From: Haliclystus octoradiatus
Taxonomy: Eukaryota; Cnidaria; Staurozoa; Stauromedusae; Haliclystidae
Reading direction: 5' to 3'
DNA length: 64,000 bases
NCBI GenBank assembly: GCA_916610825.1
Contig: OU744447.1
Span: 12,445,751-12,509,750, forward strand
Shown here: piece after piece, positions 1 to 64,000 of the stretch
Layout: the number at the start of each line of letters is the position of its first letter
Numbering within the stretch: the first letter of the stretch is position 1
The notes under the pieces: generated by a model
Told to the model about the DNA's origin: nothing
Database searches by the model: none
What the model saw: the letters and a program-made list of their open reading frames with translations, nothing else
Position numbers and translations under genes: made by a program

Positions 1-117
<117 letters not shown>

Positions 118-2176
118 GATTGGAACCAATCGTATACCTTTCCTTGAATTCCAAATCTTGACCTGAGGCAAGATAAAAGGATTGCATGGTCTACCGTGTC
201 AAAGGCAGCAGACAACTCAAGCAAGAGAAGGATGACATAATTCCTCTTATCTAGGGCTTGATGAATGTCGTTATGAACCTTAATAAAAGCTGTCTCTGTG
301 CTGTGATGTGCTTTATAGGCGGATTGATATAATTCATCAAATCCATTCTCATGTATGTAATTCTTTGTTGTTGCTGCAAACCATCTTTTCAATGCTTTAG
401 CTAACAAATTTGAGGTTTGATATTGGACGGAAATTCTCATAGCAATCGCTTCCCAATGTTGATTTCTTGGGGCGAGGTCCCAAAGCTGCAGACTTTAGCT
501 CCTCGGGTACTGTCGCACTATCGAACGAAGTGTTAATAATTCTTGTGAGCGCAGGTAGAAGTGTAGGTAGACAGTATTTAAGAACTTCAGCAGGGACTGG
601 ATCCAGATGGCAAGACTTCAGGGACATGCTTTGTATCAGTGGCATCAACTCTTCGCAAGTAACATGTGAGAATATTTCTAGTGATGAATTGCATTTCGTC
701 ATTTTTGTTTCCGGAAGAGGATTTTCCAAGTGGTGTCTTTTCTGCTTCAGACTCTCTGATATATCACTGATCTTGTTAATAAAGAAGTCGGCGAATTTGT
801 TTGATAGTAAATCTGCATTATCTGCTTCAGGAAATGATTTTTCAGTGTTTCCCTCAGTTAGGTTCTTCACTATGCCAAATAGCTTTTTTGGTCAGAATCC
901 CACGAGTCAATGAGCTGTGAAAAGTATTTGTTCTTTGCAATAGTTATTTGTTTGTTGACAATGGCACATTGCTTGGAGTATTCTTCTTTGAAAACGTTTA
1001 AAGCACTTGATCTCCATTTTCTCTCCAGCCTTCTCCGTACGATCTTTTGATCTCTAATATCAGATGTTGACCATGGAGCAGATGGGCAAATAATGATTTC
1101 CTTTGTTCTTAATGGGGCATGTCGATCGAGTATTGATGCTAAGTTAGTGTCATATGTGTAACAAAGATCAGTGATTGAAGATGATGTATCTCTTTTAAGA
1201 TATTATTTTTCTCGGGAATGTTGGCTTTTTGTTATCCAGGCTACAGGATACAGAGAAATGATCGGAGATGTGAGGATTTGAGACTAGCAAATTTTGGACA
1301 AAGGTATCATCAGTTCTGGTTATAATTAGATCTAAGGTGTGGTCTTTCTGGTGAGTAGCTTTATTGACATGTTTCATGAGATCAAACGAATGTAGTATTT
1401 GTAGGAACTTTACTGCCTCTGAGTTGTTTGGATCATCAACATGGAAGTTGAAATCTCCGGTCATAATCATATCTGCATGACCGCACGAGTCATTAAAGAT
1501 CATTTGAAGTAATATGTTAAATTCATTAAAGAAGATTTCAGAAGATGATTTATTACACTTTGATGGTGGTGGTCTGTATATAAGAATAATGCAAATGCTT
1601 CTGCTAGAGGACTTTATTGTCATGTCCATATATTCAAATGATTTGAATTTCTTGAGTGTGCTAGTTTTTAGCTTGAGTGAAGTATTAAAGATGATGCCAA
1701 CACCACCTCCACGACTATCTCTTGGTACATGTTTGAACGTATAGCCGGCGGGGATTTCCCCCAAGAGTCACTGCATTGTTTGCATCATCTGAGGAGAGCC
1801 ATGTCTCTGTCAAAGCGAGGATATCAATGTCATTATCTATAAGGTACTCAAGTATTTGGTCTGCCTTGTTATTCAAAGACCGCACATTGATTAGATTGAA
1901 TTTTATTAATTTACATTGCGGAATAAGCTGACTGATGAAGGGTAGACATTGCACTGAGATTAAATTTGAGGGTTCCACCTTTCTTTCATTGGTTTCATGT
2001 TCTGACAGTGTAGATACTATTCCCTTGTTTATTAAATGAAGTTCAGAGTTTGTTAATATATCCACATTCAAAGCTTTATTGTAGTTTAAATTGCATGTGA
2101 AATCAACAGCAGCAGGAAGATGTTCAATGTTTCCATGGTAACAACTAGCTTGATCAGAATTTCTTATGAACTTCAA
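118..2176 (-). pseudogene. LINE ORF2: AP endonuclease and partial reverse transcriptase, frameshifted
   Basis: The product would nick target DNA and reverse-transcribe the element's RNA at the nick. The endonuclease shows NVRSLNNKADQ, LALTETWL, RGGGVGIIF, TGDFNFHVD and SDHFSV in order, between about 1970 and 1220. A frameshift near 1760 divides it. A linker leads into the RT N-terminus at 870-400, with YENFRPISNL. The RT core follows at about 290-180 with LELSAAFDTVDH, where the more usual form is LLDLSAAFDTVDH. The catalytic FADD block is absent because the copy ends at the TAA array. The several frame changes make it a dead copy. The plus-strand open frames across it are antisense shadows. 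Confidence 0.85.
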
Positions 2177-2360
2177 ATAATTTTTAATTTTGACTTTAAA
2201 ACCACTTCTATAACCTCTCTTGGTTCATCTTCTTACTGGGAAGTTCGTATAGTCATGACCATTACATTTGAACGTGTAACAGCTCTTTTCTCGCAAGAAA
2301 AGAAGATCTTCACGGCTGTATTTAACAAACTGTTCAGCCATGGCCATGTTGTTAAAACGA
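118..2360 (-). mobile_element. Decayed non-LTR retrotransposon (CR1/L2/Jockey-like LINE)
   Basis: A minus-strand LINE body with the order N-terminal basic region, AP-type endonuclease, linker, reverse transcriptase. It ends inside the reverse transcriptase where the TAA array begins. The 5' part near 2180-2360 encodes a short basic stretch typical of the leader of ORF2 in this group. No poly(A) tail or target duplication can be seen because the 3' end is missing. Family assignment rests on endonuclease and RT motifs only. Confidence 0.85.
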
Positions 2361-5300
2361 ATCAGTAAAATTGTTAAAAAATGAGGAATATGATCGAAAA
2401 TATTAAAAACAATAAATAATAAATTAATAAAATAAAAACAGGTATATATACAGTAAATAACTTACATAAATTTGACAAAATGGAAACTTTGATAAAATAG
2501 TAATGGATTAAAAATGTATGTAGCGCAGGCTAAACATGCCTGCTGCCTCCTACTGCGCGATTGAAAAAAAAAATAAAATAAGTAGGCCTACTCTACAAGG
2601 ACTGACCAATTTCTCAACATTAACTTTGACAAGCCTAGATACAATACTTCACAAAATTTACAATCACTCACCGCCTAATGAAATTAAGGATAGGAAGCTA
2701 GGCTGTAAAATTGAATGAGTATTATAGTTAAAAGTCGGTAGCCTTTGTTAATGTATGTGGTACTAGTTCTGAAGGCTGACTGAAGCCCGTAATTAATTAC
2801 ACACATTTTAATCATAAACTGTTTGTTTTTTGCACATTGAAGTCCAAGATATGATAAAAACACTCAACCAGTTTTACTTCACATGAACATACATACATGC
2901 ATGCTAAATTGATCAAAATTGTTTTCTTTTTGCAGTTAAGTTTGTGATTTTATTGCATTTCTTTGGAATTTGTATTGCAATTTATTGCCTATACAATCCT
3001 CTGCAATATATGTTGAATTGGAATTGCAAGACGTACAGAAGATATACGAAATGATTTCACAAAATATAGTATCTTCAATTGCTCGATGTAGTAATGATCA
3101 ATGTGACTCATAACAAGAAAGAATGTTAAGTTTGTTAATGGTTAAACTGTTTATATCCAGTAGTCAGTTATGAAATATAATAAAAGGACTGCCAACATCA
3201 TCTATGTTGAAACGAAGAAATTGCTAACAAGTGCTAGTGAATAGAGTTGACCAGGATGACCTGCAGTCACGACCAATCGAGGAGACGACGATTATCTGAT
3301 GTAAAACACTATTACGCATGGTTACTTGACTGCAAGTAAGAATACCACATGCCTAGCAAAATTACTTGGTGTCGTTCTAAGCAATCACAGAACGACAGAA
3401 TCGAAATCTACCATATGTCAAAAGTTTTGAGCTTTCATAAGGAGGCCCAATCAAGATCATACATTATCGATCGACAGTCACACATATTTTCCACTCTCTA
3501 AGCCTATCAACCTTATATATTTGAAGTAATTACATTACCAACATTTGAAACTATTGTTGTGGCTTTGTTTAACCTGTCAATTGTCAATTGTTTTTTTTAT
3601 TATTTCCGACGTTTCGCATAATTGTATGTTCTTATTGAGAGACAGATTCCTACTTGAACAAGTTGCAGCATAGGATGGCATCAATTAGTGTTATATGATC
3701 GATGATAGATATAATTATGATATTTATGTAGAATGTGGAACTTCTACAAGATATGCCTGTAATCTCTGAAATAATCGTGATTGTCTGCAAATACAATGTC
3801 CATGCATACGTAATCATGCAGCTTGATTGATAATCGATTATTTTTTATTTACATTTGTCAACTACTTTCTTTGTTCATTCCTAAATTGTATAACATTTTC
3901 CATACCCTGTTGACGATGCACAACGCATATCATCAGATGTAGCTGCATCTCATAGTAAATTTAAATTTCTACTCGAAAACTAGTCGTCAAATGGTCCTAT
4001 AAAGTGTGTGATGCCTGTCAAATAGTCCTATATTATAAATGGGAGACAATCTACCCATTCTTCTGACATGGCCACAGATCAGGATCATTGAAACAAAGTG
4101 TATGACTGCCTGTCATGCAATTTAATAATACCTCTATAATTATAAACAAAATGTAAGTCAATCTTGCAAATGCTTTCTTTCAAACAGCCCCGTTAGTTAA
4201 ATGACAGACAATCTAAGAGTAATAATTCCTTTGCCAAAACTTTTGCAGAGCAACAATATTTTACCAACTATCCAATCGTCTAATAGATTGTCCTCCGAAT
4301 TATCCAGCTTCCTGGATGGGCAACCTATCTTGCAATTTCTTGATCAGAATCAACAAAATGTACATTTTAATACTCTAATCCAAGACTGACTGTCCAATAG
4401 TTCCGCTTCCTAAATGGTAAACAGTTTAATAATTATTCTTTCAAAAACTGCCTGCCAAATAAATTCTTGCGCTAAATGACTAATAAACTATGATCCACTT
4501 CTGCGCATGCGTATTGGACGGCCTATCAAATAGCCGCAGCGTTAAAGACCATAAAATGACCAGCAGCCTTTGCATATTTTTGTCTTTGAAATCTGGACCC
4601 AGATTTCAATCACTCGTTTTCATGATATACGGCCCGCCTTTGTGTCTTCTTTGCACACACGCTCGATTTTGCAAAACATTTCGTAAAACGAACATGGAAG
4701 CATTCTGTGATTCTGCCAAGTTAGTTATCAACGAACTGGTTTGGCAAGTTACAAGAGCAATAGAGGTGGACGTCGTAATGGCTTTCGACGCTTGAATAAA
4801 TGTGTACCACGAAAATCAATTCACTTGCTATGCTACTAGCGTCATACGAATTGAGGAAGGAAGACAGAGTTGAAAGCTAGAACTGAACTCAACTGATTCA
4901 AAATTTCATGTTGGTGTTTACTTTATACAAGAATATTAGGGATTGAAAGAACGGGAAGAGATTTGTTAGCATTCAAAATCGAAATTATTCGCCGAAACAA
5001 AATGAAATTATAACACCAGTTGAATTCGATTTTTAATGCGGATACTTTGATCATTGACTCCAAATTATGTTTGTAAACACGTAGGCTCCGTCTAAAAACA
5101 GTTAGTAACATACCTATATGTGTTTTATATTGCATTGTTTTTCTGCAGTATATATGCACGTAAATTGTAAAATTTAGAATCATATGAATTTATTTAGTGT
5201 TGATTTGAAAGTACACTTTATCCAAGTTGTTTTGATTTGCGTCAAACTTCTCAGACAGATAATTGGACTGTGACTCCCATTCCGCTATTTATTTTTGAGC

Positions 5301-7410
5301 CGTATACATTTGTTGGCTATCTATAGCCATAGACTTTGCGTTTCGACAAGTAATAATTGAGATTTATCCAAAACTGAAATTGATAAACCAGACTATTTTC
5401 TCGAGCTTTCTGTCGTGTCTTTCCGTAGCAACAGCCACGAGGACAATCCTCTGATGTGAACTCTGACGACACTTTCCAGAGGATTAGCCTCGTTTCTTGT
5501 GATCAAGACAACAAAACAAAGCAAAGGCTGCTGGTCATTCGAAACTCTTCAAATGGTAGGCTGCCTGTCAAATAGTCTCAGCCTAGTATTAATAGCATTA
5601 ACATACCTCCATTGTATTATAGCCTCAATTTCTATATGTAGCCATTTATACGAGAATGTGAACCATAGACATAATAGATATAGACAGCTAGTGGGGTCAA
5701 GTGACGTGTGGCACTCACGGGCAGCCAAAATGGTAGACACATCCGCCCAAAAGTTGCAGTTGTATGTTGTTAACTGACCGCAAAATTCTAAATTCCAATA
5801 CAATTTGGGATTTGAAGTACGCACAAAGTGCTTGAATTAATTTAAATCGCTCCATATATCTGTTTGTCTTTTGAGTATTGATTATATTACAAATTAGCAC
5901 ATTTTGATATGAATTGGTATCCGATACGCTTGTTTTGCGATGGATCTGCTGGTTGTGAGGCTTAATTTGTGGCTATCTTCATCAATCTTAGACTTTTTAA
6001 CTACTATCATTATGGTGTGTAAATATTTGGATATTTGGTGAGTTAAGTTTGTATATTTTTGTAGCATTAGTGTTATTTGTTTGTTATTGTTTCAATATCA
6101 ACTTTTCTACGCTCATTCTGTGTCATGTACTTTTCTCTAACCAGCAGTAAACATGCATATTGCCGGTAAATACAGCTTGGATGGTTAATGAATGTTTAAT
6201 CTGAGCATACTCTGAAATTTTGAAGTCTTATTGTGACAAAAACAGCGATATTCCTACTAACAAAATTTGAATATTTCAGTGAAAATTTGATAAAATAAAT
6301 AAGCGGATTTGATTCGAAATTGAGTAATTAAAAACAAAACTGTTAAACTCAATCATATTTAGTTGCTTCGAAAGTAGCTAGAGATAAACTGGCTCATCTA
6401 TTCTTTTACATTTTTAACATCAATATTGGGTCAAAACACTACTTTTCCCGCCAGTTTGGGCGCATGTGTCAGCCATTATGAATCCCTACAGTGTTTACGT
6501 TTTTTAAGCCCCCTTTCGAAGCCCCCTTTACAAGGTATACGTGATTACAAACGGAAGCTCTACAGTTAACAAAGGAAATACATTATGATAAGACAATAGA
6601 CATAAAACAATCCACTACATTTCCACGGCGGCCATTTTCTTGGAGGATAAAATCTTCGAATTTAGTGCACAAGTCAATGGAGTTTTCCGAATGCAACATT
6701 GGTAAATATTGGGAAAATTGAGACACTGTGCCATTTGCACGTGACATAAATTCATTTTTCTACGGGAAGTATTTTTAACTTTTTGAAGCACAAGTAATTT
6801 TGATCAGTGTTTTTGTGGAGATGTTACTTACATGACGAAGAAACAGGAATATTGTTCCGCAAATTTTCAACAAAAGGTAGTGTTGAATCAAGCATAGACA
6901 ATTGTTTCTTGGTTGTTTTGGGTAACAGCTATTTGCTGACGATTTAGAACAATTAAATTCCTGAAAGTATAGCTTATTACGAATTATTATCGGCGATTTC
7001 ATTTACCTTCCAGTGCACTTCAGTTTTTGTTCACACTTCAATACCATGTAAAAAATGTTGTGTAAAAACATAAATACGTTTCAAATAATCGACTAAAAAT
7101 AACTTCTATTGGGGATATAGCGGTTGTTAACCAATTCTCGAAAGCAGGCAAACTTTCTCCACTCAGAACAGCTGATCTTTTGTTTGATTTATTTTCCAGT
7201 CAAAGCTGCCAAAATGTCACGACGCAATTGTTTTTCTCTTGAAGAAAATGGCGGAAGTCGGGGACAGGGGAGGTCATGTGGTTAGCGCTCTATATTTTAT
7301 ACCTCTATGGTTTGCATATCTCAACAGATTCAACATGGCTGCCAACAGCATCTAATCAACTTATATACTTATTAGATATCAATTACCTTCTTTTGACTTT
7401 TTATATGCAT
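2361..7410. other. Gene-poor AT-rich stretch
   Basis: I find no exon with both a coding signature and splice sites. Between about 3990 and 4560, and again near 5560, a loose motif resembling CTGTCAAATAGTCC recurs several times. This may be an old degenerate tandem repeat, but the units are too diverged to delimit. The short open frames here look random. Confidence 0.4.
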
Positions 7411-7417
7411 GCTTTCG

Positions 7418-7528
7418 TAAAGGTTTACTTGACATGAATTATGGTATATGCAATAAAAAACATATCAATGATAAAATGATGAAACTCATAAAAAAAACAT
7501 GATAAAATTCATGTCAAGTAAACCTTTA
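7418..7528. repeat. Inverted repeat, 23-bp perfect arms
   Basis: Arms at 7418-7440 and 7506-7528 are exact reverse complements, separated by 65 bp of A-rich sequence. This is probably a small foldback element. It lies immediately upstream of the duplicated receptor-like fragment. Confidence 0.8.
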
Positions 7529-8293
7529 GGAAGACATTTATTAATCACGATAGCCAGCTACACTATCCCAAGTGCCTTGGGAGGATGGAAAATAATTATC
7601 AACTACATCTCGAGATTTAAATGTTGTCGTCGTATATATTTTATTTATTTATTGGATGTTGTACGAAGATTATTTTGTTGTTCTTATTTTGGAGTTTCAG
7701 TGATGCGGTATATTTACAGACCGAAGGGAATACCTCATCGATTCATTTGGTGTCACTGTTGCCTAAAATATTTTGAATCAACTGTCATAGTTACGCTATA
7801 TCTAATTATTGTTATCTTGTGTGACATGCGCCATGCTGTCATGTCAACCAACCAATCACGTCAGCAAATTATTTAACGACGACCAGAGGAAATACAGAAA
7901 GTTGGTAATCAATCTAATAGAACATTTGGACATGGATGAGTGGATTTTGGACTATTTGTTTTTTGTTGTAATAAATATTTCACTGTATCTGTCTTATAGT
8001 ATAGCCGTACTTAGTTTTTTATTCGTCAATTTTTTCTAAGATGTTACTATTCTATATTCATGGTAACGCTAAATCTAGCTGTCGTTATCTTGTGTGACAT
8101 GCAGGATGCTGTTATGTCGACCAATCAGGTCGGCAATATATTGAACAACGACCAGAAGAAATACAGAGAATGGAAGAACAATACCAAGAAACATTTTGCC
8201 GCTGTTAAACTATTTTTGATTGTGACTGTTATTTCATTGTGTTTGCATCGTATATCCGTATTTAGTTCTTGTGCTAAAATATCTCTCCTGTAA
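7499..8293 (+). pseudogene. Tandemly duplicated fragment, possibly from a 7-TM receptor
   Basis: Two copies of one segment lie head to tail. The block encoding VILCDM, AVMSTNQ and a DDQ/NDQ-KYR region appears at about 7810-7900 and again at 8080-8170. The first copy carries a 4-bp insertion that breaks the frame after AVMSTNQ. The second reads on through a basic KKYREWKNNTKKHF loop into a hydrophobic segment, AAVKLFLIVTVISLC. The order hydrophobic helix, polar basic loop, hydrophobic helix resembles TM5-ICL3-TM6 of a rhodopsin-like GPCR. That reading is inference from composition. No DRY or NPxxY motif is visible. It could instead be an unrelated repeated membrane protein fragment. Confidence 0.35.
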
Positions 8294-8299
8294 ATATTG

Positions 8300-9172
8300 T
8301 TTGCCATTGTTCAAAAGTGTAATACCGTTCTGATAAATTCAATAGTCAAATTTAACTAGATTTTCATATAAATCTCCATGTACCTTTTAACTCTCTCTAT
8401 TTACATTGCCTGAAGATGATTTTAGATTAATTCGAAACTGTTTCACCAATTACTGTGTGTTTTTTTATCGCATATACCGTCATGAAATTTATATAAATGC
8501 TGTACTGTTTAAAATTACCCACGCATAAATCATGACATGGTGTAAGAGGATAACTGGATAAAAGAACATTAACTTTGAATTTATGAAAACGAATTAGAGA
8601 TTTATATCACGTTAAATGGACTGCAGAAGGGGATAATCTCAAGGAGGAAGAAATATTCCAGAAGCTTACACAAGCCTTAAAATAACCCCAAATACTAGCA
8701 TGATACCACTTACGTAGTATCAAGCAAGATAATATGGAGCTTGAAGAGTTTGCAAAACTGTACAATAAGTTACACTAACCATGCCCTAACGAAATTATTC
8801 GAAGCTGTGAAGAATTGTTGCTAGCCAATGCGCTATTGATCAAATGGTTTACCAAACAGCTATCCTCATTTGAATATCTTCAAGTAAATGAAACTACTTC
8901 AACCCCACATGATTTATGGCGTTATAGTTAATGTTCAAATGTTGCGATGAATAAAAATAAAATTTGTTGTCAATATGTTGTCAATGAAGGATTTACATCA
9001 TCATTTTAAAAAGACAACATAACCATGAGTTAAACGATACCTTCATTGCGTATTATACATTATTTCTAAACCATTTAAGCATTTCATTCAGCTGTGGAAA
9101 GTAAATGCGGAATCAATACCAATCAAAAGTAAAAAATCCAATTCCATGGTTGGTGTATTGTATGATACATAC
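8300..9172. other. No recognised gene
   Basis: AT-rich sequence 3' of the minus-strand Kazal exon. I looked on the minus strand for the FN3 exon that follows the Kazal exon in the paralogue at 58.5 kb and did not recognise one. Confidence 0.35.
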
Positions 9173-9316
9173 CTTTACAATATGTATCGTTTACAATTAT
9201 AATGGTTTTGTTTGATACACAAGCTTCAGCCGTCAGGGTACATTGATTAGCATAATAATTTCCATCACTACCGCATAAATAATTATAGATCTTTGTACAT
9301 GTCATTGGACAGGAAC
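9173..9316 (-). CDS. Kazal-type domain exon, copy 1
   Basis: A 144-bp exon bounded by a TTTTTGCAG acceptor and a GTATGT donor, symmetrical phase 1-1. It encodes one Kazal domain, a fold that usually inhibits serine proteases outside the cell. The six cysteines are spaced C-x3-C-x7-C-x10-C-x6-C-x13-C, with the family signature CGSDGNYYANQC. It is the same length and clearly paralogous to the exon at 59407-59550. The likely first exon, also phase 1, lies 2.1 kb upstream at 11412-11493, an arrangement like that of the paralogue. Later exons of this gene were not found to the left. Because the reactive-site residues vary widely in this family, inhibitory activity cannot be inferred. Confidence 0.8.
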
Positions 9317-11411
9317 CTGCAAAAATAGGAAACAGTACTATTTCATATATAGATACCATGACATATTGAATAACTGCTTAGATATATATTACAATAGAAT
9401 ATTCATAATGAGTTGATAGCTAAATGAATTCTAATAGCGTAGGAGGATTTACATGACAAGGGATGAACCATGGCTTTTTGGATATCTTCTAAAAGCATGT
9501 ATAACTTTTTAAATCATTCTGTAAATATGCCTATTATCTCTTGAAGAACATTTTTGAAGTCAGCCAATGATATCATGACTAACAGTTCTTACCCGCTACG
9601 TTGGGTATAGTGTGACTTTACTATAATGGAAGTCTTTGGGGATGGCACTCAGGGGAACGAGGATAATTATACCCCATTTGACTCATTAAAACCCATAAAA
9701 TCAATTCAAATAGAACTGAGTTAATTTCAAGACAGCTCTCTCAGGAATCTTAAAGGAGCCCTCCAGTTTAATGGACAACATCTGAAAACAATTGTTTTTA
9801 AACAGTGGTAAAGATTTTTGAGACTTCTAGATCGTGAAATGATATGTTGGATTTTTAGATCATAAATAGCTAGGTTAATCTTTGCATGGCTAGATCACAA
9901 ATACAGACAATCACCAAGGCCATTTGATGAGTTAATACAGTAATTATAAATTAAGAGCTATGTTGAAATGTGTTTGAATGTTTTCAAAGTTACCTTTTGG
10001 AAGTCACTACATAATGTAAACATTGTAATTTCACAACAAAAAACTGCCACTTCAGAAGCAGAAACAATTGTATGCTGCACTATTTTAGCTATTATAAGTA
10101 AAAATAACGTTTCAAGCACTACTGAGGTACTTATAGATAAATATTATGACATATCTCATTTGATTGAATATCCAAAAGCTATTTTTAAAAACATTTGAGT
10201 TTACGTTGCGTTTTCACATTTCCCGCTTGTTCTTACGAAACAAGCTGTCATCTTTAAATTGTTTATTTTTTACAAAAATAACTAATTATAAATTCAAAAT
10301 GGGGCTGCTGTCACGAACCCCCTTAAGTAATATGCTGTATACAGCATATTCACCCGACATTGATATTAGTGAAGACGCCGGAAGATGCATCTACATAATA
10401 AGGTATTTATAGCTCCTTTACATTCCTTCCAAAGTTATTATTTACTATAAAATAAATATTTTCAGTGTCAGTTTTATCATTACATTCTTTACTTAAAATA
10501 TATGTTATATATAGTATTCAGTTTTGCTGTATGCATTTGCTATTATACATACACTTTGGTTCTGCTTTCAACTACACAATTGTACAGCAAACTAAATGTA
10601 TATACTGTTGAAAATCTTATTTTCTAAAGATAAATTGACTATTTTTATAGTTTAAGTAAGTCGTAGACTTTTGATTGCATACCTGCTTTGCGTATACTAT
10701 GCGTATATCTTGCTGTACATTCCCACAGAGAAACCTTTGAGTCACTGATTGATGGTGATCGATCACCTATGCGTGTAATCATATTGTCTCGCGTGTTGGG
10801 GCACTTTCATCAAGGTAACAGGCCGCAAATTTGGTCCAGCTTCGATGTTTAATTACTCATAAATGTACCCACATTTTTTCGTGAAAATTTCACCAACCAA
10901 TTTTACTCAACAGCATCTTTGTAATGATATAAAAATCATCCTTTCCCGGTAGGAGGTAACATGGCACTCATTTTTTATTCTTGGCCGACAGCATATTATG
11001 CGAAATTTATTATTCATCTACTTTATACAGAAATTTGCAATTGACTAAGACTTCATATAACTAATATAAAATCTATTAACATCAACATTTCTGCAAAATG
11101 AGGGTGGGAAAGAGATGTAGCTAACACGTAGTTAACCTTAGAAAATATTAAAACTAATGTTTTTGAATTGATATATCCGGGGTTTTGATAGCTTCGCAAA
11201 ATAGAGCCCGTCTATTCTAAACCTCCTTTGGAACCTCATTAGAATTAACCAGCACAGGAATGTCAATGGATAGATAAATTCTCCCGGGAAATTCTCGTGC
11301 GTCAGAAGAAAGTGTTGCCATTTCAAGGCGTTCCTTTCACCAGTAATCTCTATCGCGGTCAATGACGGGAAAAGGTCGATGTTTAAGAAGTACCATCAAT
11401 ATATCACTTAC
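9317..11411 (-). other. Presumed intron between signal-peptide and Kazal exons
   Basis: No coding signature is seen. The position parallels the 2.7-kb intron of the paralogue at 59551-62238. Short open frames here are AT-rich and lack homology features. Confidence 0.4.
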
Positions 11412-11493
11412 CAAACTGATGTGACGCACCTGATTGCTTGAATACAATCATTTGGAACGCAAGAATAAATATAATCCATCGATGAATATACAT
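11412..11493 (-). CDS. Signal-peptide exon of a Kazal-family gene
   Basis: From the ATG at 11491-11493 the exon encodes a short basic start (MYIHR) and a hydrophobic core (WIIFILAFQMIVF), then QSGASHQF and a phase-1 donor, GTAAGTG. Two further exons in the window, at 62239-62335 and 63783-63876, have the same plan: hydrophobic leader, short polar tail ending near His, phase-1 donor. An upstream in-frame Met exists, but the chosen start gives the normal signal-peptide shape. The downstream Kazal exon at 9173-9316 accepts phase 1. Confidence 0.65.
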
Positions 11494-12235
11494 TGAAAAT
11501 CGTACTGCAAATGTTATATGATTACTAACAACTATCAACATCTCCGTATTGTTCGAATTACGAGCATGTAACTTTATTAATAAATATTGTTGTGCTAGCA
11601 CATGAAGTCCATATGAAAATATGAAAATGTGCTGTCAAGCATATATATCATAATGTTTCAAGGGATATACTCATTCTTGCATGTGATATAACACATTATT
11701 ATTAAACAACAGGACTGTCGCAGAAGAACAATAGACAAGCACAAAAGGGATAAAAAGCTCAATTGTTGTTATTCTAGATCAGAGAATTACATTCTTGGAA
11801 ATGTTTTAAAGAAAATAGTTTTAAAGAAATATTAACCGGCTTTCCATGAATTGACAATTATATCTAATAGCGAGAGAAGACCATTCTACAGCTTCAGTTT
11901 TGAGTGCTATAACATATTGACATACTTATCTCAGCGTATAGAATTAACCTCTTTCACACCTTGGTGAAAACCCAGGTTAGCAAAGAGTTTATATTGATGT
12001 ACGTACCTGTCATCTATACCTATATAAAACGAGCATTATGATGCCATTTGTGTGGCGCAATTTTACTCAATTTTCTCTATCGATTTTCAATATATTCAAA
12101 TTTTTATTATTCTAATTCTACAAAAATTCTACAGCAGATAATAAAAATTGCAACTATGGAATCAAATACCTCAGCAATTTTATAGCATCAAATTCTTTTG
12201 ACTTTTGGAGAAATGGTTTACGTTCCGAGTTAGAC
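11494..12235. other. Upstream region of the 11.4-kb gene; no gene seen
   Basis: AT-rich sequence that must contain any promoter for the minus-strand gene starting at 11493. I see no clear core promoter motif. Confidence 0.3.
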
Positions 12236-12975
12236 AATAGCAATTAACAGTTGAATAAGTATTCCTACAACCGATGGTGTATGTTACATGGTGTATCCAT
12301 ACGAATCTAGCTAAAAAAAATTTGAGATAATTGTATATAATATGTGTTAATTTACATTATTATTAATGGCAAGTTTTTTCGAACGTTTACTTGCTTCTTA
12401 TTGGTTATTCGAACACCGACAATTCCTAGTGTCTTCGAACGTGACGTAACAATCTGAGACAATAGGGTAGAGCTCGAGACAATATGTCGAGACAATAGCA
12501 TCTCCAAGGTTTCAAGACTGACGTGATAGAAAACTCTTTTTTACAAATTTTTGATTTTTCAAAATAAAGATTTACTACAATTTAGATTTTTATACAATAA
12601 GTTTATATTAAAAAGGTGCGAGTAATTAGAAAGAGGACAACGAAATGCAAAGAAGTCTTCATCTAATAAAGTTGATAGTGTTAAAGTCTCTAAGTTATGA
12701 AGACATATTTAAACAATCTTGTTGCGATGAATTCGTAATATTTCTCAAAACGCAGTTGTTCTTCAATATTTCATGGGATTCATACTGTGGTATGGATTAA
12801 TAATAAAACAATTATCAATTATTAACAATTATCGGTGTTCGAATAACCAATAGGAAGCAGGTAAACGTTCGAAAAAATTTGCCATTAATAAATTTTTTAG
12901 CTAGATTCGCATGGATACACCATGTAACATACACCATCGGTTGCAGGAATACTTATTCAACTGTTAATTGCTATT
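12236..12975. mobile_element. Foldback element with ~190-bp imperfect inverted termini
   Basis: The left end (12236 to about 12425) and right end (about 12828-12975) are reverse complements, including the blocks AACAGTTGAATAAGTATTCC and TTCGAACGTTTACTTGCTTC. The left arm carries an extra ~40-bp AT-rich insert. The interior has no long open frame. It is non-autonomous, superfamily unassigned. Confidence 0.7.
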
Positions 12976-13447
12976 ATTATTAATGGCAAGTTTTTTCGAA
13001 CGTTTTCTTGCTTCCTATTGGTTATTCGAACACCGACAATTCCTAGTGTCTCCGAACGTGACGTAACAATCTGAGACAATAGGGTAGAGCTCGAGACAAT
13101 TAGGTCGCGACAATATGTCGAGACAATAGCATCTCCAAGGTTTCAAGACCGACGTGATAGAAAAACTCTTTTTTACAAATTTTTGACTTTGCAAAATAAA
13201 GATTTACTACTATACAGATGCCACAATTGTCAAGTTTATTATAAAAAAGATGCGAATAATTAGAAAGAGGACAACGAAATGCAAAGAAGTCTTCATCTAA
13301 TCAAGTTGATAGCGTTAAAGCCTCTAAATTATGAAGACATATTTAAACAAACTTGTTGCGATGAATTCGTAATATTTCTCAAAAGGCAGTTGTTCTTCAA
13401 TATTTCATGGGATTAATCAAGGTATGGATTAATAATAAAACAATTAT
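12357..13447. repeat. Direct repeat of ~475 bp
   Basis: The segment 12357-12830 recurs at 12972-13447 with high identity. Shared blocks include GACGTAACAATCTGAGACAA and GAAAGAGGACAACGAAATGC. The second copy lacks the outer part of the inverted arm, so this looks like one complete element followed by a partial tandem copy starting at its right edge. Confidence 0.8.
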
Positions 13448-13585
13448 CAAACTCGATTTTGCATGACACTGAGAATTATCAGGCCTCGGCGCGTGTTATC
13501 CGTCGAAGCCTACGGCTTCGGCGGATAACATGCGCCTCGGCCTGATAGTTCTCAGTGTCTTGCTCAATCTCGTTCGATAATTAAA
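13441..13585. repeat. GC-rich foldback, ~70-bp arms
   Basis: A near-palindrome centred near 13512, with GAAGCC-TAC-GGCTTC at the tip and arms containing CCTCGGCGCGTGTTATCC and its complement. A small indel lies near the outer end. Its base composition contrasts with the AT-rich surroundings. It abuts the direct repeat on its left. Confidence 0.8.
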
Positions 13586-14662
13586 TTGTTAATTGGCATT
13601 TTGCATTTTGCACTTATATCCACATTCTTTATTGATGGGCTCCAAATCCCGCTTACTTTGATGTGCCGAGATTGAATGATTGGTAAGCGAGACTTGTATC
13701 CTTTGTCAAGTGTTGGGCAGGATTTTGTCCCGGGATTTTGCCCAACACCGGCTTGTCTGATCTTTTTTTCATAAATTTTCAAGTATTCGAACGATGAAAT
13801 AATCGAGAGTTCACATGGCGTTAAGTTATGGATAAAAACATTTACCTTAAAGAGTTTATACAATTTCCTTTCAATACTTGCTTGATTTTTAATGCAACTT
13901 ACTAATACACTGACTACAGAAACTGAGATAATTTGCAGCATTTTGAAGAGCAGCAACTTGCCAGAATCAGTTTGTTGAAGCAAGAACAACAGCATATTTT
14001 CTAGATATAATACTTTTGACAGCTGTAAAGATTTAACTGATGATCATAAAGCCAAATTTAAATCGTTTAAACCATGCTTAAATTGCACGCAATGTTTGCA
14101 AAAACTAATTTGGAATGAAGACGACCCCCCGGACAATTTCAAAATATTTTACGTCTTCTCGCAAGGTTTGATGCGTTTCTTTTGTCTTGGAAAACAATAG
14201 AATGTGCACAGAACACAAGTCTCATTTACCAACATATCAAGATCGTCATAAAAATAAGTGAGACTTGGAGAAAGTCAACATTCTTTACAGCATTGGAAGG
14301 ATGACTCTACCACCATTTTCGGAAACGTTTGTTTGATTATGTCGAAGCTTCGAAGGAAGGTATTCGAGTTGGCAGTGTATTATACAAATAAGGAAATTAT
14401 TTCTAAATGTAGGCATCATATTGATTATTCCTTAATAAAATGAAACCTGTAAAATGTGCTTACACTATTGGATGAGCATTCCAATCCCCGCATGATCAAC
14501 TCTAACTGTTAGAAGAATGAGAACTTTTAAATTTATAATGAAACGTCAATGGTTTTCTTGAAGATGAAATGAAAGCTACACAATAAAGCGAAACTGATGA
14601 AAAAATTGGCTAGATGCATTTGGCTATAGTTTTTCTTCTTGTTGGAGCTAAATGCTCCTGAA
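13586..14662. other. No recognised gene
   Basis: A 143-codon minus-strand open frame at 13564-13995 overlaps the foldback and has no recognisable domain or splice context. I treat it as chance. Confidence 0.35.
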
Positions 14663-14958
14663 TTAAACTAAATGATGGTGCTGGATGTTCCTCGACGTAT
14701 CTTCGAAAGCTAACCCATTGGCTATGTTTATGTGAACTCTCTTCTCTTCTTTTGTTATGTTATGCATCAGGCAAATTTGACCATTTCCAGGATTATCCAA
14801 CGTATCCGGAAAGGAAAATGACTTGCAGCTATCTCCAGTGAAAGCGCACATCTTGCAGCATACATAACTGCTTGAAAGTGATTGAGATGATATTGTGTGT
14901 GACGTTATTACGAACCCACGATTTTCAATATCGGTCGAGCATTGGACCTTTGTTGGAT
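14663..14958 (-). CDS. PAN/Apple-like terminal exon
   Basis: The exon begins after a TTTTTAG acceptor in phase 1 and ends at a TAA at 14663-14665. It encodes about 98 residues with a cysteine pattern resembling PAN/Apple modules: an early C, then VCCKMCAFTGDSCKSFSF, then ICLMHNI. These modules usually mediate extracellular protein or carbohydrate binding. The phase matches the Kazal and FN3 exons elsewhere in the window. Its upstream exons are not identified. To the right lie only 1.8 kb and then the 28-kb transposon, so it may be the orphaned 3' end of a gene split by that insertion, or a relic. The PAN assignment is from cysteine spacing only. Confidence 0.5.
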
Positions 14959-16807
14959 CTAAAAATTTATATAAAATATGAACACATATCAATTCCAATA
15001 CACCATTTTACCAAATCTTATGAAATTATCATATTCTGCTTATCGAACAATTAACAATGAGCATAAAAAGAATTAGACCAGGATAAAATTGTTTGTCAAA
15101 ATATTGATACTTATCTAAACTGATGTTTATTTACTTCTTTAATGGTAACGAGTTTCAAACATTTTTAAAAACAACTAAAAAGTCAGATTTGAGATCAAAA
15201 TCTTTCATTCTTGATAAATAGTTTGTAAAATGAATCTCATTCAACTAATTTGAATAAAATACGCTTTTAATAACCAACGTTGTATATTTTGAGTGCTTGT
15301 ATAAAAATGTAGTTCTGACAATCTACTTCTAAATTGACGATATTCCACTTGTGTGTCTGTAATATGTACAACGGTGGGGATTAGGGAAGCCGTTTTAGAT
15401 CCAATCAATGCATGACTTATATCATTGGATTCGTCTTAACCCGGAGGCGTCCTTCCAATGCTTTATTTCTTCGATTGGCCAAGTTTTGACGGAAAAATAG
15501 CCAAAAACTGCTTTTTTATTTGTTCGCAATGCAGCGCTATTATTCAAAGGAGCAGATTAATCAATCAGCAGCTTCCATACATGATAAGCACTCTATTGTC
15601 TAGAAACATTGAAACAGAACACCCTTTTGTTATTTCTGTAAAACGGCACTTCCACATTATAATGATAGCTGAATTTTAGAGTTGAACGAGTTGAAACTTG
15701 AAAATCCAAACAAGTCCGGCAATTCATTACCTCCTCAGCCTCAGCAGTGAAACGAAATTAAAAACATAAACGTAATATTACGTATAAACGTAAATTATAA
15801 ACAAAGGGTTTGTGTTTAATTACGGTATTCAAAATTGTGATCTAATTATCAATGGTAATTCGCAAGATTACAAAATCAATCCTACAATATATACATAGCA
15901 TAAACTTGAAAATACAAGCCCCAAAGTGTATCTCTGGCTCTACATCGACAGGGGGCTGGGGGCGGGGTGTCACTTGGAAAAAGTAAAGTATTCAAAGAGT
16001 TCTGGAAACTTGAAAAAGCTACCCCAGTAGTCCTAAAAACCTAAAAAAGAATTAACCTTTTTTATTTTTATTTTAATGTTCTTCAGACAGAATTCAAATT
16101 TATTTTTTCAAAAATCTCTAGCAATTCAAGAAAGGTACCCAAAAACTATCCAAAATCTGAAACTTCTATAAACTACTTTTCCAGCTGGAATATGGAGCGC
16201 TAAAAATTGGCACGTCTCAGAACTCCCTTGATATGAAAGTTACCCCCGGGTTACAAGGAACTATAGAGAGCGTGTAGCAAATTACAGACGGAACACTGCA
16301 AGTCCTAATGCAAAAACAAGTATATTAGAGAGCCTGTTGCAGCTACAAGAGATAGCTAAACACCGCGTAGTAGAGAGAGCAGATTGCAAGTGAATACAGT
16401 TAGTTTGGCAACTATAATAGATAGTGAAACTCCAAATATGAGGGAAAGAAGATTACAAGAAAATGGTAATCTGGTAGCAAATACGAGACTCTCAAACGGC
16501 AAATACGAAGAATCCACCCAAGGAGATCTATCAATTTTCTATCAATTTTCTATCTTTAGTAAGGGTATAAATACTACATTATTTTGCTGAAATTACACTG
16601 ATTGAGTGTAACCTTAGTGACATCAAATATATCAAAAAACCACTATTAAGGTTCGTCCTGGAGTCAAAATGACGAATTTGAAAGTCAGGTTGAAATTTCC
16701 TGTCAGCAATCACAAGCAAAAGTACGAAAGATGATCGACTACTCCATACAAGAATCTGTCAGCATTGTTATACATCATCACTGATTATTTCAATTTGGAG
16801 GGAGAAG
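14959..16807. other. No recognised gene; flank of the large transposon
   Basis: AT-rich sequence. The short open frame at 16384-16590 lies in sequence with loosely repeating GAGAG-rich words and has no domain signature. Confidence 0.35.
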
Positions 16808-16816
16808 CCAAGGCTA
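16808..16816. repeat. Target-site duplication, left copy (9 bp)
   Basis: CCAAGGCTA immediately precedes the left inverted terminus. The identical 9 bp immediately follows the right terminus at 44675-44683, with no mismatch. Confidence 0.9.
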
Positions 16817-16909
16817 TAGCCTGCGTAGAGACTAAAACGTTTCTGAAGGAAAGTGTAAAGTCTGCGTAGCCGACCAAACAAAGCCGTTTTGCTGACTCTG
16901 CACTACACT
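16817..16909 (+). repeat. Left terminal inverted repeat of the composite transposon
   Basis: It matches the reverse complement of 44582-44674 over about 92 bp. Two adjacent differences lie near the outer end (GTAGAG against GTTCAG) and two single differences near the inner end. The inner edge lies about 90 bp before the putative start codon of the DUF6589-type gene. Confidence 0.95.
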
Positions 16910-16999
16910 CGTCTTGCCTTATAAAAACCCTTATTTCCGGTCTCAAATTCGTGTCCTGAGATGACTCTTAATCGTGATAACATTGAAACTTCAGAATAA

Positions 17000-17460
17000 A
17001 TGGTGGAGGACAGATGTGTTTTGTGCTACGCATTATTGGAACAAAAAAGCGATCGAAATTGTGTTGATTCGAACAGTGTATCTTTCAACCCAAAGGAAGA
17101 ACTTAGTTATTTATGTTTTAATGTTATCAAAGACGAACGGTCTCGTTATATTTGCAAATCTTGTGTGGACCTTCTAAAGTGAAGAAAAAGTACTCGTCAC
17201 CGTTTAAAAGAGATAGATTCAAAAGTTGCTTCACTTTACAGCGCTGTACCTATACGTTGCAGTGAAGATTTACCCTTGAAAAGTACTAGTACTAGATTTA
17301 CACTTGGAATGGACTAGTACTGTTCGTGAAAAGGTTTTAACCGAGGAAAGAAATCAAGTTGGTAAAGCTTTATGTCATGGTACTTATAAGCAGTTGGCAA
17401 TGGTTATATGGAAGCAGGAACGCCTCAGAAAAGAGTTAGTAAAAGTAGTGATGAATGAAA
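17000..17460 (+). pseudogene. DUF6589-type transposon protein, N-terminal part
   Basis: From the ATG at 17000 the frame encodes a paired CxxC zinc-binding module: CVLC near residue 7 and CKSC near residue 54. A TGA follows at 17180-17182. The frame then continues with basic sequence and shifts near 17300 into a segment reading EWTSTVREKV then KALCHGTYKQLAMVIWKQ. This order (two CxxC pairs, then a segment with a Tyr-Lys-Gln core) is how I remember the N-termini of DUF6589 proteins repeated in cnidarian and mollusc genomes. That comparison is from memory. The coding line breaks after Glu-Ile at 17460, exactly where the TTAA-flanked element enters. It resumes at 27772 in the same frame. The role is presumed transposase; no catalytic triad has been identified. 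Confidence 0.75.
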
Positions 17461-19257
17461 TTAAAGTGCCTATGAAATGAAAAAATGGGTTTTCAGATTT
17501 TTACAGATTATGAATCTGCATGTTCAACTTAGTACCATCGCGATATTTTTTTTTGAAAATGCGATGCCTAAGGTATATTTTTGGCATCACAAAGGTGCTA
17601 CATTTTGGATGATTTTGGGGACAGGCGCCTGGGCACTAATTTAGCGGCTGTGACGTCAAGAGTTGTACACGCAAATTTCACTGCAATCGCTCAAAACACA
17701 AACACAGGTTCTTACTGCTTCTTAATTTTGCTTGAAAAACAACGTCTATTTTGATCAAGCAGAACTTAATTCTGGTTTAGAATGTATTTTATCAAGCCAT
17801 GAAGAGACATTATCCTTTCAACTTCAACACAGCCTTAAAAAGGTGAAGTAATTGCTCTGGACGTCCAAACTAGTTCTGAGAAACGCCATTACGAAGAGGA
17901 TGAAGAAAAGTTATATGGTCGGTTTATTTTGGGCATTTGAAGGCAAGGTTGGAGGGAATAAAAGGTTTTAGAGATTGGTAAGCATGGTTATAATGAATGA
18001 TGTATAAACTCAGACAACATTAGGTAGCTTAGCTGATCATTTTCTGCATAATGTTAAGCCTGATAGTCTAGACCAACCTAAATATCCTTTTCGAAACCGA
18101 GTCGCACGTGTAGTCTATTGAATATTTCACCTCTACATTCTACTTTTTTATGGATTTGTAGACTTATGTAAGATCAATTTATCACATTTCATTGTAAGTG
18201 TGAGTGAATTATGTAAAAATATTTCCTGGCAAGACCCTAGAGAATGCAGTCTTCCTGAGGTTGGAATTCAAAACAATGCTGATTTTTGATGGAAATCCTT
18301 CAAAACTTCAATATACTAACCAGCCAGCACAGTTACTACAGTGCTACAATGAAAACAACTCTACCGTCTTGTAGACTGTAATTGAGATATCGTACCGGCA
18401 GACAACGGGTACAGAAGGAATGCCAACGAAACGTATATGTAGTAAACAATTATCCAATAGACAATAAATATCAGTTGAAACATTCTCAAATATTCTCAAA
18501 GAAAATCAAATTGCATTTATTGACAAATAACTATAAGGAATACACTGATGTCTTTACAACATATTTCTGGAGCATGCTTGCATTGATCTTTTACACAATT
18601 CTCAGAGATGCTGCATGTTTCTGCACGATGGATATGTAGGTCTCTCGAATGGGAAACATTTCGCAGGCGCTGCGCTGCCAGCATGCATTTATCATAATAC
18701 ATCCAGATGCACCAAGTTTCTGAATAGCTGAACACCTGGATACCTGGCCGCAACAATGAAAAACTGTAAACACTGTGAACAATCAATTGTCAGAAAATAA
18801 TCTCTCCGCCCTTCGAATATAAAGTCTGACAGATGATTTTGCCTTCTGGAATTCCAGAACATTTTGAAATTTTTCAAAATTTTGCCTAAAGAACATAAAA
18901 ACATATTTACTCTAGCCATTTGGAAACTAGTATTGCAATTGCATGATTCCCAGTTCTGTTTGACCCTGCCAAAAATGAAATTATGTGCACTTGGTATCAC
19001 TTGAATATAGACCAATGAATATTCTCCCTACTCTGAAGCAATATATATGAGGCAGTTTTGATGCTGATTTTTTAAATCATCTCACAATCTAAACACACAT
19101 GCATGGTGATACATGTTATAGCAGATTCTGATCAAGTTTTAACGTTTGGTGACTTGTTGACTCAAGCAATTAACTAAAAATGATCGGCATTATTAGTAAT
19201 ATGGTTTTGATTGTTAGGTGTGTCTGTTAAATGTCATGTTAACTGATTTTCTTCATG

Positions 19258-19448
19258 TCAATTGATTTTGAGATAAATGACAGCGATACAAGAGACATGA
19301 TTGGCAATATTTCGTTATCTTTATAATAACATCGTCAAGCAAGAGAGACGAGAGTGATGATGAGAATTTGTAAATATGGGCAATCATGTCTCTTTTATCG
19401 CTGTCATTTATCTCAAACTTAATAAGCAAGAATTTATTAGTCAATTGA
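19258..19448. mobile_element. Small inverted-repeat element (MITE-like)
   Basis: Arms of about 39 bp at 19267-19305 and about 19379-19417 are near-perfect reverse complements and contain GATAAATGACAGCGATA. The octamer TCAATTGA lies at both outer edges (19258-19265 and 19441-19448). It could be an 8-bp target duplication, but the right copy is 23 bp beyond the arm. Confidence 0.7.
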
Positions 19449-21595
19449 TTTATAATTTAAAATGTAATTTATTTTTTAGTAGGCTTAGGTAATAAATCCT
19501 ATTATATGAGTTATGACTTATACCCCTAGTCCCAAAGAATGCCTGAATGTCATCCTCTCCTTATTCTAATACTCACATTTTCACTGTTAGTAATTGATTT
19601 AAAGTCTAACTTTTATTCAAAAAAAACAATTTAGTCATCAACAAACTGGCAATTTATCTTTCAAAAAGTGCTACATAGATAGTCAAGATGCGTACATACT
19701 TGACACATCCCTTCTCCCATGTACGCAGCTGTACGCTTTTGGTATGACCCCCTCCCCCTCAACTGAGTACGTATTTCATGGATGGCTTAATTGTCCCCTT
19801 ATTGATAATTTGTTTGCTTTTGTTTGCATTTAGGATTGGGTCTACTATTGGCTCTCTTGCTGCACTGTTGGCATTTGATTGTTTCTTTACTAATGTTGTT
19901 CTTGTCTTGATTTAGATCATTCTGCTGCTACCATCAATCTATGTACTTTATTTATGTGAATTATATTTTATTATTATCTCAATCCTACACAGCAAAATCT
20001 TTCGCGGCTATTTAGAGACAATAAAGGTGTCTTTCAAGAAATTATTCCTACAAAACAAGACCATTTGAAGTTTTCCGTGTGGTAAGGAATTTTGTGTTAT
20101 ATCAATGCAATTTTTCCTAAATTAATTAACACCTTAAGGAGTTGAGTAGTAATCAGAATAAGACCAAAAAGCTTCCTTTTTATCAATATTTTCTTCAATA
20201 ATTAACACCTTCTTCAATTATTTGAGTAGAATTGGGCTATTAACTGATATAATTTTCTTGTTTCAGAATAATTTCGTTACACAGAAATTGTATATTTTCA
20301 CACATATCATCCCTATATATCCTTTATAAATAAATACTAGTATCCTAGTATACCCACCCCTTTTTGCATGAGCAAATCTATTTCAGTATCTATCCAAACA
20401 CAATATGAACACAATCCTTATAAATAATTTCGTAGTTATTATAATTCATATAATCAACTTTATAAGGAATTATTAAGTCTAAGAAGTATTAAAAAACGAA
20501 AGTATAATAAGTGCAACTATAAGTACAAGAATAAGAATAAGAAGCATACAGTAAATATAGAGTTAAAACATCATCACCAGATTGATGAAGCAGTAATGAA
20601 TAAATTATTAAATTATTAAAGATAGCCTATATACTATACTTTATAGATAATGTAGGCTTAATTCTTAGTTTGTTGCAGAATGTTCCAACAAAATTTAAGT
20701 GGACATGATCATCCAATCCATTCCATTCATCATCATCATAAATTTATTCAGAATAGTTTATCCAACTTCTTGATATTGACCTTGTATTGTATCTGCTAGG
20801 ATAGTCGCGTCTCTGAAAAAGAAGTTAAATTCCATATAAGTGAGAGCAAGATCAAAAGGCGAATTAGCAGAAACAACACTGCTGTAGGATCGGAATTATT
20901 TAATATAGCAATGAGTGTAGTCCATAATGGACCTTCTATGATAAAACTTTCAGATCACTTATAATTAAACAATTGACTAAGCTGACTATCGCTGTATAAT
21001 ACGGAGTATGAACTCTGGAGGAGAACATGAGACACAATATGCATTGAAACGATGTAGCATTAATCAATACATCTTAATCATTCCTTTAATAAAAATTTAA
21101 TTTATTTCACATCAATTGAGTCGATTGAAATGTATAATTTAACGTAGCTTTGTCTACATAGAAAAACTTTATTTTATGTGTTGAAAGGAAGCCAGAACAC
21201 AATTATTATAAATTACAAATACTCAGTCAAATTTCGAAATCTGAAACTATCCACAAAAAATAAGTTCAAATCCGATCCGATCCGAAGACCTAAAATATTA
21301 ACCCGAATCTGACCCGATACGATCGGATCGCGTTCGGTTCGAATTCATAAATCTTTATTGCAATATATACAACACTAATGTGGTGTTCACAAAATAACGC
21401 CGTCAAAGTGTGGCCAGTGAAACTCGTGGCATTGCATGCGATAGATTCAATATTAAATTAATTTAGCTTCAACAAGACACATGGTCCACTGATTTCTGTT
21501 ATTAACATGATCAAACGATATCTTTTGTTAATTAAAAATGATTTACTGCTTCATATTAAAAAAAATCAGAAAAATCGTTGATAAAAATTGCAATA

Positions 21596-21668
21596 TGGCG
21601 GATTTGAACTGACGACCCTGATATTGAAATACCAGGGCATTAACCAATCGGCCACTACCTTACTTTTT
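21596..21668 (-). other. tRNA-like sequence, possible SINE promoter
   Basis: Read on the minus strand it has a B-box-like AGTTCAAATCC and, about 45 bp upstream, an A-box-like TGGCCGATTGGTTAATG. A stem-loop with CCTGGTAT paired to ATATCAGG lies between them. The T stem does not pair well and the middle stem is too long, so it is not a functional tRNA. A tRNA pseudogene or the head of a tRNA-derived SINE fits better. Confidence 0.35.
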
Positions 21669-23889
21669 GTTATCGGTGCTTTAACTGAAGTGGTCAACAA
21701 ACCTACTGCTTCGACAACGTATTATTGAACAAAGCCGACCCACGCGCGTGTATTGAAAATCAAATTATATATAATCTGAAAATATTATGATATGATAGTA
21801 TATGAGCCTATATATTTTTGATCTTTGCAATCTCAGCAAGCAGGCCTGTGATTTTCATGGCAGTCTATCAAAATACTAAGAGTTCGTTGAAAATAAAATT
21901 TTAAAAGTAAACAAAAGATATGAAAAGTTGACCTCATAGTGCTTCTTGTTATCAAATTTTCCAGAATAATAGCATCAACATTCTTTTAAAATGAAATAAA
22001 ATTCTATAATAAATCGCTATACTAATTCGATATTGATATTATGTTACATCTTGTTGTCAATATTTCTACGCGCTATTTATAATACATTACAGATGTCGAA
22101 TGAAAGAAAAGATGATTATGAATAAATTAATTATTTTGATAGAAAAACGAAAACAACTCATTTTGCCAGATTCGTGATATGCATTTATTCAGAATTTATT
22201 GAAACTGACGCGATGGTTTATAGAGTGGAAATGTTTAGTGCAGCTTCAAAGATATAAAATACCACAGCCGATGGTAATATTTAAATGCTCATGTTATGAT
22301 GTCTGACGAAAAGGATAATTTACTATGTAGAAAATGAATCTACTTTACCATGCATTTGATCACGATATGAAATGATCATTTTTGTCAGAATTATTTCGAA
22401 TAAAAGACAATCTTTATTTTATTCTTATCGGGCGTACATTCTCCTTCGATAAAATATGGTTGTTAACTTATTATTGATTGGTGTATTAACTCAGAGAACC
22501 CGCTATTATGTATTTAAATGTTGTTCGGAGATTATGCCGCTCGTATAGTTTTTATTTGGATCTCATTTGGAAAATGGTAAGTTGTATTTTAATAAATATT
22601 GTTTGCTATGATCGATTATTTCATGCAACCTTTTCGCTTTTTATTTTTGTAACACAAGGTTTGTTACACTCATCCAAACTGTATTAACTATTTAAAAATG
22701 TTTTTAAATTATGTTTTTGTGCTTTTAAATTCAAAGCAAAATTTTTGAACGCTGAAAATATTATAATTATTATTATTTATCACAAATCATACGCTCAATT
22801 CAATTTAACTTTGTTGAATTTGATATACCTGAAAAAATTAACTTTATTAAATGTTGATCAACGATAATAACAAGACATCGCTATTTTTATTCTCGAAACT
22901 GTAGTAACATACTGTGTGTTATTCGTATAGCAAGTCAACAAAATGAAATTTTAATTTTAATCGATGCCTATAATTCCTTCGTTAATTATTGAAGCAAAAT
23001 CTGAAAATAAAAGCCTGCCTGCTCATAACCAAATGATTCATATTTTTATATTCACTAATAAATTATAGAAATACTTTTGTGCAATGCCTTGATTAGTTCT
23101 AAACTCTATAATTTTATACTGTAGACAGATAATCTATTCGAACTTTGAATATTTTTCGAATTGATCGAACGCCAACGTCATTTTGAAAATTCTTGAAAGT
23201 TAATTTGTTTTTATGCCCCGCGATAGATTATTCATTTCAAAACAGATTGTTTGCTCAGTGTTCTCACAAATTATATATCAAAATAGCCTTTTTAAAAGTG
23301 AAATGTTTTGTATCTCGATTTTGTGAAAAGTAATGAACGGCATTTTGTTTCATTTATAAATTAAAGACCTAAAGTCTCTTTAATTTTCATAGCGTTTGTG
23401 CAGCGCTATATGTATTGCTGATATCAACACTACATGAAATAAGTCTACGTTTCTTTGATTTCAAAACATATTTTGTTTGGCCTATTTATACTGGTAATTC
23501 AATGTAATTCAGTATTTCGTATTGTTTTAATTATCATAAAACTGATTCATTTTCAAGTTTCACTTGCTCAAACAATTTACACGCAGCTTTTAAATTCAAA
23601 GCAAAATATTTTTGTTCTGGGGATTTCAATTTGAATTCGATTTGGCTGCCCGCTAGATTATCGACCTATGAAATTTTTCAAAATCTCTGAATTTTTTAAT
23701 GCAAGGATATCAAATAAATTATCAGATGAAGTATATTATTTTAAAACAACGTCATAGACCCATACTTTTCATACAACAAATTTGTTACTGTACACGGTTA
23801 TCTCGACACAAATGTTTGCATAATTTCCCGACAACGGATTATCCGTATTATATCGCCAGTAAGACGTACATAAGTCGCGGACAGACACA

Positions 23890-23945
23890 GAAATATCGAA
23901 ATATCGAAATATCGAAATATAGAAATATAGAAATATAGAAATATT
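23890..23945. repeat. 8-bp tandem repeat GAAATATC/GAAATATA
   Basis: About seven units, the first three ending in C and the later ones in A. The local open frame reading KYRNIEI repeats is a by-product. Confidence 0.9.
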
Positions 23946-26900
23946 GTGATATATAAACAGACAGTATTATGTATTATTTAATATTGACGCTAAATCTGAT
24001 TCTACTTTTGTCAGCTCAGAAACTGTTAATACATTCGAAAATCTATTCAAAAATCAATAACTTGTTCATTTAACTAATCCGATTTCATTTGAATTTATGT
24101 GCAGGAATCTGATTCTATTTAGTCACAAATACTGTAGGCCTTTATTGACATATTTGCTGAGCAACTGACGTGATAGATAAGTAGCCTGTTTGACCTCTGA
24201 CAAAGAAGTAAACGTAACTATACATTTCATACTGTAATTGTATATACTATCACAAACGAAGAACAAATGAAATGGGAAGCTATTGGCTATTGGTAATTAT
24301 ATGAAACTTTTTGCTGTCGGCTTCGGCCTCTGGACCCCGGGTCCCTGTTCAGTAGACTTTCTATAAAAACAATAACGTTTCATTATTTTGTTTTTCGTTT
24401 GATAGCCAATTAATTTATTAAATATTTGTTTTCATTTATTTAATTGTCAAAAGCAGATCAGTCTACAATATCAGTAGCTATATCTATAGGCCTACAATGG
24501 TTACAGTATTTACTACTTTTGACTTGGATTCCTACACACATAAGATAATATATCTAAATCTACTACTTGTTGAGTTCATTTAATATGTTATGAAATCGGG
24601 ATAATGTAATTTTTAATGTTGGTAGACTGATAATAGGCTCACCTGCTTATTATTCAGTTGCAACACCGCTCATTGCGTGAACCAGGAACAGTACAATTAG
24701 ATTCGTTCGAACTCAAAACAACAGAATTCCAAACGCTTGATCAGTTTATACGCCATCACCTATTTAATAGAATATGTGGATACATTTATAAAACAGTCTA
24801 CAGTGTAAAGCAGGACTATGTAATAATAATCATACGGGCATATACGAATAACAATTGTAAATCTGCCTGCAGTCAAAATTAAAAGATGCTCGGCCTAACA
24901 TACCTTATCATTCTAATTGCTTGATAGAAATGATCTTCTGACGACCGAAATCGTTGTATGCATCATCGTGTTTGAGTGATATTAATTCTCCAATATAATC
25001 GCCAAGTAATACAGTATCAAATTTGTTAAAGGCATTGTAATTTGTAGCCCAGTAGATGTTGAACACTTTCTTCAGCCTTCAAAGTCGCGCTCAAAATTTC
25101 AATGTCAAAATTTGCATAGCAAATTACCAACCGTCAATAGATGTGAAGTTTTTGGCAAGATTTCCAGCTGGGGTTTTGGCTAGATTCACACCATGGTCAC
25201 ACTGGTCTCTGTGGTGTACCGCTGAGCGGAGTTGAAACCCAGCTTGATCAGTAATCATTGAAATTTGTGACTCACGCAATAAGTTTCACATCTTGCCGCA
25301 TGAATGTATTATTTTGCTTTATTTTATTTCGATTGCAAATGTTAGATAGATATATATCATACAACGATCATTGGATATAGTAGATAGATACTGCGTCAAC
25401 TCGAGCATTATTTGCGAAAAGCTGTCATCTCCACAATCATACCACATATGCTGTTTATTTTCTGTTTGATTAATATTTTCGAATGTTTTCAATTTTTTGC
25501 TGAATGGCTGACCCTGGTTTTGTAACCCGTACTTTGAAGGCAACTAAAGAGCTATTCAGCTACTTACTACAACGTGGTATATGTAAATAATTTACCACGG
25601 CTATTACAATATGAATTTATTATTATTTTGATTCGCTGAATGATATGGTTCCAGGCCTGACGTGATTTAAATAATAATAATACTACTTGGCTTCAACGGT
25701 GTCCTGCCTAAATCCACAGAAAAAAAATATCAAATTGGTTATTAGACGATTACATGATTGGTTAGAGACTGTCGTTCAAGAAGAGTAATTTTCTGTGAGT
25801 TGTATTATCTTTAAATCACCAACGCAATGCAAGTGGAAATTTAACATTTTTCTAGACAATATCGACATCATTTATAGTTATCTTTTTCAAAAACTCTATA
25901 AAGTTGAAGATAAACCTTACAACAGATTCAAGTAACTAAATGCAATGGAGCTATTGCTTTATATCGAGCATTATTTAAAATGTTAAATTGCCTATCATAA
26001 ATTACATCAATTATCAAATCAATATATTTCACGTTTTCATAAGAAAATATGCTCACTTGTTTGACCGTTGTATGACATAGCTGTATAAATTTTAATATAG
26101 ATATGTTTATATACTTTATTTGCCAATCCTTGATGGTTAGAAATAAAATACACGCATACAAACATCATACTGTTGTAACCTTGTTTTTAAAAAAAAAGGG
26201 ACATTTAAAAACCATACAAAGAGCGTTACTTTTTTGACCATTTATTTCCCTCATTTTTATTACATTGATATAGATATAAAAGGATATGGACTGTATTAAT
26301 TTTGTTGCACAGTTTACTCTTTACCCAATTACAATGAAACATTAAATATATGGAATCACCCTATATAGACCGTCTACCTACAGGTGGTCAACGGTGAATT
26401 TATAATGTCAAAAATATTTGTTTTATGGACTAAGGTATATAATTCATATTTTTCCTTCTCATTTCTAGTGATTGCAATTTATTTTCAGTTTCTTGGTTTA
26501 TTTTCACACAATGTAAACGAACAGCATCGCTCATATAGTGATGCTAAATAAAATAAAATTCAAACAACCACTTTTATAAATATAGAGATATATAGAATCT
26601 ACTTCACTTCCTTCATCGCATGTAACTGCAGTAGGAGCAGCAAGCTAGATTATCTTGATACAAGGCATAATGAGCTCAGACAGGCATGCGAGATTTTATA
26701 TCTCTTTTTTAAGACAATTATGATCGGCGTCCAAGAAGTGTGAAATACCTGGTAAAACAGATCTTGTTTGGACTAATTTTTTCTCTGAAATAAGACTTAA
26801 TGGCTATGCCATTTTTCAGTTTTTGCTGTGTACTCATTGTTTTAACTTCTTTGTTTTGTCGATTTTTCTCAAGATCAGATGTTATAGGCCCATAATAGAA

Positions 26901-27775
26901 TTTCATGTAAATTTCATATTGCCTGGCAAGTAATTATGATAAGATAATAAATTATAATTTTAAAAATTGTATAGGCATGTAAGATCACAAAGTTATCAGG
27001 AAATAATATCCATGCCATCTGTCTGTAATTCTGTAGTATTACTAGCCTAATGCATGCACATATTACATTGTTGAGAACATATCTGACTAGACGGTGGTAG
27101 GCACTGACAGGGCACTGTCCCAAGGCTGTTTCATACATGTATCTCGCTATTTCTATTTTACATGATAAAAGGGCATGAACTGTAGGAAAAGTTCTTACTT
27201 TGAGACGTCGTCTGTAAGCGAGTAAACTAAGCACTCAGATAACATTTTCAAACAAATATCTTGGAACCAGAAAATTAAGTGGACTGAAGATGAGCAGAGC
27301 TTAACTACGATGTTGACACTTTGCGAAGGTACAAAATCACAACAAGATAATCCTACGAAGATTGTCCACAATCTTTTCAATTTCCGTGTTATTGAAAAAG
27401 TATGCATCTAGATAACTACCGAACCACTTCTGCTTGGACAATTTACCTTGGCTGGAGCACCTGATACGCAATACTTACACTATGTTTGCAAATATACACG
27501 AGACAAACAACACAATCACTCCCGCCATGACTGCTTCTTGTGTTGTGTTTCTGATCTGTGTACAACTCTTGACGTCACGCGCCTCATTTGCATAATCTGA
27601 CAGCGTAAAAAGTGTCCCCAAAAATTTTGTGGAAATGCCGACTTTAGGCATCAAAAAAGGTAGGTTATAACTAATTGTTTTCAATAAAAATTATATCATC
27701 GGAATCAGCGTAAAAGTTTCTACAGGAATATGTGAAAACCTCAAAACCCATTTTTTCATTTCATAGGCACTTTAA

Positions 27776-30700
27776 TAAAGAATGTCTTGCTATGTGCACG
27801 CCAAAGAATCCTAGCTGTTTGAGAAAAACAAACAAAGATGATTTCCTGAAGTTTTCATTTGAGGAACTAAATAAGGAAATTGAGCTGCGCTGTCCTTTGT
27901 TCAAAGCGGTATTGAAAGCTGCAGCACTTCCCCCACACAGAGATAATGGGGATAATGTGTCTTGGAAAGTAACAACCTGCATGGCCGCTGCTGTGTCTCA
28001 AGAACAGATCTCCTTATATGACAGCAGTCCAACTATTGATAACTATCATCATCCAGCATTCTGACCTCATGGTAAGTGACTGATTATGACCCACCAAGTA
28101 TTGAGATGCATATTAAGAATATTATTATGTCGGCAGCATCTTAATATTAGTTAAAAATAAGCTATTGATTTGTAACTAGGCTTTACGAAATTAATTAAAT
28201 GTATAATTTTGTATATTGAGAATTACCTTGACTGATTGATTTCATTCTAGGCCACTATTTTGAGGTTACAAGCTATGAGGTTGATGGTTTCCCATCCTAC
28301 CATGTATAAAAAATTAGATGAATTTGGCAAGGACCATGATCTTCACATTTTGAAAATGGTGGAAAGTCAAGGAAAATAAATAGGTGCTAAAGATGTTACA
28401 CCAGTGGAGCCTGGAAGAAAAATCTCATTTGATAACCTTGACCATCGCACAGAGGTTTGTAGCTTAATCATTCTTATTTGTCAACTAGGCCTACAATGTA
28501 ATTTTCTTTAGCGATGCTAGCTTACTATTTAGATTGCTAGGCAACAGATACCACTGTACTTGGAATAATATTATAGATACTGCACCCTCAAGTTGCATTG
28601 AACATATAGGAATACAACAATAATATTTTCTCTTTATAATGATAAATATTAGTATCTGACATGGTGTACAATAATAATGCATATATTTAGATTAGTCAAT
28701 GATTAACAATACATCTGTAACTGATTTTTATGCAATATCAATTGATTACTTAAAATCTTTAGGATAAAGGGTGTATAAATACGTAGCTACTTCTTATATT
28801 GCAGGTACATTCCATGACTGAAGATCATCAGAATGAAGATGAACATTGGGTGACTTTGATGTCGGTGGAAAATCGCATATTTCAGCCAAATCTCTCAATG
28901 GAAACTCCCCCGGTAGAAGATATTGTCAACCTACAGAACTGTTTATGTATTCCTCAAGCACGAGATTACTGTCGTCAGCGAAGAAATTACATATCATTGA
29001 GTGCCAGGATTGCTGTCAATAGAATTGAATGTCTAAAATTGTTAGATAAATTCGTTCCTAAACATATTAAACATGAATATTCATCTGAAAGCATGAAGCC
29101 AACAAATACGGTTAGTTAAGCTATTCTAAATTACTAGGTAGATAGCTAATTATAAATGTTTTACAGTGTGGAATTTGTAAGGAAAGTACTGTAAAACCTG
29201 TATATAACAGTCAGCTATGAGATGTAGACACATTGGCCACTATATGCAGGTGGTCTTTATAGGCAGGGTTGAGTCAATAAAATTAAATACTATTTTAGAA
29301 ATACCCAAAAGTGACCAGTGTAGACAAATGGCTGCTGATAAGAGGTGACCATTATAACTTATAACAGGCTTGACTGTATCTGCAGACTGATTAAATGTAA
29401 CTTGTCACCCTGCACGGTTCACCCAACTCACTATTATAATCCAAGCATTTATCGATTTCCTATAACAAAATATGAATACAAATTCCTCATGCATTTCTTA
29501 TGTTATCCATAATTGTAGACTTTTCTTGGTGTTATCTACGAAAATGAAAATTAGGCATCTGGGATGCAAAATATAATGGAAGAATTATATCAGAAGTATG
29601 TCCCATTTGCTGGTGAAGGAGAACAGAGAAAATATGCTCACCAGGTAGGTTTAAGCAGTTTACATGACATTAGCAGATTTTCAATTAACTGATTAACTGA
29701 TATGTGTATTAATTGGTCATTTTCTTCTACAGGGAGTTAATGCTGACCAGTTAACAGTTGAACGTGGGGTGAATGGGCTACTGCAGCTAGCAAATGGCTT
29801 TACGCCAGAGGAAAGGTGTGAAGGTCGTCACTTTGAAATAGCAGATTTCCAGGTTGGAATGAAGTTTCTTCAGGTAGTGGATCACAGCATATATGCAATT
29901 ATGAAAGATATATTGTGCCAATTTAAGATATACAGTACAAATTAAGTACAAATTATTGAAACTGATTTGTTTCACAGAAGGGGTCTTTTCCAGTCTTCTA
30001 TTCCTGGAATGAGTGGTGCATTAAACATATTATAATCGGCCACCTCTACACAGCAGCCACCTGTATATAGTGGTCACTCTTAAGTATTATTTGAAACCAC
30101 ATTCATGTTCTCACAGATGTATAGGTTAACAGCCATCACTGGCAGCTCTTGTATGTCTATGTTAACATCAAGTCATAGGTCTATACTGATAAAGGATAGT
30201 GATAAGTGCAATGAAGCATATTTTACTCAACTGTTTCAAAGAACAGTTCAAATTATATCACTTCTGTTTCCATGTCAGGTTGGTTATGATCATTTCTATT
30301 CCTTCAAGTCTGTCACTGATAAATGTACAATGTACAGCGACAAAGTTTTAATCAATCGAAAAAATCTATCTGATGATGTAAGCCGCAAATACGAGGCATG
30401 TAAAAAGTTTTTCCTTTTGGAAGTAGAGGCGAGGATAGTGGCATGTTTGTGTGAAATGTTGGAAATTAATGATGTGGATACTAAAGAATGTTGATCTATT
30501 CCTTCAAATTTAAAAGATAAAGCCGAAAGAATGCAGTTGCAGTTTTTGACTGATTTAAGCGAGAAAGTTGTTGATAAGTTTGTCCTCCGACCATCCAAAA
30601 AAGATGAATATGCTGAAAAACAAGCTTATAAGAATTGGCTCGTTCAGCACAACCCAACTACAAATGATGGCAGATTTTTATGTAGAGCTGATAACTGTTC

Positions 30701-31460
30701 AAAATCCTTTAAGCACAATGGCGCAAGACGTCTCAAACACGAAAAAATACACAATGGTCTTCACCCTGATTTTATGATTGAAAACAATGAGGATAATGAC
30801 GATATGTATAATTATCTATGTGCCTTACTGAAATATGGAATGATACAAATGAACTTTTTTGATGCTGTATCAGAGGGTGATGGAGAACGTGTCTTCCGTA
30901 GTTGGAAGTTTATGCTACCAATACTGCAAAATGATGGTGCTCAGAGCTGCAAATATGCCCTAGAATCATTATTTATGATGTGTCAGTTTTATACCATGCT
31001 CTCGCCACGTGATGCACACAACCTTGTATGGAACCGCTTTAATAAGGCAAAATATGGATGGGGTGGCAACATACCAATCGATTTGGCGTTAGAACACTTT
31101 AACAACTTTTTAAAAGCTGTCCTCCGACTTGATCCGAATTCTACAAACCATAAAGCAGTTGATATGTATTGTCATGCCTAGTCTTACAATAAATCTATCA
31201 TTGAAAACTTTGATACTGAAAGTAAAATAATTAAACGATCTGGTAAACATGTGAAAACATCAATAGACAATGATTTGAAAAAAGTTGTCAAAGAACTTCT
31301 TAATCAGAATACTCTATCTGCCTTTTCTGATAGATCTGATCGTATAGCGTATTCGGGTTTTCCAGACGATATATTATGTTCACTTGATATATTGCATGCA
31401 TTGTACGAGTGGATCAATGAACATAAACGTAAAATATTTCTATTAAAAAATGCCAGATAA
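27776..31460 (+). pseudogene. DUF6589-type transposon protein, central and C-terminal exons
   Basis: Exons with good splice sites lie at 27776-28071, 28251-28454, 28805-29110, 29519-29644, 29733-29873 and 30117-31460. Landmarks in order are NKECLAMCTPKNPSCLRKTN; ISFDNLDHRTE; HWVTLMSVENR; LGVIYENEN; DQLTVERGVNGLL; QVGYDHFYSFKS; a C2H2-like finger (C-x4-C-x13-H-x3-H) at about 30690-30750; and EGDGERVFRSWKFMLP followed by NIPIDLALEHFNN. The DQLTVERG and EGDGER-W blocks are the ones I associate with DUF6589. In-frame stops occur at 28062, 28377, about 29554, 30492 and 31179, and the frame across the first intron does not match, so the gene is dead. No other frame carries the homology, which argues for decay by point mutation. 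The TAA at 31458 is a plausible natural end. Confidence 0.8.
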
Positions 31461-33121
<1,661 letters not shown>

Positions 33122-33414
33122 AGTTTATTTCAATCATTGAAAAGTACATACCGAGTAGGCAAGTTTTACATTGAGTAATTGAATTTACAATGATTGTTGT
33201 CACCCCTTAAGCAGTTTTGCTTGTTTATTGGGGGACAAAGTTATTTACATTTTGATTTACTTAACAATAAAAACAAATGAATAAAAAGAGGAAGTCATAA
33301 AAAGAAAGCAAAGTGAAAAAATAAAAGCAAATGTAAAAGGAAGAAATATGTATATAGGGCCTACTGTATATATATAATATACATAAATAGTAGATCAAAG
33401 ATCACGAGTTTATT

Positions 33415-33454
33415 CCGTTACTCTGAGTTTCGCGTAAAGACGCTCTTCAGACGG
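33415..33454 (-). ncRNA. Hammerhead ribozyme core, minus-strand copy
   Basis: The mirror image of the plus-strand ribozyme, because the two palindrome arms are identical. A transcript from either strand would carry one sense hammerhead and one antisense copy that could sequester it in a long hairpin. Confidence 0.72.
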
Positions 33455-33465
33455 TTTTAATAAAA

Positions 33466-33505
33466 CCGTCTGAAGAGCGTCTTTACGCGAAACTCAGAGT
33501 AACGG
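33466..33505 (+). ncRNA. Hammerhead ribozyme core, plus-strand copy
   Basis: All invariant positions are present. Stem I pairs CCGT (33466-33469) with ACGG (33502-33505). The core CTGAAGA is at 33470-33476. Stem II is GCGT-CTTT-ACGC (33477-33488). GAAA is at 33489-33492. Stem III is minimal: A-U, C-G and U-A pairs closed by a 3-nt loop (33492-33500). The expected cleavage is after GUA at 33501. Such a short stem III is typical of hammerheads in Penelope-like elements and animal retrozymes, which often act as dimers. The structure was read by eye, and activity is not shown. Confidence 0.75.
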
Positions 33506-33639
33506 AATAAACTCGTGATCTTTGATCTACTATTTATATTGCTCTGCTTTTAGCATTGAGCACTCAAATTGATGTTTTGCCCACACAATTACTTTATTAT
33601 AATATACATATATATATATAACTTTTCTAGGCCTACGGA

Positions 33640-33815
33640 TGTTAAATACATGATGTATATAATAGTTAAGTTGAAAACACTAGTTGAGATATGGTAAGTA
33701 GCATTAGTTAATAGATTATCTAGATACGGATGTTAAATAGATAATGTATAATAGCAATGTTGTAAAATATTAGTTGATATATAGTAACATTAATTATCTA
33801 AATACGGATGTTAAG
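33640..33815. repeat. ~85-bp tandem repeat in the LINE 3' UTR
   Basis: The phrase ACGGATGTTAA recurs near 33638, 33725 and 33804, with diverged sequence between, giving just over two units. Short 3'-UTR repeats are common in LINEs of this type. Confidence 0.75.
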
Positions 33816-36717
33816 TTAAGTTACAGACATAACAATCATGTATCGCACAATCAGTGACATAGTTGTCAAGCATGTGATCTTTAATTAAATGCCGGAAGTC
33901 TGTTGAAGAAGGGTCGATGTCATAGAACTTTTTGTTGTTCCAAAGGTAAGGTAGTCTATAATTTGGGAGGTTTTGCAAGAAAGTTGTTGCAGCGAATGGG
34001 ATGTGAAAGATATCACGTTTTCTCTTATCAATTTTAATGTATATAAAGTTAGAATATACAATTTCAGGAGCACGTTTGAAAACAACTTTTTGTAAAACAG
34101 CAAAAATTTTCAAAAGATATAAATCTTCTGATTTCAATATTCTCAAGTTTTTCAGAATTGGAGTTGTGTGACTCAAAAATTTAGCATTAACAACAATGCG
34201 GACACATCTTTTTTGGAGTTTGCTCAACTGACTAAGATTTGAAGCATGACCCCAAATAGGAATGCTGTATTTTATGTGTGGTTGAATTATTGAAGAATAG
34301 ATTTGTGCTTTATGACGGGTGGTAAGAAAGTCTTTGAGTTTAATCAAGGTGTAACAGAGTCTGCGTATTTTCTTACAGACGAATTCAACGTGTTGTTTAA
34401 AATTAAGCTTGTCATCAAGAAATATGCCAAGGAATTTAATAGACGAGTTGGAACAATTAGTCCCACATCGTTCAATAGATAAGTTGTTCAATGAGATATT
34501 GAGATTTCTTTTCATTGGGTTGTTAAATATCATATAATTTGTTTTGTTTTCGTTTAATGTTAGTTGATTATCAAAAAACCACTTGGAAATAATGTTAAGT
34601 TCATGATTTACATTGTACTGGAGCTTAGTGAAATCAGAGTCTGATAATTGAAGTGTGGTGTCATCAGCAAACAAACTTATATGGAATTTTGAATTTGAAG
34701 GCAAATCATTTATGTAAATTAAAAATAGAAGTGGTCCAAGTATGCTTCCCTGAGGCACACCACAGGTAATTGTCTGAGGCGCAGATGTAATATTGTCAAT
34801 TGTGACAGCCTGTTGCCTTTGAAAAAGATAATTTTGAAACCACTGGAACTCTACATTGGTAAAACCATAATGGCACATTTTTTGTAAAAGTATTTTGTTG
34901 TTGACGGTGTCAAACGCCTTTTTTAGATCTAGAAAGATGGCAATATGGTGTTTGCTAGATCGATTGGAAAAGATGTTGTTCAAAAAATTTTAAATGCAAT
35001 GAGTAGTTTCATATGACTTGCGGAAACCAAATTGAAATTTAGTTATAAAATGTTCTTCGAAATATGGGTAAACTTGGTTATAAACTATTCTTTCAAAAAT
35101 TTTGGAAAAAGTGGTTAATAAAGAAATGGGTCTGTGATTCGAGAGGATGTGGCGATCACCTGCTTTAAAAATGGGTAAAATTTTTGCGAGTTTGTACTCG
35201 CTTGGAAAATATCCTGTTTTGAGTGATAAATTGATAAGGTAGGTTAAGGGTGATAGGATTTCAGCATGGACATATTTCAAACATTTATTGGAGACAGAGT
35301 CAAAAGATGTACTGTTTTTATTTTTCATTTTTTTTATAGCTTTGGAGACAGTATTTTGAGAAACAAGTTTGAATTTAAATGATGTATCAGGATTGGGAGG
35401 CAAATAGCGCTTGAAATTGTCAGTGTTTGAAAATCTACTGGCAAGCTGAGGTCCAACATTTGTAAAAAATTCATTAAAGGCTTCAACAATTTCAGATGTG
35501 TTCACGATTTTTCTGTTATTTACGTGAAAGAATTCAGGAAAACGATTTTTCTTTTTATTTCTGCTAAGGAGGTTGTTTGTGGCTTTCCATTAAAGTTTAA
35601 TGTCATTTTTGTAGTGTTTGTAAAAATAGTCCCAATATAAGATTTTTCTTTTACGATCAACTTTGAAATAAATTTTTGTGTAAATGTCATACAAATTTTT
35701 AGTTTCAAGATTTTGAGTTGTTATCCATTTATGATGTAATTTCATTTTACATTTTCTAGAAATTAGGATTCCTTTGGTCATCCATGGGTTAATTTTTTGT
35801 TTATTTTTGTTTAAATTTGTGTGAATAATTGGACATGCATCGTTAAGACAATTTTGAAATTGGGTATGGAATTGAGAAAAAGCTTGAATAGGATCATCTG
35901 GAAGGTACCAATTGCACTGTGAAAGGTGATTTCTAAGAATTTCTAGATTGGTATTACTGGTATTGCGAAAAGAAACAGATGTTGATATTTTCTTTTCTTT
36001 AAATTGAAAATAAACAAAAGGACATAGATGATCGGACAAATCAGTTGTGATAATACCTGTTGTTAAGTTATTTTTGTAATTCGTAAAAATATTGTCTAGG
36101 AGAGTGCATGATTTTTTAGTGATTCTTGTTGGTCGAACAGTGAGTGGAAAAAACTTGAAATCCATGCAGCTTGTGATTAGATCATTCAGTTTTGGAGATT
36201 CAAGCAACATGTTAACATTGAAATCACCACCAATGAACACTGTTCTATGGCAATAGGTAGATAAAACATTTCTCAAAATTGAAATTGCATTCGGAAAATT
36301 TGAATGTGGTGGAATGTAAACTGATACAAACACAAAATGTAAGGATTCAGCTACAACAATTTCGATGTCACTATTGATTTCTGATAATAATTCGTTTTTA
36401 GTGCAGTTTAGAGAGCTATGGACAACTAATCCAACACCCCCACCTCGCGATTTGTTTCTTTCCATAAAAACATAATCATAATTTTCTAAAGAGATGCTAC
36501 CACCTTGCCAAATTTCTTGCAATGCGAGTACCTTAATATTGCTTGTTTTAATCAGCTCTATGACGCTGTCGTTGTTCTTCAACAAGCTTCTGACAATTTG
36601 TGTAGCGAATGACATGACGGATTTAGATAAATCATTGTTAGTAATGTATCCTAGTCTCTCGACCAATTCACACTGACTGTAAATGTGATCAAGATTTAAA
36701 TTTTCAGTAGTAGTCAT
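33811..36717 (-). pseudogene. LINE ORF2: endonuclease and reverse transcriptase, two nonsense codons
   Basis: A multi-domain retrotransposon enzyme. The N-terminal AP endonuclease shows ALQEIWQGG, RNKSRGGGVGLVV, GGDFNVNM and LSDHLCPF. The reverse transcriptase shows AKILPIFKAGD, NHRPISLLTTFSKIFERI, FLDLKKAFDTVN, GVPQGSILGPLLFLIYIN and the catalytic FADD in SLFADDTTL. The frame is uninterrupted except for in-frame TAA codons at about 35590 and 34990. The sequence continues in the same frame across both. The copy cannot make full-length protein without readthrough but is otherwise well preserved. The start at 36717 follows ORF1 by about 210 bp. Confidence 0.88.
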
Positions 36718-36926
36718 AATTGTTTAAAATGTCAAAGGCTGTTTGTCGTGATATTGCTAATCTAAAGTACAAACTAATTTCACAGTAATGAAGATTATGA
36801 TAATATATCAAATGCAGATCTAATTCTTGGTAAAGAAAGAAGAAAGATTGGAAGTAAGATAAGATAAAAATAAAATGGAATGGAAGTAAATGATTACACA
36901 TAGTGATGGTTTTGTAAATTATAAAC

Positions 36927-37751
36927 TTATCCTTGTGATGGCGGTTCGTGCGTTGAGTGTTGTTGGGATTCAATAGATTGTGCGATGAATTCATTGAGAG
37001 AATCTTCGTCCATAGTAACATTCTGACCGTCCAGATGTTTAACAATAACATTCAAGTCAGAAGTCCAAGTGGCCAAAATTTTTTTTTCTTTTAACAATTT
37101 TCTACATTCGTAGAACAGTTTAGCTGATTCTTTGGTTAAATGTTCTGATATAAAAATACCAGTTCTCGACTCTTTTAGATTCCTTCTAGAATCATAGACA
37201 GCCCTTCGCTTCCATATGTTGTTGAAGTAGACTAGGACCGTTGGCTTCCGCCTAGTCACCAGGCTACTTTCGTCGTTTAACTGACTAGCGGCTTTTGTAT
37301 TAGATTTATTGCGAAATCTATTATTCAAAGATGGCGGCTCAATTTTTTTTGCTGAGAAATCGTGCTCGCTCAAAGTTATGCCAAGATGATTACTTGCCAC
37401 ATTTTGTACACTTTTAATCAGATCTTCGTTCACCGGTAGTCCATCAAATCGGAGATAGTTGAGATTATTTGACTTTATTTGTTTTACTGCAGCATGTTTC
37501 AACTTTTTAATTTCTTCTTCTTGCCGGCTTAGTCTGAGGGTCAAGGTAAGTACGTCATCTCTCACCTCTTCAAGTTCAGCTTTGATATCTTTTACTGCTT
37601 CAGCCACTGCTGATTTTATTAGATCTCTGAATTCATCACAGGCAAAAACATCCAACATATCTTTCTTTGTAAAAGATGACGCTGTTTTCTTAGCTAACGA
37701 TGGAATCGGTGTAGCTATGGTCGATCCGCGTGTTGATACCTTAGACGTCAT
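36927..37751 (-). CDS. LINE ORF1: coiled-coil nucleic-acid-binding protein
   Basis: An intact 274-codon frame. Residues about 55-90 form a charged heptad-like region (AELEEVRDDVLTLTLRLSRQ) consistent with a coiled coil. Next comes YLRFDGLPVNEDL and then RKPTVLVYFNNIWKRRAVYDSRR, resembling the RRM-like and C-terminal domains of LINE ORF1 chaperones. Such proteins trimerise and coat element RNA in a ribonucleoprotein. The ATG at 37749-37751 is the first in frame and lies about 120 bp from the presumed 5' end. Confidence 0.75.
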   Translation of the reverse strand: MTSKVSTRGSTIATPIPSLAKKTASSFTKKDMLDVFACDEFRDLIKSAVAEAVKDIKAELEEVRDDVLTLTLRLSRQEEEIKKLKHAAVKQIKSNNLNYLRFDGLPVNEDLIKSVQNVASNHLGITLSEHDFSAKKIEPPSLNNRFRNKSNTKAASQLNDESSLVTRRKPTVLVYFNNIWKRRAVYDSRRNLKESRTGIFISEHLTKESAKLFYECRKLLKEKKILATWTSDLNVIVKHLDGQNVTMDEDSLNEFIAQSIESQQHSTHEPPSQG

Positions 37752-37870
37752 TTCGTTAATTTTTTCAGTTTCACTCCAATCTAATTGATATTCAAGTTGA
37801 TTGAATGTATTTGTTTTTATTTGTATTGGTAATGCTGATGTTTGAGTATTAATAAGCTAAGATGCGGGGA

Positions 37871-38404
37871 AGCATCGTAGCAAAAAAAAACACGACCGTA
37901 CTCTACCAATAATTGCGCAACTACCAATATATTGTAGTTCATTTATGTTCTAATTAATACTTAATCCCCACATTAGGCAGACCCAAGAAAGAAGGTGATT
38001 ATAACTAGGGAATAATGATACTAGAAGGTTGAGTGTAGGATAGGTCTTCATAAAAGCTGAAAATTAAAACATTCATCTCCTCTACTGTTTGAACAATGGC
38101 AAAAATAGATACAGGAATAACTGGTTAAATTGGATTCATAAACATCTTTGGATTAATATAGTCAAATTTACATAAAAATATTCCAGAGAAATTTAAATCA
38201 AATTCTTTTTTATAGTTGTCAAATTCTACAATGGTTATAATAATAGTAAATGTCAATAAGGCTATAAAACTACTTTAAATATCTTAAAAGTGAATGTCTT
38301 GATTTCTTTATTCTAATACCGATGAGGTCTGATCATAATATCATATATATGATAGATGTACTTATTTATTAGAGGATATAAAAGTAAAATCAATGTACAA
38401 TTTT
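37871..38404. other. Spacer between helicase gene end and LINE 5' end
   Basis: AT-rich sequence with no coding signal. It is the other part of the original intergenic region between the two convergent transposon genes. Confidence 0.5.
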
Positions 38405-39772
38405 TCATACACTCTCAAATGACTGATCTGGTGATGATAATATATTAATGTTTGATAAGTCCATCCCACTGACATTGTATCCTGCATCTGACTCGACATT
38501 AGACCGCATTGATTCATCTAAATTTGATAGCAGAGAATCAGAAACCATCTGTAGCAGTGAGTCATCTCTGATTTCCACCCACTCTGGATGAAGCTCATCA
38601 TAGCAATAATCATCACATAAACTATCAACTTGAGATAAATTATTTAAGTCATCAAACTCTGTAACCAACGTAATATCAATGTCATCAAATATTTTTGAGA
38701 ATATGTGTAAATCATGTTTAGCATGAACATGTCTCCAAGTCTCCATGAAATTATATAAATCTTCAATGGTAAAGATACAATCGCATTTATTTATGACTTG
38801 TTTGATTTGAAATTCTGTGAATTCATACCACACAGCAGTTAATGCAAGGTCTTTCAATTTGTTAGAGTAGATCTCTAGCTCTCGTCGCAAATCCAATTTC
38901 TGTTGTTGAGTCACAACTCTAGAATTGGTGGAGGATAAAGTGTCAAGCTCTTTGTCCTTAAATAAATCTAAATCAAGAAGGCACATATCATTACCACATG
39001 CACATGTTTCACAGCAGATTTCACAGCAGTAACAGTTTGCTTCGTTGACATTATTGTCGTTAAATTGGTTTCCCAATAGAGTGCGCCTACATTGATCTAG
39101 GTATATGTAACCTTTCATATCATCGGTTGATCGACTGCATGGCAAACCATTATAAAACAGGTAGCAAAAACTTGGCAAACCATCTCTACCAGCTCTACCT
39201 GTCTCTTTGACATATGCCTCAAGAGAAGTCGAGGGACCAAAGTGAATTATCCTTTTCACATCTTTACAATCCATACCCATTCCATATGCAATTGTGCAAA
39301 TTAAAACACGCAAGTGGCTATTTGACTTTGTCAATTGTTCTTGTATGTGTTCCTTCACGGTGGTAACTGTTCCAGCATGAAACATTTCTACTTTTCTATT
39401 TCTACAGAGGTATTCACCATGGTATATGTTGTCCTCTAGAGCAATTTTAAATACTCTCCATATAAGCGCACATTGGGATCTACTCTAACAAAATATTATT
39501 GTGCGTGTACATGAATAGCAGTCTTTTTTTTGTAACTCTTCAAGAATGCCGTGAAATGTATTTTCTAAGGAAACATCCTTATCAATATATTGGACGACGT
39601 AAGATATGTTAGCCTTCATGGGACTTTTCTCTATTTCGAAGGTATTTTGAATTGATAATGTAAGGCGTTCATAGATAATATATTTGGTACTGGTTGTTGC
39701 CGTAGCAGTAAATATAGCAAATCTTGTAGAATTGTCTAGTAAAGCTCTCAGTTGGCCAAGGTTTCTATACAA
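38405..39772 (-). pseudogene. RecQ-type helicase of the transposon, C-terminal exon
   Basis: It begins after a CTCCTTTCAG acceptor with YRNLGQLRALL. Motif III follows as FTATATTSTKY, then TRTIIFC. The second RecA domain has HGEYLCRNR, FHAGTV, VLICTIAYGMGMDCKDVKRIIHF and ETGRAGRDG (motif VI with its arginine finger). A Cys-rich zinc-binding segment (CYCCEICCETCACGNDMC) and a ~200-residue C-terminal domain with HIFSKIFDDIDITLV complete it. One in-frame TAG at 39485-39487 interrupts otherwise continuous coding, and its neighbours (IIFC…SRSQCALIWRVF) read on in frame. The protein would unwind DNA 3' to 5'; inside a transposon it may assist excision or replication of the element, which is inference. 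Confidence 0.85.
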
Positions 39773-40154
39773 CTGAAAGGAGACTTTTTACCCTTAGCAT
39801 AGCCCCTGTGTAGAAAAGAAAAAAGGAGGAGATAAAAATATATCTTATGAGGTAGCATAACATAAGGGAAAAAAGAATGAATTTTGCATCGTAATGTAGC
39901 CAATATCTAAAACAGTAATTTGAATGGCTTCGGTTCTGTTCTTCAGTGTATGAGATTTATAATTTTTTTCGAATAATTAATGATATATGTAGACTTTACT
40001 CTAGTCTACACCTTGAAATTCCTTCCAGTTTTAATTTGTAATATATAAATGTCTGTTTTCCTGTACACTATGTCTTACATTTTATTATAGAAATCATTCT
40101 TTAAAAATAACTTGAAAAGTCCCAAAAATACAAGAATAATGCCTTCGAATATGC

Positions 40155-43100
40155 ATCATACACTCTTAAAACTAAAGGTGTAAAAGCGTACTTTTTGGGG
40201 TGTAAATGCAAAAACGAAGGGGTGTGAATGCCATTCGCACGCTTTCTGTTGCATTTACCCTCGTTTTCTGAAAATTTTACCTTAGATCATGCATTTTACA
40301 CCGCTTTCACACTATTGACCTCGTTTGGAGATTAGGCGCACCTTGCCAAATCGTTACAGAATTTTGAAAATGGCGAAGACGAATTGTGAACTTTTCAATA
40401 TATCAAACACATTATTATAATTTGAATCGTTTAAGACGTTGTTGTATATCCTATCTTATTACAATGGTTTTGAAAGTTCTGGTTTCATGTGCAGTGCTAT
40501 TTATGGTTTATTGACATGGTTTATGTTGAACCGTATTTGCCTGAAACGGAAAGAATAAAGGAATACAAATTCCAACGAAGCTTCAAGCCTGGCCTAAACA
40601 TTTCAACAGTTAATAGGCTACACACAGCGATTACAAGCTGATTTTGAAAATGAGAAATGAAATTTGTATGATATCACTTGCTGCATGACCCACTTGCAAC
40701 AATTCTAGAGTGGCTACTAGTCTAACCTGGACTACAGAATAGGAAGCTATGCTTACAGGCCGAAAGTGAATTTGTCTCTCGTTTTTACATTTTATTTGTA
40801 TGGAATTTTAAAGGTAAGCAACTTTCTTTCAGACCTGAAGAGAAGCTTGTTAATCACATCATATACTAATTACTTGGTAACTGTTTTTATTTGTACACAG
40901 TTAGAATGCTCTGACTTGGCACCGTGGTAGCTAAAACAGATATCAGATAAATGGCTAATTGGATGCCGGACTACGACTGAGACTAGATTATGTAGGCCTT
41001 CAGACCAGAAAGTGTTCGACAGAATTGAAAGGCAAGCATATATATATATATATATATTAGATATTATCTAATAGCAAAAAATAGTGCTCGATATCATTTG
41101 ACAGAGCTAAATATAATAAAAGGAGTCAAAGACTACAATTATGAATGTGTAGTCTTTGACTCCTTTTATTATATATATATATTTTACTTGAATTCTAATG
41201 ATTGATTGGTATTTTACCATATTATATATTAATTAATCTCAATGTTTTGATTCCCAGGCCCAATCAAAGAAAATGATATCATAACATCCATTGTAGTACA
41301 CCATGTACCACAAACTCATGGGGTATCGGTAAATGTGAACTTTCTTACCCTATCATATGTAAATCAGAAATGGAATGCATTGAAGGATATCATGATGAAA
41401 TTATGCTTGGCAGTTACTTTAATTTATTGATCAAATAACATAAGATTATATATACTCAATACTAGGTTACTATAACTCATAAGTACTTGCTTCATAGACT
41501 TGATAAACTTCACTCTAATAGTAGGCTACTTGTAGACTCAATTATTCTCTCATATCATTCAAGGACCAATGGGACAGCTAGAATATATTGGACGGCTTTA
41601 ATAGTTATAGCTATACAGATCAGAATAATATTTATGAAATATTATAGTATTGTCATTTATAGAATTGAAACGAAGATGATGCAAAAGCCATTTGCCTTAT
41701 CGTTGTTTCAATTGTATATTATGCTCTGTTTTAACAAACATTGAGCACTCCCACATACACATGTTTTCCTCATATTACATTTCAGTAATGCAATTTATTA
41801 TTATTTTTTTGATTTTTGTAAAACTTACTATATTGTATTGTTATGTTATTACTATCATTATCACATCTATATAGTCAATTATGGCTTTTTCATCAATATT
41901 CAAAATAATAATAACATTGAACTTAAATCGACACGAAATACAAAGGCATGATAATATATCTATGATAATAATCTGGATCTCCAAATATTATTCATGGCTG
42001 CTTAATTCATCTATACCACTGTAATGTATAATTCTTAACATCAGTCAGCTGAGTTAGACCTATATTTTAATCTTGTATGTTTTCATTTACAGCTTGCGGT
42101 ATCTCTTCATTGATCATATTTTTCCAATTTATCTGCATGAAAAACTACATAGCCACTAGCAAGCCAGATCAAATAAAATCAGATTATACTATTACTTGGA
42201 TGTCAGGTGAGCAGGATTACCAATATCGTAAATTATCTGTAAGTACCTCTTGATATCCTCATATACGGTCAAACCTGCTTTTTATCCTTCAATGACTAAA
42301 ACAGTTTATTCTTCTGAGTCTAAACCAGTTTTTTCTTTCAAATGAACCCTAATGAATCTAATTGCTGGTTGTTATATACAGGTTTCACTTCATAAACACT
42401 TTAGCTGACTACTTTGTCAGCAGTGCTTAATTTTTCAAAATAGCATGGCATTATAGAATATGGCCTTGGTTCCTAATTATTTACCACTGAATTTTATCTT
42501 ATTTACATTGTACATTATTAAAATTACACATAGAATAGTAATAACACCTACAATGCTCTAACCTTTTCATTTGCCATCTATGATATATGTATCAAATTTA
42601 GTTTAGAGATTGATATAAATACAGAATGTTCATGTTCCAAATTTCCAATCCTATATCTTACCATTTTATGTAAATTTCACTATTACAATTTCCCATTCCT
42701 AAATCCATGTGTAGTTGAAGTTTCGTGCTTGTATGTAGGTCAACTGTGTCTATAAGAGTGTGTTGACAGTGACCAACATTTGCTACTAATTCTATCCATC
42801 TGTGTCATTAAAACTGAGTTGCTTGTGAATACACTTGTTTCACACGTTTGAAATTTTATTATAATTGTTTTTAATTTGCTTTTCATTTTTCATCTCCAGG
42901 TTATTACATTTACTAAAACCACTGTACTGTACATCTACGATCTACGGGAGGAATCGTTTTTATCTAAGTGGGATCTTATATTTATGCTCTGGTCTATAGT
43001 TCAATTTCCATTTAATTTATTCTACACTTTGGAATTCAATACAATTGTAAAAGTTTTTGAAATAAATCAATAACAATCACAGGAACATTCGCTGGCCTGT

Positions 43101-43649
43101 TTATTGATCAGTAATGCAATTATTCAAAACTGATACAGTACTAGCTGCTTACCTGAACAATAAAATTTATTACTGGTTGTAAAGAGAACTGCTAACTAAA
43201 TTATGTAATTCTGTAATGGGTTGTATATTGTATATATCATAACATGTATGCTTACAATAATCACTTGAACATATTATTATAATCGTAGTATATCATTTCT
43301 GCAAATTAAATGCTTCAATAAGAATATCGAATGTTATCATTATCTGCTGCCATTTGCAATACCGCATCAGCTTAAATAATACTACTTGTATCATGATTTC
43401 AACTGCGAATACGAAAGCAATGCCAAACAAACATTTCCTGTAAAAGTACGGTCAATTTGAGAAATATTTAGGATTGCATTTTCAACTTCTAGAGTAGTGT
43501 AGTGCATTTACACCCATTAGGGGTGTAAATGCAACATTTGGGGTGTAAAATGAGGGGTAAATTTTTTGCATTTGCATTTACACCCCAAAAGTGTGAATTC
43601 ACACCCCAAAAGTCATGCTTTTACACTTTAATTTTTAAGAGTGTATCAT
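40155..43649. mobile_element. 3.5-kb inverted-repeat element in the helicase intron
   Basis: The ends ACACTCTTAAAA (40160) and TTTTTAAGAGTGT (to 43644) are inverted, and similarity continues for about 150 bp, with the word GGGGTGTAAATGCA repeated inside each terminus. ATCAT flanks both sides, a possible 5-bp duplication. If the terminal T is part of the element, a 3-bp TCA duplication is equally possible. No transposase frame is seen within. It lies between the helicase exon ending near 43850 and the exon starting at 39772, so it is an intron insertion. Confidence 0.75.
41111..41174. repeat. Hairpin with 27-bp perfect arms
   Basis: Arms at 41111-41137 and 41148-41174 around a 10-nt loop. It contains AAAGGAGTCAAAGACTACA and its complement. 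It lies inside the 3.5-kb inverted-repeat element. Confidence 0.9.
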
Positions 43650-43845
43650 TATTATTTATTATTATTACTATCACATCGTGATATCAATATCATGAAAAAT
43701 ATAAAAGGTGTCGCAGTCTTCTCATGAATTGGCACTTGGGGACTGTTATACTAGTATATAGGATATATCCCAAAGATTGCAAGGCAAAGTCAATAGTATG
43801 TAGGCTTACTGGGTTTACAACTAGCCTAACGATTCTCAAGTTTAC

Positions 43846-44365
43846 CTACCAGCGGCTGAGGCAATGTGCTTCGTCCACAGCCACACCAATACAGTTGTCT
43901 CTGAAACTCGATGTAGATAACATCTTTCGCCATATGTTCATGCCAAGCATAGACTCGGGAGATGAGTAAACTACTCTATAATGTCCCTTCTCAATTTCAA
44001 GAAGAACACTCTCTTCTTACTCGCTGTAAATAGCAGCAGCGGAAATTCCAATCTTGGTCAAATACGTAACTTGATCAAACATAAGGCTTTTTAAAGGAGA
44101 TATAACTAGAAGAATAGTTTCATTGTAAGTTCCCAACAATGTATCAGCAATCGTTGGTAGAGCCTGGAAGATGAGCGATTTTCCATACCCTGTTGGTGCA
44201 CTGAAGTATATATTTTTGCCAGAAAAAAAACTGCCGCCAAGCAGTAATTTGATCGTCATAAAACGAATCCAAAAGAAATTGAAGCTTGAGAATTCCAAGA
44301 ACTTCTTCAAATTTGTCTTCACTGAACTCTAATTCAGAAAGTCCAGTTGATTTCAATTTCAGCAT
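43846..44365 (-). pseudogene. RecQ-type helicase of the transposon, N-terminal exon
   Basis: The frame from the ATG at 44365 reads into the Q-motif region (…YDDQITAWRQ) and then shifts at a run of eight As (44223-44230). After the shift it continues SGKNIYFSAPTGYGKS (Walker A), VISPLKSLMFDQV (motif Ia) and AAIYSE. An in-frame TAA at 44017-44019 interrupts it, and coding resumes with EIEKGHYRVVYSSPES and then VAVDEAHCLSRW, the DEAH motif II. A donor-like GTAGGT or GTAAAC lies at the end. The short aromatic-rich loop expected between DEAH and YRNLG is missing, so a small exon may be lost or unseen. Together with 38405-39772 it covers a whole helicase core. Confidence 0.82.
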
Positions 44366-44581
44366 TATTATTAAAACATTGAAATATGGATTTAACCAAC
44401 TAGGCTAGTACACAACGGACAATTATTTTCTCTTTTAAAATGTGAGAAATGATAAATATTGAAACGTAAAATCTACGATTTTGATTTATCACATGACTAC
44501 TGCCGTTAGCCTGATTGGCTAATTTGACAGCATAATCACGTGATCGATGCTACCCAATAGGATTGAGTCACTGCTTTTGCA

Positions 44582-44683
44582 AGTCTAGTGCAGCGTCAGC
44601 AAAACGGCTTTGTTTGGTCGGCTACGCAGACTTTACACTTTCCTTCAGAAACGTTTTAGTCTGAACGCAGGCTACCAAGGCTA
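44582..44683 (-). repeat. Right terminal inverted repeat and 9-bp target duplication
   Basis: 44582-44674 is the reverse complement of the left terminus. CCAAGGCTA at 44675-44683 is the right copy of the target duplication. About 215 bp separate its inner edge from the helicase start codon, leaving room for a promoter. Confidence 0.95.
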
Positions 44684-45450
44684 AAGTCACTGCAAAACAT
44701 GATACTCCTCGTATCCAGAGCAATAAATATATACGTTTCTACATGTAAACATTATAATATTGTAATATTATAGGTATAACACATTTCAGAATATTTTATG
44801 ACAGATGGGCATTAATCAAGGGATAGCTGCTCATATTGTAATTCCCTTTTGACCATTCAGAACCACCATTATAATATGGTACTCATTTGCTGGTCAGATA
44901 AGTGATGTCTGACCACCTGTTGTACTCGTTCAAACATAATGAGGGCCATATCCCGTAGATGTATTATAGCCTACTTTATCATAACAGTTTGACATTACAA
45001 AGTTCATCTTAGTTGACCACATTATCATAGTATGTATAAAGTGTATATCCCTTACCTAGTATTCAAAATAGCTTCACGACTTCAACTGCTGATTCTATAC
45101 TGATTTGTTAATTTCATTGCCACTCCAACGGTCAGCATTCTATCCAAACAGTGCAAACACGAATAAGTTGCGAAGCATAGGAAAATAATTTGGGTTAGTT
45201 TTTTTCATGGTTTTTAACAATGTTCATCATCATCACTTATTCAGAAACCTTTAAGCTATACATAACTTCTTTTCAAATGACTGATACATAGCTAAGTTAA
45301 CAGGAAAACAGACATTAAGTAATACAGGGCGGTAAGTATAACGTATATTAAGAACGTAAGTGCTTCTCAAGGAGAAATTTGAAAGTAGGCCTGCTTTAGA
45401 TTTCCTTCATTGCAGATGGTAGATCATTCTACCGTTCGATCGTAAATTGC
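44684..45450. other. No recognised gene
   Basis: AT-rich right flank of the composite transposon. I see no exon or repeat structure here. Confidence 0.4.
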
Positions 45451-46150
45451 TTGTGATTGGTTGATTGCTGGTCACATGACGTAGATTAAAAGTACTATTT
45501 CCCTCCCAGAGGGGAAATAAGTTGTTGTTTTTCGTCGCTAATAGCAACGAAATTGCAACTATCACAAATCAATAAAGTACACAGCGATTTTCAATCTTTC
45601 ATTTGTTGAAAATAAAAACTTGTGCAATACAAAGAATGCCACAAAGTTTGAATCTAGCGTTACCACAGCATTAACAGAGGAAACGTAATGTAAGGAGAAT
45701 ACTTTCATATAGTATTCAAGACGGCTAGAACAAAGAGAAAGATATGTTGGATAGCCTTTTAAAAATCGTTACCACTTGTTTCACTACTGCTCCTCTGGTT
45801 TGCGGGGGATTTCATCGAAGCAAACATAGCAAAAAATATTTATCAAGAAAATAAAGCGGTGCCGGTTGTTGAAATCATGTCACCATTCAAGTGAGTTAAA
45901 AATATTTTGAATTTTGATTATGCGTAATTCTCAATTCACGTCATTGTTATTGTTGCGTTTTTAGTACTGTAATATGAATAATTCAATTCAATTATTACTA
46001 TTGGCTGCGTCTCTGTTGTCTAGTCAAGAGCCAGAAAAATGCTAAAGCACTTAATGTATGACTGCCTCGGGAAATAGTGAGTTTTATTTCCTTCGGGTTC
46101 CTCAGAGGAACTCGGGCCCTCGGGAAAATAAAACTCACTATTTCCCTCGG
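45451..46150. repeat. Dispersed ~700-bp repeat, copy A, ending in a hairpin
   Basis: It begins near TTGTGATTGGTTGAT and ends with a foldback (46065-46150) whose arms contain CCTCGGGAAATAGTGAGTTT. The whole segment is paralogous to 57795-58461, with shared blocks such as TGCAATACAAAGAATGCCAC and CATTCAAGTGAGTTAAAAAT. No coding frame is seen. It is probably a non-autonomous element; the class is unknown. Confidence 0.75.
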
Positions 46151-49110
46151 CGCCATTTATTAACTGTATAATAATGGACCTTTGTCACGAACGAAAACGG
46201 TGCCCATGAATACAAAAATTTATCAGATTGAGGCTAAAAGGAACAACAGTGTCCTTACTTTTGTATATGGCTCGGGTGTAAAGGCGTTCTACTGTAGATA
46301 GCGATTTTCATCTAGAAGCTATATTTAAACTCACCCCGCTTTCACCGTACATAGAGGAGAAGTGGTTAGAGCTTCAGCACTATTTTGCCAAGTTAGGAGA
46401 TCAAATCCTTGTTCAGCCAGGAGTCCATTTTATTTTATTTCTTTTCGTCAAATAACACACAACAGGGAATTGTATACTTCCATTTTCAGGATTTAAAGGA
46501 TTAGGAAAATTGTTCATTATAATAGTTTAATAAGATATTATGTCTACAAGACAGTACATCATAAATAAATATTTTAGCTAAAACTTTAGATTTTCATCTA
46601 TTTTATATTACCTATAACGTTCTTTTTTAAATTGTTATACTCATTCATATGTTGTTTCGTTGAAATATATACCACATGTTACTGTATATTTTTGCAAATA
46701 TAGTTATGATAGAATTTGTAAAACGTAAAACATAAAGTTAAAGAATTATAATTTTTTTTACATGAAAAGACCATGAAATTTGAGGTTCGTCGTCACGCGT
46801 GTTGTATACTGGTTCGAATAAAATCAAGGTCAAACGGAAACTTATGTTACGAATACTATAGGACACTGAAAGTTCGAAGTGAAGGAAATTTTAAATAATT
46901 ATAAATGAGGCATCTTCTTTAAACCAACTGGATTGAATTGGGGACATGGCACTAAACGAAAATTCATATTATGAATACAATAGAAACTTCCGACTGAGTG
47001 GAAAATCGAACTATCTACAAGACTCTTTATAAAACTAAACCAAGGCTACATTTACACAGCAAAAACCAAGGTTTTCAAAAGTCTTTCAAAAGTCCGCTTT
47101 CAAAAAGTTCAGATAGGGTATCAGTTTACAAAAGGCTGGATTTTGTCTGAATAAAACGCTGTTACTCCAGTATTTTTGTCGCGTTTTTCGTTGAAATTGG
47201 ATCTTCATACTCCTTCGATTCTGTAGCTCCAGATCGATATGTTTTTTTTATTTATATCATTGAAAATTTATATCTTGATAGAGTCGCTAACGGACTAATT
47301 TTCACTCAGGATTCCTGTTTACGTCTAGACGCGAGGGCGATCCAGGCTAGAATTTACCCATGTTTCTCAAATCCACGTGTCGTGTAAACGCAGCCCAATG
47401 CACCTTCGTTAAATCAATTTGCTTGCATCTGGCACATAACTTTAAACGAACATCCACACTATGAATACTATGTAGCGAACGTAAAATTCGAATTAGGGGA
47501 TATTTTTTAAGAAAAATAAATATTAGATATAAACTCTTCTTACGCACACAATGTGTATAACGGAAATGATAATTGTAAGTATGTGCAATCCTTAAACAGG
47601 TAAGCAAATAAGCGACAAGTAATTATGTCCGAAAAAGTGTTCAAACAGACCATATTCAACAGTTGTATGTTACAATTGTTGAAGGTCAACGGAATTTTTC
47701 CGGATTGACAGTTCGGTCGTTACAGGTCGATATATGATTCAGGTATCTGGATATATATTGATAAAATAATTTGCTACCTGAGTCGGAGAATTGGATACAA
47801 CTTTAATAACACGCGGACAGATATATCAATGCAGCACGAAAGGCGTGGACTCCTGTGAATTAAAATAATATTAACAATATTGAAAATAGTCTGACATAAT
47901 GTTGGTGTGTCTTAAGAAAAAAGTTTATGTGAACAAAACGTTTGAAATTAGGATTTTTAAAGTTTTCCCCACATATTCTATACATTAGCCGTGATGTATG
48001 AGGGGTTTGCATTTCAGTTGTTTATGTGAAATTATTGATATTAATTGAAATTATTTTATTACCCCAACGTTGCGTCGGCGCTGAATAGGCGACACCAGGT
48101 TATCATCATTCGTCTGTAAACCTCCCTCATTGTAGACGGTAGGTTATTTCATTTGTGCGAACTAGCATTTTGAAAATGAATCGTGATGGCTTGACTTGAT
48201 GTAAATGTCATTGTGGGTTGGAGATCGTGTTTTGGTATGTTGTCATGTAAAAATATGGGAGAGCAGAGGAGGAGATAAGTTGAATTTAATTTTATGAGTG
48301 AACAGTAGTCTATGGTAGGTTATTCGCCCGGTTATTCGATCTTTGACAGAAAGAAGTTGTTTTGAAGTTATTTCGTGGATGCGATGGTTTTCATTTTCGT
48401 TGTTATAGAGTTATGCGTCAAAGTTGCTGCAACGTCGGATAGTAGGTTTGATCCGATGACATTTGGAAGTTAAAGCAACGACAATGCAAAATTGGACCAA
48501 ATTCAAGCTGATGTCAAAAAAAACATTGTCACGACGTTGTTGTGCCTGCTGGTATGTAGATCACCGCATATATCTACCTTGTTGCTCTGCGGGTGGGTTT
48601 GTATACCCTTTCTAGCCTGAAAGAGCTCTAGATCGATAAGAATATGTTTGATTACTTCTCTTCAGTGAAGCATTTTTTATTCATACATTTTTTCTTTTAA
48701 TTTTTCTCTTCCCGATCGTCTTTCCTTCAAAAATTCAGTTAAAGTTATGATTTTGTGTTTCACACTTTTTTTTAAGATGCCAAGAACCCGTTTATTTTGT
48801 ATACTAGCTTTTAGAAAGGAAAAAGCTAACATTTTACTTATATTGGTCTGTAAATAAAAAATAAAAAAATTCTTTCAGAGTGATCGACTCTACGTTCATC
48901 AGACTATTTTAGAAAAACAACCTATGACGTGAAGATGGTCGACATAAAATAAGAGTGAACTATAACCAAACACTGATACACATCATGCATCTGTTATATA
49001 GCGCTTTGTTAGATAAAGAGAATACATTTTATTTGGTTAAGAATACTTTTAGATCGAACGACAATTCGAACATTTCATTTCACAATTGTTGATATTTATC
49101 TATCATTTAT
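46151..49110. other. Gene-poor region 3' of the membrane-protein gene
   Basis: No exon is recognised. A tRNA-like stretch with TGGTTAGAGC and GATCAAATCC near 46370-46430 is too weak to call. Around 47044-47397, GGCTACATTTACAC on the left and GTGTAAACGCAGCC on the right form imperfect inverted ends, resembling a hAT-type non-autonomous element. I saw no convincing 8-bp duplication. Confidence 0.35.
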
Positions 49111-49372
49111 CTATGAATACGATGGAGGTTTATCTGCCACACAGTCGACGCATCCATCTCTATAACTAGGCACTTCATCAATGATAGAAAACCTTGATGT
49201 AGCAACATGAATTTGTTTTGAATAGTGCTCAGCGCTATGTTTTGTAAAGTGCCATTGAAAATTTGAGGCTTTTTTGTTCTTGGGCTTATGACGACTGTAT
49301 GTGTGTCCAATCTTAGAGCATCTTCTTTTCTTATGGTGATATTTCCACAAAGCAACAGAGACACATACCAAT
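49111..49372 (-). CDS. Last exon: end of TM helix and cytoplasmic tail with PPSY
   Basis: The exon starts after TTTGCTAG and reads LVCVSVALW as the end of a membrane helix, then a stop-transfer cluster (KYHHKKRRCSK) and about 60 tail residues ending DEVPSYRDGCVDCVADKPPSYS before TAG at 49111-49113. PPxY motifs bind WW domains, for example of NEDD4-type ubiquitin ligases, so the terminal PPSY may direct trafficking or turnover. That role is known for the motif, not shown here. The previous exon (50035-50094) ends AT, which combines with the first A here to give Ile, so the helix is continuous across the splice. Confidence 0.6.
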
Positions 49373-50034
49373 CTAGCAAATTAGGATATGTAGCAATTAA
49401 TATTATAAAATTTTAAATGTTGTTCCACCAACCTGACTGCGCTCTTGTTTGGATCATAAACCCAAAACAAGAAAAATTATTTTGCAGATTGAAAATTGCA
49501 GATTCTAAATGTCTACGAGATGGACGATAAAGTTCGTCCATCATATTTGTTCCACGTGTGTAATATTTTCTGCAATGCAGTATATGTATGTCTAAGTTGT
49601 TTGGTCGTTGCGTTTGCAACCAGGAATGCCTATGGTTTCTAAAATTTTCTCTAAAGTCCGTTAATTGCCTCAGAAGTTTATGTAGTTAAGAAGATAATAT
49701 ACAGTCATATTTTCTTTGTAATCATGAAGTTAGATCCAGACAAATTATTTAATTATTGTAATCATTGTAATTCGTAACCACACAGAAAAATGGAAGACTA
49801 CTTTTGCTTGAATCATCTTCAATGCAAACATATTTTAATTGTTGTGAGTTTCTTCTATTATGTCCAAATATGGAGAGTTTTTCTCTTGCCAATCCAATCC
49901 AATTCAAAATAGGACATTTTTTTTCGAAAACAAGTGAAACAGATCCCTAATCAAGCAAAAATTCTAAAAAGAATTAAAAGTGTCACTGCACTTTTTCTAT
50001 ATTGTTAAGGTGCATATGAAATATCAAAACTCAC
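49373..50034 (-). other. Intron between TM exon and tail exon
   Basis: No coding signal. Donor GTGAGT at the right edge and acceptor TTTGCTAG at the left edge. Confidence 0.5.
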
Positions 50035-50094
50035 ATGAGGAGGAGAATCAAAATACAAGTGCCAGGAATGACAAAATTCAATTGCAGAAACCAT
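50035..50094 (-). CDS. Transmembrane exon of the Kazal/FN3 gene
   Basis: A 60-bp exon between a GATGTCAG acceptor and a GTGAGT donor, encoding WFLQLNFVIPGTCILILLL. Joined to the next exon it gives about 25 uncharged residues followed by a Lys/Arg cluster, a classic type I anchor. It needs a phase-2 upstream partner, whereas the acidic exon at 51116-51154 ends in phase 1. At least one intervening exon is therefore unidentified, or this part belongs to a separate transcript. Confidence 0.55.
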
Positions 50095-51115
50095 CTGACA
50101 TCTATAATCAAATAAATATTTATTAAAATAGATTAAGTATGATAACGATAACTTAAATAGGAAAAAAAAGATTGTATTAAGAAAACGTTTTTTTCATTCT
50201 TCGTGACTGATTCCAAGACAGTATACGAGGAGTGGTGCCAAGATTTAGTTCCATTTTATCCACTCTTGGACTTGATTGGTTCATTGTTTTAGATAGTAAG
50301 TACTGCAACAGGAAATCAAGACTTTGCAGCTCGACTCACAGATTGCACTGGTTTGGTCAGAAAAATGTCAACCTTGCAAGCAGGCTGATAATAGAAGTGA
50401 TGAATACAGCTACTAAATCAAAATACTGTAAATGTGAGTATTTCACATTAAAGGAATAGTATACCTATATAGGCTACACATAAATGCAAAGATCCATCAA
50501 TGTTCTGAAGTCTAAGGCCAAATTAAAGACGCCGTAGATTGACTGAGATTATATTAAACTGTAAAATTCACTAAATAATGAAACAAAATACAAATCGTAA
50601 ATAAATGCTATTAATTATGTGATTATACTATTCTTATGAAATTGTCTATTTATACAGTATTATTATAGATTCTTACATCGGTAATTTTCCACGGGTTTTC
50701 TGTCTTTCATATCTTTCTGTGTTGATCTTCTTCTTCTGTCTTCGTGAATTAGCCTTCTTCTTTCTTCGACTTTACTAATTGATTTTACCGGCATATTAAC
50801 GAGTTTATATACAAAATAACATAACAAAGGTGTCTACAAATCTATTCTTCTTATTTTATATAATAGAACAATAGAAGTCAATTAACTTTGCTCAACAAGG
50901 CGTAAAACATAAACATACATATATAATTATTCTAATACTAAAAACGTGGTTATATTTTATAGTCTACAAAAGTTCTAAAGTCTAGGCGCGTAGTATCTGT
51001 CTATATCATAAGGCTACGACAACCCGTAGGTTTGACGCTTCTAGGTCTAGCCTATTATTATTATTTTTAATTATATTTCATCATACGGAACAATCAAGAG
51101 TTCGTTTATACGTAC

Positions 51116-51154
51116 CTGCATCATCATTCTGATTTTCATCTGGCTCCACTATTA
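51116..51154 (-). CDS. Short acidic linker exon
   Basis: A 39-bp exon in phase 1-1, between TTCTCAACAG and GTACGT. It encodes IVEPDENQNDDA, an acidic stretch. The preceding Thr-rich exon ends in phase 1 with G, completing Val. Support is the splice sites and phase match; it is too short for homology. Confidence 0.55.
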
Positions 51155-51548
51155 CTGTTGAGAAAAATTTAGACAGAACTTTTATGAATCAGTTCTAGAG
51201 CGATATAAAAATCTTAATTGGAAGTGCGTCATTATGGGTCTTAACCATGTGGTTTTGAGGTGTGTATCATGAGACGAAATTTTTTACACGGAACGAATAC
51301 TGAATTAAATATTCATAGCGCTTCCATGGAATTTCTTTTTACATTATAACCTTTAGAAAATTATTTTAAGCCTGAATATTGGAGAGTTCTGACGATGCAA
51401 TTCGGGCTTTATCTTCCAAGTTGATGCATACCGGCCTTCAGAAATTAACTGATAATTTCGTGAATTTTTCAAATGTTTGCTACAGGCTTATCAGGGAGCT
51501 TGTTATGCTTAATATAAGAACATTCCCATGCATTATATGACAACTAAC

Positions 51549-51681
51549 CTGGTATTGCTATTTCTGATGTTGTGATTATTATTGGAGTGATTGCAGCACT
51601 ACGTATTCTTATTTTAGCTATTGTAGCTGGAGTTGTCGAAACCTCTTTAGTCGTTGTAACTGGATCTATTGTTGTTGTTCT
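51549..51681 (-). CDS. Thr-rich linker exon
   Basis: A 133-bp exon, phase 0 in and phase 1 out, between an AATTTTAG acceptor and a GTTAGT donor. It encodes about 44 residues rich in Thr, Ile and Ala (RTTTIDPVTTTKEVSTTPAT…), consistent with an O-glycosylated extracellular stalk. Only this frame is open of the three. The phase-0 entry matches the phase-0 end of the FN3 exon at 57230-57292. Confidence 0.6.
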
Positions 51682-53240
51682 CTAAAATTAGAAATTACTA
51701 AAAATAATAATATTGTCTTAATTCAGATCATTACAGCATCATTGTTATTATTGGGTTGATTTGAATCTAGATGTTATACTAATTTGCAAACAGAATCATA
51801 ATTTGATCTCAATAGAAGAAGTGAAAATACTCTTCCCACTAACGAGATATTTGCCTCTTCAAACTTCTCCATAATATTTCCTCAATGATTTATGCCATAC
51901 AATCTTAATGAAAATCTTTTGATTACAAAGTCTAATCAGTAGGAATACATTAACCTTGAATAATGAGCTGCTTACAAGCTATGAGAAAAACCGTTAGGAA
52001 TATGGATTGTGCTTTCTCCAGATTTTATCATTATTACGCACAACCTTTCAATGACTTACGGAAGGGACTGGTAATGCATGAAAGATATTTATGGAAAGCT
52101 CAGTCTGCAATTATTTCTAAGCACTAACTATCATGTGTCAGATTTATCCTCTCCTACTCCCAGGATGAGGTTTATTGTAGGTATCAGCTACGCTTAAGGT
52201 TGGGAATATTCAATAGGCAGGAATAAGTAAAAGATCTTAGTTAATCCAAAATACTTATATATTTAGTGTGGAAACCAGGGAAATCTATTTTCCAAGTTTC
52301 TGCTTTTGATAGATTTCTACTTTTAACACTTATGCAGCCAAGCGGTTTGACACTACCCGCCCACCATAGGTCAATCGGTTTTCATGTTGCGTTTCGAAAA
52401 ATGTTGATGAAATTTTATTTTCATTTTAATGCACTTTATATTTCATTTAGAAGTTCAAATTCTAACATAAACTTCATTTCAATGTTATCTTTCTGTATTT
52501 TGCTTTATTTTTCACATTCATATTTAAAATGAAGTCATTTTGGTAGGATAAGTGTGAATTTGTGCCAAATAACATGAAACATTGCATAAATCAGACGTAG
52601 TATCAACAGTTTTCAATGATTTATTAATATAAACGGGTTACCACTTTTATATTTCTGCCGATGATACATTACTTGATTGATTTGATGATATATTGAGCTT
52701 CACCGATAGCAAATATGAAGCCTTATTCTAAAATATCACGAAGGTTTTCTGCGATCTGATTGGTCGAAAGAGCGTGCATGAAATCCTAGGGTAAAGCATG
52801 GCTCCGAAAACCGGGAAAAACCACAAGCTTCAAAAAGTTTGATCTGTGATAAAATACAGAATTTATAACTTTTTGATAACAATCCAATAAATATCTCAAT
52901 AATGGCTACGATTTACAAAACGACATTTAGCTCAAGACGTTTATATTTATTGAAAAGCGTGGTGAATGAGTTATTGGTCGCGTAACATGCATAATAAAAA
53001 CACGGAATGAAAGACAATTATAGGCTACGTCGCGGTTTCAAGGTAAACCTAAAATTTAAATAATAATAACTGCATTAATGTGCTAAAGAACTATTGTACC
53101 ACTTATATTACAGACGTTCTTGTATATGTCTTTTTTTATTCGACAATATCTATCTTGTTGTGGGATTGTCTTTGCTTAGTTTATGAATTGAAATTGAATT
53201 TTAAATTGTGAATTCATGAATTGAAAATTCACCGTCGAAT
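51682..53240 (-). other. Part of a long intron, no exon seen
   Basis: The stretch 52730-52812 (TTATTCTAAAATATCACG then GATTGGTCG) resembles 53465-53545, suggesting a repeat family whose copies bracket 52.7-53.5 kb. The short open frame at 52266-52532 has no domain signature. Confidence 0.4.
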
Positions 53241-53261
53241 GAGATTCTGACATTTGTTTTA

Positions 53262-53462
53262 TTTTAGAAAAGGGTTACCGCATGCTTGCAAATGTTTGTA
53301 TTCATATTTACTAAACTCGAAAATGTTGGGGAACACTCGGGAAGCTAAAAATCACTCGCTCGGAGCTCGTGATTTTTTAACGCTTCACTCGTGTCTCCCA
53401 ACATTTTCTCGTTTAGTAAATATGATACAAACATGGCAAGTATGTGGCAACCCTTTTCTCTT
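53262..53462. repeat. Foldback element, ~90-bp imperfect arms
   Basis: The left arm (AAAAGGGTTACCGCATGC … ACTCGAAAATGTTGGG) is mirrored by CCCAACATTTTCTCG … GTGGCAACCCTTTT. The tip is built from CACTCGG/GAGCTCGTG words. No coding content is seen. Confidence 0.75.
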
Positions 53463-53466
53463 TATT

Positions 53467-53635
53467 CTAAAATGATGGAATGATTCCTTGCGATTTGATT
53501 GGTCGTTGAGCGTGCAGGTAAAAGTCGATAAAGGCAGGCGACATCCTTTGTTCTAGAGTCGTCGAATGATTCCTAGAAATTTGATTTGTCGATTGAGCAT
53601 CCACGAAAAATAGATGAAGGCACGCGGGAAAGTTG
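53467..53635. repeat. Imperfect ~100-bp direct duplication
   Basis: GAATGATTCC followed by GATTTGATTGGTCG and an AGGCACGCGGG-like tail occurs twice in succession, with about a quarter of positions changed. It lies just upstream of the Crypton-like gene. Confidence 0.6.
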
Positions 53636-53704
53636 AACCAGGGTTTCTTGAGTTTCTGACCCAGAGGTTTCTGATTACCCCCAAACAAAATCAAAACAAT
53701 TAAA

Positions 53705-54935
53705 ATGGTAAAACGGAATTTTTATTTCAGATATAATTTACTTGATAATAATAATGATAATGTCGATAATAGTAACAATGGTTGCAGGTTCTCTAAGAAA
53801 ACGTACGATGAAATTGACGAACTCCTGTTAAGTTCAACAGCAAAAACAACAGAATACAAAACAGCTCATGCAGTTAAAATATTCGAATGTGAGTTGCAAT
53901 TACACATTATTTTTACAACATACATGAAAGCAAGATTTAGAATAATATATTTGTATTCGCAATGGCCTCGAACGTCACCCCAACCAACCACCTACAAACA
54001 AAGGAATAAGCTTTAATGATGTGTCATTTAAAAAATCCAATTCTATTTTGAATGCAAAGATCAAGGAACTTAAAAGAAATGGGAAAGAGAAAGTTACCCA
54101 CAAGAAAGCAATTACAGAAAGCGACCTAATAAAATTAAAAGACAGTGAGGTTTTTTCAATTGATAGCTTCCAGACACTGCTGCAAAACGTTTGGTTTAAC
54201 CTTAATATATACTTTTGTAAAAGGGGAAGTGAAAGACAGAGGTTTCTGGCAAAATCTTAATTTGAATTCAAAATTCAATTGAAAACATTGCAGAATATGC
54301 AAGTATCAGTCATAATGAGTTGAATAAAAATCACCAAAGGAGGATACAGAAAAAAGACGATTACGTTTACATGGGGAGATTATATAAAAGTAACAATAAA
54401 AATTATGGCTAGACAGCCCTGAAAATATACCTTTCAAAATCCAAATTACCAAGCACTTTTCCAGTATCCAAAGAGAAAGTGGAATGCTGACGCTCACGAC
54501 AATATATGGTACGAAAATCGTCCTTTTGGAGTAAATAAGCTTAGCGTAATGATGAAGTCTATAGGTGAAGATGCAGGACTTTCACATCTCTACACAAACC
54601 ATTGCGCTAGAGCTACCTCAATAACTTTACTGTCGAATGCTGGCATGGTCAACCGGCATATCATGTCAATCTCCAGCCATAAAAATGAACAATCATTGCA
54701 ACATTATAATGCGCGCTCATCAGAATATCAACTAAGCCAATGTAGTGATGTGATATCAAATGCACTGGGAAATTCTGAGTCTCTTCCAGTTAATCAAGCT
54801 GGATGCAATTTTAGTTTTTCACTGCCATCAGCACCAGTTGCATGGCCGTATACGTCTTTGGATTATAATCATCCAGTTCAACCAGCGTTCAACAATTGCT
54901 CGATCGCGTCCATTACCATCAATTATAACAGTTAG
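53705..54935 (+). pseudogene. Crypton-like tyrosine recombinase (DUF3504 type), broken
   Basis: A DNA-breaking and joining enzyme of tyrosine-recombinase type. The N-terminal part has RFSKKTYDEIDELLLSSTAK. The segment at 54021-54240 has KSNSILNAKIKELKRNGKEK and VWFNLNIYFCKRGSERQRFL, whose RG-R region is the likely first catalytic Arg. After frameshifts near 54010, 54260 and 54420 come EYASISHNELNKNHQ and WYENRPFGVNKLSVMMKSIG. The catalytic block is NHCARAT (H-x-x-R), then SSHKNEQSLQHYNA with the presumed nucleophilic Tyr. The layout is that of Crypton-derived DUF3504 proteins, the group that gave rise to vertebrate QRICH1 and ZMYM genes. It lies inside an intron of the minus-strand membrane protein gene. 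Confidence 0.75.
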
Positions 54936-55261
54936 ATAATCTATCTCTTTAATATTATAAAATAGTTCAAATGTTACATTGTTCAAGTAAAGTTACATTA
55001 AAATTATTATATGATCATTCATAAAGTGTATTTTCTCTGCAAATGATCTTTCATCGCCAACAGCCTGAAAAATAATGGCGGAATTTTCTGCATTGATCAC
55101 ACGAGACGTCTAGTCCAAACCACATCACGTGATCAAAACCACGATTCTAATCGGGTCAAGCGGTGTTCGATTTTTCATGAGTGGCATTGACAGTTTTATT
55201 GATAAAAATAAAATTCATTACTTCGGAGACTACAGTAGAAAGATTAAATAGGTATGATTTT

Positions 55262-55432
55262 CGTTTTAGAAAAGCGTTCATGCACGGGTTTTGCCATGCT
55301 TCATCGCAAAATTATTGCACTCGGGAAGGCGAGTTTATTCATTACACTTCCCGAGTGTCTTCCAGCATCACTCGTGCAAGAATTTTGCGATGAAGCATGG
55401 CAACCTGTGCATGAACCCTTTAGTCAACAGGT
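55262..55432. repeat. Foldback element with CACTCGGGAAG tip
   Basis: The arms contain GCCATGCTTCATCGCAAAAT and its complement, around an inner inverted repeat ACTCGGGAAG/CTTCCCGAGT. The plus-strand open frames across it are by-products. Its plan is similar to the foldback at 53.3 kb on the other side of the Crypton-like gene. Confidence 0.8.
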
Positions 55433-57229
55433 TTTCATATTCAGAAAACTGCTGTTGTTATCTGGCCTTGTCTGTTTATTTCACTCAAATATCAAATTAT
55501 TTGTCAAATAGGAAAATTAAAAAAGAAATGAATAGATAAATATGTTATTAACACTTTTGTATACCAATCATATGAAATAAACAACATTGAAAGGTATATT
55601 TAACTTACACATTGATCAATGTACCGCATTGAAAAAAAGCGCCAAACGATCGAAGTAAACACGAAGCATAACATGACATTTGCAACTTCTAAAATCGTCC
55701 TGAAATAACCAGATCCTCCCAGAAACTACAAAATGACATTGCATTTTATTGCTGATTCGATTGGTGAACTTTAAATCGTTTCTTGGAACAATTTGTCACT
55801 GTTTTCTTAGTTTTATTAGCAACCATACTCGCGTCGCCATTTATTTTTCGATCAATCTTAACAAAATTTGAAACTTCCATAAAATAGTCAAATCATGATG
55901 GAATCACGCGAATGAAGGTTCCCTGGATAACTGAAGTTAAACATACAAAAGATTTTAGCAAGAGTGTTCCCCTTTTTCTGGTTTTCAAGCCCTTCAAAGC
56001 CCTGGAACATGAAAACGTATTTACACATGTAGAAACTTATGCTTTCAAAAGCAATTGATTTTGAATTACATGCACTCATCGAGTGAGACTCCTATCTAAT
56101 ATTGTATATCTATATTATTATCAAATTCTGAAATCAGGAACAGTCAAGCTGCCTAAATAATTAATTTTCGTTATTAATAATACTGTTAAGGATTTTTCAA
56201 AATAATACAACTTTGTTGACGTTCATGACTCTAAATAATCTCCTTTGGTTTAGATCTAATGTGATATGGAATTGATAGACACACAGGTTGGACATTAACT
56301 GCATCAAGGCAGTGGGAAAGTGCATGAAAACCTGCAGGACAAGGACTGGAACAGAAGACAAAAATCAATTACAATTTTCAGAACCAACATAGAAGCACAT
56401 CCAAACTGAAACTAAATTGAGGAACCTATGCCCTGTATTTACTGTTCTGCACTGCACTCCCTGACAGGTGGTTCATCATCAACGTTATTGATTTCTAAAA
56501 TATTTTGATCCACGATTTTATTAGTAAAATATATGTTTGTACAAAGACAAGGGCTAGCTCTTTAAAATAGTAAATATAGTACCGTAAATGTTAAACGAGT
56601 TTTTAATATGTTCACAAATCTAATTAAACAATTGGTACGTTAACAAACAGTTGGTTACCTACCACAGCTAAAAGACGACCCACGACATCACTAGGGGAGC
56701 CATATCTACCATATCTTAGGGAGGCAGTATGCTGTTGTATATAAATGTCGATATAGCTTATTTGAAGCAGGCTATTTCGGTTACAGCTGAAATGCATTTG
56801 AGATGCTGTTCATGCGCAAATGACGCGTTCTTCAACACACAATCGGACTCTATGAAATGGTTGCATTGGCCACTATCCTTGCATGGAGAGAAACATAAAT
56901 TGTATTAACTGTATAAATTAATATTAATAGTTAAATTTTATGCCCATTCTAACCACTTGTCGTTAGCAAAACGTTGTCAAAACAAAATATTCCTTGTCGT
57001 TAGCAGTTGCTTCAAGGCAATATATGAGTATATGACGCATTTATACTACAAGCAAAATATAACCATATAAAACACGTTTCATTGATAAACAGAAATTGCT
57101 TGTAAAGTCTGCTATGGTTTTCCGTAACCAAATCCCGGTTTTATTATTTTCTTTAAAGCCCGTCAATGGGATCAGCAGTCTATGCTTGTGAAATAGTATT
57201 TTTTAAAGAGGTCTATGCTCAAAACCTAC
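55433..57229 (-). other. Intron sequence, no exon recognised
   Basis: AT-rich sequence between the Thr-rich exon and the second half of the FN3 domain. I found no open segment with matching splice sites and phase. Confidence 0.4.
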
Positions 57230-57292
57230 CAAGGGGGTTGACCAGATAAGAGAGGATGTACCACCAGAAGTTAGGAAATTGAACGCACGAAC
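57230..57292 (-). CDS. Second half of FN3 domain
   Basis: A 63-bp exon, phase 0-0, after a long pyrimidine tract (TTTCCC then TTTTTTTTCAG), ending before GTAGGT. It encodes VRAFNFLTSGGTSSLIWSTPL. This completes the FN3 fold begun by the upstream exon, which ends YLWAE: the combined strand YLWAE-VRAFN has the spacing of FN3 F and G strands. Agreement of phase, splice sites and fold makes the junction convincing. Confidence 0.75.
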
Positions 57293-57678
57293 CTGAAAAA
57301 AAAGGGAAATAAGAGTTTAACTATTGATTCTTTATAGGTTGATCCTATAATATATGTTAGCATTCGATATATTTCATAAATCCTTGCACGTCACCCTTTG
57401 ATAACAAAATGGTTAAATGGTAAAAATCATAACCTAAATCCATAAATCGGAAGATTACTACTATGAAGAAACAAAAATGGATCATAAATGGAAAACGTAA
57501 AACAATCATGCATTTTATATTAACTATGATTGATATGCTCAAAGTTATTAGAGCTTTCAAACTATTCCAATGTTATCTAAATTCTTTGCAGGTAACAAAT
57601 TGCCTTTTGTGAAAAAATACGTTGGAAACAATCAGTATCGAGATCTTTTCACTGCTACGGGAAGAATTTGACAAACCT

Positions 57679-57757
57679 TAGCTTGCGTCCAGCTAAAACG
57701 TTTCGTGTTACAGTGTTACACTTTTCTTAAGAAACGCTTTAGTCAGGACGCAGGCTA
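57679..57757. mobile_element. Mini foldback sharing termini with the composite transposon
   Basis: A 79-bp element beginning TAGCTTGCGTCCAGCTAAAACG and ending CTTTAGTCAGGACGCAGGCTA. Both ends resemble the outer ~30 bp of the 16.8/44.7-kb terminal repeats (TAGCCTGCGT…ACTAAAACGTTTC). A perfect target duplication is not visible. It is probably a MITE derivative of the same family, in an intron. Confidence 0.65.
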
Positions 57758-57794
57758 ACTAAACTTACTTAGTATTTTCATGATTTTAACGATG

Positions 57795-58461
57795 TTTGTG
57801 ATTGGTTGATCGCTGGTCACGTGACGTATTTCCCTCTAAGAGCGGGAAATAAGTTGTTATCTCCCGTCGCTGGCTATTCATTGAAACATGATATTCATGA
57901 CAAAGCAACAAAGTAAACAAAGATTTTCCAATATTTCATTCGTTGCAAATAAAGACTTGTGTAATACAAAGAATGCAGCAAAGTTTGCATATAGCACTAT
58001 CGCATCGCTGATAGAGGAAATGTAATAAAAGTATCATACTCTCATACTGTATTCGAGTATTCAAGGCTGGTACGAATAGAACGAAATGTCATCTGCTTTA
58101 ACGCTAGCCGCAGGGGATTCTGAAGCAAACGTAGCAGTAAGCATTTATCAAGCAAATAAGATAATGCCTTTGATGAGATCCTGTCACCTTTCAAGTGAGT
58201 TAAAAATGTGATAAGTTTTGATTATGCGTAGAATTCTCAATTATTTTATGATTCATTGTTACTGTAGTGTTTTGCAGTACTGCATGTAATATGAATAACT
58301 CAATTATATTATTACTATTGGCTGAGTCTTTCTTGTCTAGTTAAAAACCATGAATATACTAATGCACTTATTGTATGAAAGCCTCGGGAAATAGTGAGTT
58401 TTATTTCCCCGAAGGTTTCTCGGAGGACAATCGGGGAAGTAAAACTCACTATTTCCCTCGG
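57795..58461. repeat. Dispersed ~700-bp repeat, copy B, ending in a hairpin
   Basis: The homologue of 45451-46150 in the same orientation, ending with a foldback at 58382-58461. It occupies most of the intron between the two FN3 half exons and stops about 30 bp from the donor of the exon at 58494. Confidence 0.75.
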
Positions 58462-58493
58462 AGCCATAAATTAAGTATATATTATTTACTTAC

Positions 58494-58693
58494 TTCTGCC
58501 CATAAATATTCCTCTGAGGAATTGTATTCAAATGAAAATACAGTTTTATTTACAGTTTTCACTCTTTCACCATTGATTTTGATTTCATAAAATGTAGGAT
58601 ACAAATCTGAATGCCTGATTTCTGATGGCATATCCCAGCTTAAGATAACATGTTTACCCGCGAGATTTACCATGGCAAGGTTACGGGGAGAAG
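58494..58693 (-). CDS. First half of FN3 domain
   Basis: A 200-bp exon, phase 1 in and phase 0 out, between an AATTCTAG acceptor and a GTAAGT donor. It encodes ASPRNLAMVNLAGKHVILSW then YEIKINGERVKTVN and YNSSEEYLWAE. It shows the conserved Trp of strand B (ILSWDMP), the Tyr of strand C (FYEIKING) and the Tyr of strand F (YLWAE) of a fibronectin type III domain. FN3 domains in surface proteins are usually structural or adhesive. It directly follows the Kazal exon in the inferred transcript with matching phase 1. Confidence 0.78.
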
Positions 58694-59406
58694 CTAGAAT
58701 TAAAATAAATGAACATGTAATAGAATAGTAGAGCTCTTATTTGTATCTGTAAACAGAATAGTGTCACAAAAGAACATAACCAACACCAATTTGTGACTGT
58801 TTGGTATACTTTTTCAGACACATTTATCTTACAACCCCTGATCGAGGATATCTTTCTCCTATTCTAATGAAGTACTTTACCTGCTCAGGCAATGGCAATA
58901 CAAATAATCTATATAGACCTGCAAGTTCGTTTCTCCTTATAGAAAACAGAACTTGTGTTATTTGTGCTGTTGTTTTATGTTGTAGATTGTTTGGATGATT
59001 TGCCCTATTTTATGACAGTATTTAAACATAAACATAATACTATGGGTATAACCATACGTGCCCATTAGCTCTGATTGGTTACTTTTGTAGATGCAGAATC
59101 AAACTTACTATAAACAAACCTATTCCATGCGAAAGGTGTCCCCGTAGTGTTTGCGTGCAAAGCATCATGGGATAACCAGATGTTCATACCACAAAAAGAT
59201 AATTATGGAAAGATAAGAACACCTTTCCTGCATCATAAGATAAGTTGGTCGATATTTGAGCAACTATAGTTGATATATGAGTATATGAGTCAAAGGATAC
59301 TTCATCGACATATTATATGTTATTTATGGAGCCATTTAGATATCAATGCACATCAACAATGAAGCATGCATCAACTTTCATGGTTGGTTTGTTTTATGAT
59401 ACATAC
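58694..59406 (-). other. Intron between Kazal and FN3 exons
   Basis: No coding signal on the minus strand. The plus-strand frame at 58801-58998 shows no domain and no splice context. Confidence 0.5.
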
Positions 59407-59550
59407 CTTTACAATATAAATGGTTTACAATTATAATGTTTTTGTGTGTTACACAGGCTTTTGCCATAAGTGTGCATTCATTACCATAATAATTGCCATC
59501 GCTACCGCATAGATGATTGGAAACACTAGTACATGTCATTGGGCAGGAAC
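59407..59550 (-). CDS. Kazal-type domain exon, copy 2
   Basis: A 144-bp exon, phase 1-1, with a TTTGTATAG acceptor and a GTATGT donor. It encodes SCPMTCTSVSNHLCGSDG and onward, with the same six-cysteine spacing as the exon at 9173-9316 and the signature CGSDGNYYGNEC. As an extracellular module it may bind or inhibit proteases. In the inferred gene it is the first domain after the signal peptide. Confidence 0.82.
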
Positions 59551-62238
59551 CTATACAAATGTGAGACAGTATTATTTCATAATCAAGTTTTATCATGAAT
59601 ACCTGCTTATAAATACCCCATAAATACAATTTAATATTCATAATTAATTGGGTAATCGATTACCTTTTCCACTTTCCAAACTGTGGATGTTTCCTTACTT
59701 GATCTAGTGCAAAATAGGATATATATTTTATTGTTCTATGTAACATTTTCAAGATTTGTGGAAGAAGTTCCCAAACAAATAAGAATAGGCCTCTTCGGAG
59801 TTTAAAAATTTTACTGTTTTTTAGGTAAGATAAAGAATGTAAATTCAAAAGAAGTATACCGCGTTTTTTCCCTAAGAACTGGTATTAATTATGAGAAATA
59901 TGAAATCGACAAGTAGCTCCGAAGAGTCTTATTATCCCTTGCGAACAAAAGATCAAGAAAATAGCCTATGATATTAATTTTAATAATACGCGAACGGTCT
60001 TGAGGCGGCCAAATCACCACTGTTTGATTAATATAAGCTCCTTCTCAGCGGTGCACTTTCCAAACTTTTAATACCTTTCTGGGGTGTCTATAGGCCTTTT
60101 AACATCTTCATCGTAGTTTTTCACTGCTTAAAATGCGATAAATTGCCCATAAATTGCAATTGAAAAACCAAAAAATCACGTCCTTTTGGAGGTAGCTCCG
60201 TGCAAATAAGATGCGTTGCGTTTGTTCTCTTTCTTTTAATTTAAAAAAACTGGTATTGTATTGAAAAGTTTTACCATCATGCCTCACTGTGTTTTTCATT
60301 TTTTGCAAAGATTTTGATAACGTACATGCAGGAGCAAAAGCATTTTGATATCTGCAAATATTTTTTGCGAAGTATTTCAATATGTCTAGAAGGAGAAAAG
60401 GTACTGCCAGGTCCAAAAATACTCTAAGGCTCTCAAACAGAAAACACAATAATCGGTAATTTTTTACCCCTGTAATGTTTGAATGCTTTCTGTATAGTCT
60501 GTCGAAGTCACTTTTGCCATGGTTTTTACCCAGTTGAGGGCTTACAGGACATCTGTGGCAATCGTTACTTTGATTTTCCTTTAAATATCATAATCACTGA
60601 TAGCTTATTTTGTTATTAACTCATCGTTGGAAGAAAAGATGTCTGTGTGTGTGTGTAACTTTGTCGCTATAAATAGCTTGGTTTGTTATGAACTGCTTTT
60701 CTTTGGGTTGGAAGAAAGGTTTACTGTGTCACCGTTCTGTACCAGCATACAGAGAGATTTGACCTGTATCAAATTAACAAATTTAAAGAATTATCATGGT
60801 ACTTTTCAGTCGTCAAGCAAATACAAAATCAGAGTTGTAATTTAGCTGCTATCGTTTTATTGAATAGTACGTTTTTGATGAGGCATACATGGACAACGTC
60901 AACACATTGTTTAAGTAGTAACCATCAATATATGAGGTGGATGATTGGTGACTCAGTCCAAGTGTCCTCTCTGTGAGATGTTAGTTAAAGCTAATAGAAT
61001 ATTGGAGTTTGGGTCTCTCATTTATGTAGTTTACTGTATCAAATATTCAAATTTCAGAATCACTTATTTTGTTCTTACCACTCAATGATTCATGTAGAGA
61101 TTCACTCAACCGATACAGCAATGATATTTACATACCAATGCCTTTCACTTTTAAACTAGTTCACTATGTAGTCGACATATTATTTACTTATACATAATCC
61201 ACATTAATTCAAATTGAAATATGTAATTCAATTAAGTATCAATCTCGTTTTTACTATATTTTACTATTTTTACTGTATGTATATAAGGATTAATTATCAA
61301 AACTGAAATGCATTATCAGTGTTGTCCTGCATTTTCAATTGATTTTCGTGACTCTTTCATTTTGCTGACATTCCCTTTGACAAGGTCTACTAAAAAGGAA
61401 CGTCGATGTCAGCCTTCGTCACAACCATGCGTTTTAATTTGCAGATTCATTTTTAGCTATTACAAAACAGCCTCAATTGAGTACAATTCAGCGTGTACAA
61501 TATTCTACCGCTTGCTTGTTGACTTCGACGAATGTTCACAAACAGATTATAACATATACTGACATTTTATATTTTACATGTTTTTCTTTTAAGCATTCCA
61601 TTCTGTAAAACGTTCCGCTGCCACTATGGCAAATATTTTTATTTCATCAAATTACGTATGTTATTCAATTTGAGGTAAAACATTGAATTAATTGATTGAT
61701 TGACATTGATACTAACGTCATTAGTTTTGCTATACGTATCAAAATACGATGTCAGATACAGACACTGCTAGTCTTGTCATTATATTTCAATGTTTGAAAC
61801 GCATCACATCTACTTAGGTGAGAAAGGTTCTTCTGAATACATTGAAGAAGCGGGAAATGATATGCTGTTAGCTATTATTGTTATTTTTGTTCGATGGGAA
61901 ATTTACAAATAATATTATCTATCTATAAAAAACACAAACTTAAAGTCAGTCTCATCTATATATGCCATGATAACTATGGAATTCCAGATAATATAAAAGT
62001 TTTAGCAAGGTCCTGTAGAACTCGATGGAGTGAGTATATTGGGAGTAGCTTGCTAAAAGTTTCTTTGAAACATAACATTTGAATTCAGTGAAATTATTTT
62101 ATTTGAAGTTTTTACATCTTCCCATTTCCAACCTTTTGAGGACTTCATCTAGCCACCTCATCTACAAGCAAAGCAACTTAAGAGTTTTCAAAAGTCAAGC
62201 GTCTATATAATGACGTTGTTTAAACAATAGTAACTTAC
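59551..62238 (-). other. Intron between signal-peptide and Kazal exons
   Basis: A 2.7-kb AT-rich intron with no exon recognised. Minus-strand frames at 59660-59848 and 60108-60449 lack domain signatures and flanking splice sites. Confidence 0.45.
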
Positions 62239-62335
62239 CATGATGCACCAATGCAGCTGATTGCTCTGTTATAATTAATCCGAATGCCACTATAAATATA
62301 GTCAATAGATAAATTGATGTAAACATTCTCGGCAT
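62239..62335 (-). CDS. Signal-peptide exon of the Kazal/FN3 membrane protein
   Basis: From the ATG at 62333-62335 it encodes MPRMFTSIYLLTIFIVAFGL, then IITEQSAALVHH and a phase-1 donor, GTAAGTTAC. A second Met at residue 4 is an alternative start. It is clearly paralogous to the plus-strand exon at 63783-63876: both contain IYLLTIF, AFELI/AFGLI and HHG before the splice. It supplies the leader for the downstream Kazal exon, which accepts phase 1. Confidence 0.72.
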
Positions 62336-63782
62336 TGAGCTTAAATATAATTATTAACTGATGTCCATGTACTTCAAAATGAGTAATATTTTATAAAATG
62401 CTATATGATTACTGGATGGAACTTTAAAATAGACTCCTCTTCAGTGAAGCAGATACAGCATAATGCTATCAAAAGATACCTATTTTTTTGCATACACGTC
62501 AGTAATAGAACGCATTTCTTAGAAATAAATCAATGTGTGTTGATAACGAACAGACCCACACTTGAATATCACAAAGAATAGTATAGAAAGTATAAGTATT
62601 TTTTATCCAAATAAAAGAAAGACATTCTTGGAAGATCATGAAATTCATACTGAATACACAGTGAATAAATTTCAAAGAATTATTAGCAGATTGTTTATTG
62701 TTCAATTGTTCAACTTACCTCAACGACCATCCGAAAAAGTGCAAGAAAACAAGGAATTTGAAAACAAACTATAACTTCCTAATGAAACAACAAATGTTTA
62801 ACTATAGAAATTATATAAATTATGGTTTACCTACCAATTGTAAATGTATTATTAAGATTGATCAGGGGTATTATTAACTAGCAATGATTGTAGGTCCAGT
62901 GATGGACGTTGGGCGATAAAATCTTTCAGATTAGTAAATAGCAAAAGTAATCAAACAATTGTTACACTCTGAGCACAAGTAAAATATATGTCTTGAAATT
63001 AAGAAGTCTGCCACGTGAAAAGATCTTGTGTTTTCAGGTTTTCTTCAAGCTTTTTTCATATGTTTTTTTATGTCATATAACTTGAATAGTGTATGTACAT
63101 TATAACAAAGAAAATCGTGAGTATATCAAAGCATATTGTTAGGAAAATTTTATAAAAGGATTGCTAAGTGGAATTGAATTAAAAATTATTTCTTGACTAA
63201 AGCTAGGTTAATAACACTTTAAGCTGTAGTCAAAAATCTAACTTACCAAAAGCGCGCTGAAGGGCAATTAGAAATTATCCATCTGAAACTACTGGTTAAT
63301 TTTCAGTAGAAAAAGAAAAAAGTTGAATACAACTGGTATAACAGAAATTCAAAATTTCATGCGCAAATCGAAAGGTAAAATAACCTAAACATTGATGCTA
63401 TATATCTCTATTTATTAATGTTGAACGGTCTGTTTTATGTGTTTGAAATTAGTTCGTTGGATTTAGAACAGATTTCATCATTCCCTTTTCCAAGAATGTC
63501 AATCTTCCATTTGATTTTGATAAACAACAATTTGGATCTTATTTGTTAGCCGTTCATGTCTATTGTTCGCTCTTAACAGATAGTATTGTCTTTCAAAGAT
63601 GTGTTTCATCTATATTATGCATGAATGAGCATCTTTTTCTAATATTTATATGCTTTATGATGTTTATATACTTCACAGAATAGGAATATTTTTATAATTT
63701 TATCCGGCTATCATAGCATTCCATAGCAAATCTCTTAATTTGACGATATATTGACATCGGTTAATAATTACATATAATTGCA
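62336..63782. promoter_or_regulatory. Shared upstream region of a divergent paralogue pair
   Basis: 1.45 kb of AT-rich sequence lies between the start codons of two head-to-head paralogues, so promoters for both genes should be here. I see no unambiguous TATA element or shared motif by eye. The small open frames within it are not supported. Confidence 0.35.
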
Positions 63783-63876
63783 ATGAGAATTTCAACTTTG
63801 ATTTATCTTTTGACTATATTTACAATGGCGTTTGAATTAATTTCATCAGAGAAACCAGCTACATCGGGGCATCATG
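63783..63876 (+). CDS. Signal-peptide exon of a divergent paralogue
   Basis: Encodes MRISTLIYLLTIFTMAFELI then SSEKPATSGHH, followed by a phase-1 donor, GTAAGTG. It matches the minus-strand exon at 62239-62335 in length, hydrophobic core and splice phase. The rest of the gene lies beyond the right edge; by analogy the next exon would be a Kazal domain. Confidence 0.7.
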
Positions 63877-64000
63877 GTAAGTGCAATGTTTATATTTATG
63901 CACAAAAGTGAAAATGGTTTATTGGCTTTAGGTATATAAATGTTTCATCAGCATTCAATAGTATTCAGATATTTCTGAAGGCATGGAAGGTGTGTTCAAG
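63877..64000 (+). other. Start of intron 1 of the plus-strand paralogue
   Basis: Follows the GTAAGTG donor. No coding signal before the window ends. Confidence 0.55.

Follow-up and report, generated by a model that had tools for sequence, protein, structure and literature searches.

What kind of transposon carries a gene of the DUF6589 family facing a RecQ-type helicase gene, and which product would act as its transposase? The question arises from a 64,000-nucleotide stretch of the Haliclystus octoradiatus genome (contig OU744447.1, hereafter the window), in which an old, broken transposon copy holds a probable transposase gene and a RecQ helicase gene. The two genes are convergent, with DUF6589 on the plus strand and the helicase on the minus strand, as a reading made without database searches (the sequence-only reading) had proposed and as Pfam matches on both strands confirm. 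Stops and frame breaks interrupt both of them.

One element with three nested insertions

The sequence-only reading had described inverted termini of about 92 bp with about four mismatches and a perfect 9-bp target duplication. We found 93-bp terminal inverted repeats (TIRs; 16817-16909 against 44674-44582 reversed, 95.7% identity, 4 mismatches), with CCAAGGCTA repeated perfectly on both sides of the element (Table 1). The terminus was searched twice against its own genome, a 262-Mb assembly, and matched in 40 of the 40 candidates scored among 535 and among 566, so that each search gives at least 40 matches to the terminus. In addition, the joined flanks of the element match an uninterrupted paralogous site (C7:13313596-13313881) that holds one target copy, CCGAGGCTA, with 1 mismatch to CCAAGGCTA. 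Because the terminus recurs across the genome and a paralogous empty site exists, we conclude that the pairing of the repeats is not due to chance. Further termini and an empty site with a single target copy were both among the checks that the sequence-only reading had proposed.

Table 1. Features of the transposon copy, in positions of the window
Feature	Positions	Strand	Basis or remark
Left target-site duplication CCAAGGCTA	16808-16816	.	single copy at paralogous empty site
Transposon, whole	16817-44674		one TIR element, split by nested insertions
Left terminal inverted repeat, 93 bp, starts TAGCCTGCG	16817-16909	+	many genome copies
DUF6589 gene, 5' part, N-terminal ZAD-like zinc domain	17000-17462	+	tblastn with sister-family protein
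Later insertion 1, 10,307 bp, flanked by TTAA, with inverted ends AGTGCCTATGAAATG	17465-27771	.	sequence
DUF6589 gene, remainder, decayed, five matched blocks	27772-31457	+	tblastn, PF20231
Putative first catalytic Asp codon, FDN motif	28431-28433	+	Asp in 19/19 aligned rows with a residue
Putative second catalytic Asp codon, DQLTVERG	29745-29747	+	Asp in 19/19 rows
C2H2-type finger, C-x4-C ... H-x3-H	30681-30752	+	between second Asp and Glu; from translation
Putative catalytic Glu codon, IDLALEHFNN	31092-31094	+	Glu in 12/13 rows
Later insertion 2, LINE (limits approximate, about 31.7-37.9 kb)	31700-37900	-	RVT_1 and Exo_endo_phos matches
RecQ-type helicase, second exon block, one stop	38408-39775	-	Helicase_C, tblastn
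Later insertion 3, 3,485 bp, flanked by ATCAT, with ends ACACTCTTAAAA	40160-43644	.	between two helicase exon blocks
RecQ-type helicase, first exon block, GYGKS and DEAH motifs, broken	43849-44365	-	Pfam DEAD, tblastn
Right terminal inverted repeat	44582-44674	-	paired with left end
Right target-site duplication CCAAGGCTA	44675-44683	.	perfect

The locus had also been called a composite transposon, a term that we reject, as a single TIR pair encloses three nested insertions. All three had been recognized in the earlier reading, and without them the element measures about 7.9 kb, as estimated there. The second insertion is a LINE that encodes a reverse transcriptase and an endonuclease domain on the minus strand and has at its low end some 1.4 kb of GATA tract.

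Two broken genes and their predicted products

The 5' part of the DUF6589 gene is broken by a stop (17180-17182) and by frame changes. Its Pfam zf-AD match falls below the cut-off (E 0.031), and a ZAD fold match was found for a homologue of the protein. In the remainder of the gene, tblastn matched five blocks (27765-28466, 28805-29128, 29519-29644, 29730-29885 and 30276-31457), and PF20231 exceeds the Pfam cut-off (E 2.3e-14; 30495-31178, plus strand), which bears out the DUF6589 identity that had been proposed from motifs.

The predicted core of the DUF6589 protein (pLDDT 80) probably has an RNase-H-like DDD/E fold, the prediction that had been proposed as a check. Its best fold match is the P-element transposase, followed by Hermes, Transib, ISCth4 and RAG1. 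The best ten rows are all DDE transposases or RAG1, a verdict limited to the families among the matches listed. Foldseek alone gave no significant match for the core, and its first match for the full-length model, Hermes, is weak (E 0.032). Across the aligned DUF6589 rows, D, D and E are conserved at places that match the fold; in the protein of sister family B these putative catalytic acids are D387, D543 and E855. Together, the core fold match and these conserved acids suggest that DUF6589 is a DDE transposase, as had been presumed.

We placed the putative Glu by extrapolating the ends of the fold alignments with P element, Hermes and RAG1, using what we take to be the catalytic residue numbers of these proteins and assuming a gap-free last helix. 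These ends put the last acid at residues 523-525 of P0004, where E524 stands. For this reason the last catalytic acid probably lies outside the EGDGER block, the D residues of which are conserved, and we prefer the E of IDLALE. An alternative placement at D766/E770 of P0005 was rejected. The four columns of the C2H2-type finger are conserved in 15/17, 17/17, 15/16 and 15/15 rows.

The helicase gene has Pfam matches to DEAD (E 9.1e-9; 44020-44328, minus strand) and Helicase_C (E 5.5e-11; 38408-39484, minus strand). PDB sequence matches type it as RecQ, with WRN (E 8.8e-38) and also RECQ5, bacterial RecQ, RECQ1, RECQ4 and BLM; an SF2 core with significant RecQ similarity places it in the RecQ family. 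The RecQ assignment of the sequence-only reading is supported. RecQ zinc-binding, RQC and HRDC domains usually follow a RecQ core but do not define the family. In the sister-family helicase, Pfam gave none of the three over cut-off after the core; only PF00270 and PF00271 exceed it, with PF04851 below. A cluster of Cys residues lies downstream of the core in that sequence.

Probable affinity to AcademH

We regard the element as a helicase-carrying DNA transposon of the AcademH type with cut-and-paste movement (probability about 0.8), a membership that rests on shared features, AcademH being known to us by description. AcademH was reportedly described by Kojima (2020, Mob DNA 11:15); the spelling "Academ-H" did not occur in the literature searched. 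As printed in the part of PMC10045372 that concerns these lineages, AcademH bears a helicase and has duplications of 9 or 10 bp, and AcademX has a nuclease and duplications of 3 or 4 bp. The element resembles AcademH in carrying a helicase (DEAD and Helicase_C) inside its ends beside a probable DDD/E transposase, and 9-bp duplications occur here, whereas 8-bp duplications are equally common; this comparison is with the printed description of AcademH. Among 19 distinct perfect duplications, nine are of 9 bp (five readable as 10 if the terminal element base is counted) and ten are of 8 bp (five readable as 9 in the same way, five strictly 8), and none is an unambiguous 10. Duplications of 8-9 bp and a helicase also set the element apart from AcademX. 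A link to the latter through an XPG nuclease was rejected: an exon-by-exon search of the genome found three XPG_I places, none of them near DUF6589.

The sequence-only reading, which had named AcademH as a possible relative, also considered an undescribed transposon type. AcademH was indeed the best lead, and an AcademH-type element is most likely rather than a new type. We consider it unlikely that DUF6589 and RecQ define a separate superfamily near P element, hAT and Transib, outside Academ. In its favour, P and hAT elements make 8-bp duplications, to which 8-9 bp comes closer than 9-10 bp does, and the P element is the best fold match. Moreover, Pfam still lists DUF6589 as of unknown function, and the term did not occur in the literature searched. 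P element, hAT (Hermes), Transib/RAG1 and ISCth4 are all absent among the 16 PDB chains that match the DUF6589 protein by sequence with E up to 10. To our knowledge, P elements have no helicase gene, and we know of no RecQ partner in the other three. Against a separate superfamily, a helicase with 9-bp duplications is what is already printed for AcademH, and both AcademH and AcademX are printed with two neighbouring duplication lengths (PMC10045372).

That DUF6589 is an accessory protein, with the transposase encoded elsewhere, would agree with the Pfam label and the weak Foldseek scores. We judge it improbable, given that DDE enzymes fill all ten top rows for the core model, that three acids are conserved at matching places, and that in sister family B the longest stop-to-stop frame outside the exons of the two genes has 143 aa and lies antisense to DUF6589.

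A Kolobok-type origin is very improbable: Kolobok elements target TTAA and have another transposase superfamily, whereas the duplications here are of 8-9 bp and the protein matches DUF6589. What the two share is a transposon-borne RecQ. According to PMC9587614, the RecQ of KolobokH lies downstream of the transposase, and that of Kolobok-1_CCri is on the complementary strand.

Sister families and a possible mechanism

Of the 34 DUF6589 places found in this genome, 22 have this helicase at a distance of no more than 10 kb (0.11 expected), and all 22 pairs are tail to tail. This excess, together with sister elements that hold both genes inside their ends, refutes a chance co-location in which later insertions joined host RecQ and DUF6589 genes in an old TIR element, broken and nested as the window copy is.

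The gene pair between such termini, whose absence from other copies would have counted against the sequence-only reading, is present in families B and C. Neither this outcome nor those for further termini and the empty site refuted that reading. Family B elements (6.87 kb) have open products of 976 and 663 aa, with splicing predicted. Copies on C1, C4 and C6 are identical across 3,957 bp and have different target duplications; since sister copies are almost identical between chromosomes, family B has moved recently. Family C has perfect 61-bp ends and a 9-bp duplication, ACGGCACCA. One sister-family copy is inserted in a satellite, where an empty unit matches 111/111 bases. Short copies share both element ends in 3/3 compared, and such internally deleted copies presumably moved in trans.

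In other annotations, homologous DUF6589/helicase pairs carry consecutive gene numbers (P0003/P0031 and P0020/P0033), and the named DUF6589 homologues include cnidarian proteins, which together with intron-bearing genes and the assembly size suggests an animal host. A search of bacterial and archaeal genome contigs found no relative. A distant DUF6589 gene occurs in two copies at C2:21.498 Mb, with no match to this helicase at E <= 1.

We propose that the DUF6589 protein would act as the DDE transposase. Its ZAD-like zinc domain and C2H2 finger may help to bind DNA, and the RNase-H-like core, with its D, D and E, would cut the ends and join them to the two target strands at points 8-9 bp apart. 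More tentatively, the element's own WRN/RECQ5-like RecQ helicase might unwind DNA at the ends or the target, or in donor-gap repair, a task for which other cut-and-paste elements may depend on RecQ enzymes of the host.

For DUF6589, which Pfam lists without a known function, this gives a probable role, that of a DDE transposase, and probable catalytic residues. With its open genes and near-identity between chromosomes, family B could serve to assay the transposition of a helicase-bearing element, through which the reason why a cut-and-paste transposon has its own RecQ helicase becomes testable.

Ends, target sites and internal structure

The window lies at C2:12445751-12509750 of an assembly of 262 Mb in 33 contigs. 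The sequence-only reading had described an inverted terminus at each end, a perfect 9-bp target duplication and three later insertions, and all of these were recovered (table). Without the insertions, about 7.9 kb of the window element remains.

Features of the window element (positions in the window)
Feature	Position	Strand	Evidence
Target duplication CCAAGGCTA	16808-16816 and 44675-44683		flanks both ends of the element
Inverted ends	16817-16909 and 44582-44674		93 bp, 95.7% identity
Insertion 1	17465-27771		inverted ends AGTGCCTATGAAATGAAAAAATGGGTTTT, TTAA both sides
DUF6589 domain	30495-31178	+	E 2.3e-14
Insertion 2 (LINE)	about 31.7-37.9 kb	-	reverse transcriptase and endonuclease domains
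Helicase_C domain	38408-39484	-	domain match
Insertion 3	40160-43644		ATCAT both sides
DEAD domain	44020-44328	-	domain match

The terminus is a repeat in the genome, as all 40 scored candidates matched in both genome searches (40 of 535 and 40 of 566 scored). A 300-base empty-site query, in which the two flanks of the window element were joined around a single copy of the duplication, matched three places: these two flanks themselves and C7:13313596-13313881. This paralogous site is continuous across the junction at 89% identity, and its aligned single target copy, CCGAGGCTA, has one mismatch to CCAAGGCTA. For a copy of the sister family B on contig C6, the joined flank with a single ATTATTTCA matched an uninterrupted satellite unit over 111 of 111 bases and three further units over 110 of 111. 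Because these empty sites carry one target copy, the duplications arise from insertion. The C6 copy sits in a satellite-like tandem array (L041 and L042, C6:15224500-15244499) whose units are exact or near-exact empty sites.

Insertion 1 (10.3 kb), in which no stop-to-stop frame of 150 aa was found, may derive from an element of the Kolobok or piggyBac type. Compared with the sister-family proteins, the DUF6589 gene falls into seven blocks with 13 stops in total and the helicase gene into three blocks with two stops, counts that include stops in predicted introns crossed by some blocks. Judged from its sequence, the window copy is broken.

The nested LINE has a GATA tract of ~1.4 kb at its 3' end (about 31.7-33.1 kb), and its region holds a 155-bp near-perfect palindrome (33383-33537, 99.4% to its own reverse complement), perhaps a foldback element. 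Elsewhere in the window, a 170-aa frame (54423-54932) weakly resembles a tyrosine recombinase (Phage_integrase, just under the Pfam cut-off) and possibly derives from a Crypton- or DIRS-like element.

The gene pair across the genome and beyond

The DUF6589-helicase pair is carried by a mobile element family, and a sister family has been recently active. The DUF6589 profile PF20231 matches 24 places in the genome. When matches on the same strand and no more than 2 kb apart are merged, the 44 matches of the window DUF6589 exon and the 56 of the helicase exon form 34 and 43 places. At 22 of the 34 DUF6589 places a helicase place lies within 10 kb, where 0.11 such pairs are expected by chance, and all 22 pairs are convergent. 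Another 12 DUF6589 places have no helicase neighbour and 21 helicase places stand alone; many of these are short fragments. By our reading of identity and spacing, one young family accounts for 12 of the 22 pairs, and therefore the independent families number about eleven at most.

The family B element is 6,873 bp long with ends TAGCCTGCGTGCAGAC, and its copies on C8 and C6 are 99.86% identical over 6,891 columns. With splicing as we predict it, the element encodes an open DUF6589 protein of 976 aa (five exons, + strand) and a helicase of 663 aa (two exons, - strand). Over the 2.6-4.0 kb around the DUF6589 exon, 10 of 11 copies differ pairwise by 0 to 15 bases, and the eleventh diverges by just under 3%; the C1, C4 and C6 copies are identical over 3,957 bp. 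Family C is represented by a copy on C4 whose inverted ends are perfect over 61 bp; its duplication is the 9-bp ACGGCACCA, and it carries the same gene pair. The ends of all three families (the window element, B and C) start with TAGCCTGCG.

In two family-B copies (L065, C1:39459560-39459700; L067, C1:39710870-39711020) the helicase sequence passes into the same unrelated tRNA-like sequence, by insertion or truncation; because this sequence is common to both, a single event was probably then duplicated. At L096 (C2:21495000-21504999) lie two copies of a distantly related DUF6589 gene (27-35% identity in the C-terminal part), for which no match to the window-type helicase was found. The gene stands beside another repeated frame and is possibly another DUF6589 transposon lineage.

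In three short copies compared (574-809 bp), the stretches shared with the two ends of the window element reach about 370 bp and 196 bp, at 72-89% identity. Because both ends are shared, they are internally deleted relatives. A 79-bp stretch at 57679-57757 with related ends TAGCTTGCG ... CGCAGGCTA, whose 8-bp flanks differ from each other at two positions, is perhaps a minimal non-autonomous relative.

Two homologue searches, the second covering the 7,999 best candidates, listed 17 and 21 DUF6589 relatives; among the matches listed, those named to species are cnidarian. The partner gene had been read as a RecQ helicase, and its best match is indeed WRN (E 8.8e-38), followed by RECQ5, RecQ, RECQ1, RECQ4 and BLM. 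Among the best 120 of 7,974 helicase relatives, the closest (P0030-P0043) match helicase-core models only, and those from P0044 on match RecQ zinc-binding, RQC or HRDC models too. Other annotations probably also place the two genes side by side, because the gene numbers of helicase relatives P0031 and P0033 adjoin those of DUF6589 relatives P0003 and P0020, a reading of gene numbers that assumes one annotation for each protein pair.

Duplication lengths and probable relation to AcademH

The duplications of the window element and family C are both 9 bp. Of 11 family-B copies inspected, seven had both ends (in four, one end lay outside the fetched stretch, two of them being copies whose helicase passes into the tRNA-like sequence), with duplications of 9 bp in four and 8 bp in three, one of which, on C8, is readable as 8, 9 or 10. 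Short copies of family A, that of the window element, were inspected at 22 loci, five lacking the second end and L005-L007 repeating three loci. The other 17 comprise eight perfect 8-bp duplications (seven distinct insertions), five perfect 9-bp ones (three distinct), three of 8 bp with one mismatch and one of 7 bp. Pooled over all families, distinct perfect duplications number 10 of 8 bp and 9 of 9 bp. Counting a terminal element base as target would allow five 8-bp cases to be read as 9 and five 9-bp cases as 10; the other five 8-bp duplications are strictly 8 bp under either reading.

A passage by Kojima (PMC10045372) gives duplications of 9 or 10 bp for AcademH and 3 or 4 for AcademX, and connects these lengths with what each lineage encodes, a helicase and a nuclease respectively. 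The window-type element resembles AcademH, as described there, in its helicase gene and 9-bp duplications but differs in its frequent 8-bp duplications. Judged by these described features, we regard it as a probable AcademH member, in line with the suggested relation. An undescribed transposon type is an unlikely alternative, since a helicase-encoding lineage with 9- or 10-bp duplications is already in print (PMC10045372). No paper in the searched literature links AcademH to DUF6589, although the original AcademH paper may do so in other words.

We infer that the DUF6589 protein is the element's DDE transposase. The role of the element's own helicase is speculative. In Drosophila, repair following P-element excision employs the host RecQ helicase Blm, and a transposon that supplies its own RecQ would, speculatively, fit with such a role.
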